Of a stretch of 64,000 bases of DNA, positions 1 to 64,000 are shown piece by piece. Origin of the DNA: Tridacna crocea (taxonomy: Eukaryota > Mollusca > Bivalvia > Cardiida > Cardiidae); contig OX031064.1 in assembly GCA_943736015.1 (NCBI GenBank), forward strand, positions 59,379,861 through 59,443,860, given 5' to 3'. Within the stretch, counting starts at the first letter, position 1. Each line of letters opens with the position of its first letter. The position numbers were made by a program, and so were the translations under genes. The notes beneath the pieces were generated by a model, which did not search any database, was not told the DNA's origin, and was given only the letters and a program-made list of their open reading frames with translations.

Positions 1-249
1 TTTGTCTTTTAACGTCAGGAGAAGTTACTTTGGGTGTCTACCTTCTCTAAATTCCATAATTTTTCTCATTTCAAGATCACATTTCTGATGTAGAAATTAC
101 TCATCATGTCAGCTTCTGTTGTGAGTTCGGCTTTTTTCAAAGAAAAGTTTGGGCTGTTGTCACAGACCTGTTTACATCTGCATTGTTGCTGTCACATAAA
201 AAACGGTGACATTTTCCAAATTTATCTATTGCAACTGAAGGTACTTGTT

Positions 250-602
250 TTAAGCCTTTGCCACACAATGCCGACTTTTTACGACCCTTGGAAAGAAGCC
301 TTTTGAAAACATTGTGGGAAAAGAAGAAAATGCTGGTAACCAGCATTTTCTCCTTTACCCACAATGTTTTCTACTCTGCTGGGAAAAAAATTCAATTTTT
401 GAGTTGCATTTTGTTTTGTCATCTGCAAATGCTTTCAATTTTGACAAGCCTGAAAATTTGTAACCAGCATTTTCTTCTTTTCTCACAATGTTTTCTACCC
501 AGCTGGGAAAAAATTTCTATTTTTTGAGTTAATTTTGTTGTCTGCAAATTAATACTTTCAATTTAAACAAGACTTGATTTTGTCATCTTGTAAAGAGTTC
601 AA
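250..602 (+). mobile_element. TTAA MITE, family A, with internal duplication
   Basis: Family A definition: TTAA, L arm of about 60 bp (starts CCCATTACCACACAATCCC), hairpin core with arms like GTGGGAAAAGGAGAAAATGC around GGTAACC, R arm of about 105 bp (ends TTTGTCGTTTGGTAATGAG), TTAA. This copy is enlarged because the second half of the hairpin and start of R are repeated (about 343-400 and 461-520). The right TTAA has decayed. Confidence 0.7.
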
Positions 603-973
603 CTCAAGGTAGCTGTTAATTGTCTCAAGAGAATCTATAACAGAAGGCCAGGTAACTCAAAATACTTTTACACAGTTATCCCCCTTTTTTACTTCATATT
701 GTCTCTCAGATAGCAACAGTTACTGCAGCCCAACATTTACACCTGCATGCGGTACTTTTGTTTTTTTCTGTAACAAAGTATGCCCTTTTGTGCATCATTC
801 AGATATTGGTCAATGTGCTTATTACCTGCAGATCAGAATTGCTTCCAATGTATTGCTCATACAGGTATCTCTGCCAGATAAATGTATAAGGCAATTCCAT
901 ATAGGAAATATACAAAGGCTAGATTCTTGCATGTTTTTTACCTTTCCTCTGTCTTTTCATGTAATTCTTCAAG

Positions 974-1069
974 GAAGTTTATGAAGAACCTGATGTACCA
1001 GCTCTCCCTGTTAACAAATCAAGAGACAAAAAGGGGAAGAAACCCTCCCCACCTCCTGAACCTGATCAA
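974..1069 (+). CDS. Adaptor exon, YEEPDVP motif 1
   Basis: Visible residues 1-32, beginning EVYEEPDVPALPVNKSRD and ending PPPEPDQ. Acceptor TTCTTCAAG, donor CAA|GTAAGG. Phase 0-0. The Y-E-E-P core is a YxxP-type SH2-docking motif of the kind phosphorylated in SLP-76; the tail is lysine- and proline-rich. It is the first of four homologous exons. Confidence 0.8.
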
Positions 1070-1136
1070 GTAAGGATGTGTACATTCTGGTGTCTTTTGA
1101 ATTTAATACTTATTAACACTTTACAACAAAACCAGT

Positions 1137-1365
1137 TTAACCCATTACCACACAATCCCTACTTTTCACGACACCGAGGAAGAAGCCTTTAGAAAACATT
1201 GTGGGAAAAGGAGAAAATGCTGGTAACCAGCATTTTCTCCTTTTCCCACAATGTTTCTAATCTTCACAAAACCCATTTCAAATTTTTCAGTCTTTTTTAT
1301 TTTGTCGTCTGCAAATGCTTTCGATTTGGATAAGCCTAAAATACTGTTGTTTGGTAATGAGTTAA
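1137..1365 (+). mobile_element. TTAA MITE, family A, complete
   Basis: Both TTAA ends intact (1137-1140, 1362-1365). Core symmetric around GGTAACC. Lies 67 bp after the donor of the first visible exon. Confidence 0.88.
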
Positions 1366-1561
1366 ATGTCTCTTGGGAATAACCCTTTGGAAAACATCGA
1401 GGGAAAGGAAGAAATTGCTGATTAATATCTTTTTTTATTCTCTGTATTTCTAATTTTTATCTGTCTAATGTCTGTCCGTCCATCCATTTCGATGACTCTG
1501 GCTAATAAAATTAGTCTTTGATAAAAATAGAAAACAGTGTAGGTAAAGGAGAATATTCTGG

Positions 1562-1787
1562 GTAACCCTTTGCCACATGAACCCGACTTTTAATGACCCT
1601 GTGAAATAAAGCTTGTGAAAACATTGTGGGAAAAGGAGAAAATGCTGGTAACGGTAGCTGGTAACAATATTTCTTACCCTTCCCAAAACATTTTTTGAGT
1701 GTTGAGTCAGATTTACCAGTAGTTTTTTGTCTGCAAATGCTTTCAATTTGAAAAAGTCCAAAATTTTGTTGTTTGCTAAAGAGTTAA
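1562..1787 (+). mobile_element. TTAA MITE, family A, older copy
   Basis: Left end mutated (GTAACCC), right TTAA at 1784-1787. The hairpin centre carries a short repeat of GGTAAC and the right stem is mutated. Confidence 0.75.
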
Positions 1788-1878
1788 ACACATTTTCTCT
1801 TTTCCAACAATATTTTCAAGAGCCTTCTCTTCCTTTGTTGTTAAATCTCTACTATTATATATCATAAATCTTAACCTT

Positions 1879-2107
1879 TTAACTCATTACCAAACAACAA
1901 TATTTTAGACTGGTCCAAATTGAAAGCATTTGCAGACGACAAAATAAAAGTGATTGAAAATTTGAAACTTGCTTTGGGAAGAGTAGAAAACATTGTGGGA
2001 AAAGGAGAAAATGCTGGTTACCAGCATTTTCACCTTTTCCCAAAGTGTTTTCTGAAGGCTTCTTTCTCAGGGTCGTCAAATGTAGGGATTGTGTGGTAAT
2101 GGGTTAA
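1879..2107 (-). mobile_element. TTAA MITE, family A, chain member 1 of 3
   Basis: Reverse orientation (R arm first). Its right TTAA at 2104-2107 is also the left end of the next copy. Confidence 0.88.
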
Positions 2108-2332
2108 CTCTGCTACACAATGCTGACTTTTCACAACCCTGCCGGAAAGATGCCTTTCAAAACCATTGTCGTAAAAAAAGAAACTACTGTGTACCAGCAT
2201 TTTCTCCTTTTCCCAGAATGTTTTCTTCCCATCAAAGAAAATGTGCTGTCATTTTAGCAATACTGATATTGTCGTCTGCAAATGCCTTCAATTTGGACAG
2301 TCCTAAATATCTGTTGTTTGGTAATAGCTTAA
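2104..2332 (+). mobile_element. TTAA MITE, family A, chain member 2 of 3
   Basis: Forward copy between two reverse copies. It shares single TTAA tetramers with both neighbours. More diverged than they are (CTGCTACACAATGCTGAC). Confidence 0.85.
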
Positions 2333-2557
2333 CCCTTTACCAAACAACAAAATTCTAGACTGGTCCGAATTAAAGGCATTTGCAGATGACAAAATAAAAG
2401 TGACTGAAAATTCGAAATTTGTTTTGTGAAGGGTAGAAAACATTGTGGGAAAAGGAGAAAATGCTGGTTACCAGCATTTTCTCCTTTTCCTACAGTGTTT
2501 TCAAAAGGCTTATTTCTCAGGGGCGTCAAAAGTAGGGATTGTGTGGTAATGGGTTAA
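2329..2557 (-). mobile_element. TTAA MITE, family A, chain member 3 of 3
   Basis: Reverse copy closing the chain. Ends at TTAA 2554-2557. Right stem has CCTACAGTG where the left has CATTGTGGG. Confidence 0.85.
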
Positions 2558-2651
2558 AAGATACAGAAAGTTTAGACTTGCCAAAATTAAACACATTTGC
2601 AAAGTGCCGCAAATGCATTTTACTGTGGCAAGTTTGAAATTTTGTTGCCTA

Positions 2652-2889
2652 TTAACCCATTACCACACAATCCCTACTTTTGACGCCCCTGAGAAAGAAG
2701 CTTTTTGAAAACACTGTGGGAAAAAGGAGAAAATGCTGGTAACCAGCATTTTCTCCTTTTCCCACCGTGTTTTCTACCCTTCCCAGAACAAATTTCAATT
2801 TTTCAGTCACTTTTACACTTTTATTTTGTAGTCTGCAAATTCCTTCGATTTGGACCAGTCTAAAATTTTGTCATTTGGTAATGAGTTAA
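2652..2889 (+). mobile_element. TTAA MITE, family A, complete
   Basis: TTAA at both ends. Core with ACACTGTGGG on the left and CCCACCGTGT on the right. Ends 89 bp before the exon at 2979. Confidence 0.87.
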
Positions 2890-2978
2890 ATGGTCAAGGT
2901 TAAAGGTAAATCATAGAGGAATGTCAGACTGTGGTTGAAATGAAGATTGAACTTTCAACTTTTGCATGCTCTGTCTAG

Positions 2979-3089
2979 GAAGTCTATGAAGACCCCGATG
3001 TGGATCAGCCTGAAAGCGGTCTTGCTCCGCCTGTTCCTCGTAATGTACCTAAACGTCCTTTTTCTAAACAACCAGCACAACAAGAACCG
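2979..3089 (+). CDS. Adaptor exon, YEDPDV motif 2
   Basis: Residues 33-69, starting EVYEDPDVDQPESG, followed by PPVPRNVPKRPFSKQ. Acceptor CTGTCTAG, donor CCG|GTAAGG, phase 0-0. Same layout as the preceding exon: acidic tyrosine motif, then a proline/arginine stretch that could serve as an SH3 ligand. Confidence 0.82.
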
Positions 3090-3639
3090 GTAAGGCTTGA
3101 CTAGTATGAAGGCTCTTTCTATTGTAATGTGCATAACATGACTGAATTTGCTTCGAAAGGGTAGTAAGATTTTGCTACCTTTGTTTTTTCTTTCTTTCAT
3201 CTCTACAAAAGGCTTTTGCCTTTGTATCATAATAGGAAAAAAGATTGTAGTTTGCAGGGTATATTTTATTCAGAGTGTCAAATAAAGTGAACAGTTGTTG
3301 CATGTTTCATGCAGTCTGATCTTGACATATATAGGCTGCAAAGGCAACCAAAAATTTATAAAAAATGAAGAAAAAGAGAAAAAGAGACCATTGCCACAAG
3401 CATTTCTGAAGTTTTGTCTGCATTTGTGATTCAGAGATTCTTCAGGCTGTGTCTATACTTTCAGACTTGTAATCTTTACCTTTCATACACTGAAACAAAC
3501 TTCTAAATAGCTACTTTTGTTTCTTATATAAATTGGACGAAGTCAAAGAAATGTTAATAAGAGCAGTTGTGACATAAATTTAGATGTCAAAACAGAAAAA
3601 CTAGTTTGTGCATGTTTGGTGTCTACCAGCCAAAACAGT

Positions 3640-3866
3640 TTAACTCTTTACCACACGAGAAAATTTTAGACTCATCCAAATTGAAAGCATTTGCAGATGA
3701 CAAAATAAAGGTGACGGAAAAATTGAAATTTGTTCTGGGAAGAGTAGAAAACACTGTGGGAAAAGGAGAAAATGCTGGTTTCTAGCATTTTCCCCTTTTC
3801 CCACAGTGTTTTCAAAAGGCTTCTTTCTCAGGGGCGTCAAAAGTAGGGATTGTGTGGTAAGCATAA
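3640..3866 (-). mobile_element. TTAA MITE, family A
   Basis: Left TTAA intact, right end lost after GTGTGGTAA. ACACTGTG/CACAGTGT stem version, matched on both arms. Confidence 0.82.
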
Positions 3867-4390
3867 AATTTTGAACTTTAGTAAGCAATAATTAGAAAAA
3901 GCATGAAATTTTTTTTTCTGTGAGAAAAATGTAATCAGAAAAAAACATGCATGAAGTTTTAAAAAGCTTTATATTTTCAACTTACAATGTTGAGGGAATG
4001 AACGACAAATAAGTTTCTTCCGTGATGAATTTAATGAATTCTCTTCAGAATTTGGTGTAGGCATATTTTCGAACCTGTCAATTATTCTGCAAAAAAATGT
4101 AACCAAATAAGCTGTCCCGCAAGAAAAGGTCAATGGGAAATTACAGCTTAAAAGGAGCCATTTAAAAGTTTGTTTCAGTGTAGATAAGATGGCGATGGAA
4201 ATCTGAAATACCATGTCTTATTTATTGTTTATCATAAAAGTTTTCTATAAGCTAATGAAATTACTAGTACCATTTATCAAACAAATAAAATTTGTACTGT
4301 ACCGAAATGGAAACATTTGCTGTTGTCAAAACTTGGGACCATCACGTAAGGAGTTAAACAAAAGCACCTGTCTCAAGTATACATTTTTAT

Positions 4391-5500
4391 CTCACCTAAG
4401 CACGAAGTGCTCATGGTGAGCTATTGTGATCGTGCTGTTGCTGTCGTGCGTCTTCCGTTGTCAACTTTTTATCTTGTGTACGCTCTAGAGGCCACATTTT
4501 CGGTCCTATAATCATGAAAGTTGGTCAGGATGTATGCCTTGGTGAAATCTTGGACAAGTTTGAAAATAGGTCATGTCGGGTCAAAAACTAGGTCACTAGG
4601 TCAAATCTTAGAAAAATCTTGTTTATGCTCTAGAGGCCACAATTTCAGTCCGATACTCATGAAAGTTCGTCAGGATGTTTGTCTGGATGATATCTTGACA
4701 AGTTGGAAAATGGTCATGTGGGGTCAAAAGCTAGGTCACTAGGTCAAATTTTAGAGAAACCTTGTGTATGCTCTAGAGGCCACATTTTCAGTCCAAAACT
4801 CTTGAAAGTTAGTCAGAATATTTGCCTTTATAATATCTTGTAGGAGTTTGAAAATGGGTCATGTGGAGTCAAAAACTAGGTCACCAGGTCAAATTAAAGT
4901 CTTAGACCCGTCATTTTGTGTACGCTCTAGAGGCCACATTTTCAGTTCGATACTCATGAAATTTGGTCAGGATGTTTGCCTCGATGAAATCTAGGACGAG
5001 TTTGAAAATGGGTCATGCCAGGTCAAAAACTAGGTCACTAGGTCAAATGTTGGAAAAACCTTTTGTAGGCTCTAAAGGCCACATTTTCAGTCGGATACTC
5101 ATGAAAATTTGTCAGAATGTTTGCCTGGATGATGTCTCGGACAAGATCAAAAAAATGGGTCATATGGGGTCAAAAACTAGGTCACTAGGTCAAATTGTAG
5201 AAAACCTTAAGTACGCTCTAGAGGCCATATTTTCAGTCCAAAACTCTTGAAAGTTGGTCAGAATGTTTGTCTTGATGATATCTCAGACAAGTTCGAAAAT
5301 GGGTCATTGGGGCTTAAAAACTAGGTCAAATCTTAGAAAAGCCTTGTGTACGCTCTAGAGGCCACATTTTCAGTCCAAAACTCTTGAAAGTTGGTCAGAA
5401 TATTTGCCTTTATGATATCTTGGACGACTTTGAAAATGGGTCATGTGGAGTCAAAAACTAGGTCACTACGTCAAATTAAAGTCTTAGACCTGTCATTTTT
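4391..5500 (+). repeat. GGTCA-rich tandem repeat, about 7 units of ~147 bp
   Basis: Starts with the inverted repeat CTCACCTAAGCACGAAGTGC/CATGGTGAG, then seven units beginning near 4479, 4620, 4763, 4917, 5064, 5211 and 5345. Each has CTCTAGAGGCCACATTTTCA and AACTAGGTCACTAGGTCAAA. The right end is cut by MITE sequence. Long ORFs across it come from the repeat period and are not genes. Confidence 0.85.
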
Positions 5501-5772
5501 TGGAGGCATTTGCAGATGACAAATGAATCTCAAATGACTGAGTTTTCTGTCAGAAAAAAGGAAAGAAAACTTTGTGGTTAAACAAGGAGACAGCTTTTTG
5601 AAAACCTTGTGGGAACAGAAGAAAATGCTGGAAACCAGCATTTTCTCCTTATTCTGTCATATTTTCTTACCTACGAAACAGAGAAATCATCGTTTAATCA
5701 ACATTGAAAATGTTGTCTGCATTTACATTCAATTTGGAAAGTCTAAAGTTTTGTCATTTGGTAAAGAGTTAA
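5501..5772 (+). mobile_element. Two fused family A MITE fragments
   Basis: A short reverse R arm (about 5503-5577) runs straight into a forward copy lacking its first 40 bp. The forward R arm ends in TTAA at 5769-5772, shared with the next copy. Confidence 0.65.
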
Positions 5773-5997
5773 CTTTTTACCAAACGACAAAATTCAGGCC
5801 TAGACCAAATTCAAAGCATTTGCAGACAACATATTAAATGTAGCTAAACAGACGACTTCGGTATGTGATAGGGTAGAAAACATTGTGGGAAATGGAGAAA
5901 ATGCTGGTTAACAGCATTTTCTCCTTTTCCTACAATGTTTTCAAAAGACTTCTTCCCCAGGGTCATTAAAACTTGGGATTGTGTGGTAAAGAGTTAA
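5769..5997 (-). mobile_element. TTAA MITE, family A, complete
   Basis: Shares TTAA 5769-5772 with the preceding fragment; right TTAA 5994-5997. Hairpin centre GGTTAACA, slightly broken. Ends 124 bp before the exon at 6122. Confidence 0.85.
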
Positions 5998-6121
5998 ACA
6001 TAATGTCATTTCTTATCTTTGAGATGTTAAAATGTTGACAGTGTATTTAGACAGGCTGGTTGCTTACCAGAGGTGACCACCAATGAAGTGTATTACCCCC
6101 CCCCTTTTTTTTTTGTTTTAG

Positions 6122-6241
6122 GAAGATTATGAGGAACCAGATGTTCCACCACCACCTCCTTCTAGGCCTGGGCCCCTTTCAAATGTCCCCAGAAGGCCCG
6201 CTGGTGGTAAGCCTGCCCCGACCCCACAGCCAGATGACCAG
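6122..6241 (+). CDS. Adaptor exon, YEEPDVP motif 3
   Basis: Residues 70-109: EDYEEPDVPPPPPSRPG, then SNVPRRPAGGKPAP. Preceded by a strong polypyrimidine tract (about 6096-6119) and TTTTAG; donor CAG|GTAATA. Phase 0-0. The PPPPPSRP run is a class of sequence bound by SH3 domains. Confidence 0.82.
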
Positions 6242-6330
6242 GTAATAGGACTAACACACTTTATCACACACAAAAATAAAATGCTTATCCAGTTTGAAAA
6301 CTTTTGTACAAGACAAATCAGATAAATGTA

Positions 6331-6599
6331 TTAACCCTTGCCCATACAACGAATTTTTAGACTGCTTCAAAATCAAAACATCTGCAGAATGACAAATTCA
6401 GAATTGGTACAAATGAGCTTATGCACTCTGATCATAGGTTTGAAAACATTGTGGGAAAAGATGAAAATGATGGTTACCAGCACAATGTTTTCTGCTCTTC
6501 AAATGTCAAGTTACAATTTTTGAGTCATGTTTATTTTGTCATCTGCAAATGCGTTCAGTTTGGACAAGTCTAAAATTTTGTCATTTGGTGAAGAGTTAA
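6331..6599. mobile_element. TTAA MITE, R-hairpin-R isomer
   Basis: Both outer arms are R type (GACAAATTCAGAATTGG on the left, its counterpart on the right), so the whole 269-bp element is one long imperfect palindrome. The core is shortened to GATGGTTACCAGCA. Confidence 0.75.
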
Positions 6600-6969
6600 A
6601 TGTTTTACCTTGACCATTATAACACACACCTCCTCCCACAGTAGACCGCTTTTGAAAAAAATGGTGGAAAAGATGCAATAAATCTTTGTTCCTTTTCAAC
6701 TAAGTTGGTTTATTTCATGCTTTCCAGTAGGTTATCGAGAAACAACTGTGAAATACTTTTTTTTAGTAGTTCATGCTTATGATCAGTGAAAATACAATTA
6801 CCTAGGTAATAAGTGCATGACTCACAACCAGATGGAAATATGATGTCATTTACCTCAAATTTCTTTGGCTTGAATTAGATGAAGATTTTCAATGGATGAT
6901 AAAGACTTGAATACATGAATACTGCAGTTTCAGAGTTCTCTTGTCATATCAGACTGTAGATCTGTTTTT

Positions 6970-7952
6970 AGCTCTACTGGCTTTCAGCCAGCAGAGCTTA
7001 TGTCATGGCGTGGTTTCCGTCGTCCGTCCCTCTGTCCGTCCATCCGTCTGTCCGTCTGTTAGTCTTTTTCTTGTTTACGCGATAAAGTCTGCATTTCTTG
7101 CCTGATTTTCGTGAAACTTGCACAGTTTGTTTATCTCATCAATAGCTTTAACCCTATTGATTTTAAGAAAAATCCAACAAACAGTATGGGAAAAGTAGCC
7201 ATTTCAAGTTGAAAATTTCAAATTCTTGTTTACGCGATAAAGTCTGTATTTGTTGCCCGATTTTCGTGAAACTTGCACAGTTTGTTTATCTCATCAATAG
7301 CTTCAACCCTATTGATTTTGAAAAAATCCAACAAACACTATGGGAAAAGTAGCCATTTCAAGTTGAAAATTTCAAATTCTTGTTTACGCGATAAAGTCTG
7401 CATTTGTTGCCCGATTTTGGTGACACTTGCACAGTTTGTTTATCTCATCAATAGCTTCAACCCTATTAATTTTGAAAAAAATCCAACAAACAGTATGGGA
7501 AAAGTAGCCATTTCAAGTTGAAAATTTCAAATAATTGTTTACGCAATAAAGTCTGCATTTGTTGACTGATTTTCATGAAAATCACACAGTTTGTTTATCT
7601 TATCAGTAGCTTCAACCCTATTTTTTTTGAGAAAAATCCAACAAACAGTATGGGAAAAGTAGCCATTTCAAGTTGAAAATTTTGAATTCTTGTTTACGGG
7701 ATAAAATGTGCATTTGTAATTAGATTTTTGTGAAACTTGCACAATTTGTTTATCTCACTTATAGCTTCAACCCTATCTATTTTGAAATAAATCCAACAAA
7801 CAGTATGGGAAAAGAAACCATTTCAAGTTGAAAATTACCAATTCTTGTTTTCGTGACAAAGTATGCACTTCTTGTCAGATTTTCATGAAAAAGCAAAATC
7901 AAATTCTCTGCCAGTAGAGCATATTCAGGCCCTTCAGGGCCTTCTAGTTAGA
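6970..7952 (+). repeat. Composite repeat with ~154-bp tandem units
   Basis: Head AGCTCTACTGGCTTTCAGCC plus a GTCCGTCC-rich tract, then six units starting near 7069, 7222, 7377, 7532, 7686 and 7841. Each has TTGTTTACGCGATAAAGTCT and AAATCCAACAAACAGTATGG. The tail reads GCCAGTAGAGC...GGGCCTTCTAGTT. Head and tail are partly complementary, so the element is bounded by short inverted ends. Confidence 0.8.
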
Positions 7953-7969
7953 CTTCACAATATTATCCT

Positions 7970-8146
7970 TTGCAGACGACAGATAAAATATATGACTCAA
8001 ATGATGAAACTTGTCTTTGAATGGATAGAAAACATTGTAGGAAAAGGAGAAAATGCTGGTTACCAGCATTTTCTCTTTCTTAAAATGTTTTAAAAAGGGT
8101 TCTTTCTCGGGGTCATTAAAACTTGGGGTTGTGTGGTAAAGTGAAC
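7970..8146 (-). mobile_element. Family A MITE, truncated
   Basis: The first part of the R arm is missing where it meets the 154-bp repeat. Core intact around GGTTACC. The right end (GTGTGGTAAAGTGAAC) lies just before the exon acceptor at 8160. Confidence 0.72.
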
Positions 8147-8160
8147 TACTTTCTTATCAG

Positions 8161-8277
8161 GAAGTGTACGAAGATCCCGATGTCCCACCACAAGCGTCAT
8201 CAATACCACAACCACCCCGAAACATTCCAAAACGTCTGCCTGGGAAAAAAACTCCAGCCTCAGAACCTTTCCAACAA
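8161..8277 (+). CDS. Adaptor exon, YEDPDVP motif 4
   Basis: Residues 110-148: EVYEDPDVPPQASSIPQPP, then RNIPKRLPGKK. Acceptor TTATCAG, donor CAA|GTAGGT, phase 0-0. The RN(V/I)PKR block recurs from exon 2979-3089, supporting exon duplication. A TTAA-element remnant ends about 15 bp before the acceptor. Confidence 0.82.
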
Positions 8278-8412
8278 GTAGGTGAAGTTTTACCTGACAC
8301 TTATGTCATGTTGCAGATTACATCTATTTTTGAAAGTAATATGACCGGGAGAAATTGCTTAAAAAGAGAAATTGCTTGTCATGTAACAAAGTTTTATGCA
8401 TAACTATTTACG

Positions 8413-8583
8413 TTAACCGTTTGCCACACAATGCCAACTTTTGACGCCCCTGGAAAAGAAACCTTTGGATGACATTTTGGGTAAGAAAATGCCAGTAACC
8501 AACATTTTGTCCTTTTCCTACAGTGTTTCCACAAGGCTTTTCTTGGGGTTGTCAAAAGTCTTACTTGTGTGGTAAAGGGTTAA
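8413..8583. mobile_element. TTAA MITE, L-hairpin-L isomer
   Basis: 171 bp with TTAA at both ends. The left arm (CCACACAATGCCAAC) and the right arm (its inverse, TTACTTGTGTGG) are both L type. Counterpart of the R-R element at 6331. Confidence 0.78.
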
Positions 8584-8831
8584 ATACTGAAATTGCCAGA
8601 AATGCATTAATTCAAAAGTTAAATCTAATCTTTGTCCTATCATGTGCAGAATTCTAGAAACGAAAACTTACTACTTCCTTGTCTCCTCCCCTATCTTTTT
8701 CCCCCACCCTTATACGTGATTATAGCTGCTGTAGATTTGTGATCTTTCCCATGGCAGGTGACTGATAACCATGATTATGTTTTATGCTGCACAATTATAA
8801 TATACATTGTAGAATGTGTAGGCTTTTTCAG

Positions 8832-9382
8832 TGTAAATTTGCCAACCAGTCTTAAGGTAAGACCTGTGTAATGCACTTTCGGTGAACGTTTGACAAAATT
8901 TCTAATTGGTTGTTAAATAAGGATAAATAAGGATTTATGCAGAAATAATATTTTTGCACATTTCTAACCGATCAGAAATTCCGTTTATGTCTATCTTGAA
9001 ACTATTTTTGATACTTTTGTTTGTTTTCTAAAAAGGGAGATAATTATTATCTCTTTTTGAATAGAGTCTATAGGGGTTTTAGATTTATAAATGATAATTC
9101 AAAGAAGGAAAAAATGGAAAAAATGAAGAGGTGAGAGTAGTTCAATAATACTCATTTTTAATTATAGCTAATTTTGCATGATGATATTTTAGTAGAAATA
9201 GCTGTTTTCCATTACACAGGTCTTACCTTAAGAACATTCTGAGTCTTTTTTCTAAATTCGAAAGTAACACAAGTACTGATTGGCTAAACCATTTGGTTAG
9301 GCTAATCAGAACTTGAGTTACTTTCTAAATCTTGAGTTAGACAAACAATAATTGTTTAAAATGTTGGTGAATACTGGCCCTG
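8832..9382 (-). repeat. Palindromic repeat family P, interrupted copy
   Basis: Family P is a ~170-bp palindrome (GATTGGCTAAACCA centre, AAGTAACA.. stems, ends in GGTTGGTGAATACGGGCC). Here its left border (8832-8851) and body (9232-9382) are separated by the TTAA element 8852-9231. Diverged copy. Confidence 0.65.
8852..9231. mobile_element. TTAA element with 18-bp terminal repeats
   Basis: TTAA, then GGTAAGACCTGTGTAATG (8856-8873), a 336-bp AT-rich interior with no ORF, CATTACACAGGTCTTACC (9210-9227), TTAA. Termini are perfect inverse repeats and unrelated to family A. Nonautonomous. Inserted in a TTAA of palindrome P. Confidence 0.8.
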
Positions 9383-9460
9383 ATCTTGATCAGTACCATC
9401 CATAAATTCAGCTAAAGACATTTGAAAATGAAGTAAAAACATGTCTTTGTTTATTTGTAG

Positions 9461-9487
9461 GATGAATATGAAGTGCCTGATGTTGAG
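9461..9487 (+). CDS. Adaptor micro-exon DEYEVPDVE
   Basis: Twenty-seven bases, nine codons (residues 149-157), between TTATTTGTAG and GAG|GTAAGG. It keeps the frame and carries one more YxVP tyrosine motif. It looks like the head of the longer exons without their proline tail. Confidence 0.72.
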
Positions 9488-9660
9488 GTAAGGTCAACAG
9501 TTACTGGTCATTAACTGTACTTTCAGAAATTGATTAAACCAAATCTAGAAAATATCTTCAAACATGGATGCATAGTTCTGTTGGTTGGGCAATAAATTGT
9601 GTGATTTATCCCTCTACATGTAGGTTTGGTTTACAAGGAATAGTATTATAAGAGTGGATA

Positions 9661-9888
9661 TTAACCTTTTCCCAAACAAGTCCTGGTTTTTACATGTCTG
9701 CAGTACAAGTCTTTTGAAAACACTGTGGGAAAAGGAGAAATTGCTCGTAACGAGCAATTTCTCCTTTTCCCACAGTGTTTTCTACCTTTTAGGAAAACTT
9801 TCTACCATTTTCATCAAATTTAAGATTGTTGTCTGCAAAGTCTTTCAGTTTGGAAGAGTCTAAATTTTGTCTTTTGGGAAAGGGTTAT
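9661..9888 (+). mobile_element. TTAA MITE, subfamily with GAGCAATTTCTCC core
   Basis: Starts TTAACCTTTTCCCAAACAAG, core GAAATTGCTCGT/ACGAGCAATTTC, ends GGGAAAGGGTTAT. It joins an A-type outer stem to the family B inner stem. Same subfamily as 24835-25062. Confidence 0.8.
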
Positions 9889-9915
9889 TATCACTGACCT
9901 TTTTTTTCATCGGGC

Positions 9916-10146
9916 CTTACCTTTACCACACAATCCCGACTTTTAACACCGCTGTGAAATAAGCCCTTTGAAAACATTATGGGAAAAGGAGAAAATGCTG
10001 GTTACGTAACCAGCATTTTCTCCTTTTCCCACAATGTTTTCTTTCCGCCAAAACAAATTTCAATTCTTTAGTTATATTTATTTTGTTGTCTGCAAATGCC
10101 TTCAATTTGGACCAGTCCAAAAATTTGTCATTTGGTAAAGAGTAAA
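9916..10146 (+). mobile_element. TTAA MITE, family A, worn ends
   Basis: Both TTAA tetramers mutated. Core enlarged by a repeated GTTACGTAAC centre. R arm complete. Confidence 0.78.
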
Positions 10147-10274
10147 CTTGGTTGTCAGTGGCTTACCTCATCTTTCTGTGCTTTCTAGAGGCCACAGTTT
10201 TGGTCCAGTGCACATGAAACTTGAGTAGATTTCTTCTCTTGATAAGTGTCTTAGACAATTTTTAGAAATGGTTT

Positions 10275-10532
10275 AACTCGGCTGAGATTTGATGAAAATA
10301 TAAGACTGGAATATGACACCAATAATGGTTAGAGATTTTACACCAATATAAATTTGAAATTTGACAAAAGTGTAAAGTTTGAGATTTTGCATCAATAAAA
10401 GCTTGAGATTTAAGGTAAATGTAAGTTTTACACCTGATATTTGAGATTTACTGTAAATACAAGCTTTAGATTGGACATACAGTTAAGTTTGAAATTTGAA
10501 TAATTATAATTGAGATTTGATGTAAATTGAAC
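10275..10532 (+). repeat. Degenerate short tandem repeat, GAGATTT..TAAG units
   Basis: About nine irregular units of 25-45 bp, each beginning GAGATTT or a variant and ending near TAAGTTT or AAGCTT. Single related units recur near 11985 and 12475. Confidence 0.6.
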
Positions 10533-11105
10533 CGTCCTCATAATTAAGTGTTTACTGTGGCTGCTGATGATTGAAACAGTAAGGATTATTAGAACTAAAT
10601 TACACATATAGGTTAAGGGAGAATCTGTCTCGCAACACAAAGATAAATTTACTTGGGTCGGTCTGAGACTGTTGAACCTGATGAGTGGCATTAGTCCCAC
10701 TTGCATATACATAGATCAAATGGACTTCTAGATACATTCAAGCTTTCCTGTATTCGGGTATTTCTGATTGTCCATGCTTTTCTTTGTCCTGGTAGGCCAT
10801 ACTGGTTTGGCAGTCATACTAACATAGCACTTTATGCTATTTTCACAATAACTCCTAACACTAAAATAATCCATCACAGAAATCGCTAAATTCTCGTAAA
10901 TCACCAACTTCAAATAAATTTGGTTTATAATTTATTGTAGAGAAATGAAAAGTAACAAAGATTCTTTTGAATCAAATTTCCTTTTATTAATCCAAGATTT
11001 GTAGCTAGCACAGGTCATACCTGTTCTGAGGTTTGGTCGTGATTGACCAGTGTTCACTCCAATGATTCTCAGACTGTGGATTGGTCCCAATAGAACTTAC
11101 TTAAG
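10533..11105. other. Intron sequence, nothing recognised
   Basis: No exon signals in frame with the adaptor and no repeat family I could match. Short overlapping ORFs on both strands lack any recognisable motif. Confidence 0.5.
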
Positions 11106-11333
11106 TTAACCTTAACCACACAATGATGACTTTTAATGCTCTTTAGGAAGAAGCCTTTTGAAAACATTGTGGGAAAAGGCGAAAATGCTGGTAACCAGCA
11201 TTTTCTCCTTTTCCCACAAAGTTTTCTACCCTATGAAAGCAAAACTGCACCATTTGAGCCACTTAAAAATTATTATCTGCAAATGCTTTCAATTTGGATT
11301 GGTCTAAAATTTTACTGTGTGGTAACGGATTAA
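11106..11333 (+). mobile_element. TTAA MITE, family A, complete
   Basis: TTAA at both ends. Core with GGCGAAAATG on the left and CCACAAAGT on the right. R arm has a TTTTACTGTGTGG variant end. Confidence 0.85.
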
Positions 11334-11428
11334 TAAGGTAATGTTTTGTTCTCTACGTGAGAGATTGCTGTATGTTCAAATCTTTGCTGTACGTACTCTG
11401 CCTCAAATACATGTATATAGGTCAATGT

Positions 11429-11657
11429 TTAACTCTTTACCACACAATCCCAAGTTTTAACGACCCTGAGAAAGAAACCTGTTGAAAACACTGCGGGAAA
11501 AGGAGAAAATGCTGGTAACCAGCATTTTCTCCTTTTCCCACAGTGTTTTCTACCCTTCCCAAACCAAATTTTAATTTTTCATTCACCTTTATTTTGTCAT
11601 CTGCAAATGCTTTCAATTTGGACCAGTCTAAAGTTTTCTCGTGTGGTAAAGAGTTAA
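11429..11657 (+). mobile_element. TTAA MITE, family A, complete
   Basis: TTAA at both ends. ACACTGCGGG/CCCACAGTGT stem with one mismatch. R arm ends CTCGTGTGG instead of CGTTTGG. Confidence 0.88.
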
Positions 11658-11749
11658 GGGAAAAAGAAAAGGAAATGTTAATTAGATTGGGAATTTTCCT
11701 GCAATCTGTTATAGGCAGATAGACACAAAATTCAGATTTGACTGTATGT

Positions 11750-11978
11750 TTACCCTTTCCCAAACAGTCCCTAGTTTTAAAGACCATTAGAAGAAAGTTT
11801 TTGATAGAGAAGTGGGAAAAGGAGAAAATGCTGGGAATCAGAATCTTTTGCTTTTCGCATAATGTTTCTACTCTTTTACACCCAAATCTCACAATAACAA
11901 CCAAAAATAAAATTGTCATCTGCAAGTATGCTTTTAGTATAGAGAACACCAAAATTTTGTTGTTTGGTAAAAGGTTAA
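11750..11978 (+). mobile_element. Family A MITE, diverged
   Basis: Left end TTTACCC. The core has lost its symmetry (GCTGGGAATCAGAATC). Right TTAA at 11975-11978. Confidence 0.72.
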
Positions 11979-12051
11979 ATTGAATTTTAGTTTGAGATTT
12001 GACACTATGTTAAGATTTTGTAGTCCTTAATGTGTGACCTGTAATGCAAAA

Positions 12052-12142
12052 AGGGACCTTCTTGCAACTGCAAAAAGTATCAACCCTGGTCAGACTGCGC
12101 AGATTGTGCATGCTGAGCAGGGTCAACACTTTTTTTGCTATT
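12052..12142. repeat. Inverted repeat, GGTCAGACTGCGCAG family
   Basis: Stem AGTATCAACCCTGGTCAGAC pairs with a later GAGCAGGGTCAACACTTTT; loop near TGCGCAGATTGTGC. Related copies at 15279-15343, 31384-31466 and inside 31742-31958. Confidence 0.65.
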
Positions 12143-12303
12143 ATGATATTTTCTGTATGAAAAGTGATCATTCTACCTTACTATACAATCATTTTTGAAC
12201 TATCAACATTGTATTGACCTGCATTATCTTGATCTGTCTTCATGAAATTGATGTAAGGAATTCCTAGATTGTCTCTTTTCGCATGACGGGTGACATTATA
12301 CAG

Positions 12304-12366
12304 GCTGATGATGATGATGAATACTGAGGATCCTTGAGATATAATTGAAAAGGATCCCCATTCTTG
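12304..12366 (+). pseudogene. Decayed copy of the EDYLDM exon
   Basis: After TATACAG the sequence starts with Ala-Asp-Asp codons as in exon 14777-14842, and later shows a GAGGATcCTTgAGATAT stretch matching the DYLDM codons out of register. It ends TTG|GTAAAC, like the donors of the two intact copies. In phase 0 it hits TGA after seven codons, so inclusion would truncate the protein. I read it as a dead third copy, or a possible poison exon. Confidence 0.6.
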
Positions 12367-12493
12367 GTAAACCAGCAAATAAAAGCTGTAACAGCACATT
12401 GTATATTCAAATCTTTTCTAAAACCTGCTTCAACCATGTAAGGTCAAAATTAAAGGAAGTGGCTCCTATGTAAGTTTGAGATTTTACTGTGCT

Positions 12494-12722
12494 TTAACCC
12501 TTTACTCCGTATGGCATTTCTATGGTATCTCTGATTGACTGAAAATAACAGCAAGGACGAAGCTGTTTTTTATGGGTATATGACAGCTTTTGATAGCATA
12601 GAAAACATTGTGACAAAAGGTGAAATTGCTCTTCACGAGCAATTTCACCTTTTGTCACAATGTTTTCCAAAGGCTCCTACAAGCAATGCATAGAAATGAG
12701 TATCTATGGAGTAAAGGGTTAA
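12494..12722 (-). mobile_element. TTAA MITE, family B
   Basis: Family B: TTAA, ends CTCCATAGATACTC and CCCCATAAGGCATTTC, core stem TTGTGNCAAAAGGTGAAATT. 229 bp. Both stem arms here share TGACAAAAG/CTTTTGTCA in place of the common GGC/GCC version. It ends 31 bp before the YLDM exon at 12754. Confidence 0.87.
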
Positions 12723-12753
12723 AACTTTACCATAACATTTCCCTAATATACAG

Positions 12754-12831
12754 GCCAATGATGACGAAAATGGTGAGGATTACTTAGATATGAGCGAAGG
12801 GGGGAATTTTCCTCCTGTATCTGACAGGCTG
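12754..12831 (+). CDS. Adaptor exon, EDYLDM copy 1
   Basis: Residues 158-183, ANDDENGEDYLDMSEGG followed by NFPPVSDRL. Acceptor TATACAG, donor CTG|GTAAAT, phase 0-0. YLDM fits the YxxM consensus for the p85 subunit SH2 domains of PI3-kinase (family knowledge; binding is inferred). A TTAA element ends 31 bp upstream. Confidence 0.8.
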
Positions 12832-12914
12832 GTAAATATAAGCTTTAGCTTTGATGTAATTATAAGCTTTTCCTTCAACTGTCCATGTATCTTCAACTCT
12901 TTACCACACAATAC

Positions 12915-13363
12915 ATAGAGGATATTTGTATTTTTCGGTGAAAGATCGAAATTTATGTCATCGAGTGGACACCATCGGTAATATTTTCACGAGTGGTGCA
13001 GCCACGAGTGAAAATATTACCGATGGTGTTCACGAGATGAAATAAATTTCGATCTTTCACCGAAAAATACAAATATTCTATTTATTTCATTCTTTTTACC
13101 CTTTCTGGGTGGAGCTGTATCAAAATTCAGTACAGTTCTTTTCCCTTATTCCCCTAGGCGTATCCCTCCCGCATAGCAACGTTACGTCAAGCGCGAGAAA
13201 TGTAAGGTATATGACGTCATATTTCCCATCTGGTTGTTAGGCAAGCGCAATTAACCTAGGCAACAAGAACGTGAAAATCGGTATTTTCACTGGTGGTACC
13301 AGTGTAAGATCGAAAAATATTTTCACTGCTATTTCTCGATATCCTACCGGAAAGCATGAAATA
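12915..13363 (+). repeat. Foldback element F, copy 1
   Basis: About 450 bp. It opens with GGTGAAAGATCGAAATTTAT, inverse-repeated near 13030-13075, with GGTAATATTTTCACGAGTGG and its inverse inside; the tail ends CCTACCGGAAAGCATGAAAT. It sits inside a worn family A element whose start remains at 12893-12914. Second copy at 32093-32549. Confidence 0.75.
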
Positions 13364-13369
13364 AAGAGT

Positions 13370-13499
13370 TTTAATAACTCTGAAGAAGATGGATTTTGAA
13401 TACATTTTGGGAAAAGGAGAAAATGCAGGTGACTATCATTTTCTTTTTTTCCCACAATGTCTTTCCTTTCTGTAACAAGTCCATTCTTTGGAGCCATAT
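13370..13499 (+). mobile_element. Family A MITE remnant
   Basis: Worn L arm (CTCTGAAGAAGATGGATTTTG) and core with GCAGGTGACTATC centre. Probably the far side of the element split by foldback F. Confidence 0.55.
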
Positions 13500-13728
13500 T
13501 TAACCCTTTACTCCATAGATACTTATTTCTACATGTTGCTTGTAGGAGCCTTTGGAAAACATTGTGGCAAAAGGTGAAATTGCTCGTGACGAGCAGTTTC
13601 ACCTTTTGTCACAATGTTTTCTATGCTATTGAAAGGGGTCATTAACACATAAGAAACAGCTTCATCCTTGCTTTTATTTAGGGTCAATTCGAGATACCAT
13701 AGAAATGCCTTATGGGGTAAAGGGTTAA
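13500..13728 (+). mobile_element. TTAA MITE, family B, complete
   Basis: TTAA 13500-13503 and 13725-13728. Core centre GCTCGTGACGAGC. The right TTAA is shared with the next family A element. Confidence 0.87.
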
Positions 13729-14282
13729 TCCTTTACCAAATAAGTCCTGGCTTTAAAAACCCTTAGGAAGAGGCTTTCTGAAAATTAACCGACCGATTAG
13801 ATCAGTAGGTAGAGCGTAGGACTCGTGAACACAATGTTTTGGGTCTCTACAGGTTGTGGGTTCGAGTCCCTGGCTGGCCAACTAAAAAATTATTAATAGT
13901 CTTTCGGATGAGACGTTAAACCGAGGTCCTGTGTGACGGTGCTATACACGAGCACGTTAAAGAACCAGGCGGAATTCTCAGTAGTTTCATCCTGTATCCT
14001 TGCACTATCCCCTGTAACAACTAACCGACTTCTGGGGGCGTCGCTCAGATAGGCAACCGGTAGCGACGATAAATAAATGAAAATAATCAATCAAATCTTT
14101 CTGAAAACACTGTGTGAAAAGGAGAAAATGTTGGTAACCAGCATTTTCTCCTTTTTCCACATTGTTTTCTACTCTTCCAAAGTCAAATTTCAATTTTTGA
14201 TTTTTGAGTCATGTATATTTTGTCATCTGCAAATGCTTTCAATTTGGGCAAGTCTAAGATTAAATTGTCTAGTAAAGGTTAA
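13725..14282 (+). mobile_element. Family A MITE split by a SINE
   Basis: L arm at 13725-13784, SINE 13785-14096, then core and R arm to TTAA 14279-14282. Without the SINE it is of normal length. Confidence 0.85.
13785..14096 (+). mobile_element. tRNA-derived SINE with 11-bp target duplication
   Basis: Head has an A-box-like TCAGTAGGTAGAGCG near 13802 and a B box GGTTCGAGTCC at 13859-13869, the RNA polymerase III promoter layout. The body contains GGATGAGACGTTAAACCGAG and GCACGTTAAAGAACC, blocks typical of invertebrate SINE cores. The tail is A-rich (AAATAAATGAAAATAATC). Flanked by CTTTCTGAAAA at 13774-13784 and 14097-14107. The exact SINE family is not assigned. Confidence 0.88.
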
Positions 14283-14473
14283 TTTGTTATCTGCCAAGGC
14301 TTTCCATAAGGACAAATCTGAACCCTGAGACTGCAGAGTGTGGCTGGGATAACTTTTACATATAGTGAGATCGAGATCAGACTGCACAGAACATGAAATT
14401 TAATCTTTGATATGCACTTTTTTGTTTTGAAATAGCTACAATGGAGCTTTTACTATTGCCTTAAAGGTATCAT

Positions 14474-14746
14474 TTTACTCGTTACCAAATGACAAAATTG
14501 TCGACTGGTCCAAATCGAAAGCATTTGCAGACAGCAAACAAAATTAATATGACTGAAACATTGAAATTTAGTTACCGAAGAGTACAAAACATAGTGGAAA
14601 AAGGAGAAAATGCTGGTTACCAGCATTTTCTCCTTTTTCCACAATGTTTTCTAAAGGCTTCAATCTCAGAAGTCGGGATTTTGTGGAAAATAGTTACCTT
14701 TTTCAGTGAGATATTAGTTAAGTTTTCCTGTGTGGTAACGAGTTAA
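14474..14746 (-). mobile_element. Family A MITE with 40-bp insert in L arm
   Basis: Left end mutated, right TTAA 14743-14746. Core clean, with both stems GTGGAAAAAGG/CCTTTTTCCAC. About 40 extra bp interrupt the L arm near 14695-14730. Ends 30 bp before the YLDM exon 14777. Confidence 0.78.
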
Positions 14747-14776
14747 ATCTTTATGTAACCTTCCTCAAATATCCAG

Positions 14777-14842
14777 GCTGATGATGAGGATTATTTAGAT
14801 ATGAATGATGGGGGAATTGTATCTCCCATTACTAGAAGATTG
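14777..14842 (+). CDS. Adaptor exon, EDYLDM copy 2
   Basis: Residues 184-205, ADDEDYLDMNDGG then IVSPITRRL. Acceptor ATCCAG, donor TTG|GTAAAT. It shares GTAAATATAAGC at the intron start with the previous exon, so the duplication included flanking intron. Second YxxM motif. Confidence 0.8.
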
Positions 14843-15042
14843 GTAAATATAAGCATGCTTTTAACACCTTACACTGATTGGCTATGCAATCTGTTGTAAT
14901 TTGTGACCTGTCACTGAAAAAAGGACCATCTGAGAATTCTGTACATCAATTTGATAAAAAGAGATCAACAATAGTGGAGGTCAGTGTAAGCTGATAATTC
15001 AAAAATGATTGACAATAACCACTTTACAAATAGAAAATGTCA

Positions 15043-15271
15043 TTAACCCATTACCACACAATCCCAACCTTTGACGCCCCTGAGAAAGAAGCCTTTAGAA
15101 AACATTGTGGGAAAAGGAGAAAATGCTGGTAACCAGCATTTTCTCCTTTTCCCACAATGTTTTCTACCCTTCACAAAACAAATTTCAAAATTTCAGTCAC
15201 TTTTATTTTGTCATCTGCAATTCCTTTCAATATTGACAGACCTAAAATTTTGTGGTTTGGTAATGGGTTAA
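15043..15271 (+). mobile_element. TTAA MITE, family A, complete
   Basis: TTAA at both ends. Clean hairpin core (GGTAACC centre). R arm altered to GTGGTTTGG near its end. Confidence 0.88.
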
Positions 15272-15278
15272 AGGGAAA

Positions 15279-15343
15279 AGTGTCAACCCTGGTCAGTCTG
15301 CGCAGTTTGTGCAGTCTGACCAGAGTTGACACTTTTTGCATTT
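15279..15343. repeat. Inverted repeat, GGTCAGTCTGCGCAG family
   Basis: AGTGTCAACCCTGGTCAGTC pairs with GTCTGACCAGAGTTGACACT around CGCAGTTTGTGCA. It starts a few bases after the previous MITE. Confidence 0.7.
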
Positions 15344-15376
15344 CCCAGAAGATCCTTTTTTGGTGTCGTGGGTCAA

Positions 15377-15545
15377 ATTTATTTTTGTGCCAAACAACAG
15401 AATTTTGGATTTTTCCAAAATTGACAGCACTGACAGACAACAAAATAGTGCTGGTCATCTCCTTTATTTCCTTTCTGTTTTCACTATGTTTTCCAAAGCC
15501 TCCTCCATCAGAGTAGTTAAAACAGATTATTTGAAAATGTTTTAA
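15377..15545 (-). mobile_element. Family A MITE remnant
   Basis: R arm recognisable from GCCAAACAACAGAATTTTGG. Core and L arm strongly worn. Ends in the TTAA that opens the next copy. Confidence 0.55.
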
Positions 15546-15760
15546 CCCGTTACCACACAGCAAAATTTTAGAACCTATCTAAATTGAAAGCATCTGCAGA
15601 CGACAATTTCAAAGTGGTTCCGATGGTGGAATTTTGCTTTGATAGGGCAGAAAACATTGTGGGAAAAGGAGGAAATGCATTTTCTACTTTTCCCACAATG
15701 TTTTCTAAAGGTTTCTCTCTCAGGGGCATCAAAAGTAGGGACTGTGTGGTAATGGGTTAA
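15542..15760 (-). mobile_element. TTAA MITE, family A, short core
   Basis: TTAA 15542-15545 and 15757-15760. The hairpin tip is deleted (GAGGAAATGCATTTTC). Right TTAA shared with the next element. Confidence 0.83.
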
Positions 15761-15984
15761 TTCTCTACCAAGCAACAAAATTTTGGGCTACACCAAATTG
15801 AAAGGAATCGTGGAAGACAAATTTAATGTTGCCAAAATGATGATTTTTGTCTTTTATAGACTAGAAAACTTTGTGGGAAAAGGAGAAAATGCTGGTTACC
15901 AGCATTTTCTCCTTTTCCCACAATGTTTTCAAAAGGCTTCTATCTCAGGGTCATAAAACCAGGGATTGTGTGGTAAAAGGTTAA
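15757..15984 (-). mobile_element. TTAA MITE, family A, complete
   Basis: Shares 15757-15760 with its neighbour; ends at TTAA 15981-15984. Clean core (GGTTACC centre). Confidence 0.86.
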
Positions 15985-15989
15985 AGCAG

Positions 15990-16222
15990 TGAAGCCTCTC
16001 CCAAATGAAAAAAGAGTAGATCCAAATTGAAAGAACTTGTACAAAAAAATTTAGAATTGGCACATAGGAACTGTAAAGTTCTTTGACAGATCAGAAAACA
16101 ATGTTGTAATAGGAGAAAATGCTGATTACCAGATTTTCTCCTTTTACCACAATGTTTTTAAAAGGTCTCTTTCTCACTTCCTCAGGGTCGTGAAATCACA
16201 GGATTGTTTTGTAAATGGTTAA
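15990..16222 (-). mobile_element. Family A MITE, diverged
   Basis: Begins CCTCTCCCAAATG. Core worn (GTTGTAATAGG). The L arm holds a doubled CTCACTTCCTCAGG. Right TTAA 16219-16222. Confidence 0.68.
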
Positions 16223-16228
16223 AGTGTC

Positions 16229-16434
16229 TTAACTCTTTATCAAACAACAAAATTTTTAACTGGTCCAAGTTGAAAGCACTTGCAGACAACAAAATAAATG
16301 TATCTCAAAACTTGAACTTTGTTCCCAGCAGGGTAGAGAACATTGTTGGCAAAGGAAAAAATGCTGGTTACAATGTTTTCAAAAGGCTTCTATCTCATGG
16401 TCATAAAAACCAGGGATTGTTTGGTAAAAGGTTA
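16229..16434 (-). mobile_element. TTAA MITE, family A, half hairpin
   Basis: TTAA at both ends, but the right stem is deleted after GCTGGTTAC, so no hairpin forms. Confidence 0.8.
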
Positions 16435-16618
16435 AGTGAGTTGCAGATGATGCAATTTTCCATAAATGGTAGTGTTCAATTTAGATACGATGAAAAACAT
16501 TGTGGAAAAAAGAGAAAATGCTGGTTACAATCATTTTCTCCTTTTCTCACTATGTTTTATATAGCCCTCTTTATCAGGGTCATTAAGACACAGGATTGCA
16601 TCATAAAGAGCTGTAACT
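16431..16618 (-). mobile_element. Family A MITE, partial
   Basis: Follows the previous copy at the shared TTAA. The outer R arm is missing, the core is readable, and the right end is decayed. Confidence 0.62.
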
Positions 16619-16624
16619 CTTTCT

Positions 16625-16852
16625 TGACCCTTTACAGAATTTTAGCCTTGGTCTAAATTGAAAGCATTTGCAGACAAGTTTTTCAGTTTCAGTGTTGCTC
16701 AAAAGGTGCACTTTTTTTTTATAGAGTAAAAAAACATTGTGAGAAAAGGAGAAAATGCTAGTAACCAGCATTTTCTCCTTTTCTCACAATGTTTTCAAAA
16801 GCCTTAAGTCTCAGGAGTGTTAAAAGTCATCATTGTGTGGTAAAGGGTCAAG
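16625..16852 (-). mobile_element. Family A MITE, stem variant GTGAG
   Basis: Ends worn to TGAC/TCAA. Both stems carry the same change (TTGTGAGAAAAGG and CCTTTTCTCACAA). Confidence 0.78.
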
Positions 16853-17117
16853 CAAGATTATATTTTTATAAACCCTGGGAAGATGGTTCTTCCAAAATAT
16901 CCTGGTAAAGAGGCAATTTCCCCTTTTTCAACAGTGTCCTTTCAAACACAAGTGGCATGTTATGAACTACATTTCATTTGCTGTCTGGTTGACAATTATT
17001 GCATTCTTAGTCTGATTCCAGATAAAATCAAAGCATTGAAAACACTGGAGTGGCATTTGTCAATGAAGCCATTGTGTGGAATTAATAATTTGAAAGAAAA
17101 AGAAAAATATTATTGAA

Positions 17118-17291
17118 ATGTTTTTTGTCTTATTCTTCAAGATTTTCTGACAGTGAAAGAAAAAGAACTTCTGATTGGCTAAACCATATGGTTTAGCCAA
17201 TCAGAAGTTCTGTTACTTTCACACTGACAAAATTCTGAAGAATAAGACTTAAGAATGTTCTTAAGAATGGTTAGTGTATATGGACCCTGGT
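17118..17291. repeat. Palindromic repeat family P, uninterrupted copy
   Basis: Stem from CTTATTCTTCAAGATTTT through AACTTCTGATTGGCTAAACC to the inverse. It ends in GAATGTTCTTAAGAATGG and TGGACCCTGG. The intact GTTCTTAAGAATGG here is the empty form of the site filled at 22307. Confidence 0.82.
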
Positions 17292-17744
17292 TGAGCCTCT
17301 AGATATTGTTTTTTTTTGCAGAAGTAGTTCTGAGAATGTCTGTTCTTTAAAACTTCATGTTTTCAGTTCAACTGAAATATAGCATGTTTGACTGATCAAG
17401 ATTTTGTTACCTAGATTTTTTGTTGTTCTTGTAATTCTTCGTCATAGCATGACATGTCTTAAATAGTTTCTTATTATGTACTTTTATTTTCCTTGAGCTA
17501 TTTTTTACCAAATGCAGTATTTTGCCTGGGACAGTCAAGTGGGTTAACAATAATTGTCTCTGACCCTTGCAGAAATACAAGAAGCTTCCAAAATATGTCC
17601 TGGCTATGTGAATTTTGATTGGACATTTTTCTTTTTCAATGGGACAATGTCTGAGAACCTTCCTGCTGGCAGAGTATACTGCCCAAACCATATTTCTTGT
17701 GTCTTTTTCAGTCAAGCGTTCACCCTTAGCAAACTTTCCCTTGG
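17292..17744. other. Intron sequence, nothing recognised
   Basis: A CCCTTGCAG acceptor-like site near 17575 opens a plus-strand frame, but it matches no adaptor segment and is not needed to keep the gene frame. Confidence 0.45.
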
Positions 17745-18023
17745 TTAACCCTTTATAACATAATCACAAGCCTGGATAACCTTCAGGATAATGCCCTTTA
17801 ACTCATTACCAAACAACAAAATTTTAGGTTTGTCCAAATGAAAGCACTTGCAGATGGCAAAATAAAAGTGACTGAAAATTTTGAATTTCTTTTGTGAAGG
17901 GTAGAAAACATTGTGGGAAAAGGAGAAAATGCTGGTTACCAGCATTTTCTCCTTTTTCCATAATGTTTTCTAAAGTCTTTTTCTCAGGGTCATCAAAAGT
18001 AGAGATTGTGTGGTTATGGGTTA
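17745..18023 (-). mobile_element. Family A MITE plus abutting L-arm fragment
   Basis: A 53-bp worn L arm (17745-17797) runs into a complete reverse copy from TTAA 17798-17801 to TTAG 18020-18023. Its core is intact. Confidence 0.75.
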
Positions 18024-18310
18024 GAAGCATTGTTGAAAAAGTAGAAATGCTTGTAACCAGTATTTCTTTCCAATTTTCTAGAGTTTTCTGCACCATCAAA
18101 TGCAGAAATCATCATATTAGAAACCTTTAATTTGTTGGCTGATATATCCTGTTAGGAGAATTCTGAAATTTTGTCATTCGTTAAAAAATGAAACCACCCA
18201 AAGAAAGGTATATTATATAATTGAATGAGATGGAGAAAATACTGCCAATCAGCATTTTCTCCTTTTCTTAGAATGTTTTACAAAGTTTTGTTCTTCATAG
18301 GTTTGTTTTA
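18024..18310 (+). mobile_element. Two worn family A fragments
   Basis: One core plus R arm lacking the L arm (18024-18186) and one isolated core (about 18222-18270). Confidence 0.55.
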
Positions 18311-18507
18311 TCAACCCTTTACTCCATAGATACTCATTTCTATTCTTTGCTTGTAGGAGCCTTGCTCATCATGAGCAATTTCACCTTTTGCCACAATGTT
18401 TTCTACACTATCAAAAGGTGTCATACACATAGGAAACAGCTTCATCCTTGCTCTTATTTAGGGTCAATTAGAGATACCATAGAAATGCCTTATGGGTAAA
18501 GGGTTAA
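18311..18507 (+). mobile_element. TTAA MITE, family B, one stem deleted
   Basis: The left half of the hairpin is lost (GGAGCCTTGCTCATCATGAG). Right stem and R arm complete to TTAA 18504-18507. Confidence 0.8.
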
Positions 18508-18609
18508 AGAGTTAAGCAAGTTACTGGTCACTGTCGTGAGCCAGAAAGGATGGTGCATAACATCTATGATTTTAACAATACATGTAAATCCTGAATTGAA
18601 CATACATGC

Positions 18610-18835
18610 TCAACTCTTTTCTAAACGCCAAAGTTTTTACTACTCAAAATTGAAAACATTTTCAGATGACAAATTCAAAGAATCTTGAATGATGTTTCTG
18701 TGTTTGATGAAGTATAAAGCATTGTTCGAAAAGGAGAAAATGCTTGTATCAAGCATTTCCTCCTTTTCCTAGAATGCTTTCGAATGCTCCTTTTCTCAGT
18801 TTCATTAAAAGCGGATTATGTTGGAAAAGGGTTAA
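18610..18835 (-). mobile_element. Family A MITE, diverged
   Basis: Left TCAA, right TTAA. Core with GCTTGTATCAAGC tip, a new symmetric sequence unlike the usual GCTGGTTACCAGC. Confidence 0.72.
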
Positions 18836-18884
18836 GTATTTATTTGCCTTCGGAAGCTCAGAGAAACAGAGACTCAAAAAAACC

Positions 18885-19089
18885 TTAGCTCTGTACCAGG
18901 TGGCAACATTCAAGACTGGTCCAAATTGAAGCATTGTGGCTCAGATGATGTGATTTGTCCATGAAAGGGTCGAAAACATTGTTGGAAATACAGAAAATGC
19001 CAGCAGTATTTTCTTTTTCCACAATGTTTTTGATAGCGACCTATCAGAGGGTCATTGAGAAAATTTAAGATCATTTGGTAAAGTGTTAA
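18885..19089 (-). mobile_element. Family A MITE, old
   Basis: Worn throughout. R arm CAAGACTGGTCCAAATTG is the best-kept part. Right TTAA 19086-19089. Confidence 0.65.
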
Positions 19090-19180
19090 AGGACAGCAAA
19101 ATTGTTGTGTTGTTTAAAATTTAATGCTTCTTCAATTTCATTGTAGGTTTTTCCCAAAAATTTTCAAGGGAGAGGACTTT

Positions 19181-19876
19181 TCAAAGCATTTTTGGAAAAG
19201 GACTAAATCTTAGAAAGCATTGTATGGCCTCTAAAGGCCACATTTTCAGCCTGATGCTCTTGAGAATTAGTCAAAATTTTTGTCTTTATGACATCTCGGA
19301 CTACTTTGAAATTGCATCCACAATGGGTCAAAAAGTAGTTCATGTCACAAAGCTAAATGTTAAAATGGCTAAATGTTAGAAAAACCTTGTGTCTTTTCTA
19401 GAGGGTGCATTATTAGCCTGATACTAATGAAACTTGGTCAAAATGTTTGTGCTGATGATATCTTGATCAAGTTTGAAAATGGGTCACACTGGGTCAGAAG
19501 TAGTTCACTGACCCAAATCTTACAAAAACCTTGTCTGCAATCTAGAGACCACACTTTCGGCCTGATGCTTTTGAAACTGGGTCAGAACGGTTGTCTTATT
19601 GAAATCTCAGACAAATTTAAAATTGAGTCGCAACAAATCAAAATGTTGGTCTCTGGGCTATATCAGAAAAAACTTGTGTGCAGTCTAGAGACCAAATTTT
19701 CGATCTGAAACTCATGAAACATTATTAGAATGTTTATCTCCATGAGATATCTGATAGTTTCAAAAAGTAGGTCAAGTTGGCTAAAAATTAGGTCACTTAT
19801 TGTCATTCAGTTTACGTCATTAGAACCAAGATTTCCTCTGCTTTATCAAATGTTAAGGGGCCATAGCTCTCTTGTT
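19181..19876 (+). repeat. GGTCA-rich tandem repeat, diverged
   Basis: About four units (near 19206, 19378, 19535, 19685) matching the 4391-5500 family, ending GGGGCCATAGCTCTCTTGTT. Much more diverged than the first array. Confidence 0.7.
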
Positions 19877-19966
19877 TTCTCATCTGGAATTTTTTTCAAT
19901 TTAAAATTGTTGAAAAAAGTTACCATTTAGTAAAGATTGAAAGAAATTGCAGTGTATAATTGTATT

Positions 19967-20192
19967 TTAACCCATTACCACTCAGTTCCTACCTTTGATG
20001 CCCCTGAGAAAGAAGCCTTTTGAAAACACTGTAGGAAAAGGAGAAAATGCTGGTAACCAGCATTTTCTCCTTTTCCCACAGTGTTTTCTACCCATCCAAG
20101 AACAAATTTAAATCTTTCAGTCACTTTTATTTTGTCTGCAAATGCTTTCAATTTGGACAAGTCTAAAATATTGTCCTCTGGTAATGAGTTAA
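19967..20192 (+). mobile_element. TTAA MITE, family A, complete
   Basis: TTAA at both ends. ACACTGTAGG/CCCACAGTGT stem. Ends 65 bp before the exon at 20258. Confidence 0.87.
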
Positions 20193-20257
20193 ATAGGGGA
20201 TGGCAGAGTCATATGGAACTCCAGCAAATCGTGAATTTTTTCTATGTATTTTAATAG

Positions 20258-20335
20258 ACTCCACCTTCGCAGAAAAGGAAAAATGAAAATGTCGGCAGAG
20301 TACAACCAATGAAGCAGACCCCAAAACCCCAGCTG
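20258..20335 (+). CDS. Adaptor exon, basic proline-rich linker
   Basis: Residues 206-231, TPPSQKRKNENVGRVQPMKQ then TPKPQL. Acceptor TTTTAATAG, donor CTG|GTATGC, phase 0-0. No tyrosine. The composition suits an SH3-binding or flexible linker region. A TTAA element ends 65 bp upstream. Confidence 0.7.
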
Positions 20336-20366
20336 GTATGCCTTCAATAGTTTTCTTTTGTAAATC

Positions 20367-20490
20367 CTTTGTCAAGCAATCCTTGGTTTTAGGACCCTGA
20401 GATAGAAGCCTTTTGAAAACATTGTGGGAACAGGAGAGAATGCTGGTAACCAGAATTTTCTTCTTTTCCCACATTGTTTTCTACCCTGCT
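20367..20490 (+). mobile_element. Family A MITE, R arm missing
   Basis: L arm and core only, 32 bp after the donor of exon 20258-20335. Breaks off at CTGCTGGAAACCC. Confidence 0.68.
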
Positions 20491-20553
20491 GGAAACCCTA
20501 ACCCACAATATTGTCTCCATTTCCACCAGCCAATATCTCCATTTTAATGGTCT

Positions 20554-20808
20554 TTAACTCATTACCAAAAGGCAATATTTTAGACAAGTCCAAATTGAAA
20601 GCATTTGCAGACAACAAAATAAAAGTGACTGAAAATTTGAAATTTGGTTTGTGAAGGGTAGAAAACATTGTGGGAAAAGGAGAAATGCTGTTACCAGCAT
20701 TTTCTCCTTTTCCCACAATGTTTTCTGAAGGCTTCTTTCTCAGGGGTGTCAAAAGAAGGCTTCTTTTCCAGGGGCGTCCAAAATAGGGATTGTGCGGTAA
20801 TGGGTTAA
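20554..20808 (-). mobile_element. TTAA MITE, family A, L arm partly duplicated
   Basis: GGCTTCTTTCTCAGGGG appears twice in tandem near 20732-20775. TTAA at both ends; the right one is reused by the next fragment. Confidence 0.82.
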
Positions 20809-20940
20809 CAAACAACAAAATTTTAGACTTGTCCGAATTGAAAGTATTTGCAAACAACAAAATAAACATAACTCAAAAATTGAAATTTGTTTCTAGCAGA
20901 GTAGAAAATATTGTGGGAAAAGAAGAAAATCCTGGTAACA
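20805..20940 (-). mobile_element. Family A MITE, left half only
   Basis: R arm without its CTCTTTACC tip, then the first core stem. Stops at CCTGGTAACACTGG. Confidence 0.65.
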
Positions 20941-21059
20941 CTGGTTATCTCAAACATTGTATGAGCTTTACTTATTTTTTTGTTTGCATATTATGCTTTC
21001 ATGGAGAACATGTGTAAAAGTGTCGCCTTTGATACAGATTTAGAACACAAATGAAAACA

Positions 21060-21254
21060 ACAAGTAGAGGAAATGCTTCTGATAACCTGGTGAAAAAGGA
21101 AATAATGCTAGTAATCAGTATTTTTTCCTATAGTGGACATGTTTTTAACCCTTTCAAAGACAAATATCATAATGTGAGCTTTTTCTAAACTGTCGTCTGC
21201 AAATGCCCTCAATTTGAACAACTCTTTACTTTTGCCATTTGATAGTTTCAACAC
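21060..21254 (+). mobile_element. Family A MITE, old
   Basis: Core (GCTAGTAATCAGTATT) and R arm (GTCGTCTGCAAATGCCC) readable, L arm lost. Ends 27 bp before the exon at 21282. Confidence 0.58.
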
Positions 21255-21281
21255 CTAACAAAGAAACACTTTTATTTCCAG

Positions 21282-21321
21282 GAAGAAGATGAAACTTATG
21301 AAGAGCCGGATGCTCCACCAC
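21282..21321 (+). CDS. Adaptor exon, TYEEPDAPP motif
   Basis: Forty bases giving EEDETYEEPDAPP plus the first base of the next codon (phase 0 to 1). Acceptor TTTCCAG, donor C|GTAAGT. The fifth YEEPD-type motif, separated from the first four by the YLDM exons. Confidence 0.78.
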
Positions 21322-21330
21322 GTAAGTTAA

Positions 21331-21580
21331 AAATGCTGGAAGTAGAATTTTCTTCTTCCTGCAATGTTTTCAAGCCTTTCAGGAAAGAATCCATTCATTT
21401 GAATAAAATTTCTTTTATGCAAATGCTGTCAATGTAAATGAATACAAAAATGTGTCATTTTGAAAAGGGTTAATCCACCCTAAAGAAGAATACTTTTGAA
21501 AATTGAGCAAAAAAGGAGAAACTGCTGTTAAACAGCTTTTTCACCTTTTACAATATTATTTACCATTTCAAGAGCAATTC
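21331..21580 (+). mobile_element. Two worn family A halves sharing TTAA
   Basis: A right half (to TTAA 21470-21473) starts 9 bp after the donor of exon 21282-21321. It is followed by a left half with a symmetric AAACTGCTGTTAAACAGCTTTT-like core. Confidence 0.55.
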
Positions 21581-21605
21581 ACATCATATCAAGATCTAAC
21601 TTCAG

Positions 21606-21839
21606 ACCCTTTACCATCTACCAAAGGACAAAACTTTAGACTGGTCCAAATTGAAGGCACTTGCAGATGGCAAAATAAACATAACTGAAAAAATTTAGAT
21701 TTGTTTCTAGCAGGGTAAAAAACATTGTGAGAAAAGGAGAAAATGCTGGTTACCAGCATTTTCTCTTTTTCCCACAATATTTTCAAAAGGCTTCTATCTC
21801 AGGGTTGTAAAAACCAGGGATTGTTTTGTAAAGGGTTTA
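21606..21839 (-). mobile_element. Family A MITE, complete with worn ends
   Basis: Starts GACCCTTTACC, ends GTAAAGGGTTTAG. Stem GTGAGAAAAGG on the left, CCCACAATA on the right. Confidence 0.75.
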
Positions 21840-22149
21840 GACAAATATGTTTGAAAAATTGAGAAAACGTCTAAAATGCTGGTAGGTCATTCGTTCAAAT
21901 CTTTGAAAAAACTTGTGAATGGTCTATGGGGCACATTTTCAGTCTTATATTCAAGAGACTTGGTCAGAATATTTGTATTGATAATATTTGTATTAAAAAA
22001 TGGCTCACAACTAGTTATTTAGTTGAAACTTTAGAAAGAACTTTGTGTGCATGCATTATTACTCACTCAAGGCTATTTTTTCTGTTCATTTCTTATGAAA
22101 GTTTGTTAGATAGGAAATAGGTCGTGTTTGGTAAAAAAAACTCAGCGTC

Positions 22150-22557
22150 TGTATTCACCAACCATTTTTGAGAATATTCTTAGTCTTATTCTTCAGAATT
22201 ATGTCAATGTGAAAGTAACAGGACCTCTGATTGGTTTAACCAAATGGTTTAGCCAATCAGAGGTCCTGTTACTTTCACGGCCAGAAGAATAAGACCAAGA
22301 ACATTCTTAACCCATTACCACTCAATCCCTACTTTTGACACCCCTGAGAAAGAAGCCTTTTGAAAACACTGTAGGAAAAGGAGAAAATGCTGGTAACCAG
22401 CATTTTCTCCTTTTCCCACAATGTTTTCTACCCTTCCCAGAACAAATTTCAAATTTTCAGTCACCTTTATTTTGTCGTCTGCAAATGCTTTCAATTTGAA
22501 CCAGTCTAAATTTTGTCGTGTGGTAATGGGTTAAGAATGGTTGATGAATACGGGCCC
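22150..22557. repeat. Palindromic repeat family P, interrupted by a MITE
   Basis: Stem 22150-22310 with AACAGGACCTCTGATTGG and its inverse, then after the insertion GAATGGTTGATGAATACGGG. The insertion point is the TTAA in ACATTCTTAAGAATGG. Confidence 0.85.
22307..22534 (+). mobile_element. TTAA MITE, family A, inside palindrome P
   Basis: TTAA 22307-22310 and 22531-22534 duplicate the single TTAA seen at the same place in the uninterrupted P copy at 17118-17291. Core clean. Confidence 0.93.
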
Positions 22558-22624
22558 AGGTGAGCAACTTCAGGGCCATCAGGGCCCTCTTGTTTATATG
22601 TTACAAAAGACACCTTTTTATAAC

Positions 22625-22947
22625 CAGGGTGGTCAAGGAATAAGTTGCAATGCCCAAGTTAAGTTAGTAATATACAAGACTTGAAAGTCAGAGGTCATGA
22701 GCTTCGAAACCAAGCTCAGCAAAGTTTTGGGGGATTGATGACAGGCATTGCAACATACATGTACATCATTCTTCTCTGACTGCAGAGAGAATTGTTCCAT
22801 GATCTCTATATGGGAGATATGTAGGATAGAATGTTCTACATAGTTCAGGTGAAAGATGCTCTAGAAAGGCATGGTTAGGTGCACTTGTAGCTACTGTATT
22901 ACTGAAATAATGTTGAAAATGGCTTTTAATACCAAACAAATAAATTT
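22625..22947 (+). mobile_element. Probable old SINE
   Basis: Degenerate B-box-like GAGCTTCGAAACC near 22700, a body with GCACTTGTAGCTACTGTATT, and an A-rich end ATACCAAACAAATAAA. The layout matches common molluscan SINEs, but the A box is not clear. Confidence 0.45.
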
Positions 22948-23304
22948 ATTTGAATGAGTAACTTGAAACTAACCATCTTCTTTCAACTATAACTTATTCT
23001 GTGTATATGCACATTTGATTTTCAGGCATTATATAAACAAAATTAATTTCAGTTTTAGAGTATCATTTATTTAGTGATCCACCAATGCTGTGAGGATAGG
23101 GGACCGTAATGCAATTTGTGTAAGATCACCTTTCATTGCCAAAATTGTATGGATTCAGCTAAGACTCAAGTAATGGGTGATTGATGAGGGGAACCAGCAT
23201 GTATCGGCAGATCGATTAGGGAATATCTTAGTCTGAGCCGAATCTGTACATTTTTGCTATGATTAAAGGTGATGTTAACAGAATCCCATTAGGATGCTTT
23301 TTCC
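22948..23304. other. Intron sequence, nothing recognised
   Basis: AT-rich, no in-frame exon and no repeat match. Confidence 0.45.
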
Positions 23305-23508
23305 TTAGCTCATTACCAGATGACAACCCTAATCCTAAACCTGACCCTAACCCTAGTCTTTTAGGCTAGTCCAAATCGAAAGCATTTGAAGACGACAAAA
23401 TAAAAGTGGCTTAAAATTTACCAGCATTTTCTCCTTTTCCCACAATGTTTTCCAAAGGCTTCTTTCTCTAGAGTTGTCAAAGTAGGGATTATTGTGGTAA
23501 TGGGTTAA
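23305..23508 (-). mobile_element. Family A MITE with telomere-like insert
   Basis: TTAG/TTAA ends. CCCTAATCCTAAACCTGACC and following CCTAACCCTAG (23328-23358) replace part of the R arm. The left core stem is deleted. Confidence 0.75.
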
Positions 23509-23733
23509 CTCATTACCAAACGACAAAATTTTAGACTGGTCCAAATTGAAAGCATTTGCAGATGACAAAATAAACGTGACTGAAAATTTGAAATTTGTTT
23601 TGTGAAGGGTAGAAAACATTGTGGGAAAAGGAGAAAATACTGGTTACCAGCATTTTCTCCTTTTCCCACAATGTTTTCTAAAGGCTTCTTTCTCAGAGGC
23701 GTCAAAAGTAGGGATTGAGTGGTAATGGGTTAA
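23505..23733 (-). mobile_element. TTAA MITE, family A, complete
   Basis: Shares TTAA 23505-23508 with the previous copy. Clean core (one change, AATACTGGTTACC). A 45-bp R-arm end fragment follows directly to TTAA 23771-23774, 24 bp before exon 23799. Confidence 0.87.
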
Positions 23734-23798
23734 GATAAATTAGTTTAAAATTTTGTCATGTGGTAAAGAGTTAACTGATTTTAGTTTATTATTTTCAG

Positions 23799-23825
23799 CT
23801 AGACCAGCTGTAACAAAGGTGAAAG
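23799..23825 (+). CDS. Adaptor micro-exon PRPAVTKVK
   Basis: Twenty-seven bases between ATTTTCAG and AAAG|GTAAGA, phase 1-1. It completes a proline codon from the previous exon and encodes RPAVTKVK. Recognised mainly because it keeps the frame; moderately certain. Confidence 0.62.
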
Positions 23826-24062
23826 GTAAGATTATTTTTGCTGTTTCTATTTCATTTGTGAATCAAATGCAATGGGTTTTGCTTGGATTTCTTTCCAACT
23901 AATTCTCAACTTTCAGTATTTCCTGGGTGATTTTCTTATTATAAGAGATTGGACTGTATCTGTATATCGGACAGGTTTTTTTTTGTTTGGCTGAAGTCTA
24001 AGAATGTTTTTGAGAAGTGCTGTAGTCATTTATGCATTCCCTGTTTTTACTCAACACCTCTT

Positions 24063-24834
24063 TTTAGCTCACCTGAGCACAAAGTGCTCATGGTGAGCTA
24101 TTGCAAATGTGCTGTTTCCGCCATCAATGTTTTACCTTGTGTATGCTTTAAAGGCCACATTTTCAGTCTGATACTCATGAAAAGTAATCAGAATGTTTTG
24201 ATGATATCTCGAATGGGGATAAAAAAGGGTCATGCCGGGTCAAAGAGCTAGGTCACCAGGTCAAATCTTAGAAAATCCTTGTGTATGCTCTAGAGGTCAC
24301 ATTTTCTGTCCAATACGCTTTAAAGTTGGTAAGACTGTTTGTCTTGATGATATTGGAGATGAGTTTGAAAATAGGCCATGTCAGGTCAAAAACAAGGTCA
24401 CTAGGTCAAATCCTAAAAACCTCTTGTGTATGCTCCAAAAGCCACATTTTCTGTCCAATTATCTTGAGAGTTGGTCAGAATGTTTGTTTCAATATCACAG
24501 ACAAGTTTGTAAATGGGCCATGTCAGGTCAAAAACTAGGTCACTAGGTCAAATCTAGGAAAAACTTTTTGTATACCCTACAGACCACATTTTCCCTCAAA
24601 TCCTCATGAAAGCTTGTCAGAATGTATGTCTGGGTAATTTCTACATGTCAAGTAGGCCACTGAGACAAAATCTAGAAAAAGCTTGTGAACACTCTAGAGG
24701 CCATATTTGTATGTCCAGTACTAATGAGTGAATGTCAGAGTCTTTGTATGAATATCTCTGAAGAGAGTGGAAATTGGTCATGTTTGATCAGAGGATTCAG
24801 GTGAGCAACTTCAGGGCCATCTTGGCCGTCTTGT
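24063..24834 (+). repeat. GGTCA-rich tandem repeat, about 5 units
   Basis: Complete composite: head GCTCACCTGAGCACAAAGTG with inverse CATGGTGAGC, five ~147-bp units, tail GGTGAGCAACTTCAGGGCC and CTTGTT. A TTAA MITE begins exactly at its end. Confidence 0.85.
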
Positions 24835-25062
24835 TTAACCTTTTCCCAAACACAAATTTTGGACTCTTCCAAACCGAAAGAGTTTGCAGACGACAATTTT
24901 AGATTTTGAGAAAATGGCAGAAAGTTCTCAAAAAGAGTAGAAAACACTGTGGGAAAAAGGAGAAATTGCTTGTTACGAGCAATTTCTCCTTTTCCCACAG
25001 TGTTTTCAAAGGACTTTTACAGCAGACATGTAAAAACCAGGGCTTGTTTGGGAAAGGGTTAA
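24835..25062 (-). mobile_element. TTAA MITE, GAGCAATTTCTCC subfamily
   Basis: Reverse relative of 9661-9888, with clean TTAA ends and both outer stems ACACTGTGGG/CCCACAGTGT. R arm begins CCTTTTCCCAAACACAAATT. Confidence 0.87.
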
Positions 25063-25485
25063 GGCAGTGACTGCTTTCTCTCATGAATGTCATTAAAACA
25101 ATGTTGAGCAAGGACAGGATCTTTAGAAAGAGTTTTGCTGGATATGATCTCATGACCTCATGTGCACAATGACGCTAGCCCCGTTTGTTTTTCCACCCTT
25201 TCTTCACATGATATTAGTAAATTTCTCTAGCAGTACTTTTGAAAAATAAAAACAACTTACCTGCGGCTTTTAAGTAGGGTTTATGCGACCTGATTTTTCA
25301 TGTAAGGTCACGTGACAAGCAGGTGTGAGTAAGCAGCTCTATCCCTCTCAATCATTCCTCCCAATCATCTCCTGCATCACTTTTTTTGTTATTTTTTTGG
25401 AATATATTAATATTATATTTAAATCCTTATATTACTATTATTATGTATATTGCCCTTATTGTATACCATGTATACCTGGGTGTAA
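25063..25485. other. Intron sequence, nothing recognised
   Basis: Contains an AT-rich stretch near 25385-25440 and a CACGTG at about 25310. No exon or repeat match. Confidence 0.45.
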
Positions 25486-25708
25486 TTAACCCATTACTAC
25501 ACAATCCCTACTTTTGACAACGTGAGAAAGAAGCCTATATAAAACATTGCGGGAAAAGGAGAAAATGCTGGCTACAAGCATTTTCTCCTTTTCCCACAAT
25601 ATTTTCTACCCTGTCAATAAAAAATTATTTGAGCCACATTGAAACTTTCGTCTGCAAATGCTTTCAGTTTGGACTGGTCTAAAATTTCTTTGAGTGGTAA
25701 AGGGTCAA
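25486..25708 (+). mobile_element. TTAA MITE, family A, chain member 1 of 3
   Basis: Left TTAA, right TCAA (25705-25708), the latter shared. Stem ACATTGCGGG/CCCACAATAT. Core tip GCTGGCTACAAGC. Confidence 0.8.
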
Positions 25709-25913
25709 CTCTTTGCCAGACAGAATTTTAGCCTGGTCCAAATTGAAAGTATTTGCAGATGACAATTTAAATGTGATTCAAATACAGGGTAGAAAACATT
25801 GTGGGAAAAGGAGAAAATGCTAGTAACTAGCATTTTCTCCTTTTCCCACAATGTTTTCCAATGGTTTCTACCTCCATGGTGCTAAAAGTTGTCATTGAGT
25901 GGTAAATGGTTAA
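25705..25913 (-). mobile_element. Family A MITE, chain member 2 of 3
   Basis: Core tip GCTAGTAACTAGC is changed symmetrically on both sides. R arm shortened. Right TTAA 25910-25913 shared. Confidence 0.8.
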
Positions 25914-26123
25914 CCCTTTCCCACAACAAATTTTAGACACTTCCCAAATTCAAAATAGCTGCAGATGACAAATTCAGAGTTAATACAAATGAGTCTAGAT
26001 TCTCTGATAAGATAGAAAACATTGTGGAAAGGGAGAAAATGTTGGTGGATTGTGCGAAGAAGGATTATAGAAAACATTGTGGAAAGGGAGAAAATGCTGG
26101 TGGATTGTGTGGTGAAGGATTAA
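25910..26123 (-). mobile_element. Family A MITE, chain member 3 of 3, stem repeated in tandem
   Basis: Instead of a hairpin it carries two direct copies of the left stem block (about 26010-26062 and 26065-26117), each ending GGTGGATTGTG. Ends at TTAA 26120-26123. Confidence 0.72.
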
Positions 26124-26270
26124 ACTCGGACAAGTTGTTCATTATCAAAATGGAAACCCATAGCAGAACAGACAATTTTCAAAATATATTTTGACATGTC
26201 TTTGTATAGAAAAAAATAGCCTTTTTGACTTATAAAAAACACATTAATCCTACTGATATGTAAATTTCAG

Positions 26271-26312
26271 ACCCACCAAAGAAGTTCCCTCCGGCACCAA
26301 TTCGAGGTAAAG
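26271..26312 (+). CDS. Adaptor exon, DPPKKFPPAPIRGK
   Basis: Forty-two bases between AATTTCAG and AAAG|GTAAGT, phase 1-1. A lysine/proline stretch of the type bound by SH3 domains. An internal GTAAAG could be a weaker earlier donor but would break the frame. Confidence 0.7.
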
Positions 26313-26479
26313 GTAAGTCTTAATACCTATTAGGTATTTTCAATTCTCACCTAAGCTCATTAAAAAATTTCAAAGTTATTTCGGACTGGTTTAGTGCCTG
26401 TCCCATAGCAACTTGTTTGTTGTTTGTTTTCTGTTTTCTATCTTCTAATAAGATAGATCTTAGACACAGTCAATCAGAA

Positions 26480-26800
26480 ATGTTTCTATCTAATCAGTCA
26501 AACAATTTGTCAGCAGCCCAACCACCAACCAGTCAACCAAGCAGTCAGTCAAGCAATTGTTCAATCAATCAACCTGCCAATCAGTCAGTCAACCAAGCAG
26601 TCAGTCAGTCAACCAATGATTGAACCAGTGAGTGAATCATTAAGAGAGTCAGTTAGTCAGTCTGTTAAGTCAGTGAGTCAGTGAGTGAATGAGTGGATTA
26701 GTCAATAGGACAGTCCAGTCCAGGCCAGGCCAGGCCAGGCCAGGCCAGGTCAAGTCAAGTCAAGTCAAGTCAAGTCAAGTCAAGTCAAGTCAAGTCAGTC
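26480..26800 (+). repeat. TCAG-rich and pentanucleotide microsatellites
   Basis: Irregular CAGTCAACCAAG/CAGTCAGTCAAC tract (26480-26700), then CCAGG repeated about six times (to 26748) passing directly into TCAAG repeated about ten times (to about 26796). It ends 35 bp before the exon at 26832. Confidence 0.88.
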
Positions 26801-26831
26801 ACTCAAGTCAATGTTTTATGTCTTTTTGTAG

Positions 26832-26914
26832 ATAGTTACACCCAAGTTGAGATCAAGGAAGATAAAGGTAGCACTAAACCAGTTCCCACTGTTCCACCAA
26901 CTGCCACAGGGAAT
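26832..26914 (+). CDS. Adaptor exon, DSYTQVEIKED
   Basis: Eighty-three bases, phase 1 to 0, encoding DSYTQVEIKEDKGSTKPVP then TVPPTATGN. Acceptor TTTTTGTAG lies 35 bp after a long pentanucleotide microsatellite. SYTQV is another possible tyrosine site (YxxV). Donor AAT|GTAAGT. Confidence 0.72.
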
Positions 26915-27045
26915 GTAAGTGTTAATACAGATTCAGTCACTTCTTTGGATTGTGTCAAGATCAGATTGCACAGAATGTGAAGTCTGATCTTTGATTTACA
27001 CTGCCCCTGTCTTTGCCAGATATGTTGAAAATGATAGCTTAGATA

Positions 27046-27252
27046 TTAACCCTTACCCAAATGACAAATTTTAGACTGTACCAAACTCAAAGTGTTTGCA
27101 GATGACAATTTTGAATTTGATGAGAATGACAGAAAGTTTTCTGATAGGCTAGAAAACACTGTTGAAAAAGGAGAAATTGCTCGTTACAAGGGTTTTCTAA
27201 AGACTTCTACTGCAGACATGTAAAAAGCGGGGCTTATTTGGGAAAGAGTTAA
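27046..27252 (-). mobile_element. TTAA MITE, GAAATTGCTCG subfamily, right stem deleted
   Basis: TTAA at both ends. After GAAATTGCTCGTTACAAG the second stem is missing. Shares its right TTAA with the next copy. Confidence 0.8.
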
Positions 27253-27462
27253 CCCATTACCACACAATCCCTACTTTTGACGCCCCTTTTAAAAACACTG
27301 TGGGAAAAGGAGAAAATGCTGGTAACCAGCATTTTCTCCTTTTCCCAGTGTTTTCTACCCTTTCCAGAACAAATTTCAATTTTTCAGTCACCTTTATTTT
27401 GTCATCTGCAAATGCTTTCAATTTGGACCAGACTAAATTCTTCTTGTGTGGTAATGGGTTAA
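27249..27462 (+). mobile_element. TTAA MITE, family A
   Basis: L arm lacks GAGAAAGAAGCC. ACACTGTGGG stem; the right stem is short (CCCAGTGT). TTAA ends intact. Confidence 0.85.
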
Positions 27463-27498
27463 TCCCTCCCTATGGGTCATACATGTTTATGCAAGGTA

Positions 27499-27725
27499 TT
27501 ATTCCTTTACCACGCAATCCCGAGTTTTAACAACCCTGAGAAAGACAGTGTTAGAAAGTATTGTGAGAAATATAAATGTTGGTAACCAGTATTTTCTCCT
27601 TTTTCCACAATCCTGTCTATCCCTCCCACAACAAATTTCAATCTTTTGGTCACATATAGTTAGTTGTCTGCAAATAATTTTAAATTTAACTGGTATGATT
27701 TTTTTGTCAGTTGGTAAAGAGTTAA
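27499..27725 (+). mobile_element. Family A MITE, diverged
   Basis: Left TTAT, right TTAA 27722-27725. Stem worn (GTGAGAAATATAAATG). Confidence 0.72.
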
Positions 27726-27959
27726 GTTAAGCAGAAGGTTGGTTTATTCAAAATTCTAACATGACACGCGACTTTGGCTCTATAAACACAGTGCAAGGAA
27801 AACATGGTAAAATCTTGGACAATCCTTATAGAGTGACGTCATCCTATATTGAGTGACGTCATTCAATGAGTGAGTTATTCAAAAGAACATAATCTTCATC
27901 TGTGTTTTTACTCTAAGTTTGAACTTGTTTTCATTTCACTAAGAATTAGCCATGTTAGA

Positions 27960-28137
27960 ATCGAAATAATCTTCTCCCAATCGTGGTATATTGTTCAATA
28001 AACCATGTTGTGAGTTATGCGGCGCAATGAATAACCCACTCGGGCTATCGCCCTCATGGATTATTTATTGCGCCGCATAACTCACAATTGTGGTTTATTG
28101 AACGATATACCACAATAGAAAGAAGATTATTTCTTAA
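27960..28137. repeat. Long inverted repeat beside the SH2 exon
   Basis: Arms of about 75 bp: ATAATCTTCT..GTGGTATATTGTTCAATAAA and GAGTTATGCGGCGCAATGAA on the left, inverse complements at 28063-28135. Loop contains CTCGGGCTATCGCCCTC. Ends 19 bp before the SH2 exon. Two TGACGTCA-type sites lie upstream (about 27835 and 27855). Confidence 0.82.
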
Positions 28138-28156
28138 TTAATTTTTTACATGTAAG

Positions 28157-28237
28157 GAGGTACTAGACCAACAGAAATGGTTTTATGGAGATACAAACAG
28201 AGAAGTGATTAGAAAAAGGCTTGAACAGCAACACGTG
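28157..28237 (+). CDS. SH2 domain exon 1 (KWFYGDTNRE)
   Basis: Residues 296-322, EVLDQQKWFYGDTNREVIRK then RLEQQHV. The W-[FY]-Y-G-x-x-x-R pattern is the SH2 entry strand and alpha-A start of BLNK/SLP-76; the Arg after Asn is the alpha-A2 arginine. Acceptor TGTAAG is purine-poor and short, preceded 20 bp upstream by a strong foldback repeat. Donor GTG|GTGAGT. Confidence 0.85.
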
Positions 28238-28266
28238 GTGAGTAACAATTAGTGTTCATCATTGAA

Positions 28267-28444
28267 TTAAAATCTTTATCACACAATGACAACTTTAAAC
28301 ACCCCAGACAGAGGAGGGTTTTGAAAACATTGTGGGAAAAGGAGAAAATGCTGGTTACCAGCATTTTTTCCTTTTCCCACAATGTTTTCCAAAGGCTTCT
28401 TTCTCAGGGGCATCAATATTAGGGATTGTGTGGTAATGGGTTAA
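28267..28444. mobile_element. TTAA MITE, L-hairpin-L isomer
   Basis: 178 bp, TTAA at both ends. Both outer arms are L type (TATCACACAATGACAAC on the left, GGGATTGTGTGGTAATGGG on the right). Begins 29 bp after the SH2 exon donor. Confidence 0.8.
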
Positions 28445-28797
28445 GGTTTTACAAGCACTTGATTTTACTTGGCAGTGGTAGATGCACGGATAGTTGCAGA
28501 CATAAATGGCTTTAGAAATGGGTGAAGTTTACCGGTCAACAATATCACAGCTACTTTCTCCTATAGTATGATGTCACATGAAAATAACATCACATAAAAC
28601 TGTTATTCTGATTTCAAACTGATTTCCTACTTTATGTGAATATCATGTTACATCCTATAAAGTTGAATCACACAAGAGGCCCAGGATTATTTGCAGGAAA
28701 TGTGAGAATTTACGGTAATTCATAAGAATGTCCTTGGGCACGCATAGTCCTAGTACTGATCACACATGAATAACTAAGCTGTGGCAGTGATTTGATG

Positions 28798-28882
28798 TAC
28801 TTCATTACCAAACAACATGATTTTAGACTTGTACACATCAAAAGCCCTTGCAAAAACCTTTTGTCTTTTGGTAAAGAGTTAA
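28798..28882. mobile_element. Family A MITE, core deleted
   Basis: Only the two outermost R-type ends remain (CATTACCAAACAAC and TCTTTTGGTAAAGAG). Confidence 0.65.
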
Positions 28883-28904
28883 AAGTCCGGATAGTGTGGT
28901 GAAT

Positions 28905-29681
28905 GACAAACAAGAGGGCCATGATGGCCCTGTATTGCTCCACTGGCTTTTTAACCCTTTACCACAGAAAAAGAGGGCCTTCAAAAACATTGAACGCTGT
29001 CATGCAATACAAGTAGGTTTATTCACTGGCATGAAAGGTAAAGTTCTTGGAAAAAAACCTGAATGATAGAAACCTTACAATGAACTGATATTCCACTCAT
29101 GTAAGCATAACTATTAACATCAAAATGAATCGCTCTCCCTGCAAACAGAATATTTTCTATCAAAAAACTTAATATCTAGCACCAATCATGTATCACTGCA
29201 GTTTGATAATCAAGGGTGGTAAATAGTAACAAACTTTATCCTCTATAAAAGAAAGGAGAGGTATTTCCCTTGATTAATGTTTAAATTGAAGTGACTATAT
29301 TTTTAAGCCCATGTTAAACTTGTGATCCCTGGGATGGAGCTAATTTTGACCCCAGGCCTGTAATATGAAGATACTTGTTAAACGTCCATTAGATAAAGCT
29401 ATGTGCCAAATTCATTAGCCCTGGGCCTTGTGGTTGCAGAGAAAAAGATTTTTGAAAATGCTACTTTTTTTCAGTTTTGTTGCCATGGCAACAAGAGTTT
29501 TTGAAGGAATCAATTTTTTTCAAGAAATTCTGAAGAGAACCATGGCAGGATCATTTCTGTGAAGTTTCATCAAATTTGGATGGGTAGTTTCAGAGAAGAT
29601 GTTTGAAATAAAAGTTCACAGACGCACGACGGACACCGGGCCATGACATAAGCCCCCTGGCCTTTGGCCAGTTGAGCTAAA
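28905..29681 (+). repeat. Interspersed repeat, GAGGGCCATGATGGCCCTG head
   Basis: Head AACAAGAGGGCCATGATGG, body AT-rich with TTGCCATGGCAACAAGAG, tail ACGCACGACGGACACCGGGC and GGCCAGTTGAGCTAAAA. A worn family A end lies at about 28950-29000. A common composite type in bivalve genomes (recalled, not searched). Confidence 0.6.
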
Positions 29682-29820
29682 AAATGTTGAAATGACTGGA
29701 TGTCGAAATGACTGTTGTGTCGAAATGACTTGATACCTGTGATGAAGGGTCCTGAGGAATCATAAACTTGAGAGCAGAGTTATAGGTGTTAGGAAGCAAC
29801 ATTTTTTTTTTCTGTTTCAG

Positions 29821-29970
29821 AATGGAATGTATGTGATCAGAAATTCCACAAAAAGTCCAACAGAACCTTACACCTTACAAATTTTTTACGATGGAAAAGT
29901 GTACAATCTATCCATCAGGAGACGACCAGATAACAAATATGCCATAGGAGCTGCTAAGTCAGATGAAAAG
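29821..29970 (+). CDS. SH2 domain exon 2 (phosphotyrosine pocket)
   Basis: Residues 323-372, NGMYVIRNSTKSPTEPYTLQ, IFYDGKVYNLSIRRRPDNKY, AIGAAKSDEK. Arg in YVIRNS is the invariant beta-B5 arginine that binds phosphotyrosine. The KVYNLSI strand matches the KVYNI/RVYNI strand typical of SLP-76 and BLNK. Acceptor CTGTTTCAG; donor AAG|GTATGC, with a TTAA element inserted only 10 bp into the intron. Confidence 0.9.
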
Positions 29971-29980
29971 GTATGCTCAG

Positions 29981-30205
29981 TTAACCGTTTACCCCATAAG
30001 GCATTTCTATGGTATCTCTAATTGACCCTTAATAAGAGCAAGGATGAAGCTGTTTCTTATGTGTATATGACACCTTTTGATAGCATAGAAAACATTGTGG
30101 CAAATGGTGAAATTGCTTGTCACAAGCAATTTCACCCTTTGCCACAATGTTTTCCAAAGGCTCCTACAAGCAATGGGTAGAAATGAGTATGGAGTAAATG
30201 GTTAA
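29981..30205 (-). mobile_element. TTAA MITE, family B, 10 bp inside intron
   Basis: TTAA ends intact. Core GAAATTGCTTGT/ACAAGCAATTTC, changed in the same way on both arms. Starts 10 bp after the donor of the SH2 exon 29821-29970. Confidence 0.87.
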
Positions 30206-30396
30206 AACTCTTTACCAAATGACAAAATTGAAGACTGGCCAAAATTGAAAGCATTTGCAGATGACAATTTAGATATTGCTGAAATGATGATTTCTCCCTT
30301 TGATAGGGTAGAAAACATTGTGGGAAAAGGAGAAAATGATGGTCACCAGCATTTTCTTCATTTCCCACACAATTTTCAAATGGCTCCTTTTGCAAG
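30202..30396 (-). mobile_element. Family A MITE, right end missing
   Basis: R arm and core (GATGGTCACCAGC) present. Breaks off in the L arm at TCCTTTTGCAAG. Starts from the TTAA of the preceding family B copy. Confidence 0.72.
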
Positions 30397-30611
30397 ATTA
30401 ATATGCAAATGATTATGTTAAAATTATGTGAGGCTGTGCGACCAAGAGTAAGACACGATTTTTAGCCATCACCTTCTTGATTTAGACCGAAACCCAGAAC
30501 AAATTTTATTTTTGAAAACCTAGCATGATTTACCCCAAAACAAGCTTCACTCACTATTTCAGCATTATTCAGTTATATAGTGCACCTATCCATGCTTTCC
30601 TGGAGTCTCTT

Positions 30612-30801
30612 TTACCAGTACTCGGCACAATTTTCTTTCCAAGCCACTGGCTACTTTCCCACATAACCATAATCGAAACAATCGTCAGCGGTGGAAGAGG
30701 ATTGAATCCTGTCACAATGACTGTCATCAGTCCTCGGAAAGAAATTAGGCAAGCCGAGGATCGAACTCATGACCCCCTATTCTGTCATTTGGTAAAGGGT
30801 T
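30612..30801 (-). mobile_element. Probable SINE fragment plus MITE end
   Basis: ACTCGGCACAATTTTCTTTC to GAAAGAAATTAGG matches the repeat at 36251. On the minus strand it carries a B-box-like GAGTTCGATCCTC. An R-type MITE end (TCATTTGGTAAAGGGTTAA) closes it. Confidence 0.5.
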
Positions 30802-30891
30802 AAACTTGGACTTATCCGAAGTTTTGTTGTTTGTTTTGGAGCTAATATGGAAGTTTGAGATTTGAATGAATTTTATCTTACTATTTTTCAG

Positions 30892-30996
30892 GGTTTTTCC
30901 ACTCTCCTAGACTTGATAAACTTTTTTAAACAGAACTTTCTTGTGCTGCAAGGTGGAAGTCAGACAAAGTTGCTCAGATCTCTACCAAAGGAATAA
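30892..30996 (+). CDS. SH2 domain last exon and stop
   Basis: Residues 373-406, GFSTLLDLINFFKQNFLVLQ then GGSQTKLLRSLPKE, followed by TAA. It supplies the SH2 alpha-B helix (STLLDLINFFKQN) and the C-terminal strand. The protein ends right after the domain, as in this adaptor family. Acceptor ATTTTTCAG. Confidence 0.88.
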   Translation, partial: GFSTLLDLINFFKQNFLVLQGGSQTKLLRSLPKE

Positions 30997-31111
30997 TGAC
31001 TTTGTTTTAGTACAAATCTTATTTTAAATATTTAAATCTGTCACTTTTTTAATTTATTAGATCTTTAGCACTTTCAGCACCAACAATATTATTGAGATCT
31101 TGTCTGACAGC
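30997..31111 (+). other. Adaptor 3' UTR start
   Basis: AT-rich sequence after the stop codon up to the TTAA element at 31112. I see no AATAAA here, so the 3' UTR probably runs into the following mobile elements. Confidence 0.4.
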
Positions 31112-31332
31112 TTAACCCTTTACCCCCATAAGGCATTTCTATGGTTGACTCTAAATAACAGCAAGGATGAAGCCATTTTTTATGTGTATAGGATACCTTT
31201 TAAAAGTATACAAAACATTATGACAAAAGGTGAAATTGCTCGTTAAGAGCAATTTCACCTTTTGTCACAATGTTTTCCAAAGGCTCCTACAAGCAATGCG
31301 TAGAAATGAGTATCTATGGAGTAAAGGGTTAA
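31112..31332 (-). mobile_element. TTAA MITE, family B
   Basis: TTAA ends intact. Both stems share the ATGACAAAAG/CTTTTGTCA variant seen at 12494. Starts 116 bp after the adaptor stop codon. Confidence 0.86.
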
Positions 31333-31383
31333 AATACAATTTTCGAAAACTGACAGATATTTTCATCTTTTAGGTATGATAAC

Positions 31384-31466
31384 ATGAGAGGACAGAATAG
31401 ATCCAGGATCAGACTGCACTATCTGTGTAGTCTGATCTTGTTCTATGTCAATGGCAAAAGTGCCTT
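31384..31466. repeat. Inverted repeat, GATCAGACTGCAC family
   Basis: AATAGATCCAGGATCAGACT pairs with AGTCTGATCTTGTTCTATG. Solitary copy of the palindrome found inside 31742-31958. Confidence 0.65.
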
Positions 31467-31491
31467 TTTTCACATGTGATGCTGAAGGGGT

Positions 31492-31719
31492 TTAACCCTT
31501 TCCTAAACAAAATACTTTTGGACTAGACCAAATTGAAAGCATTTGCAGACAACAATTCAACTCTTGCTGAAAAGTTGATTTCTGTCTATGATAGGGTAGA
31601 AAACATTGTGGGAAAAGGAGAAAATGCTGGTTACCAGCATTTTCTCCTTTTCCCACAATGTTTTCAAAAGCTACTATTCCAGATCCGTAAAAACCAGGGA
31701 CTGTTTGGGAAAGGGTTAA
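31492..31719 (-). mobile_element. TTAA MITE, family A, complete
   Basis: TTAA at both ends. The ends are of the TTTCCTAAAC/GTTTGGGAAAGGG type, between family A and the 9661 subfamily. Core clean. Confidence 0.87.
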
Positions 31720-31741
31720 TTGTATAAAATGATCCTGTTGT

Positions 31742-31958
31742 TTAACCCTAAAAGTGCTGAATTAAAACAAGAGACATTTTTAAATAGGAAAAACATCTGA
31801 AATCATGCTGTACCAAAGTTTTTTTTTTTTTTGCTAGAATATGAAACAAAATAGAGGACAGTGTAGATCCAAAATCAGACTGCACATTCTGTGCAGTCTG
31901 ATCTTGATCTACACTATCCACAAAAAAGTTAAGTTGGTTCCAGTGCTTTAAGGGTTAA
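31742..31958 (+). mobile_element. TTAA element, family D
   Basis: TTAACCCTAAAAGTGCTG and CAGTGCTTTAAGGGTTAA form imperfect terminal inverse repeats. The interior is a GATCAGACTGCACA palindrome. Same CCCT-type tip and TTAA target as families A and B, but no shared core. Confidence 0.72.
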
Positions 31959-31959
31959 T

Positions 31960-32092
31960 AACCCTAGGGCAGGCATTTAAAGAAATTCTGGGAAAGGAGT
32001 GTCAGCAACAAGCAATGTCCTGAAAGATGAACTTTTTTTTGTCTATTGTCTGCAAAATATTTCAATATGAACAAGTGTGAAAAGTCAAAGAA
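31960..32092 (+). mobile_element. Worn MITE remnant
   Basis: GAAATTCTGGGAAAGGAGTG and TTGTCTGCAAAATATTTCAA echo a family A core and R arm. No ends. Confidence 0.4.
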
Positions 32093-32549
32093 ATAGAGGA
32101 TAGTTGTCTTTTTCAGTGAAAGATCGAAATTTATTTCATCAAGTGGACACCATTGATAATATTTTCACGAGTGGTGCAGCTACTCGTGAAAATATTACCG
32201 ATGGTGTTCATGAGATGAAACAAATTTTGATCTTTCAACGAAAAAAAAACAAATATTCTATTTATTTTATGCTTATAACCCCTTCTGGGTGGAGCTTTAT
32301 CAAAATCCAGTACAGTTCTTTTCCATTATTCCCTGTGGCGTACCCCTCCCACAAAGCAACGCATTACAATATTACGTCAAGCGCAAGAAATGTAATGTAT
32401 ATGACATCATATTTCCCATCTGGTTGTTAGGCACACGCAATTTACCATGGCAACAAAAAGTAAAATTTGTATTTTCACTGGTTGTACCAGTGTAAGATCG
32501 AAAAATATTTTCACTGCTATTTCTCAGTATCCTACCGGAAAGCATGAAA
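32093..32549 (+). repeat. Foldback element F, copy 2
   Basis: Aligns along its whole length with 12915-13363 (GGTAATATTTTCACGAGTGG, CCCTTCTGGGTGGAGC, CCTACCGGAAAGCATGAAA), with scattered substitutions and a small insertion near 32362. Confidence 0.8.
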
Positions 32550-32637
32550 GAATGTCTGTGAAAGAACTTACTCACTACTGCATAGGCAAATAGACAAATT
32601 CTAAGCACAGCATATTAGATAGACTGGTATCAGTCCA

Positions 32638-32867
32638 TTAACTCTTTACCACACGACAAAATTTTGGACTGGTTAAAATTGAAAGCATTTGCACACGACA
32701 AAATAAAGGTGACTGAAAAATTGAAATTTATTCTGGGAAGGGTAGAAAACATTGTGGGAAAAGGAGAAAGTGCAGGTCACCAGCATTTTTCTCCTTTTCC
32801 CACAATATTTTCAAAAGCTTTCTTTTTCAGGGTCCTTTAAAGTCGGCATTGTGTGGTAATAGGTTAA
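32638..32867 (-). mobile_element. TTAA MITE, family A, complete
   Basis: TTAA at both ends. Core tip changed to GTGCAGGTCACCAGC. Confidence 0.86.
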
Positions 32868-32881
32868 ATAGAGCATTTTCA

Positions 32882-33110
32882 TTAACCCATTACCCCACAA
32901 TCCCTACTTTTGAAGTCCCTGAAAAAGAAGCCTTTAGAAAACATCGTGGGAAAAGAAGAAAATGCTGGTAACCAGCATTTTCTCCTTTTCCCACAATGTT
33001 TTCTACCTTACGCAAAACAAATTTCAAATTTTCAGTCACTTTTATTTTGTCATCTGTAAATGCTTTCGATTTGGACAAACCTAAAATTTTGTCGTTTGGT
33101 AATGAGTTAA
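32882..33110 (+). mobile_element. TTAA MITE, family A, complete
   Basis: Starts 15 bp after the previous copy ends. Core ACATCGTGGG/CCCACAATGT. Confidence 0.87.
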
Positions 33111-33327
33111 AACAAAATTATCAAGTACTCGTAAAACTGCAAAACAAATACTCAATATTCGCAATGTTCTAAATGTCTTATTTGGCCTGAATGCCAGGCT
33201 ACATACATGTATCAAGGAAAAGGGCGTTAAAAAAAAAATTTGTAAAAAAGTTTGCAAAATGCTTTCAGCCAGTCAGCCTGTGTAGACTGCACATGTTTAC
33301 ACAGATTGATACTTTTTGAACAGTACA

Positions 33328-33556
33328 TTAACTCTTTACCAAACGACAAAATTTTGGACTGGTCCAAATTGAAAGCATTTGCAGACGACAAAATAAAGGT
33401 GACTGAAAAATTGAAATTTGGCTTGGGAAGGACAAAAAACATTGAGGGAAAAGGAGAAAATGCTGGTTACCAGCTTTTTCCCCTTTCCCCACAATGTTTT
33501 CTATAGGCTTCTTTCTCAGGGTCGTCAAAAGTAGGGATTCTGTGGTAATTTGTTAA
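33328..33556 (-). mobile_element. TTAA MITE, family A, complete
   Basis: TTAA at both ends. Core shows GAGGGAAAAGG on the left and TTTCCCCACAA on the right. Confidence 0.86.
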
Positions 33557-33786
33557 TATTCATTTTCCCAGTTTTTAAAGTCCTGTTTACTGCATACTCC
33601 TCAGGCTGTATAAAAACAGTGTGGCAGATAAGTTTCTGGGAATGAGCGCTGTCTTGACACCTGCATGATTTGTTCTTGTTTTCCTTATGCCTCAATTTTT
33701 GACATTTATCCAAATCTTATGGAGGTTTTCCCAAGTTATTGAATATTTTGAAGTCTATTGTTGAAAATTTGTTTGGGGAATCAGGA
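33557..33786. other. Intergenic sequence, nothing recognised
   Basis: No ORF with family features and no repeat match. Confidence 0.4.
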
Positions 33787-34205
33787 ATTCATTCTTTATC
33801 ACACAATCCCAAGTTTTCAGGACTCTTAAAAATGAAGGTATTTAAAGACATTAACTCATCACCAAATGACAATATTGTAGGCTTGTCCAAATCGAAAGCA
33901 TTTGCAGACAACAAAAACGACTGAAAATTTGAAATGTGAAGAGTAGAAGACATTGTGGGAAAAGGGAGAAAATGCTGGCTACCAGCATTTTCTCCTTTTC
34001 CCATGATGTTTTCTACAGGAATTCTAATCTTGTCCAAGCTGAAAGCATTTGCAGACATCACATTGAGTGTACAGGTTGCTCAATTACCGACATTTATTCT
34101 TGGAAGGGTAGATAACTGGGGGAAAGGGAAAATTACTGCATACCGGCACTTTCTACTTTTCCATGGCTGTTTTCAAAAGCTTTCTGTAAAACACAGGATT
34201 GTTAA
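33787..34205 (-). mobile_element. Cluster of three broken family A elements
   Basis: An L-arm fragment (33787-33850), a copy from TTAA 33851-33854 lacking its L arm (to about 34020), and a worn copy starting mid R arm (34024-34205). Confidence 0.6.
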
Positions 34206-34531
34206 GTACATTTATGTTATTTTATTATTGTTAGGTACATATACATTTAAATTGTTATTGTACCTCTCTGTAGTAGTTTTCAGATTCGATGAGCCATATA
34301 TTTGTCATTTGTTAATTCCAGGCATGCAGCATTTTCAAAGAAATAAGCTTTTTTTAACTTCACTTTTTCTACACTTTTGGAATATTTTATATTTTTGTAC
34401 AAATGATGTTGTTAATGAAATCTTATCCCAAGATGTTTTGATATATTTTATTGGATAAAAAAGGATGGAATTTGATCTTGTTTGTTTGTTAGCTTTGTGA
34501 TTTCAAGCTGCATTTACTAAATCTTTTTTAG
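34206..34531. other. Intergenic sequence, nothing recognised
   Basis: T-rich, with no recognisable gene or repeat. Confidence 0.4.
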
Positions 34532-34737
34532 TTAACCCTTTACCTCACAATCCCAAGTTTCTTCCCTCAGGAGGAAGCCTTTTATAAACATCATTGGAAA
34601 AGGAGAAAATGATGGTAACTAGCATTTTCTCCTTTTCCCTTATTAAAAATATTTTCTTAATTTGTGCATTAATGAATTTGTCATCTGCAAATGCTTTAAA
34701 TTTGGACCGGTGTAAAACTTTGTTGTTTAGGAGTTAA
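34532..34737 (+). mobile_element. Family A MITE, diverged
   Basis: TTAA at both ends. Core GATGGTAACTAGC. The start of the R arm is replaced by AT-rich sequence. A separate R-arm tip follows at 34800-34834. Confidence 0.75.
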
Positions 34738-34906
34738 ATCATTACTTGTGTGTTTTATTAAATGGCTTATAATGAGACTGTGACTAAGCCATATTTTGCC
34801 CGAGTCTAAAATTTGTCGTTTGGGAAAGGGTTAAAATCTTTTTTGTCTGACAAACCACTGAAAACTCGGGTAGAATGGTCCTTGGAAGTGCAAAGGATTT
34901 ACAAAA

Positions 34907-36140
34907 CAAGAGCCGTCAGAGACGGGTTATGCTCCCCGAACAAGTGCTTGTCATAAAATATAAGAAATTGATATAAATTCACTTCTTTTATCCTAGAAGA
35001 ACCTGTTCAAGCCCTCCAAAATTTGAAGTGAAAAGGCAATTACTATCTTAGAGATAGCCAACATAAACTTGTAGAGGACAATAAGCCCAATAAGCCCCCT
35101 TTAAGCCTCCTTTTCCCATAAGACAGTATTGGATCATTGCAATAAATACAACGGGTGTGTGGTTTGTGGCATTTTTTAATAATAATTAAAAATTCAAAAT
35201 TTCATAAAATTTTGAGCAGTCATGTATTAAATATTACATAAAACAATTTTTTACATGAAGCCCCCTTTTTCCGAGACGCAGCCTGAAATTGAGAAAAAGG
35301 AAGAGAAGTACCTGGGCAATGTTCAAACAAGTTCAGATTTGAAATTTCACAAAGGTTTGAGCACTGATAAAGGAGAACCTAGTGAAAAACAATTTTTTCC
35401 ATGAAAGTCCCCTTTTTCCGTGATGCAGCCTTAATTTGAGAAACCAGGAAAGACGTACTTGCGCATTAATAATTCATAGATTGCAAAAACAAAGGGCACA
35501 TGTTGAAACTTGTAAAACAAGATATAACAATGAAATGTTGACAAAAACTGAAGAAGATATTAGTAAAAATTGCAATTTTGCATTAGGGCCCCTTTTTCAT
35601 TTTACAAGAAACCCCCTTTTTCCATGACAGAGGGTCAAATTGAAAAACACATAGATAAAGAAACAAGAGCACATGGTGAAACTCTTAAAAAACAATATAA
35701 CCATGAAGTTTAATGCAATTTTTACCAAAACTGAATGAAATATTAGTAAAAATTGGAATCTTGCAAGAAGCCCCCTTTTTCCATGACAGAACGTCAACTT
35801 AAAAAATGCCCAGATTAAAAATAGCAAGGGCACATGCTAAGACTTTCCATAAACAATATAACCATGAAGTTTCATGATATTCTGACAAAAACTGAATGAG
35901 ATATTGGTAAAAATTGCAATTTTGCATTAAGCCCCTTTTTTCCATGACACGGAGTCAAATTGAAAATCCGGGAAAAGTATATCGGCGCATTACCCCAAGG
36001 AGTGCATATATGAAGTTTCATCCAATTTGGTCCAAGGGTTGTGGAGAAATCGCTTCGGACGGACGGAAGGACGGACGGACGGACGGACGGACGGACGGAC
36101 GAAGCGGCGACTATATGCTCGCCCTTCGGGGAGCATAAAA
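34907..36140 (+). repeat. Repeat X, copy 1
   Basis: Begins CAAGAGCCGTCAGAGACGGG and TTATGCTCCCCGAA, ends in a GGAC tract and TTCGGGGAGCATAA, so the tips are inverse. The interior repeats agccccctttttcc-type blocks about six times, each followed by TGAAGTTTCATG-like text. The 5' half is the most diverged of the three copies. Confidence 0.88.
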
Positions 36141-36250
36141 AACCCTTTTAACTCAATACCACACAACATTTTAGACTGGTCCAAATTAAAAGCATTTGCA
36201 TATGACAAAATAAAAGTAACAGAAAATTTGAAATTTGTTTTGTGAAGGGT

Positions 36251-36511
36251 AGTACTCGGCATAGGTTTCTTTCAAAGCCACTGGCTGCTTTCCCATATAA
36301 TCTTTGTCGAGACATTGGTCATAGGTGGGAAAGGAATGAATTCTGTCACAGCGACTTTCATCGGTCCTTGGAAAGAAATTGGCCCAGCCAGGGGTCGTAG
36401 CCTGGTATGGAACCCTGGACTCTGTATCCTCAGGCCCTGCACACTACTGACTAAGCTTCTGAGGCTTGGCGTAAGCCTAAAACAGTTCTCTGAGAAAGGG
36501 TTCAAGGTCTT
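36251..36511 (-). mobile_element. Probable tRNA-derived SINE, minus strand
   Basis: On the minus strand it reads GCTTAGTCAGTAGTGTGCAG (A-box-like) and then CCAGGGTTCCATACC (weak B box). It shares ACTCGGC..GAAAGAAATTG with 30612. Duplicated at 38519-38779. Confidence 0.5.
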
Positions 36512-36738
36512 TTAACCCATTACCACACAATCCCTACTTTTGACGCCCCTGAGAAAGGAGCCTTTAGAAAACATTGTGGGAAAAGGAGAAAATGCTGGTA
36601 ACCAGCATTTTCTCCTTTTTCCACAAAGTTTTCTACCCTTCACAAAACAAATTTCAAATTTTCAGTCACTTTTATTTTGTTGTCTGCAAATGCTTTTGAT
36701 TCGGACACATCAAAAATTTTGTTTTGGTAATGAGTTAT
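36512..36738 (+). mobile_element. Family A MITE in spacer S copy 1
   Basis: Core clean, right end TTAT. Its duplicate lies at 38780-39006. Confidence 0.85.
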
Positions 36739-37185
36739 TGATAGAGAGCAATATGTCAGAATATCAAAGTAACTTAAATTCTCTCCACATAAACATTTAC
36801 TTTCAAAAAACACATTTGAATGAGTACATTTCAACATAATGAGAAAAATTTGGAAAAAAAAGAGTCCAAATGACTTAAAAAATCTATATGCAAAAAAAAG
36901 AACATAGAATAATGTTTTCTTTACCAAAATAATAATCACATGTTGCAAATATGTACAAACATAAAGACTGTTTTGTAAACATTTAGAGATAATTATATAG
37001 GATCTGAAATGAGTTGGTTTTTGAGATAAGAATTTATTGAACAAGTCTGCAAAAATGTTATTAAGTGAGCCTGTGGCGAGCATAATAACATTTTTGGTGC
37101 ACAAGTTCAATAAATGTTTACAGCAAAAACCAATGAGTGTCGGATTCTTTTTATCACATAACTGTATAACAAGAATTATAGTCAA

Positions 37186-38408
37186 CAAGAGCCGTCAGAG
37201 ACGGGTTATGCTCCCCGAACAAGTGCTTGTCATAAAATATAAGAAATTGATATAAATTCACTTCTTTTATCCTAGAAGAACCTGTTCATGCCCCCCAAAA
37301 TTTGAAGTGAAAAGGCAATTACTATCTTAGAGATAGCCAACATAAACTTGTAGAGGACAATAAGCCCCCTTTAAGCCTCCTTTTCCCATAAGACAGTATT
37401 GGATCATTGCAATAAAAACAACGGGTGTGTGGTTTGTGGCATTTTTTAATAATAATTAAAAATTCGAAATTTCATAAAATTTTGAGCAGTCATGTATTAA
37501 ATATTACATAAAACAATTTTTTGCATGAAGCCCCCTTTTTCCGCAGCCTGAAATTCAGAAAAAGGAAGAGAGGTACCTGGGCAACGTTCCAACAAGTTCA
37601 GATTTGAAATTTCACAAAGGTTTGAGCACTGATAAAGGAGAACCTAGTGAAAAACAATTTTTTCCATGAAGTCCCCTTTTTCCGTGATGCAGCTTTAATT
37701 TGAGAAACCAGGAAAGACGTATTTGCGCATTAATAATTAATAGGTTGCAAAAACAAAGGGCACATGTTGAAACTTGTAAAACAAGATATAACCATGAAAT
37801 GTTGACAAAAACTGAAGAAGATATTAGTAAAAATTGCAATTTTGCATTAGGGCCCCTTTTTCATTTTACAAGAAACCCCCTTTTTCCATGACAGAGGGTC
37901 AAATTGAAAAACACATAGATAAAGAAACAAGAGCACATGGTGAAACTCTTAAAAAACAATATAACCATGAAGTTTAATGCAATTTTTACCAAAACTGAAT
38001 GAAATATTAGTAAAAATTGGAATCTTGCAAGAAGCCCCCTTTTTCCATGACAGAACGTCAACTTAAAAAATGCCCAGATTAAAAATAGCAAGGGCACATG
38101 CTAAGACTTTCCATAAACAATATAACCATGAAGTTTCATGATATTCTGACAAAAACTGAATGAGATATTGGTAAAAATTGCAATTTTGCATTAAGCCCCT
38201 TTTTTCCATGACACGGGGTCAAATTGAAAATCCGGGAAAAGTATATCGGCGCATTACCCCAAGGAGTGCATATATGAAGTTTCATCCAATTTGGTCCAAG
38301 GGTTGTGGAGAAATCGCTTCGGACGGACGGAAGGACGGACGGACGGACGGAAGGACGGACGGACGGACGAAGCGGCGACTATATGCTCGCCCTTCGGGGA
38401 GCATAAAA
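37186..38408 (+). repeat. Repeat X, copy 2 (recombinant)
   Basis: Up to about 37745 it shares copy 3 variants against copy 1: TTCATGCCCCCC, AAAAACAACGGG, TTTTTCCGCAGCC, CAACGTTCCAAC, GACGTATTTGCG. After about 37812 it shares copy 1 variants: ACTGAAGAAGAT, GAGGGTCAAATTG, CCCAGATTAAA, GAGTGCATA. A crossover between X copies explains this. Confidence 0.88.
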
Positions 38409-38518
38409 AACCCTTTTAACTCAATACCACACAACATTTTAGACTGGTCCAAATTAAAAGCATTTGCATATGACAAAATAAAAGTAACAGAAAATTTGAA
38501 ATTTGTTTTGTGAAGGGT

Positions 38519-38779
38519 AGTACTCGGCATAGGTTTCTTTCAAAGCCACTGGCTGCTTTCCCATATAATCTTTGTCGAGACATTGGTCATAGGTGGGAAA
38601 GGAATGAATTCTGTCACAGCGACTTTCATCGGTCCTTGGAAAGAAATTGGCCCAGCCAGGGGTCGTAGCCTGGTATGGAACCCTGGACTCTGTATCCTCA
38701 GGCCCTGCACACTACTGACTAAGCTTCCGAGGCTTGGCGTAAGCCTAAAACAGTTCTCTGAGAAAGGGTTCAAGGTCTT
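38519..38779 (-). mobile_element. Probable SINE, duplicate copy
   Basis: Same element as 36251-36511, carried along by the tandem duplication. Confidence 0.5.
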
Positions 38780-39006
38780 TTAACCCATTACCACACAATC
38801 CCTACTTTTGACGCCCCTGAGAAAGGAGCCTTTAGAAAACATTGTGGGAAAAGGAGAAAATGCTGGTAACCAGCATTTTCTCCTTTTTCCACAAAGTTTT
38901 CTACCCTTCACAAAACAAATTTCAAATTTTCAGTCACTTTTATTTTGTTGTCTGCAAATGCTTTTGATTCGGACACATCAAAAATTTTGTTTTGGTAATG
39001 AGTTAT
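38780..39006 (+). mobile_element. Family A MITE in spacer S copy 2
   Basis: Duplicate of 36512-36738, not an independent insertion. Confidence 0.85.
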
Positions 39007-39453
39007 TGATAGAGAGCAATATGTCAGAATATCAAAGTAACTTAAATTCTCTCCACATAAACATTTACTTTCAAAAAACACATTTGAATGAGTACATTTC
39101 AACATAATGAGAAAAATTTGGAAAAAAAAGAGTCCAAATGACTTAAAAAATCTATATGCAAAAAAAAGAACATAGAATAATGTTTTCTTTACCAAAATAA
39201 TAATCACATGTTGCAAATATGTACAAACATAAAGACTGTTTTGTAAACATTTAGAGATAATTATATAGGATCTGAAATGAGTTGGTTTTTGAGATAAGAA
39301 TTTATTGAACAAGTCTGCAAAAATGTTATTAAGTGAGCCTGTGGCGAGCATAATAACATTTTTGGTGCACAAGTTCAATAAATGTTTACAGCAAAAACCA
39401 ATGAGTGTCGGATTCTTTTTATCACATAACTGTATAACAAGAATTATAGTCAA

Positions 39454-40661
39454 CAAGAGCCGTCAGAGACGGGTTATGCTCCCCGAACAAGTGCTTGTCA
39501 TAAAATATAAGAAATTGATATAAATTCACTTCTTTTATCCTAGAAGAACCTGTTCATGCCCCCCAAAATTTGAAGTGAAAAGGCAATTACTATCTTAGAG
39601 ATAGCCAACATAAACTTGTAGAGGACAATAAGCCCCCTTTAAGCCTCCTTTTCCCATAAGACAGTATTGGATCATTGCAATAAAAACAACGGGTGTGTGG
39701 TTTGTGGCATTTTTTAATAATAATTAAAAATTCGAAATTTCATAAAATTTTGAGCAGTCATGTATTAAATATTACATAAAACAATTTTTTGCATGAAGCC
39801 CCCTTTTTCCGCAGCCTGAAATTCAGAAAAAGGAAGAGAGGTACCTGGGCAACGTTCCAACAAGTTCAGATTTGAAATTTCACAAAGGTTTGAGCACTGA
39901 TAAAGGAGAACCTAGTGAAAAACAATTTTTTCCATGAAGTCCCCTTTTTCCGTGATGCAGCTTTAATTTGAGAAACCAGGAAAGACGTATTTGCGCATTA
40001 ATAATTAATAGGTTGCAAAAACAAAGGGCACGTGTTGAAACTTGTAAAACAAGATATAACCATGAAATGTTGACAAAAACTGAACAAGATATTAGTAAAA
40101 ATTGCAATTTTGCATTAGGGCCCCTTTTTCATTTTACAAGAAACCCCCTTTTTCCATGACAGAGGGTGAAATTGAAAAACACATAGATAAAGAAACAAGA
40201 GCACATGGTGAAACTCTTAAAAAAACAATATAACCATGAAGTTTAATGCAATTTTTACCAAAACTGAATGAAATATTAGTAAAAATTGGAATCTTGCAAG
40301 AAGCCCCCTTTTTCCATGACAGAACGTCAACTTAAAAAATGCCCAGGTTAAAAATAGCAAGGGCACATGCTAAGACTTTCCATAAACAATAAAACTATGA
40401 AGTTTCATGATATTCTGACAAAAACTGAATGAGATATTGGTAAAAATTGCAATTTTGCATTAAGCCCCTTTTTTCCATGACATGGGGTCAAATTGAAAAT
40501 CCGGGAAAAGTATATCGGCGCATTACCCCAAGGAGTTCATATATGAAGTTTCATCCAATTTGGTCCAAAGGTTGTGGAGAAATTGCTTCGGACGGACGGA
40601 CGGACAGACGGACGGACAGACGAAGCGGCGACTATATGCTCGCCCTTCGGGGAGCATAAAA
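39454..40661 (+). repeat. Repeat X, copy 3
   Basis: Last X unit; no spacer S follows. Private variants in its second half: GGGCACGTG, GAACAAGAT, GAGGGTGAAA, CCCAGGTTAAA, GACATGGGG. The closing tract mixes GGAC and AGAC. Confidence 0.88.
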
Positions 40662-40789
40662 ATATGTTAAAGCTGAGGCATACATGTATAATGAATAGTG
40701 AAATTTACACGAAGCCTGTGCACTTACTTTGACAGGTACGTTACGAATGAAAAATAGTTCCACTGATTTTGTTTTGAGTCTAAAAGTGT

Positions 40790-41022
40790 TTAACCCTTTA
40801 TCACACAATGACAAATTTGACGAATGACCCTGAGAATAAAGCCTTTTGAAAACATTGTGGGAAAGAGGAGAAAATGCTAGTAACCAACATTTTCTCCTTT
40901 TTCGCACAATGTTTACCTAACTTCCTAAACAATTTTCAATTCTTTAGTCAGATTAATTTTGTCATCTGCAAATGCTTTCAATTTGGACCAGTCACAATAT
41001 TTGTTGTTTCGAAATGGGTTAA
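40790..41022 (+). mobile_element. TTAA MITE, family A
   Basis: TTAA ends intact. Core GCTAGTAACCAAC. Right stem TTTTTCGCACAATG. Confidence 0.84.
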
Positions 41023-41269
41023 ATTAACAAAATCATGATTATGAATTTTGACCACTAATTTCCATCAGGAACCTAGGTCAGCAATATTTTAGAAATGAAG
41101 CGTATAATTATAGATTGTTGACCAAATACAGCACTATTTTCTTATCACACTTATGTGTGAGACAAGAAATTTTGTAATGGCTGTATTACATTGAAAACAA
41201 CAAAAGTTATGTCATAAATAAGTCTTTGGCTTTTGAGCTTTTTGTTCGAGACAATTTACAAATACAAAA

Positions 41270-41549
41270 CTAACTCTTTACCATACAACAAAATTTCAGA
41301 CTGGTCCAAATTGGAAGCACTTGCAGATGACAAATGAAATGTACCTCAAAAATTGTAATTTGTGTCCAGCAGGTTAGAAACATTATGGGAAAGGAGAAAA
41401 TGTTGGTTACCAGCATTTTCTTCTTTTCCAAAATGTTTTCAACTCTTCCAAAAACAAAATAATTTCAAGTTTTGAATAATTTTTATTTTGTCATGAAAAT
41501 GTTTTAAATTTGGACTAGTCTAGAATTATGTCATTTTGTAAAGAGTGAA
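41270..41549. mobile_element. TTAA-type MITE, R-hairpin-R isomer
   Basis: Both arms are R type (CAACAAAATTTCAGACTGG on the left, its counterpart ending TCATTTTGTAAAGAG on the right). Ends worn to CTAA and TGAA. Confidence 0.72.
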
Positions 41550-41775
41550 CTCTTTACCAAACTTCAAAGTTTTAGACTTGTCCAAATTCCAAGTATTTGC
41601 AGATGACAAAATAAAAGTGACTCAAAAATTGAAACTTGACTTAAGAAGAGTATAAAAAATTGTGGGGGAAAAAGAGAACATGCTGAATACCAGCATTATG
41701 TCCTTTTCCCACAATGCTTCTAGAAGACTTCTTCTAGGTTGTAAAAAAAACAGGGATCATGTCGTAAAACATTAA
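41546..41775 (-). mobile_element. Family A MITE, diverged
   Basis: Chained to the previous element at TGAA. Right TTAA 41772-41775. Core GCTGAATACCAGC. Confidence 0.75.
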
Positions 41776-41804
41776 ATAGCTAATCCATTTGGCACACTGG
41801 ATTT

Positions 41805-42033
41805 TTAACTCTTTACCAAACAACAAAATTTTAGACTGGTTCAAATTGAAAGCATTTGCAGGCGACAAAATACAGTTGATTGAAAAATTGAAATTTGTTC
41901 TGGGAAGGGTAGAAAACACTGTGGGAAAAGGAGAAAATGCTGGTTACCAGCATTTTCTCCTTTTCCCCCAGTGTTTTCAAAAGGATTCTTTCTCAGGGGC
42001 CTCAAAAGTAGGGATTGTGTGGTAATGGGTTAA
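41805..42033 (-). mobile_element. TTAA MITE, family A, complete
   Basis: TTAA at both ends. ACACTGTGGG/CCCCAGTGT stem. Confidence 0.87.
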
Positions 42034-42459
42034 GACATGTTCTTTTTGTAACACAAAACTCTGTTTTATGAGATTCTTTCATTTCATAAATTATGAAAAT
42101 ATGAGAAAATTTTGACATATTTTCATGTACCATCTAATCATCTTACATCACCATATATGGAAGATGGTAACCATTTTGATTTTCTTGTAAGTCACCTGAT
42201 ACCATTTCAAATCGAGTTTGATGATGGCGTACCATTTATTACTTTTGTTGTTGTCTCTGAAAATTGCAAGAAAATGAGGTTCAGATATGCAAATCGGCGA
42301 ATTCATAAAACTCATTTTCAACACATGTCATATCGGTAAGGCAAAAACCTCTCACCTAAAGATTACAAGATTTGAAAGAAATTATACTTCCACAAGGATT
42401 TGCTGTCAATGGCGTCCCATGACCGAATCAGTGAGGGAAGTTGAAGGTTAGTCTATTTC
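42034..42459. other. Intergenic sequence, no gene recognised
   Basis: A 75-codon plus-strand frame at 42112-42339 resembles nothing I know and has no splice context. Confidence 0.4.
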
Positions 42460-42688
42460 TTAACCCTTTACCAAACAATCCCTGGTTTTTACGACCCTGA
42501 GATAGAAGCCTTTTGAAAACATTGTGGGAAAAGAAGAAAATGCTGGTAACCAGCATTTTCTCCTTTTCCCACAATGTTTTCTACCCTGCTGGAGTCAAAT
42601 TAGAATTTCTGGGTTACGTTTATTTTGTTGTCTGCAAATGCTTTCAATTTGGACAAGTCTAAAATTTTATCATTTGGTAAAGGATTAA
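42460..42688 (+). mobile_element. TTAA MITE, family A, complete
   Basis: TTAA at both ends. Its R arm provides TTTATT at 42619-42624, an AATAAA on the minus strand about 290 nt after the sulfotransferase stop. Confidence 0.86.
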
Positions 42689-42880
42689 CTCTTTACCAAA
42701 GGACAAAATGTAAGACTGGTCCAAAGTGAACATGTGAAAGCACTTGCAGACGAGAAAATAAGCGTAACTCAAAAAATTGAAATTCGTTTCTAGCAGGGTA
42801 GAAAACATTGTGGGAAGCGATTGCTTCTTTTCTCATCATGTTTCCAAGAATGGTCATCGGACAGGGTGTGAATGCAGTAA
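42685..42880 (-). mobile_element. Family A MITE, L arm lost
   Basis: Shares TTAA with the previous copy. R arm holds an extra GTGAACAT. The core collapses at GTGGGAAGCGATTGC. It would lie in the sulfotransferase 3' UTR. Confidence 0.65.
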
Positions 42881-42915
42881 CAGATACAGAAACTGTAATG
42901 TTTGATGGTAGCTTG

Positions 42916-43112
42916 TCATATTTTCTGCTCTGACCATAAAAATCTTGTGTCCTCTAACATTGTAGCGAGTTCCTCATTATAGGGTCTGTAAAAGTCTTGT
43001 AAAAGCTGTTTTGTTTTATTATGCATATCACCCAGTCTTTGATCAGACAGTTTCCTCACATTGGACTTTGTATTTTCAAGCAACAAATTTTCTTCCTCTT
43101 CCATCAGTGGCC
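42916..43112 (-). CDS. Sulfotransferase last exon
   Basis: After GTATTTACAG it completes a split Arg codon and encodes PLMEEEENLLLENTKSNVRK, LSDQRLGDMHNKTKQLLQDF, YRPYNEELATMLEDTRFLWS, EQKI, stop TGA. The DFYRPYNEELA segment matches the DFYRPFN..LA end of CHST15-type enzymes. The stretch rich in Glu is unusual against the vertebrate protein. Confidence 0.87.
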
Positions 43113-43141
43113 CTGTAAATACATTTCAGACATACAAAATA

Positions 43142-43617
43142 CTCTCTATTTACCACAAAAAAGTATAAGTCTGATCCTGATTGAAGGCAACTACAGATTA
43201 CAAACTAAATGTGGCTCAGATGGTAGAAATCATATTTTGAAAAGAAAAAAAAACATTATGGTAAAAAGAGAAAATGTGGGATATAAGCATTTTTTCCATT
43301 GTGGTAAAAAGAGAAAATGTGGGATATCAGCATTTTCTCCTTTTACCTCAATGTTTTCAAAAAGGCCTCTCATACAGGATCTTTGGATAGTGTGGTAATG
43401 ACACACAATCCCCACTTTTAACTGCTCCGGGAAAGAAGCCTTTTGAAAACATTGAGGGAAAAGGAGAAAATGCTGGTAACCAGCATTTTCTCCTTTTCCC
43501 ACAATATTTTCTACCCTTCGCAAAACAAATTTCAAATTTTCAATCACTTTTATTTTGTCATCTGCACATGCTTTGGATTTTGACAAGCCTAGAATATTGT
43601 CATTTGGTAATGAGTAA
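43142..43617. mobile_element. Two family A MITEs fused at their tips
   Basis: A worn reverse copy (43142-43400, stem block AAAAAGAGAAAATGTGGGAT present twice) joins a forward copy at GTGGTAATGACACACAATCC. The tips between them, including TTAA, are deleted. Confidence 0.72.
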
Positions 43618-43624
43618 AGCATCT

Positions 43625-44080
43625 GCAGTCTGCACAGGCTAATATGGGTCAAAACTTTTTGCTATTTTCAAATTTTCTGCATGTCTAGGGAACATTCTAC
43701 CTTATAATTCAGTCAATTGTCAGACAACATGAACTATATGGATCCATGATCATGAGATGATTGGTATAATGTATCACAGAGGCGCATTAAACCCCTTTTT
43801 TCCTGGTGCACCACTCATTCAATATACAACCGTAACAAGAGCACCCAAAGTGGGTGCCAACACTTGACTACACTTCCATTTTATCCACCACCAAAGGCGG
43901 AGGCATATAATTTTAATGTTGTCAGCCTGTCCTTCCATCTGTCCACATGAACATCTCTAATACCATTGAACCAGGTGAACATCTCCAATATCATTGGACA
44001 GAATTTCATGAAACTTTATACATATGTACAATAACCCATTCTGCCGAGACGCTTTTTTTTTGTTGTTGTTGTTTTTTTAT
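43625..44080 (+). repeat. Old interspersed repeats
   Basis: CTGCAGTCTGCACAGGCTAA through TTAAACCCCTTTTTTCC (related to 55900-56400), then AGAGCACCCAAAGTGGGTGC. Ends in a T-rich stretch. Confidence 0.5.
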
Positions 44081-44283
44081 TTGATGCAAAATGACCAACT
44101 GACAGGTCTTTTTCGGCAGGAGATCATTTTAACGAAATTGCTTGTTCAATCAAAATTTCCCGTCAAATTTCCTTTTCACAGAGTATTGCTCATATGTTTG
44201 ACTGAGTCACGCACAAAACTAACCTTTAGTAGAAATCCATGTTTAATCCTTGTTTAATGAGGATATTCCCCATGAATGTAGGC

Positions 44284-44500
44284 TTAACCCTTTACCAAAC
44301 AATATCGGTTTTTATGATCCAGAGGAAGAAACCTTCTGAAAACATTGTTGGAAAAGGAGAAAATGCTGGTTACCAGCATTTTCTCCTTTTCCAACAATCT
44401 TTCTACTCAAGTTTCAATTTTTGGGTCACCTTTATTTTGTTGTATGCAAATGTTTTCAATTTGGCCAAATCTAAAATTTTGTTGTTTGGTAAAAAGTTAG
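44284..44500 (+). mobile_element. Family A MITE, stem variant TTGTTGG
   Basis: Both stems carry ATTGTTGGAAAAGG / CCTTTTCCAACAAT. Left TTAA, right TTAG. Confidence 0.83.
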
Positions 44501-44610
44501 TATTTTATAAAATAACTTCAAATTGTTTGGAACATCCTGAAGGGTTTTGAATATAATGTGGTTAGCACTTCTAAGAAAGATTAAAAAAGTCCAGTGCATG
44601 TGGTAAACAG

Positions 44611-44735
44611 TTAACCCTTTACCACACAATCCTTTCTGAAACATCCCAAGGAAAAGGGACAAGCAAAAGGGATAGAAACATTGTAGCAAAGAAAAGAAAA
44701 CTATCATAATTACATGTGCCATTTTCTCCCTTTCC
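44611..44735 (+). mobile_element. Family A MITE, broken
   Basis: L arm after TTAA 44611-44614, core unrecognisable, R arm missing. A right-end tip (GTGGTAAACAGTTAA) precedes it. Confidence 0.5.
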
Positions 44736-44758
44736 ACCTCAGGCAGACAAATTCAACT

Positions 44759-44986
44759 TCAACCCTTTACTCCATAGATACTCATTTCTATGCACTGCTT
44801 GTAGGAGCCTTTGGAAAACATTGTGGCAAAAGGTGAAATTGCTCATCACGAGCAATTTCACCTTTTACCACAATGTTTCTACACTATCAAAAGGTGTCAT
44901 ATACACATAAGAAACAGCTTTATCCTTGCTGTTATTTAGGGCCAATTAGAGATACCATAGAAATGCCTTATGGGGTAAAGGTTTAA
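44759..44986 (+). mobile_element. TTAA MITE, family B
   Basis: Left TCAA, right TTAA 44983-44986. Core GCTCATCACGAGC. Confidence 0.85.
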
Positions 44987-45053
44987 ACCACATTTACTCT
45001 GTCATATTCAAATGCTTTCAATCTGGATCAGTCTAATGTTGGTAATTATTTAC

Positions 45054-45268
45054 TTAACTCTGTACCAAACATCAAAATTTTAGACTGGTCCAAATTGAAA
45101 GCACTTGCAGATGACCAAATGTACTTAACTGAAATTGAATTTTTTTCCAGCGGCATAGAAAACAACATAGGAAAAGGAGAAAATGCTGACTTCTTTTCCC
45201 ACAATGTTTTCAAAAGGCTTCTATCTAAAAGGGTTTTAAAAACCAGGGCTTGTTTGGTAAAGTATTAA
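45054..45268 (-). mobile_element. TTAA MITE, family A, hairpin tip lost
   Basis: TTAA at both ends. The core jumps from GAAAATGCTGA to CTTCTTTTCCC. Preceded by an R-arm tip at 45004-45053. Ends 127 bp from the exon 45395-45542 donor. Confidence 0.8.
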
Positions 45269-45394
45269 GACTGAGTAGAATCTAGAACATGTGCGACAAA
45301 TTGCAAAAATCAGCAGGAAAGGAAGGTTTAAGCTCTTTCTTGTACATGTAGAAACATTTGAAGAAAATGAGCAAGTGCAAAGATTTAAACTTAC

Positions 45395-45542
45395 TCTGCC
45401 CAAGAAAGGAATATATCTGTCTTAGATGTTTGATTTGATCTTGAGAATAATCTTCCAAACGGAAAATCAAGAACTGTGTTTTTGAAAATACGCTGAACCA
45501 GTCTTTTAAATATACACTGTACATGCCAACTCGTAACCGCAC
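45395..45542 (-). CDS. Sulfotransferase exon, VRLRVGMYSVYL
   Basis: Encodes VRLRVGMYSVYLKDWFSVFS, KTQFLIFRLEDYSQDQIKHL, RQIYSFLGQ plus one base. Acceptor TATGTTTCAG, donor A|GTAAGT. The FLIFRLEDY strand is conserved across GAG sulfotransferases (FLVLRLED in relatives). Confidence 0.88.
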
Positions 45543-45689
45543 CTGAAACATATAATATACCCATAAAAATATTCTATATCAAAACTTTTTGTGTACTTGC
45601 ATAATTTTAGATATAATGTGATAGATAATGAATGCACATGAAGAGGGCAAATTTAAGTGGCAGAAACTAAACAGCGAAGATTTTAACTT

Positions 45690-45919
45690 CTAAACCCTTT
45701 ACCCCATATGGCATTTCTATGGAATCTCTAATTGACCCTAAACAATAACAAGGATGAAGCCATTTCTTATGTGCATATGAAACCTTTTGATAGCAAAGAA
45801 AACATTGTGGCAAAAGGTGAAATTGCTCGCCACGAGCAATTTCACCTTTTGCCACAATGTTTTCCAAAGGCTCCTGCAAGCAATGCGTAGAAATGAGTAT
45901 GTATGGAGTAAATGGTTAA
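45690..45919 (-). mobile_element. TTAA MITE, family B
   Basis: Left TAAA, right TTAA 45916-45919. Core GCTCGCCACGAGC. Confidence 0.84.
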
Positions 45920-46078
45920 TTCATCAATGTAGCTGAAATTGTTTTTGAAATGTTAAAAGCATTTTGGAAAAAGGAAGAAAATGCTGTTTACTAGCATATT
46001 TTTCTTTTCCTATGATGTTTTCAAAAGATTTCTTCTTCAAGGTCTTTAAAACTCAGGTGTGTAAGGAAAAGTGATTAA
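45916..46078 (-). mobile_element. Family A MITE, partial
   Basis: Follows the family B copy at the shared TTAA. Core GCTGTTTACTAGC, L arm worn. Confidence 0.6.
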
Positions 46079-46271
46079 GTCTCATTTCAGACTGCCTAGA
46101 ATGACCTAAATTTCTGTTCTACATGTAAACAATTAATTCTGATATGCAAAAGTGTGTCCTTTTTGCCTGACATTGCCCTGTATAATTTTTCCAAATTTAA
46201 AGAATGAATGAAAATACTTCTTTTTCCACAATATTTAAAAAAACAAAACCATCTCCTGAAGGAGTACACAA

Positions 46272-46499
46272 TATAACCCTTCACTAAATGACAATATTTG
46301 AGGCTTGTCCAAATCAAAAGCATTTGCAGACAACAATAAAAGTAAATGAAAACTTGAAATTTGTTTTGTGAAGAGAAGAAAACATTTTGGGAAAAGGAGA
46401 AAATGCTGACTACCAGCATTTTCTCCTTTTCCCACAATGTTTTCAAAAAGCTTCTCTCTCAGGGTCATCAAAAGTAGAGATTGTGCAGTAATGGGTTAA
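46272..46499 (-). mobile_element. Family A MITE
   Basis: Left ATAA, right TTAA 46496-46499, 48 bp from the exon 46547-46703 donor. Core GCTGACTACCAGC. Confidence 0.82.
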
Positions 46500-46546
46500 C
46501 AAAGACAAAATAAGGCTGAAAAAATTAAATGTTCTGAATCACCTAC

Positions 46547-46703
46547 CCTGACCTTGTATGAAAGATTTTTATCATAAACACAAGCACGAAGACTCCTTGT
46601 TCTCACACAGTTTTCATATAACTCTATGGCATGAACGACAGAATCATGGAAGTCATCTGCTGACTTGTTGTCAGAACGGAAATACAGGTAGTCTGAATAC
46701 ATC
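46547..46703 (-). CDS. Sulfotransferase exon, MYSDYLYF
   Basis: Begins with one base completing Arg, then MYSDYLYFRSDNKSADDFHD, SVVHAIELYENCVRTRSLRA, CVYDKNLSYKVR. Acceptor TTTTTTGCAG, donor AGG|GTAGGT; an in-frame alternative donor six bases earlier (AAG|GTCAGG) would remove VR. The Ser after MY is part of the PAPS 3'-phosphate site. Confidence 0.88.
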
Positions 46704-46752
46704 CTGCAAAAAAGGTAAGTTACGATAATCAGAATGACACTGCCTAACCTTT

Positions 46753-46961
46753 TTAATCCTTTACCAAACAATCCCTGGTTTTTACGACCCTGAGATAGAA
46801 GCCTTTTGGAAACTTTGTGGGAAAAGGAGAAAATGCTGGTGACCACAATGTTTTCTACCCTGCTGGAAACAAATTTCAACTTTTGAGTTGCGTTTATTTT
46901 GTTGTCTGCAAGTGCTTTCAATTTGGACCAGTCTAAAATTTTGTCATCTGTAAAGAGTTAA
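46753..46961 (+). mobile_element. TTAA MITE, family A, right stem deleted
   Basis: TTAA at both ends. Sequence passes from GCTGGTGACC directly to ACAATGTTTTC. Starts 50 bp upstream (minus sense) of exon 46547-46703. Confidence 0.82.
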
Positions 46962-47319
46962 TCACTTTTCATGTGGTCTAACCTAGGTTGGCGCCAGCCA
47001 AAAATTTTTAGTAGCCAAAAGTTTTGTCCGTCAAAACTCGGGATCAGTCTCTGAGCCTTATCACTTTTAAAGTTTTACTTAGTGTCAATTTCTGAGTATT
47101 TCATGGCAATGAGTCCTGTATGGTAAATATAAATCTAGATCTACAGCTTTGCATCACTGATATAATATTTAAGTCGTTGTTCTTTTAAAATATTTTTGGT
47201 CTCATTACATACATGAGAGAGCCAAGTATTGAAAGTCAGCTACAAATTCCTGTGCTTATAGGCTGGTGAATGATCAAAAAGTTCCATAAAAGAAAATAAA
47301 ATGCATATTTTAATCAGGC

Positions 47320-47480
47320 TTAACCTTTCACCACACCTGGGATCGTATATCCTCAGTTTGAACAATCCTGAGGAAGAAGGGTATTATTAATTCTAGGAAA
47401 AAGGTAAAATGGTGGAAACCAGCATTTTTTTCTTTTTCCAACAATGTTTTCTACCTTTGAAAAGGCAGCTCAACAGCTCT
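47320..47480 (+). mobile_element. Family A MITE, R arm missing
   Basis: L arm from TTAA 47320-47323 with an 18-bp insert, worn core GGTGGAAACCAGC. Confidence 0.6.
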
Positions 47481-48075
47481 TTCAGTTTCTGCATACCAGT
47501 CATTAATTCATGCATTGCTAGAGATATTTATACTTATGATTTATTTATGATTTTGATTAAATGCAATGCAAAATATCTGTTTTGTCTTGCAAATGACCCA
47601 AGAAATACCCTTTCACACTTTGCCTTTCTTGAAGATGCCGATCTCCGAAAATTATCAGATAACAGGTTACATCTATACCTCATTTGGCGAAATATAGACC
47701 CAGCATTCATTATTACAAAAGGGACTTCATTAGAAAAGAATCTTATAAGGCCACACAAACCTTAAAAGGTTAAGTATTTGAGAAAAATCGCCACTGATGC
47801 TGTCAAATTTACTCGATAAACGAAAGTAAAACTTCACTTTCATGTACATAATTCATTCAGCACCACACTGTCCAAAAAATTGCGATTGTTCATGAATGTA
47901 TTCTATTTATAGAACAAGCGCACTCGGTAACTGGCAGAGCGCAACTCTTATCCGGTCTTGGTCTATCGGATAGTTAAGGGAGATACAAGGGTTTAAGAGC
48001 TTAGGATAGCCGTTATATATGATAATCAAGTTGGCGTAGGCCGATTTCAGTTTGGAAAGTGTTCAATATACAAAC
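47481..48075. other. Intron sequence, no gene recognised
   Basis: Open frames on both strands at 47534-47765 show no family motif. Otherwise single-copy-like sequence. Confidence 0.4.
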
Positions 48076-48101
48076 CTGATAACAATTTGACAGTCGGCCA
48101 T
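48076..48101 (-). CDS. Candidate alternative first coding exon, MADCQIVI
   Basis: Minus strand: GAAA then ATGGCCGACTGTCAAATTGT and TATCAG, followed by GTTTGT. The exon ends with AG, leaving the same phase as exon 53060-53216, so splicing to exon 46547-46703 restores Arg and reads MADCQIVIRMYSDYLYF. Such a product would lack the upstream PAPS-binding half. Purely a sequence-based suggestion. Confidence 0.3.
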
Positions 48102-48560
48102 TTTCTCTGATCACATTTTTGGAAGGCGAGATTTTCATTCTCGCCTTCATTTGTCAACGCTCAGCAGCTTGCTGAAAATGCCTCTGAGCAGCATTATCAA
48201 AACGCCTTTCAAATAGTTCGATATTTCTCGAGTACATTAGAACAAAATAATGTTGAGACCATTGTAAATTTAATCAGAACAGCAAGAAGAATCTTCAAGT
48301 TTTTAGAAGGAATGAAATCGAATTCGTAAAAGGCATCGTTTTTGACAAATGCAAAATACTTTGGATCAGTTCATTGATACAATCATGTTGCTACAGCAAC
48401 AAATAAACCGTAGCTATATTATAAGCCAATCGAAAGCTACTAACATGACGTCATTCGCACCTACTTCAACTTCACAACGCATAAACAACTAACCAGTGTA
48501 ATCGTATATGTAAATTTACGATCCCAGAACTAACCAATCAGACAGTTTCTTTGAATGACG
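48102..48560 (-). promoter_or_regulatory. Promoter-like island with CCAAT and CRE motifs
   Basis: Repeat-free, less AT-rich stretch upstream (minus sense) of the candidate ATG. Contains CCAAT at 48426-48430 and 48534-48538 (AACCAATCAG context, NF-Y type), TGACGTCA at 48446-48453, and a perfect hairpin GAAGGCGAGA/TCTCGCCTTC at 48122-48148. Promoter activity is inference. Confidence 0.35.
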
Positions 48561-49013
48561 AATCGCTGATAGACCCCTTTCCTCTGTTGACAACCTTATT
48601 CTGTCTTTTTGAGAAGTAAAATTTCAATGAAATAAATTCCTTTGAATCATCAAATGTTTAAAGAAAATGTTCTCTTTCAAAGAAATATAATTTTCTTTTA
48701 TCAAAGTTGTGCTTGACTTTATGATCAATGACTAGGTTATTGTTACGCGTCGGCGTGGCCGAGTTTTGATTCCGGAGACCCGTGAAAAGAAAAAGGTAAA
48801 TCAGTTGAAATCACAATTCTGATCAGTACAATGTACCGAAGTATAGCCTGGGTTCCAGTCTGATCGCTTTTTTCCTTATATACGAGTATGATCGAATTTT
48901 ACTGCGTCAAAAATGACAATAACATGATCTGTAACCGTTTTAACACGCAAAAAGTTTTAACGTCTTCTTTTGGTCGTCACGTTGCTTAAAGTTCAGCAAG
49001 AATTCATAAATAT
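48561..49013. other. Intron sequence, nothing recognised
   Basis: Includes GTCGGCGTGGCCGAGTTTTG near 48758, superficially like the start of a serine or leucine tRNA, but no tRNA fold follows. Confidence 0.4.
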
Positions 49014-49242
49014 TTAACCCTTTACCCATCACTTGAAACGACTCTGAAAATCAAGCTTTTAACAACATCGAGAGGAGAGGAGAAATTGCAACCGGAAACC
49101 GGCACTGTTTTCATTTAACCTCGATGTTTCTACCGTATCAAGAACAAATTTCGTCGCTAATTTGGGCCACCCTGAATTTGTCATCTGCATGAATCAGTGC
49201 TTTCAACTTAGTCTGGAATTTCTTTGTCAGGTAAAGAATAAA
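49014..49242 (+). mobile_element. Family A MITE, very old
   Basis: TTAACCCTTTACCCATCAC, core ACATCGAGAGG with CCGGAAACCGG tip, R arm GAATTTGTCATCTGCATG. Heavily mutated, so this region is older than most of the window. Confidence 0.6.
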
Positions 49243-49849
49243 CGCTTATCGCAATGAATTGTTATCATAATCACTTACCTACCATCTTAACGCTAAAATA
49301 TCCCATTTATTTTCCTCGAAAGAATTTCTTTCAACTATACACTTTTTTCCAAAACTGAATAACACAATGATCTTGACACGGAGAATCCCACTGTCCTAGA
49401 GTGCATCGGACGTGTTCATGATTTTCTAAGAACACGGAATAAGGGCCTGTATCTGTGTAACTGTACACGATATATTTTTGTCGAACAAAGGAATTGGGTG
49501 CATCTCAATATTGACGAGTTGACAGTCATTTTGCTTTTATGTTTGCCGACATGCTGGACGTACATTTCGGTAACGCGGGATTAATCAAAGACAGGCGTTA
49601 ATGTCGATGAACCCTTAATTCGCTTATTACGCCTTTCTCTTTTGAAGACAAGGCTGATGATTATATAGTCTACACAGAATATGCAATCTTATGTCTGATT
49701 AGCTATATTTTAATCAATGAGACATGTAAAGGTAAAAAAAAAGAAAACGTGAGACATGTAGAAATTTGTTACCAGCATTTTTCCCCCTTTTCTTACAGTG
49801 TTATGAAAAGCCATTTTCAGAGGGATTGTTGATACTATAGATATTGTAA
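49243..49849. other. Intron sequence, nothing recognised
   Basis: A worn MITE core (TACCAGCATTTTTCCCCC) near 49770 is the only repeat I can place. Confidence 0.4.
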
Positions 49850-50379
49850 TTAAATAGCAGAACAGAACAGAACATAATACAATCAAGTCGTAAACAACAA
49901 TTCCCGAAAGTTTTTAAACAAAGAGCAATAGATTGTTTTATTCAAGATTGGCTGAGTACCGTACAAAATAGCTCAGCTTTAAAAGACTATTCATTAATTA
50001 AACACACATTTGGTTACGAACCATATTTAGATATTTTATCAAGAGATATGAGAATTTATTTTACACGACTAAGATTTTCATCACTCAACTTGCGAATTGA
50101 AACTGGGAGATACAGCAACCCCTCTGTACCCCGCTCTGAAAGATTTTGTCCTTGTAGTTACAATGTAATGCTACAGATATTGAAGACTCATATCACTTTT
50201 TATTTTTATGCTCATGTTATAACGAAGTTAGACAGAGATTTTTTCCCTTTTGCCTGTATATTTTCGAAATCGCCCATCTGAAATTTACTGAACTGCTAAA
50301 ACCCCAAGACAAAAACATTATTATAAAAACCGCGGTCTACGTCAAATATGCGATCGAAAAACGACTCGAAATATTATAA
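49850..50379 (+). pseudogene. LINE-type ORF2 C-terminal remnant
   Basis: Reading frame with FIQDWLSTVQ, LKDYSLIKHTFGYEPYLDIL, FTRLRFSSLNLRIETGRY and RSERFCPC, the C-terminal region after the reverse transcriptase in many animal non-LTR elements. A frameshift near 50150-50164 moves to frame CNATDIEDSYHFLF (the Cys/His knuckle) and on to YVKYAIEKRLEIL and a stop. The polymerase domain itself is absent. Dead fragment. Confidence 0.72.
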
Positions 50380-50590
50380 CTCTTAGATCTTAAATGTTCA
50401 CTCTCTACTGTTTGTTTATTATTTATTTCTAATCATGATACTTTTCAATTTACTTTTTTCCTATGTGTCTTTTTTGTAATATAAAATTATGTCCTGTTCT
50501 GTAACAGCCCTGGGTGGAGTTGCGATAATTAAGCATTTTTCCCGAGATGTAAAATGCCATTTTCATCAATCCAGCACTCTAGTATAAGGG

Positions 50591-51322
50591 TTAACAGATC
50601 CACAGATTACAAGAATCGTATAAACGAAGAACACCTTCCGACGTTCCTTATAGGACCTAAGAAGTCAACCGTCAAATGATGTTGGTTGGTTATCCTTAAT
50701 AGGATGGTAAACATTGCGTAAAACGGAGAAAATGTTCGTTGCCAGTATTTTCTCATGTTCCTGCATACTTTCAAAGTACCCTTCCCTTTCTAAAAAGCCC
50801 CATTCTTTAAGGTCATTAAAACTCAGCACTTGACTGTGTATTGTAATCTAAAAGTTAAATCTCCGTTTTGAACATTGAAAGTCGTTTGTTTTGAAACTCT
50901 TTTTCAGTCTTGACAAAATATATTTCAAATAAAATGGTAAACAAATAAAAGAAGCCTTTTAAATGAATGACAAAATTTTGACAACCTCAAGGGAAAAAAA
51001 GTTTCAAAATACTTTTGGAAAAGGAGAAAACGCTAGTCGCCAGTATTTTCTCTTTTTACCACTATGTTTTGTACTTTTTCCCAGCCAAACGACACATTTT
51101 CAGCTGCTCTTAACTTATTGTCTGCTAATTGCTTTAATGTAGACGGCCCTAATTTTTCGTTATTTTCTGAAGGGTTTGTAAAAGGTTACTAAGATGGAAA
51201 ACATTGTGGGAAAGTCAAACAAACAGTTGATTATTATTATTTGCTACTTTTCCAACAATGCTTTGAAAAGCCTCTTCTTCAACATTGTTGAAAGTCAGTG
51301 TGTGATCTAAAAGGCTGGATCT
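50591..51322. mobile_element. Three very old family A MITEs
   Basis: Cores recognisable at about 50700-50770 (TTGCCAGTATTTTCTC), 51015-51070 (GCTAGTCGCCAGTATTTTC) and 51195-51265 (AAACATTGTGGGAAAG). One clear TTAA at 50854-50857. Confidence 0.5.
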
Positions 51323-51486
51323 CAGTTTCTGTACTCTAAATGTACCTTTCTAGAAACTCTTGCTCTCTCAATAAAATTGTCCATGGAATAAAATGTTAAA
51401 GACTTTCAAGAAATTAATCATCTCATTACAGAGTTACAGTTTTAGACCAAAATAAATTGATTGCGTTTTCAAGAAAAAACTATTCT

Positions 51487-51595
51487 TTAATCCTTTACCA
51501 TACCCTATCAAGTACAGTTTTAACAATCTTGAGAAAGAGGCCATTTAAAGACTAAATTTTGAACAGGAGAAACTTTCTTGACTCTTTACACGAAG

Positions 51596-51634
<39 letters not shown>

Positions 51635-51835
51635 GACTTTCCAAAATTGAATGCATTTTCGGGTAGCAACTTTTTGATCTGGCACCATTAATGGAACCTG
51701 TATGAAATAGGATGAAAGACATTTTAGGAAAAGGAAAAAATGTCAATTTGCATCGTATTCTCTTTTTCAGCCCAAAAGTTCTCAAGCCTTCTTCCTAGAC
51801 CTTTTAAACACATTATTGGGGTAATAGATGGTTAC
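51487..51835. mobile_element. Old MITE fragments around a homopolymer
   Basis: L arm 51487-51585, a run of more than 30 A at about 51597-51631, then R arm and core remnants (TTTTAGGAAAAGGAAAAAAT). Confidence 0.5.
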
Positions 51836-52261
51836 ATCTAAGTTTCTATACAACGTAAAAACATACGGGTAACGGTAAATCAAAACTCTTTGCTATCACA
51901 TAAAACTTTTCCTTCAAATGAAATGGAAAGGAGTTTCAGAAAAGTCCATTCGTTTTAATTTTTTTCAACTTATTTTCACAAGCCTTCTTCAAGTTCGTTA
52001 AAACTCAGGATGGTAAACTGGTCTTCATTGCACAGGAACATTGCACAACTCTATAGACTTTGCTGTATCAGGAGAGGCGATTTAAGTACAGGAAAATGTA
52101 TTTCAATATGTTATGCCTGTATTCTAAACTCGCCTTCCAACAGTACTTTCAGTACTTTGATTTACAATCGCCAATATCGGCACTTTCCTTGTTTTTAGTC
52201 GCCAGCAATAAGATTTAATCGCCAATGGCGATTTTGGCGATCGGTAACGCCAACCTAGGGT

Positions 52262-52487
52262 CTAACCCTCAACCACACAATCCTGTATTAAAATGATGAT
52301 GAGGGAAAAGGCTTTTAGAAACATTCTGAGAAAAGGAGAAAATGCTAGTAACCAGTATTTTCTCCTTTTTCATGGTTTTAAACCCCCATTTACAATGTAA
52401 CACAAATTCAATCATTCGACCCACATTTAAACTGTTGTCTACAAATGCTTTAGATCTGGAAAAGTACATATTCATTATAGTTAATTT
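52262..52487 (+). mobile_element. Family A MITE, diverged
   Basis: CTAACCCTCAACCACACAAT start, core GCTAGTAACCAGTATT. Its CTAA is part of the GTCTAA target duplication of the 5.28-kb segment. Confidence 0.68.
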
Positions 52488-52553
52488 TACCATCCTGTAG
52501 TTGGTTTCAAAAAATGTACAGATACTTTACCAGAAAATACTCAATATGCAATA

Positions 52554-52751
52554 TTAACTCGTTACCAAGCAACAAATTTGTAGATCGCAACTAATTAAAT
52601 GTGGTTTACATGATGATAGTTGTCTTGAAAGGGTATAAATTAAACACTGTGCGAAAACAAAATAAAATCTGATAAAAGCATTTTCTCTTTTTTCCACAAT
52701 GTTCTCAAACCTTTGTTCATTAAAACTTTGAAATGTATGATAAAAGGTTAA
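52554..52751 (-). mobile_element. Family A MITE, diverged
   Basis: TTAA at both ends. R arm CTCGTTACCAAGCAACAAAT. Core worn (TCTGATAAAAGCATTTTC). Confidence 0.68.
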
Positions 52752-53059
52752 ATTCTGTGTTATCAAAACCAGATCCATCATAGACATATTATACTCCTGG
52801 AATAGGTGTCAAACACTTAGAGCATAATTAATGTAAATAGCTCTAGAAGCCCTGCTCTCTAGCAGTATAATGTTCCGTATGATTGCATAATCAGATTGAG
52901 AAACAGCAAAATTGATCACACTTGCGCTCTGAAAAATACATGTAAGTCAATGGGAAATGGATTTTGATGAAACATACATATATATATAGCCATTTACTGT
53001 ACATCTAGGTACATCAAAGGTATAGTACTTCAAGAATCAAATAATAAATGTTGGCTTAC

Positions 53060-53216
53060 CTATCTGCTGGTTCCCTGAACATGAGTATCAGTTTTACATT
53101 TGGAATGATGTGATTTAAATAATGTGGAATGATATAGAGTGGTTCTGACTGGTTCCAGTTTTCAGGGAACTTATTCCAGTCATTGTTGTCCCAAAACAAT
53201 GACACACTTGCTTCCC
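53060..53216 (-). CDS. Sulfotransferase exon, GEASVSLFWDNNDW
   Basis: Opens with two bases completing Gly, then EASVSLFWDNNDWNKFPENW, NQSEPLYIIPHYLNHIIPNV, KLILMFREPAD and AG of a split Arg. Acceptor TTTATTTGCAG, donor AG|GTAAGC. The REPADR end is the PAPS-binding region; G-[ED]-A-S is a family landmark. Confidence 0.86.
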
Positions 53217-54221
53217 CTGCAAATAAACGCATATATACCATACTTATCAGTACCTTGATATAAAGGATTGAAGCCATTCACTCAATTTGAAATATTCATA
53301 TTTAAGCCTAAAGAATTTGCAAAGCAATTTTTAAACTCCTCTGTAGTGAAACCAAACACTTTGGAATATGGGTTGAAATGAAATATATATTCAGATATTT
53401 TTTTTGCTTTCATGAGAGACAAGTGTAACATTTTGCTTGGTAAATTGTTGAGGTTCAATTGTTAGTTATTTAGTTTCAACTGCCTTCATTTCAGCTATAC
53501 ATAACAGAGAGGTCAGTAAACAATACAAAGGCCAATAAAGATGTCGCTCTATAAAGGCCAATAAACATGCCATTCTTTTCTATTGCTTTGCACAAAATCT
53601 TTTCAAAACCACTTGCTGCTTAATCATAGAAACATTATGGTGACGACATAAAACGTTATTACACCTCTAGCCTTGTGTGCAAGATGACTAGAAGTTCAGA
53701 ATTTTTATCTGGTCATCCTGAAAACCTCAAGTTTACTAGCCCTTTAGGTCACCGTTTATTCAAAAATTCATTCAAACCTCGACTTCGGCAGAAAAAAGAT
53801 TACTGAAAGATTTCTTTAATTATCAAAATGAATATCGGAGTGCTTTGATTATTGTCGCAGTTTTCGTCCAGTTTTCGCTCCGTTGTTTTGACATGAGACT
53901 GTTTCGAGCTGGGGGAATTTGCCAGATTTACAGTAATTAACACCTATCTCTTTTTAAATAACTAGTGGGGCGATTGAATTTCTTACGAGTATTTGCAGTT
54001 TTCAAAAAGAGTGATTGTCAAGAAAAGGAGAAACCACTCGACAACTCCGTAAAATTTAAGTATAGTTTTCCATCCAAATTTTGCTTGAACTAAAACGGTT
54101 GTACAGTTTTAACTATAGATGGCAGTGAGGTTGACGTAAAAGTAGTTCCGGCACTCAAATGTACCGGTGTATGTATGGTGATACCGGAGTCTTCGGATAT
54201 CGGTACATAGTAAAAAATATT
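53217..54221. other. Sulfotransferase intron, nothing recognised
   Basis: No PKCGTT-type exon or other conserved block on the minus strand. No repeat family placed. Confidence 0.45.
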
Positions 54222-54478
54222 TTAACCACTTTATCGTTTTAGTTCGACCAGAGTATTTTCACACAAAAAAATCTTTGGCTTGTCCAAATTGAAAGCATTT
54301 GCAGATGACAAACTGAATGTGACTGAACATTCGAAATTTGTTTTTTTGAAGGGTAGAAAACAATGTGGAAGAAAGAGAAAATGTCGGTTACCAGCATTTT
54401 CTCCTTTTCCCACAATGTTTTTTTAAAGGCTTCTTTCTCAGGGTCATCAAAAGAAGGGATTGTGTGGTAATGAATTAA
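54222..54478 (-). mobile_element. TTAA MITE, family A
   Basis: TTAA at both ends. The R arm tip is replaced by about 35 bp. Core GTCGGTTACCAGC, L arm well kept. Confidence 0.78.
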
Positions 54479-54499
54479 AGACTAAATCTAGTAGTGACC

Positions 54500-54800
54500 G
54501 TTATCATTCATATCAATGTCGCAGTGATCTGCCATAGATCAAAGTTCCCTTTACAAAGAGGGCATCCTGTGGTGTAGGACTCGTAGCCTGGTGGCCACGG
54601 GCTCAAGCCGCATTGGATCCATGGGTCCTTCGTGGGATCAGGGATCATGTATAAGATCCCTGGTGGTTGTGCCCTTTTGCAAAAACACTTCAGAGTCCTA
54701 GCATAACACTGGTATCTAAAACCCAGGAAATACATGACTATCTGAGCTGTCGCCATAATATATGACTGATATAATGAGTAAAACATCAATCCATTCTTGA
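54500..54800 (-). repeat. Unassigned, repeat-like, higher-GC stretch
   Basis: A 98-codon minus-strand frame has no recognisable domain. GGCTACGAGTCCTACACC on the minus strand is weakly B-box-like. Could be an old SINE. Confidence 0.3.
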
Positions 54801-55079
54801 ACACCTTTGAGGATTTAGGAAAGAAAACAAAAAAAGGAAATTATTTAGTCTACATTCTAGAAAGTAATTGTCTATCAAACTGAATGTCAGACAGATTTAT
54901 CGTCTTTTGAAGCTTGTATAATTACATGTAAATAAAACTGTCATCTCATTAATGATAAGTAGTGCATTCTGAATAAAAATCTTTCAAATATTATTGCACA
55001 GAGTTTCCATCCCACCTTAAATAAATGATGAAATTTTAAATTCATCAAAATGAATTATATTTTTGTGCAACATTTCGTG

Positions 55080-55520
55080 GAAAAGATATTGCCCATCGTG
55101 AAATAACGTTACCCCCCTTTTTTTTATATGAACATGTAAGAGGTGTCATGTTTTGCGTGTACACATGGCTTTTTTGTTATTGGTCAAGAACGAAATTATA
55201 CATTAAGCCCCCTTTCTCTATGACACGGTATTTCCTTAAATAGAACAAAAAATTATTGTCTGTGGCTTATGATAAATAATATAAATATGAAGGTTCATGA
55301 AATTTTGACCAGTATTTAAAGAGATGTTGGTCCATAATAGAAATATACACCAAGCCTCCTTTTTCCATGGCGTCAAACCAAACAAACAAAAAACTGTAGC
55401 GGCAGATTATCACGAACAACATATGTATGAGGTAGCATCAATTTTCATAAAGGGTTTCAGAAGATATTTGGCTAGAAGGACTGATGAAATAAAATTCGGA
55501 TAGATAGACAGACTGACAGA
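55080..55520 (+). repeat. Diverged relative of repeat X
   Basis: Repeats TTAAGCCCCCTTTCTCTATG and CCAAGCCTCCTTTTTCCATG, ending in a GACAGACAGACAGACGGAC tract, the layout of X at 34907-40661. Confidence 0.65.
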
Positions 55521-55589
55521 CAGACAGACGGACAATGTAAAAATGATACACCCTCTTCTTCGAAATAACTCAGATGATAGAACCTGTCC

Positions 55590-55690
55590 TTAACAGAATA
55601 AAGAAGATTTTTTGAAAGGAGAAAATCTTTGGCTACAAGCATATTCTCCTTTTTCAACAATGTTTTGAAAGTCTTCTTCCTTAAGGTCTT
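55590..55690 (-). mobile_element. Family A MITE core fragment
   Basis: AAAGGAGAAAATCTTTGGCT and AGCATATTCTCCTTTTTC. No outer arms. Confidence 0.45.
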
Positions 55691-55884
55691 AGAAAAAAAA
55701 AAAAGAATGTTTTCAATAGCCTTCCACCTAACTCAGGATTTTGTTAATCCAAGTCCTCCATTGAATTGAAATTAGGGCCAGGTGCGCTGTTCGTCCATCT
55801 GACTAACTTTCTGGATGTTCTCTGTTCTAGGCCTGCCAAACTGAAAGTAAATATGAGCCATGCTCTGTGAAAAAGGGCTTTATC

Positions 55885-56610
55885 CACGAACGAAAAGTAT
55901 CGACTCGTATCAGCCTGCGCACATTTGCCAAAACTTTTTGCTGTCTTTAAATCTTCTGCATGTCAAAGGACCATTCTGCATCAAGACTCTATGGGTTTTA
56001 CACAATGAATGCTATAGATCTACAATAAGGTGATATCTTCTGGCTTGGTATCATGGATCACGGAGATACATTAAGCCCTCATTTTCACAGAGCACGGATG
56101 ATATATTTGTGCCCATAAACAAGCCCACCATTTAATTCAAACGAACTGTTTACTCGGGATCACTGTTTGTTTTCTTTCTTTGAGAGAACACGCATGGATC
56201 CTCTTAAGGCGCAATGCTATCTGACATTGGCCAAAACTTTTCACTATTCTTACATTTTCTGCATGTCAAGGGGTAATTTTACCTTATGATTCAGTCAGCT
56301 GCTTGGCAAATTGGATTTCCATGGAACCATAGTAATGCGATATCTTGGTTGGTATGAAGCATCACAGTGATGCATTAAGTCCCCTTTTGTCAGAGAGGGG
56401 CTCAGATATGTTTAAACTATGAAAATGTAGGAGGGCACATCCCTTTGCCCTTATTTGTGCTAGATAAAGTAACTTGATTATTCAAAAGAGTTAACCTGAT
56501 GTAGAATGAGAATGGTCCTTTGATATGCAGAAAATTTAAAGATAGCGAAAATTTCGGCCCATATCAGCCAGGCTGAAACGAGTCGATACTTTTCGTAAAT
56601 GTATTAAACC
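55885..56610. repeat. Large inverted repeat with repeat-X-like interior
   Basis: GAAAAGTATCGACTCGTATC to GTCAAAGGACCATTCTGC at 55893-55983 is repeated as its inverse complement at about 56505-56610. The interior has two related CATTAAGCCCTC/CATTAAGTCCCC units. Confidence 0.65.
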
Positions 56611-56869
56611 CCCTTTTCATAGGGCATGGCTAATATTTACTTTATTTACTATAATATTATTTGGCTGGCGTAGAACATAGAATATCTAGACGATTCATCA
56701 GATAGACGGACAGCGCACCTCCGCCTGATTTTATCTGGCATATAGATGGCTATGATAAACTGAAGCCATTTGGACTAAGCATGCATGGAACTGCACTTGT
56801 GCATTCAGTGGAAAGATAATATGGCTTAAAGTATACAACACACCATGTTAAAAACAAAAACACGCACAC

Positions 56870-59800
56870 ACTTAGAACTTAAACTGATAAAGAGTATCTG
56901 AAAAAAAAAAATCTATGCATTTTTAACAATGTTTGCAAAACTTTTCTTCCTCAGTGTCCAAAAGAACTTTCTTCCTCACTGACGTAGAACTTAGCAATGC
57001 ATGTTGTTACATTATATTCCAGGTTTAAGACCAAAAAAAGCAAATGAGTAGAAACTCCCAACCATTTCAGCAAAATATTTTCACTAAAATGGTAAAGAGG
57101 TTTGGAATCCAATTTTTTTCTAACCTTTTTACCCTAATGTTTGAAAGACCTTTCTTCCTTAGTACCCATAGAACTTAACAATGCATGCTGTTGCATAATA
57201 TTGCAGTTTTAAGACATAAAAAAGAAAATGAGTAGAAACTCCCAACCATTTTAGCAAAATATTTTCACTAAAATGGTAAAGAGTTTTGAAATCTAATTTA
57301 TTTCATAACTGTTTTACCCTAATGTTTAAAAAGATCTTTTTTCCTCAGTGTCTATAGAACTAAGCAATGCATGCTGGCACATAATATTGCAGTTTCAAGA
57401 CATAAAAAAGCAAGTGAGCAGAAACTCCCAAATATTTTAACAAAATGTTTTCACTAAAATGGTAAAGAGTTTTGAAAATCTAATATTTTTTTTGGTACTG
57501 TTTTACCCTACTGACTGAAAGATCTTTTTCCCTCAGTGTCTATAGTACTTAACAATGCATGACGTTATATTATATTGCAGTTTCAAGACAAAAAAAAGCA
57601 AATGAGCAGAAACTCCCAACCATTTTATCAAAACATTTTCACTAAAATGGTAAAGAGTTTTGAAACCTAATATTTTCGGGGTTCCTTTTTACCCTATTTT
57701 TGAAAGATCTTTCTTCCTCAGTGCCTAAAGAACTTTGCAATGTTTGCTGGTACAAAATGTTTCCATTTCAAAACATAAAAAATGAGCAGAACCTCCAAAA
57801 CATTTTAGAATAGCAAAATATTTTCACTAGAATGGTAAAGAGTTTTGAAATCTAATTCTTTTTGGTACTGTTTTACCCTAATTTTTTAAAGATCTTTTTA
57901 CCTTAATGTCTATAGTACTTAGCAATGCTTGCTGTTAAATTATATTGCAGTTTCAAGACATAAAAAAGCAAATGAGTAGAAACTCCCAACCATTTTATCA
58001 AAATATTTTCACTAAAATGGTAAGGAGTTTTGAAAATCAATTTTTTTTACCTTTTTACCCTAATTTTTGAAAGTTTTTGCTTCCTCAGTGTCTATAGAAC
58101 TTAGCAATGCTTGCTGTTACATCATATTCAAGTTTCATTACATAAGAAGGCAAATTGAGTTGAAACTCCCAACCATTTTAGTAAATTATTTTCATTAAAA
58201 TGGTGAAGAGTTTTCAAACCCATTTTTTTTTCGGAACTGTTTTACCCTATTGATTGAAAGATCTTTTTCCCTCAGTGTCTATAGTACTTTGCAATGCATG
58301 CTGTTACATTACTTTGCAGTTTCAAGACATAAAAAAGCAAATGAGTAGAAACGCACAGCCATTTTACCAAAATATTTTCACTAAAATGGTAAAGAGTTTT
58401 AAAATTCAATTTTTTTTTTTGGTACTGTTTTACCCTATTGATTGAAAGATCTTTTTCCCTCTGTGTCTATAGTACTTACCAATGCATGATGTTACATTTT
58501 ATTGCAGTTTCAAGACAAAAAAGCAAATAAGCATAAACTCCCAACCATTTTACCAAAATATTTTCACTAAAATGGTAAGGAGTTTTGAAAATCAATTTTT
58601 TATTTATCTTTTTACCCTAATTTTTGAAAGATTTTTTTTTCTCAGTGTCTATAGAACTAAGCAATGCTTGCTGTTACATCATAGTCAAGTTTCAAGACAT
58701 AAGAAAGCAGATTGAGTTGAAACTCCCAACCATTTTCGCAAATTATTTTCACTAAAATGGTAAAGAGTTTTAAAACCCATTTTTTGGGGGGAACAGTTTT
58801 ACCCTAATTTTTGAAAGATCTTTTTCCCACAGTGTCTATAGTACTTTGCAATGCATGCTGTTACATTATATTGCAGTTTCAAGACAAAAAAAAGCAAATG
58901 AGCAGAAACTCCCAACCATTTTATCAAAATATTTTCACTAAAATGGTAAAGAGTTTTAAATTCCTTTTTTTGGGGGGGTACTGTTTTACCCTATTGATTG
59001 AAAGATCTTTCTTCCTCAGTGTCTAAAGAACTTTGCAATGCTTGCTGTTACAAAATGTTCCATTTCAAAACATAAAAAAAAAATGAGCAGAACCTCCCAA
59101 CCATTTTACCAAAACATTTTCACTAAAATGGTAAAGAGTTTTGAAATCTAATTCTTTTTGGTACTGTTTTACCCTAATTTTTGAAAGATCTTTTTACCTT
59201 AATGTCTATAGTACTTAGCAATGCTTGCTGTTACATTATATTGCAGTTTCAAGACATAAAAAAGCAAATGAGTAGAAACTCCCAACCATTTTAGCAAAAT
59301 AGTTTCACTAAAATGGTAAGGAGTTTGAAAATCAATTTTTTTTTTTTACCTTTTTATCCTAATTTTTGAAAGAGTTTTCTTCCTCAGTGTCTATAGAACT
59401 TAGCAATGCTTGCTGTTACATCATATTCAAGTTTCAAGACATAATAAAGCAAATTGAGTTGAAACTCCCAACCATTTTAGTAAATTATTTTCACTAAAAT
59501 GGTAAAGAGTTTTGAAATTCAATTTTTTTTGGAACTGTTTTACCCTATTGATTGAAAGATCTTTTTCCCTCAGTGTCTATAGTGCTTAACATTGCATGAT
59601 GTTACATTATATTGCAGTTTCAAGACATAAAAAAGCAAAAAAGTAGAAACGCCCAACCATTTTAGCAAACTATTTTCACTAAAATGGTAAGGAGTTTTGA
59701 AAATCAATTTTTTTGTACCTTTTTACCCTAATTTTTGAAAGATTTTTCTTCCTCAGTGTCTATAGCACTTTGCAATGCATGCTGTTACATTATATTGCAG

Positions 59801-61385
59801 TTTCAAGACAAAAAAAAAGCAAATGAGCAGAAACCCCAAACCATTCTACCAAAATAATTTCACTAAAATGGTAAAGAGTTTTGAAATCTAATATTTTTTG
59901 GGTTGCTTTTACACTATTTTTGAAAGATCTTTCTTCCTCAGTGTCTAAAGAACTTTGCAATGCTTGCTGTTACAAAATGTTCCCATTTCAAAACATAAAA
60001 AAAGCAAATGAGCAGAACCTCCCAACCATTTTAGCAAAATATTTTCACTAAAATGGTAAAGAGTTTTGAAATTTAATTCTTTTTGGAACTGTTTTACCCT
60101 AATTTTTGAAAGATCTGTTTGCCTAAATGTCCATAGTACGTAGCAAAGCTTGCTGTTACATTATATTGCAGTTTCAAGACATAAAAAAGCAAATGAGTAG
60201 AAACTCCCAACCATTTTAGCAAAATAGTTTCACTAAAATGGTAAGGAGTTTTGAAAATCAATTTTTTTATTTATCTTTTTACCCTAATTTTTGAAAGAGT
60301 TTTCTTCCTCAGTGTCTATAGAACTTAGCAATGCTTGCTGTTACATCATATTCAAGTTTCAAGACATAAGAAAGCAAATTGAGTTGAAACTCCCAACCAT
60401 TTTAGCAAATTATTTTCCCTAAAATGGTAAAGAGTTTTGAAATTCAATTTTTTTTTGGAACTGTTTTACCCCGTTGATTGAAAGATCTTTTTTCCTCAGT
60501 GTCTATAGTACTTTGCAGCGCATGCTGTTACATTATATTGCAGTTTCAAGACAGAAAAAAGCAAATGAGTAGAAACTCCCAACCATTTTACCAAAATATT
60601 TTCACTAAAATGGTAAAGAGTTTTAAAATTCATTTTTTGGGGGGTTACTGTTTCACCCTATTGATTGAAAGATCTTGTTCCCTCAGTGTTTATAGTACTT
60701 AAGAATGCATGATGTTACAATATATTTTAGTTTCAAGACAAAAAAAGCAAATGAGCAGAACCTCCCAACCATTTTACCAAATTATTTTCACTAAAATGGT
60801 AAAGAGTTTTGAAATCCAATATTTTTTGGGGGTTCTTTTTTACCCTTCTGATTGAAAGATCTTTTTTCCTCAGTGTCTATAGAACTAAGCAATGCATGCT
60901 GTGACATAAAATTCCATTTTTAAAACATAAACAAGCAAATGAGTACAAACTCCCAACCATTTTACCAAAATATTTTCTCTAAAATGGTAAAGAGTTTTGA
61001 AATCCAATATATTTTTGGCTACCTAACCCTTCTGTTTTAAATATCTTTCTTCTGCAGTGTCTATAGAACTTAGCAATGCTTGCTGTTACAAAATATTCCC
61101 ATTTCAAGTCATAATAAAGCAAATGAGCAGAAACTCCCAACCATTTTAGCAAAATATTTTCACTAAAATGGTAAAGAGTTTTGAAATTAAACTTTTTTTT
61201 TACTGTTTTACCCTATTGTTTGAAAGATCTTTCTTCAGCAGTGTCTATCCTACTTTGCAATGCATGCTGTTACATTATATTATATTTCAAGACATAAAAA
61301 AAGCAAATTGAGTAGAAACTCCCAACCATTTTACCAAAATATTTTAATTAAAATGGTAAAGAGTTTTGAAAAAAAATCCTTTTTC
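56870..61385 (+). repeat. Satellite array, about 24 units of ~185 bp
   Basis: Units carry AACTCCCAACCATTTTAGC, ATTTTCACTAAAATGGTAAA, GAGTTTTGAAA, TTTTACCCTA, CTTCCTCAGTGTCTATAG and GCAGTTTCAAGACATAAAAA. Starts of the CCCAACC motif run 57054, 57239, 57427, 57614 ... 61134, 61317. Each unit contains the dyad CCATTTTAG/CTAAAATGG. Small ORFs in it are by-products. Confidence 0.92.
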
Positions 61386-61740
61386 CACACTTCCTCTGTG
61401 TGAAAGTATAAGAAGATGGATACTCTTTATCATCTTGTAAACATGCACACACACCCAATTCACTGTTGGATAAAATTTCAGTTTCTTGAACATATAGGTA
61501 CAAACTCTTTACCATCTTACAAAAAAAACAATGAAGTTTACATGCTAAAGAGTTTAGAGAAAAGGAAAGAATTACTTTTTCCGCAATGTTTGCAATAGCT
61601 TTCTTCCTCAGTGACTACAAAACTTAGCACCGTATGCTGCAGATAAAGTTCAAGTTTTTCAGACACTGAAAAATCAAATAAATAGAAACTCTTTCCCATC
61701 TTTAATATAAAATGGTAAGGAGTTTCGGAAAAATTGCTAT
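61386..61740 (+). repeat. Degenerate satellite edge
   Basis: Two to three strongly diverged units (ACTCTTTACCATCTTAC, TTTCTTCCTCAGTGACTAC, AAAATGGTAAGGAGTTT). Confidence 0.65.
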
Positions 61741-62384
61741 TAATTCAAAATCAAAGGGCTTGTGGAAAAGGCTAGATTTATTTTGCAGATGTACGAAAGA
61801 AATCATTTGATATGTATCATTATAGAGTTTTAGAAACATTTTCATGATCAGAATTTTGAAAAGATCAGATTTCACGGCCTTGTCAGATTCCCCTGCTAGA
61901 AATTCCCGGGGTTTTTTGGTAGCGGACGAAAAATAGTTCGCATGTTGAACATGTGTTTTTTTATGTTTCCAAGATGAAAAACTGTTTGCATGACATCTTA
62001 AATTTAAAACTATGAGGAATTACATTACGCTGTATACTTCTAACAATATTAAATAGCCGCATTCAATTTCTTTCAAACCGTACAACCATCGAAAACTAAA
62101 AAGATAAAAAAATCGCCTGACCATTTTAGTTCGACCCCAAATTTTACGACATTCTCCTTTATAGAGAGTATCAAATTTTCCCGGCTTATGTTTGCGCACA
62201 CTAAAAGCAGGGCCCAGTGTTTAGAAAAGTTAAGTATATTCTGCGGGTATATTTGTGTGTGTATGTAAAAACATTCACCACTGTGTGATGATGGGTTCTG
62301 TCATTGCATTTGATGAGGATAAAGCCAATAATTTAGTAATGTGAAGAGTTTACATTAAGATAAGACTGCATATGTGGAAGCTGA
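61741..62384. other. Nothing recognised
   Basis: Single-copy-like sequence with no exon of the sulfotransferase and no repeat match. Confidence 0.45.
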
Positions 62385-62512
62385 TTCAAAATTTCATCAA
62401 TGTGAAAGTGACAGACTTGATCGCGATTTTCTGGCTGTGAAAGTAACAGAACTTCTGACTGGCTAAACTAAATGGTTTGTCCAATCAGACGTCCTGTCAC
62501 TCTCACGTTGAA
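62385..62512. repeat. Palindromic repeat family P, partial
   Basis: TGTGAAAGTAACAGAACTTC, then GGCTAAACTAAATGG and its inverse. Flanking ends missing. Confidence 0.65.
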
Positions 62513-62960
62513 GTCTTGTATTGCTCCTGGTTGCACCACCAGGACTTGGCTTGTGACATCTTACTAAAAGATTCTGAATTTTTCCTTGTGAACACTTTCA
62601 CACATAAGACTAGTTATCCTCAGCTACTACCCCAGGGTCACCATGTAAACCTTTACCAAACGATCTTATGTTTTCATAACAAAGAGGAGAAAGGTTTTTA
62701 AACATAACAGTAAGGAAGAAAATGCTAATAACCAGCAATATATGTCCTATCTAGATGTAACACACAAACAACCATAATAGTGAAGCACATGATCATAAAG
62801 GGAGACAAATCATAACAAATATATGCCTAGAAATACCAGAGTCAACTCCCTTCTTAAAGAATATTAGCATAACTCTTGGGCTGCCTAGCCCGACTCAAGG
62901 GCCTTTTGCAGAAAGAGTAAATCACGATCAGACTGCACAGAACATGCAAAACACTGTCCG
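62513..62960. other. Mostly unrecognised, with a MITE fragment
   Basis: A broken family A element (L arm and first core stem) at about 62644-62745, and a GATCAGACTGCACAGAACAT repeat fragment near 62927. Confidence 0.45.
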
Positions 62961-62964
62961 ATAT

Positions 62965-63162
62965 GATATTTGCTTACCAACCATTCTTGAGAATATTGTT
63001 AGTTTTATTCTCCAAGGTTTTACTAATTTTGTAAGTAACACAACTTCTGATTGACTAAACCGACTGGTTTAGCCAATCAGAAGTTGCCTTACTTACAAAT
63101 TTAGAAAATTCTGGAGAATAAGATAAAGATCGTTCTTAAGAACAGTTGGTGAATACAGGCCC
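62965..63162. repeat. Palindromic repeat family P, full copy
   Basis: CCAACCATTCTTGAGAATAT to GTTCTTAAGAACAGTTGG and GAATACAGGCCC. Stem with AACTTCTGATTGACTAAACC and its inverse. Confidence 0.78.
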
Positions 63163-63254
63163 TGGTGAAATAAACTTTGAAGTCACAATATTTGGGGTTT
63201 ACTTCGGAGTAGAAATTTCTGTTTCATTCATTTAGCAACTTAAAGGTTAATGTT

Positions 63255-63474
63255 TTAACCCTTTCCCAGATAAGCCCTGGTTTTTACGGCTCTGTGGCTG
63301 AAGCCATTTGAAAACACTGTGGAACAAGGAGAATAATGGGTATTTTCTCCATTTTCCACAGTGTTTTCTTTCCTTACAGATTAAAATACCATCTCTTCAG
63401 CCACTCTTAATCTGTCATCTGCAAATTCTTTCAATTTCAGCAGTCCAAAATTACCTCATGTGGTAAAGAGTAAA
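63255..63474 (+). mobile_element. TTAA MITE, family A
   Basis: Left TTAA, right worn. Core tip deleted (GAATAATGGGTATTTTC). ACACTGTGGAA/TTCCACAGTGT stem variant, matched on both arms. Confidence 0.78.
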
Positions 63475-63543
63475 AGGTCTACCAGATGAACTTACACAAC
63501 AAACTGGGCATCCTTATGCCTAATGGTTTCACAGAAGACATTT

Positions 63544-63772
63544 TTAACCCATTACCACACAACCCCTACTTTTGATGCCCCTGAGAAAGAAGCCTTTAGA
63601 AAAAATTGTGGGAAAGGGAGAAAATGCTGGTTTCCAGCATTTTCTCCTTTTTCCACAATGTTTTTTACCCTTCACAAAACAAATTTCAAATTTTCAGTCA
63701 CTTTTATTTTGTCGTCTGCAGTTTCTTTCAATTTAGAAAAGTCTAAAATATTGTCGTTTGGTATTGAGTTAA
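63544..63772 (+). mobile_element. TTAA MITE, family A, complete
   Basis: TTAA at both ends. Core tip GCTGGTTTCCAGC. Confidence 0.86.
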
Positions 63773-64000
63773 TAGTTTTACAATAATTTTTAGCCTATGC
63801 AGTATGCTTACTGTATGCTCATTCTTTATCAAAGGGCTATAATATGAGCAGTCTTGGTCGAGGTCCATCATAAGGTCTACTAGATGACATACTAGATGCA
63901 TATTGGTTAGCCCTAGGCCTAAGGATTTCAGTGAAGAAGATAACCAAATTTTCCCATTTTAATTTCCATGGCTACCGGAGTTCTGCAAGGAATTTTGTTT
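63773..64000. other. Window end, nothing recognised
   Basis: No confident exon or repeat. A minus-strand open stretch near 63850-63910 (SSMSSSRPYDGPRPR) has no family match. Confidence 0.35.

Follow-up and report, generated by a model that had tools for sequence, protein, structure and literature searches.

Short non-autonomous elements that can be compared with the one reported here have been described in several animals. In the haemoglobin genes of Lucina pectinata, the accessible part of PMC4732748 describes a "consensus sequence 1" that resembles our element in having a 210-bp length, a 30-bp imperfect terminal inverted repeat and a 77-bp self-complementary centre and in occurring in introns and promoters, and reports similar fragments in other molluscs. 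Unlike our element, it is presented there with no target duplication identified and without a genome copy number, and is likened to rice MITE-adh type B; the likeness to the Tridacna element is one of descriptions, not of sequences. The Xenopus T2-MITE/Kolobok elements, as portrayed in PMC6004289, are likewise non-autonomous, TTAA-targeting, long-lived and among the predominant MITEs of their host, but carry an AGGRR terminal motif. Alu is also a short non-autonomous element, with copies on the order of a million (PMC3660474); unlike ours, it is an RNA-mediated copy-and-paste SINE.

Here we report the analysis of a 64,000-bp stretch of Tridacna DNA (the window) that is densely populated by one short repeat. 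With a probability of about 0.8, we read it as part of a family of ~227-bp TTAA-inserting MITEs, mobilised by a piggyBac-type transposase and present in about a million copies, whose palindrome is kept symmetric in the source copies. A non-autonomous DNA transposon (MITE) of this kind would insert at TTAA and duplicate it, and a piggyBac-type transposase, to judge from the CCC[AT]TTACCA-type tips, would most likely have cut and pasted it in trans. In the source copies, palindrome symmetry would probably be held by hairpin or template-switch copying of the arms together with inversion, while copies, once inserted, would decay mainly through changes in one or the other arm. What is extraordinary is the abundance, and it is found in a known kind of element, a similar intron element having already been described in Lucina pectinata (PMC4732748).

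Copies in the window and across the genome

Using an iterated nhmmer profile (E<=1e-3), we identified 118 non-redundant copies of one 227-bp element in the window, 57 on the plus and 61 on the minus strand, which together cover 20,890 of 64,000 bp (32.6%). The copies comprise 58 full-length and 60 partial ones, the partial copies lying between the full ones; the consensus length is 227-229 bp. After recalibration for comparability with the other samples, the window holds 115 copies (32.4%), and its first six 10-kb bins range from 15 to 48% coverage. The copies are short (227 bp), noncoding, similar in length and dispersed, as is characteristic of MITEs; the window has 118 of them and the 200 kb of randomly sampled DNA 182. 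The full-length copies and associated features are as follows.

250..63771, no strand: region with all 118 MITE copies (profile search)
1138..1364, +: full MITE
1563..1786, +: full MITE
1880..2106, -: full MITE
2330..2556, -: full MITE
2653..2888, +: full MITE, served as query for the genome DNA search
5770..5996, -: full MITE, TTAA in common with left neighbour
6332..6598, +: full MITE
9662..9887, +: full MITE, subfamily II
9920..10143, +: full MITE
11110..11332, +: full MITE
11430..11656, +: full MITE
11752..11977, +: full MITE
12495..12721, -: full MITE, subfamily III
13501..13727, +: full MITE, subfamily III
14477..14696, -: full MITE
15044..15270, +: full MITE with paralogous empty sites
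15097..15165, +: example hairpin core (DNA folding)
15543..15759, -: full MITE
15758..15983, -: full MITE, TTAA in common with neighbour
15995..16221, -: full MITE
16230..16434, -: full MITE
16628..16848, -: full MITE
17799..18023, -: full MITE
18313..18506, +: full MITE, subfamily III
18612..18834, -: full MITE
18886..19088, -: full MITE
19968..20191, +: full MITE
20555..20807, -: full MITE
21613..21837, -: full MITE
22308..22533, +: full MITE with paralogous empty sites
23506..23732, -: full MITE, best profile match
24836..25061, -: full MITE, subfamily II
25487..25705, +: full MITE
25707..25912, -: full MITE, symmetric two-arm change and loop T
27047..27251, -: full MITE
27250..27461, +: full MITE, TTAA in common with neighbour
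27504..27724, +: full MITE
29746..30018, +: host-gene open stretch, part of SH2 domain, BLNK/SLP-76-like
29982..30204, -: full MITE, subfamily III
31113..31331, -: full MITE, subfamily III
31493..31718, -: full MITE
32639..32866, -: full MITE
32883..33109, +: full MITE
33329..33555, -: full MITE
36513..36737, +: full MITE within duplicated unit
38781..39005, +: full MITE within duplicated unit
40791..41021, +: full MITE
41271..41546, -: full MITE
41806..42032, -: full MITE
42461..42687, +: full MITE
44285..44499, +: full MITE
44761..44985, +: full MITE, subfamily III
45055..45266, -: full MITE
45693..45918, -: full MITE, subfamily III
46274..46498, -: full MITE
46754..46960, +: full MITE
49015..49237, +: full MITE
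52555..52750, -: full MITE
63256..63471, +: full MITE
63545..63771, +: full MITE

The element ends in TTAA followed by CCC[AT]TTACCA-type tips (written out, TTAACCC[AT]TTACCACACAA), and its terminal inverted repeats match at 17 of the first and last 19 consensus bases, TTAA included. TTAA lies within 8 bp of both ends in 34 of the 58 full copies, of one end in 19 and of neither in 5, with a chance expectation of 9.5% per end; its absence from one or both ends in 24 of the 58, which speaks against our reading, is put down to decay. The core is a near-perfect palindrome of 67 bp, made up of two 33-bp arms and one loop base; about 50 bp separate it from the left tip and about 105 bp from the right one. 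Folded as DNA, a core from the window gives -38.5 kcal/mol (z = -16).

Across the 1.049-Gb genome, exact 31-nt core patterns occur 191,599 times, and the reversed control gives 0. In a random sample of 20 stretches of 10 kb, the coverage averages 16.1% (95% interval 11.7-20.6), with 182 copies in 200 kb and as much as 40.2% in a single stretch; the reversed and block-shuffled decoys of this sample gave 0 matches. The number of copies in the genome is estimated at about 0.95 million from the random sample and at 1.6 million by ratio. The exact cores set a floor of 191,599, and sampling puts the copies on the order of a million; this one MITE family would, by sampling, make up at least about a tenth of the genome and, as a very rough figure, a sixth or more. 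A search for the core in viral contigs and genome contigs, possibly without the element's own genome, gave 0 matches, and no MITE family of such copy number was found in the literature searched, which lay mostly outside subscription papers.

A preliminary description of this DNA had counted by hand about ninety TTAA-bordered units of ~228 bp with a hairpin core of ~65 bp, filling perhaps a third of the region, and these observations proved real, with 118 copies in place of ninety. It had also considered the density inside one gene exceptional. BLNK/SLP-76-like exons extend from about 965 to 30018, which shows a location inside one gene only in part. The claim of exceptional density finds no support in that form, the density being about twice the genome mean and in no separate class; the exceptional feature is the genome-wide abundance.

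Symmetry of the palindromic core

The cores of the subfamilies differ mainly by symmetric changes in both arms. Subfamily III was separated by whole-element clustering, and subfamily II was chosen by the same core sites that were then compared, which makes its 2/2 count partly circular. The loop base genome-wide is T in 2,842 and G in 769 cases (A-to-T 3.7 times A-to-G, among loops with A, T or G), and at one arm pair, also genome-wide, 15 symmetric changes were counted versus 3.7 expected, figures without a cross-pair control. The concerted changes of both arms between subfamilies, together with the A-to-T excess in the loop, suggest hairpin-mediated inversion or arm correction.

Some results weigh against this reading or do not bear it out. 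Without the pair 63/115, the arm-pairing excess in the main subfamily is 2.28, barely above the top of 16 slid controls (0.94-2.14), and complementary doubles are in excess in slid registers too, reaching 3.1-fold when all copies are taken and 2.1-fold within the main subfamily. The loop-T link amounted to 6/20 vs 10/92 in the initial set (p = 0.038) and was unspecific, with p = 0.02-0.03 for the slid controls at -5 and +5; it came to 10/44 vs 16/164 in a larger set restricted to loops with A or T (p = 0.036), and to 4/9 vs 8/108 in copies with few core changes, a subset picked afterwards (p = 0.006). Genome-wide, loop T was found in 4/19 symmetric copies vs 2,842/35,130 (p = 0.06), or in 3/18 (p = 0.17) when the window copy that prompted the test was left out.

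Selection, through binding of a dimeric transposase or host protein or through a functional hairpin RNA, all of them hypothetical, is a serious though somewhat doubtful alternative for the symmetry, and would leave the identity of the MITE unaffected. It fits the symmetric changes between subfamilies, and in piggyBac two C-terminal domains are described as binding a 19-bp palindromic end sequence (PMC11707139). However, the core of our element lies well inside its tips (~50 and ~105 bp), and selection alone does not predict the loop A-to-T excess, although a source copy with T in the loop could be another cause of that excess. Going beyond arm copying in source copies, the palindrome could conceivably act as a self-correcting module, which by folding in replication or transposition inverts the core or recopies an arm, and which has shaped the subfamilies and aided the rise to about a million copies. 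We consider this extension unlikely; if true, source copies would remain nearly perfectly palindromic over long times, and a hairpin step, not ordinary decay and selection, would govern the evolution of the subfamilies.

Mobilisation and insertion at TTAA

The preliminary description had named piggyBac or Kolobok as the source of mobility and had seen no transposase in the region. Its reading as a MITE with TTAA duplication and many genomic copies is supported, and no piggyBac transposase domain (PF13843) lies in the window among the 118 genome matches listed. CCC-type tips are a general rule of piggyBac elements. The element shares the TTAA target of this superfamily, and its tips are of the CCC type, like those of resident piggyBac elements.

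We inspected 30 of the 118 listed PF13843 matches, 20 of these over only 1 kb on the 3' side. A TTAACCC tip was assigned to the transposase element in 9 of the 30; another match, L043, showed TTAACCCTCT and was counted apart, and at 20 no tip other than MITE copies was recognised. In five of ten resident loci read on both flanks (L033, L036, L037, L038 and L040), an open PF13843 frame is enclosed by two TTAACCC tips that lie 2.6-2.9 kb from each other, and four of these five have CCC[AT]TT tips. The first 11 bp of L036 and L040 equal the MITE tip (TTAACCCTTTA), the maximum among resident tips. The resident elements thus have the TTAA target and TTAACCC tips in common with the MITE, and differ from it in their length, their transposase frame and tips that diverge after position 11 at the latest. 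The proposed search for an autonomous partner yielded piggyBac elements with TTAACCC tips, and an autonomous element with the full ACCACACAA tips was found at none of the 30 inspected among the 118 listed matches. MITE-tip-like sites beside L050, L052 and L057 were in fact flanking MITE copies, and a 492-aa transposase repeat between MITEs (L039/L047) was set aside as a composite partner, its similarity continuing to the end of the stretch examined without showing a border.

By tip type piggyBac is favoured: resident piggyBac elements carry TTAACCC tips, against the RR described for Kolobok. Mobilisation by Kolobok, a superfamily that likewise inserts at TTAA and is reported from bivalves (PMC10294476), is improbable for these MITEs, whose tips begin with CC or CT: RR is the terminal dinucleotide given for Kolobok, and the ten Xenopus TIR pairs of PMC6004289 are all stated to have AG ends. 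The CCC tips of the resident piggyBac elements also speak against it.

Paralogous (not orthologous) empty sites carrying one TTAA position were found for three copies (15044-15270 and 22308-22533 of the window, and L017:5946-6176). Among 13 paralogous alignments crossing the junction, 8 have an intact single TTAA and 5 a one-base variant; these three copies are therefore insertions with TTAA duplication, as first proposed, and not satellite units. Neighbouring copies abut within 6 bp in 24 pairs (13 from the window and 11 from the random stretches), 15 of which overlap on one TTAA position; every insertion would supply an extra TTAA beside the element, so that later copies could land against earlier ones. 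A dispersed satellite or spread by segmental duplication, with TTAA merely part of the unit, would accommodate these 24 pairs and the two copies at 36513..36737 and 38781..39005 duplicated within a tandem unit of ~2.27 kb, but is hardly credible given near-equal orientations in the window, equal strand counts genome-wide, occurrence in 19 of 20 random stretches and refutation by the empty sites for three copies. Tandem satellites, ruled out by empty sites and dispersal, and a total below a few hundred copies, far exceeded by the exact cores, were the outcomes that the preliminary description had named as fatal to its proposal.

Meaning of the abundance

The cut-and-paste class of transposons to which the preferred piggyBac-type reading assigns the element is not inherently replicative. 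With at least about a tenth of an animal genome of one gigabase to its name, a single gene-less 227-bp DNA transposon family would be on a par with human Alu in copy number. Two questions thereby become testable: by which route a TTAA-class MITE attains such an abundance, and what keeps the arms of a palindrome matched. Copies in the hundreds of thousands would allow both arm correction and inversion of the loop to be measured by counting.

Structure and genome-wide abundance of the TTAA-flanked MITE

The window was searched using nhmmer seeded with the copy at 2652-2889, with the profile rebuilt five times; copies were accepted at E<=1e-3 after overlap removal and counted as full length when their profile ends lay within 5 positions. 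We identified 118 copies of the gene-less MITE (57 plus, 61 minus), 58 of them full length, and these non-overlapping copies cover 20,890 bp, or 32.6%, of the window. Decoys obtained by reversing and block-shuffling a 200-kb random sample of the genome produced 0 matches to the profile. The 227-229-bp consensus starts with TTAACCC[AT]TTACCACACAAT and ends with ...GTTTGGTAA[AT]GAGTTAA, and 17 of the 19 outermost bases match between its terminal inverted repeats. Its 67-bp core has the structure GAAAACAYTGTGGGAAAAGGAGAAAATGCTGGT-A-(reverse complement), and no complementarity was found in the consensus between the segments separating the tips from the core. Among four stretches submitted to DNA folding, two window cores formed near-perfect hairpins (-38.5 and -38.2 kcal/mol, z ~ -16), and the other two, neither of which spanned a core, folded weakly.

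The window lies at G000:C9:59379861-59443860, about 405 kb from a contig end, in a genome of 1,048,827,098 bp. An exact 31-nt core pattern occurs at 191,599 genome sites (reversed control, 0), with 17 in the window vs 11.7 expected from the genome mean. For the random sample, 40 random 10-kb places were drawn on 14 contigs, kept off the outer 1 Mb of contigs with some contig extents being guesses, and the first 20 were used. They contain 182 copies, 76 of them full length, with at least one copy in 19 of the 20 stretches, and the MITE share of bases is 16.1% (bootstrap 95% 11.7-20.6%; stretch range 0 to 40.2%). Extrapolation gives ~0.95 million copies (0.69-1.23 million), ~0.40 million of full length. 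The sample is poorer in exact cores than the genome mean predicts (22 vs 36.5; P = 0.007); when exact cores serve as the scaling factor, the estimate becomes 1.6 million copies (1.07-2.9 million) and the MITE share of the genome ~27% (19-47%). We take the copy number to be of the order of one million and the genome share to be about a tenth or more. The first six 10-kb bins of the window have MITE shares of 15-48%, so the window is about twice as dense as the genome mean, yet random stretches reach comparable density.

Insertion at TTAA and candidate piggyBac transposases

TTAA was found within 8 bp of both ends, one end or neither end in 34, 19 and 5 of the 58 full window copies, and in 43, 28 and 5 of the 76 full random-sample copies, the chance expectation being 9.5% per end. 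Empty sites were sought by comparing the joined flanks of 106 copies having TTAA at both ends and sufficient flank with 354 kb of MITE-masked DNA, which gave 14 junction-crossing alignments from four copies. Thirteen are paralogous alignments through the junction, from window copies 15044-15270 and 22308-22533 and from L017:5946-6176, a copy elsewhere in the genome, and carry at the junction an intact single TTAA (8) or a one-base variant (5). The fourth case, copy 40791-41021, was left out for its gapped alignment at the junction. TTAA target duplication by the MITE thus has direct evidence, via paralogues and not orthologues. Neighbouring copies lie at most 6 bp apart in 24 cases, 13 of them from the window and 11 from the random sample; 15 such pairs have facing ends that overlap at a single TTAA, as expected if every insertion supplies new TTAA sites.

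Among the 118 genome matches listed for PF13843 (piggyBac DDE), many of which have open frames, none is within the window. Tips were read at 30 of these loci, 10 with both flanks (the 5' flank of L032 being short) and 20 in the 3' flanking 1 kb alone. TTAACCC tips stand at both ends of the frame in five of the 10 two-flank loci, being of the CCC[AT]TT type in L033, L036, L037 and L040, and CCCTAG/CCCTTG in L038; L036 and L040 belong to one kind of piggyBac element. Such a tip was found at one end of L035 and on the 3' side at L041, L045 and L051; L043, with a TTAACCCTCT site, is kept apart from the loci with recognised TTAACCC tips, and at the remaining 20 of the 30 no tip was recognised except those of MITE copies. 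Judged by sequence, the MITE tip class fits piggyBac. Resident tips such as TTAACCCATTTATGCC and TTAACCCTTTATATAC match the MITE tip up to 11 bp and then diverge, so the matching autonomous element is missing, extinct or outside the stretches read. Mobilisation by Kolobok is disfavoured, because Kolobok tips are described as following an RR rule (PMC6004289).

Loci L039 and L047, on C15 and C5 of G000, share a repeat with a 492-aa open piggyBac frame and MITE copies inside, 99.8% identical between the two contigs across 1,001 bp on the 3' side; five open 492-aa frames occur among the listed PF13843 matches. Clustered, mostly broken piggyBac transposase matches at G000:C8:56.71-56.76 Mb and C13:4.48-4.61 Mb are possibly local expansions.

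Subfamilies and paired changes in the core arms

In a set of 139 full copies (79 random and 60 window, one duplicate removed), divergence from the consensus has a median of 15.7% and a minimum of 5.7%. The main, second and third subfamilies comprise 117, 8 and 12 copies, with 2 unplaced, and the outer arms and tips of the second and third differ from those of the main one. Within the main subfamily, 28 copies have A at position 8 with the partner T at the other tip (mean divergence 8.0%), 57 have T with partner A (16.5%), and the rest are mixed (14 and 6) or other (12). Copies with the A...T state are younger than those with T...A, and the paired tip states imply that the tip change took place at both ends.

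The third subfamily, first split off by whole-element clustering (6 copies), differs from the main core at partner positions 69/109, 76/102, 81/97 and 86/92 of the two arms, changed on both sides with pairing retained, and shows a one-sided change at one site, 110 (7 of 12 copies). Two pairs, each changed symmetrically, set the second apart from the main core, although this subfamily was selected by those sites. Taking all 139 copies, 110 complementary double changes fall at partner positions vs 23.7 expected (4.6-fold; slid registers at most 3.1-fold), and within the main subfamily 41 vs 12.5 (3.3-fold; slid registers at most 2.1-fold), with pair 63/115 accounting for 16 of the 41. Distinct symmetric change types number 19 at the partner register vs 2-9 in ten slid registers. 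In a larger main-subfamily set (225 of 250 with core) taken without pair 63/115, the ratio is 62/27.2 = 2.28 vs 0.94-2.14 in 16 slid registers; by this measure the arm-pairing signal within the main subfamily is weak. Genome-wide arm counts cover the partner positions of pair 86/92, chosen since window copy 25707 carries it: exact counts are 32,288 unchanged, 363 left-only, 333 right-only and 15 symmetric vs 3.7 expected (P ~1e-5), copy 25707, with loop T, being outside the 15.

Published work credits template switching with fixing the pairing of stems (PMC8794818) and, in another account, with homogenising the arms of inverted repeats and inverting their spacer (PMC8604942). A core flipped relative to the outer arms would yield exactly a loop change from A to T. 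Genome-wide exact counts of the one-base loop, taken for A, T and G, are 32,288, 2,842 and 769, so that A-to-T is 3.7 times A-to-G; across MITE copies the transition/transversion ratio is 0.79, with transitions favoured per type. A source copy with loop T is an alternative cause of the A-to-T excess, and an association of symmetric arm change with loop T is not established.

Host gene, other repeats and related elements

Putative coding features in the window are as follows.
965-1189: open stretch with YE[DE]PD motifs
2979-3101: open stretch with YE[DE]PD motifs
6122-6322: open stretch with YE[DE]PD motifs
8140-8400: open stretch with YE[DE]PD motifs
21246-21434: further open stretch
29746-30018: partial SH2 domain (PF00017, E 1.6e-4)

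The sole solved chain matched by the SH2 stretch is B-cell linker 2eo6 (E 2.5e-4). Together, these open stretches and the partial SH2 domain point to a BLNK/SLP-76-like adaptor gene with MITE copies in its introns.

Several other repeats were observed in the window. A 185-bp tandem satellite (56961-61371; ~24 copies, 371-bp higher-order register) contains no MITE copy at E<=1e-3. A ~2.27 kb unit with 161-bp inner repeats stands in tandem at 34905-40662 (95.6-98.2% identity), and the same pair of MITE copies occurs in two units, which implies a duplication later than MITE insertion, or an assembly product. A second palindromic family with a different hairpin core and ends TCTTATTCTTC...GAAGAATAAGA occurs at 17131-17250, 22151-22310 and 63030-63168, with relatives in three stretches from elsewhere in the genome (L019, L029, L030); the TTAA MITE at 22308-22533 sits in the flank of one copy. 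A 145-bp tandem repeat with scattered related blocks (4384-5502, 19205-19797, 24061-24642) and a 155-bp tandem repeat (7068-7890; 5.3 copies, 88% alike) were also found.

A 210-bp MITE-like repeat is described from the haemoglobin genes of L. pectinata, where it sits in introns and promoters; its terminal inverted repeats span 30 bp and its palindromic centre 77 bp, and the same account found no target duplication and reports similar sequences in other molluscs (PMC4732748). By this published description the architecture is common to the T. crocea MITE, and the two may be of the same lineage. A bivalve study reports that MITEs make up a considerable part of the genomes of their hosts (PMC10294476). 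For scale, the 25 Stowaway families of rice together amount to ~20,000 copies and Alu to >1 million (PMC3660474), figures against which the present MITE copy number can be set.
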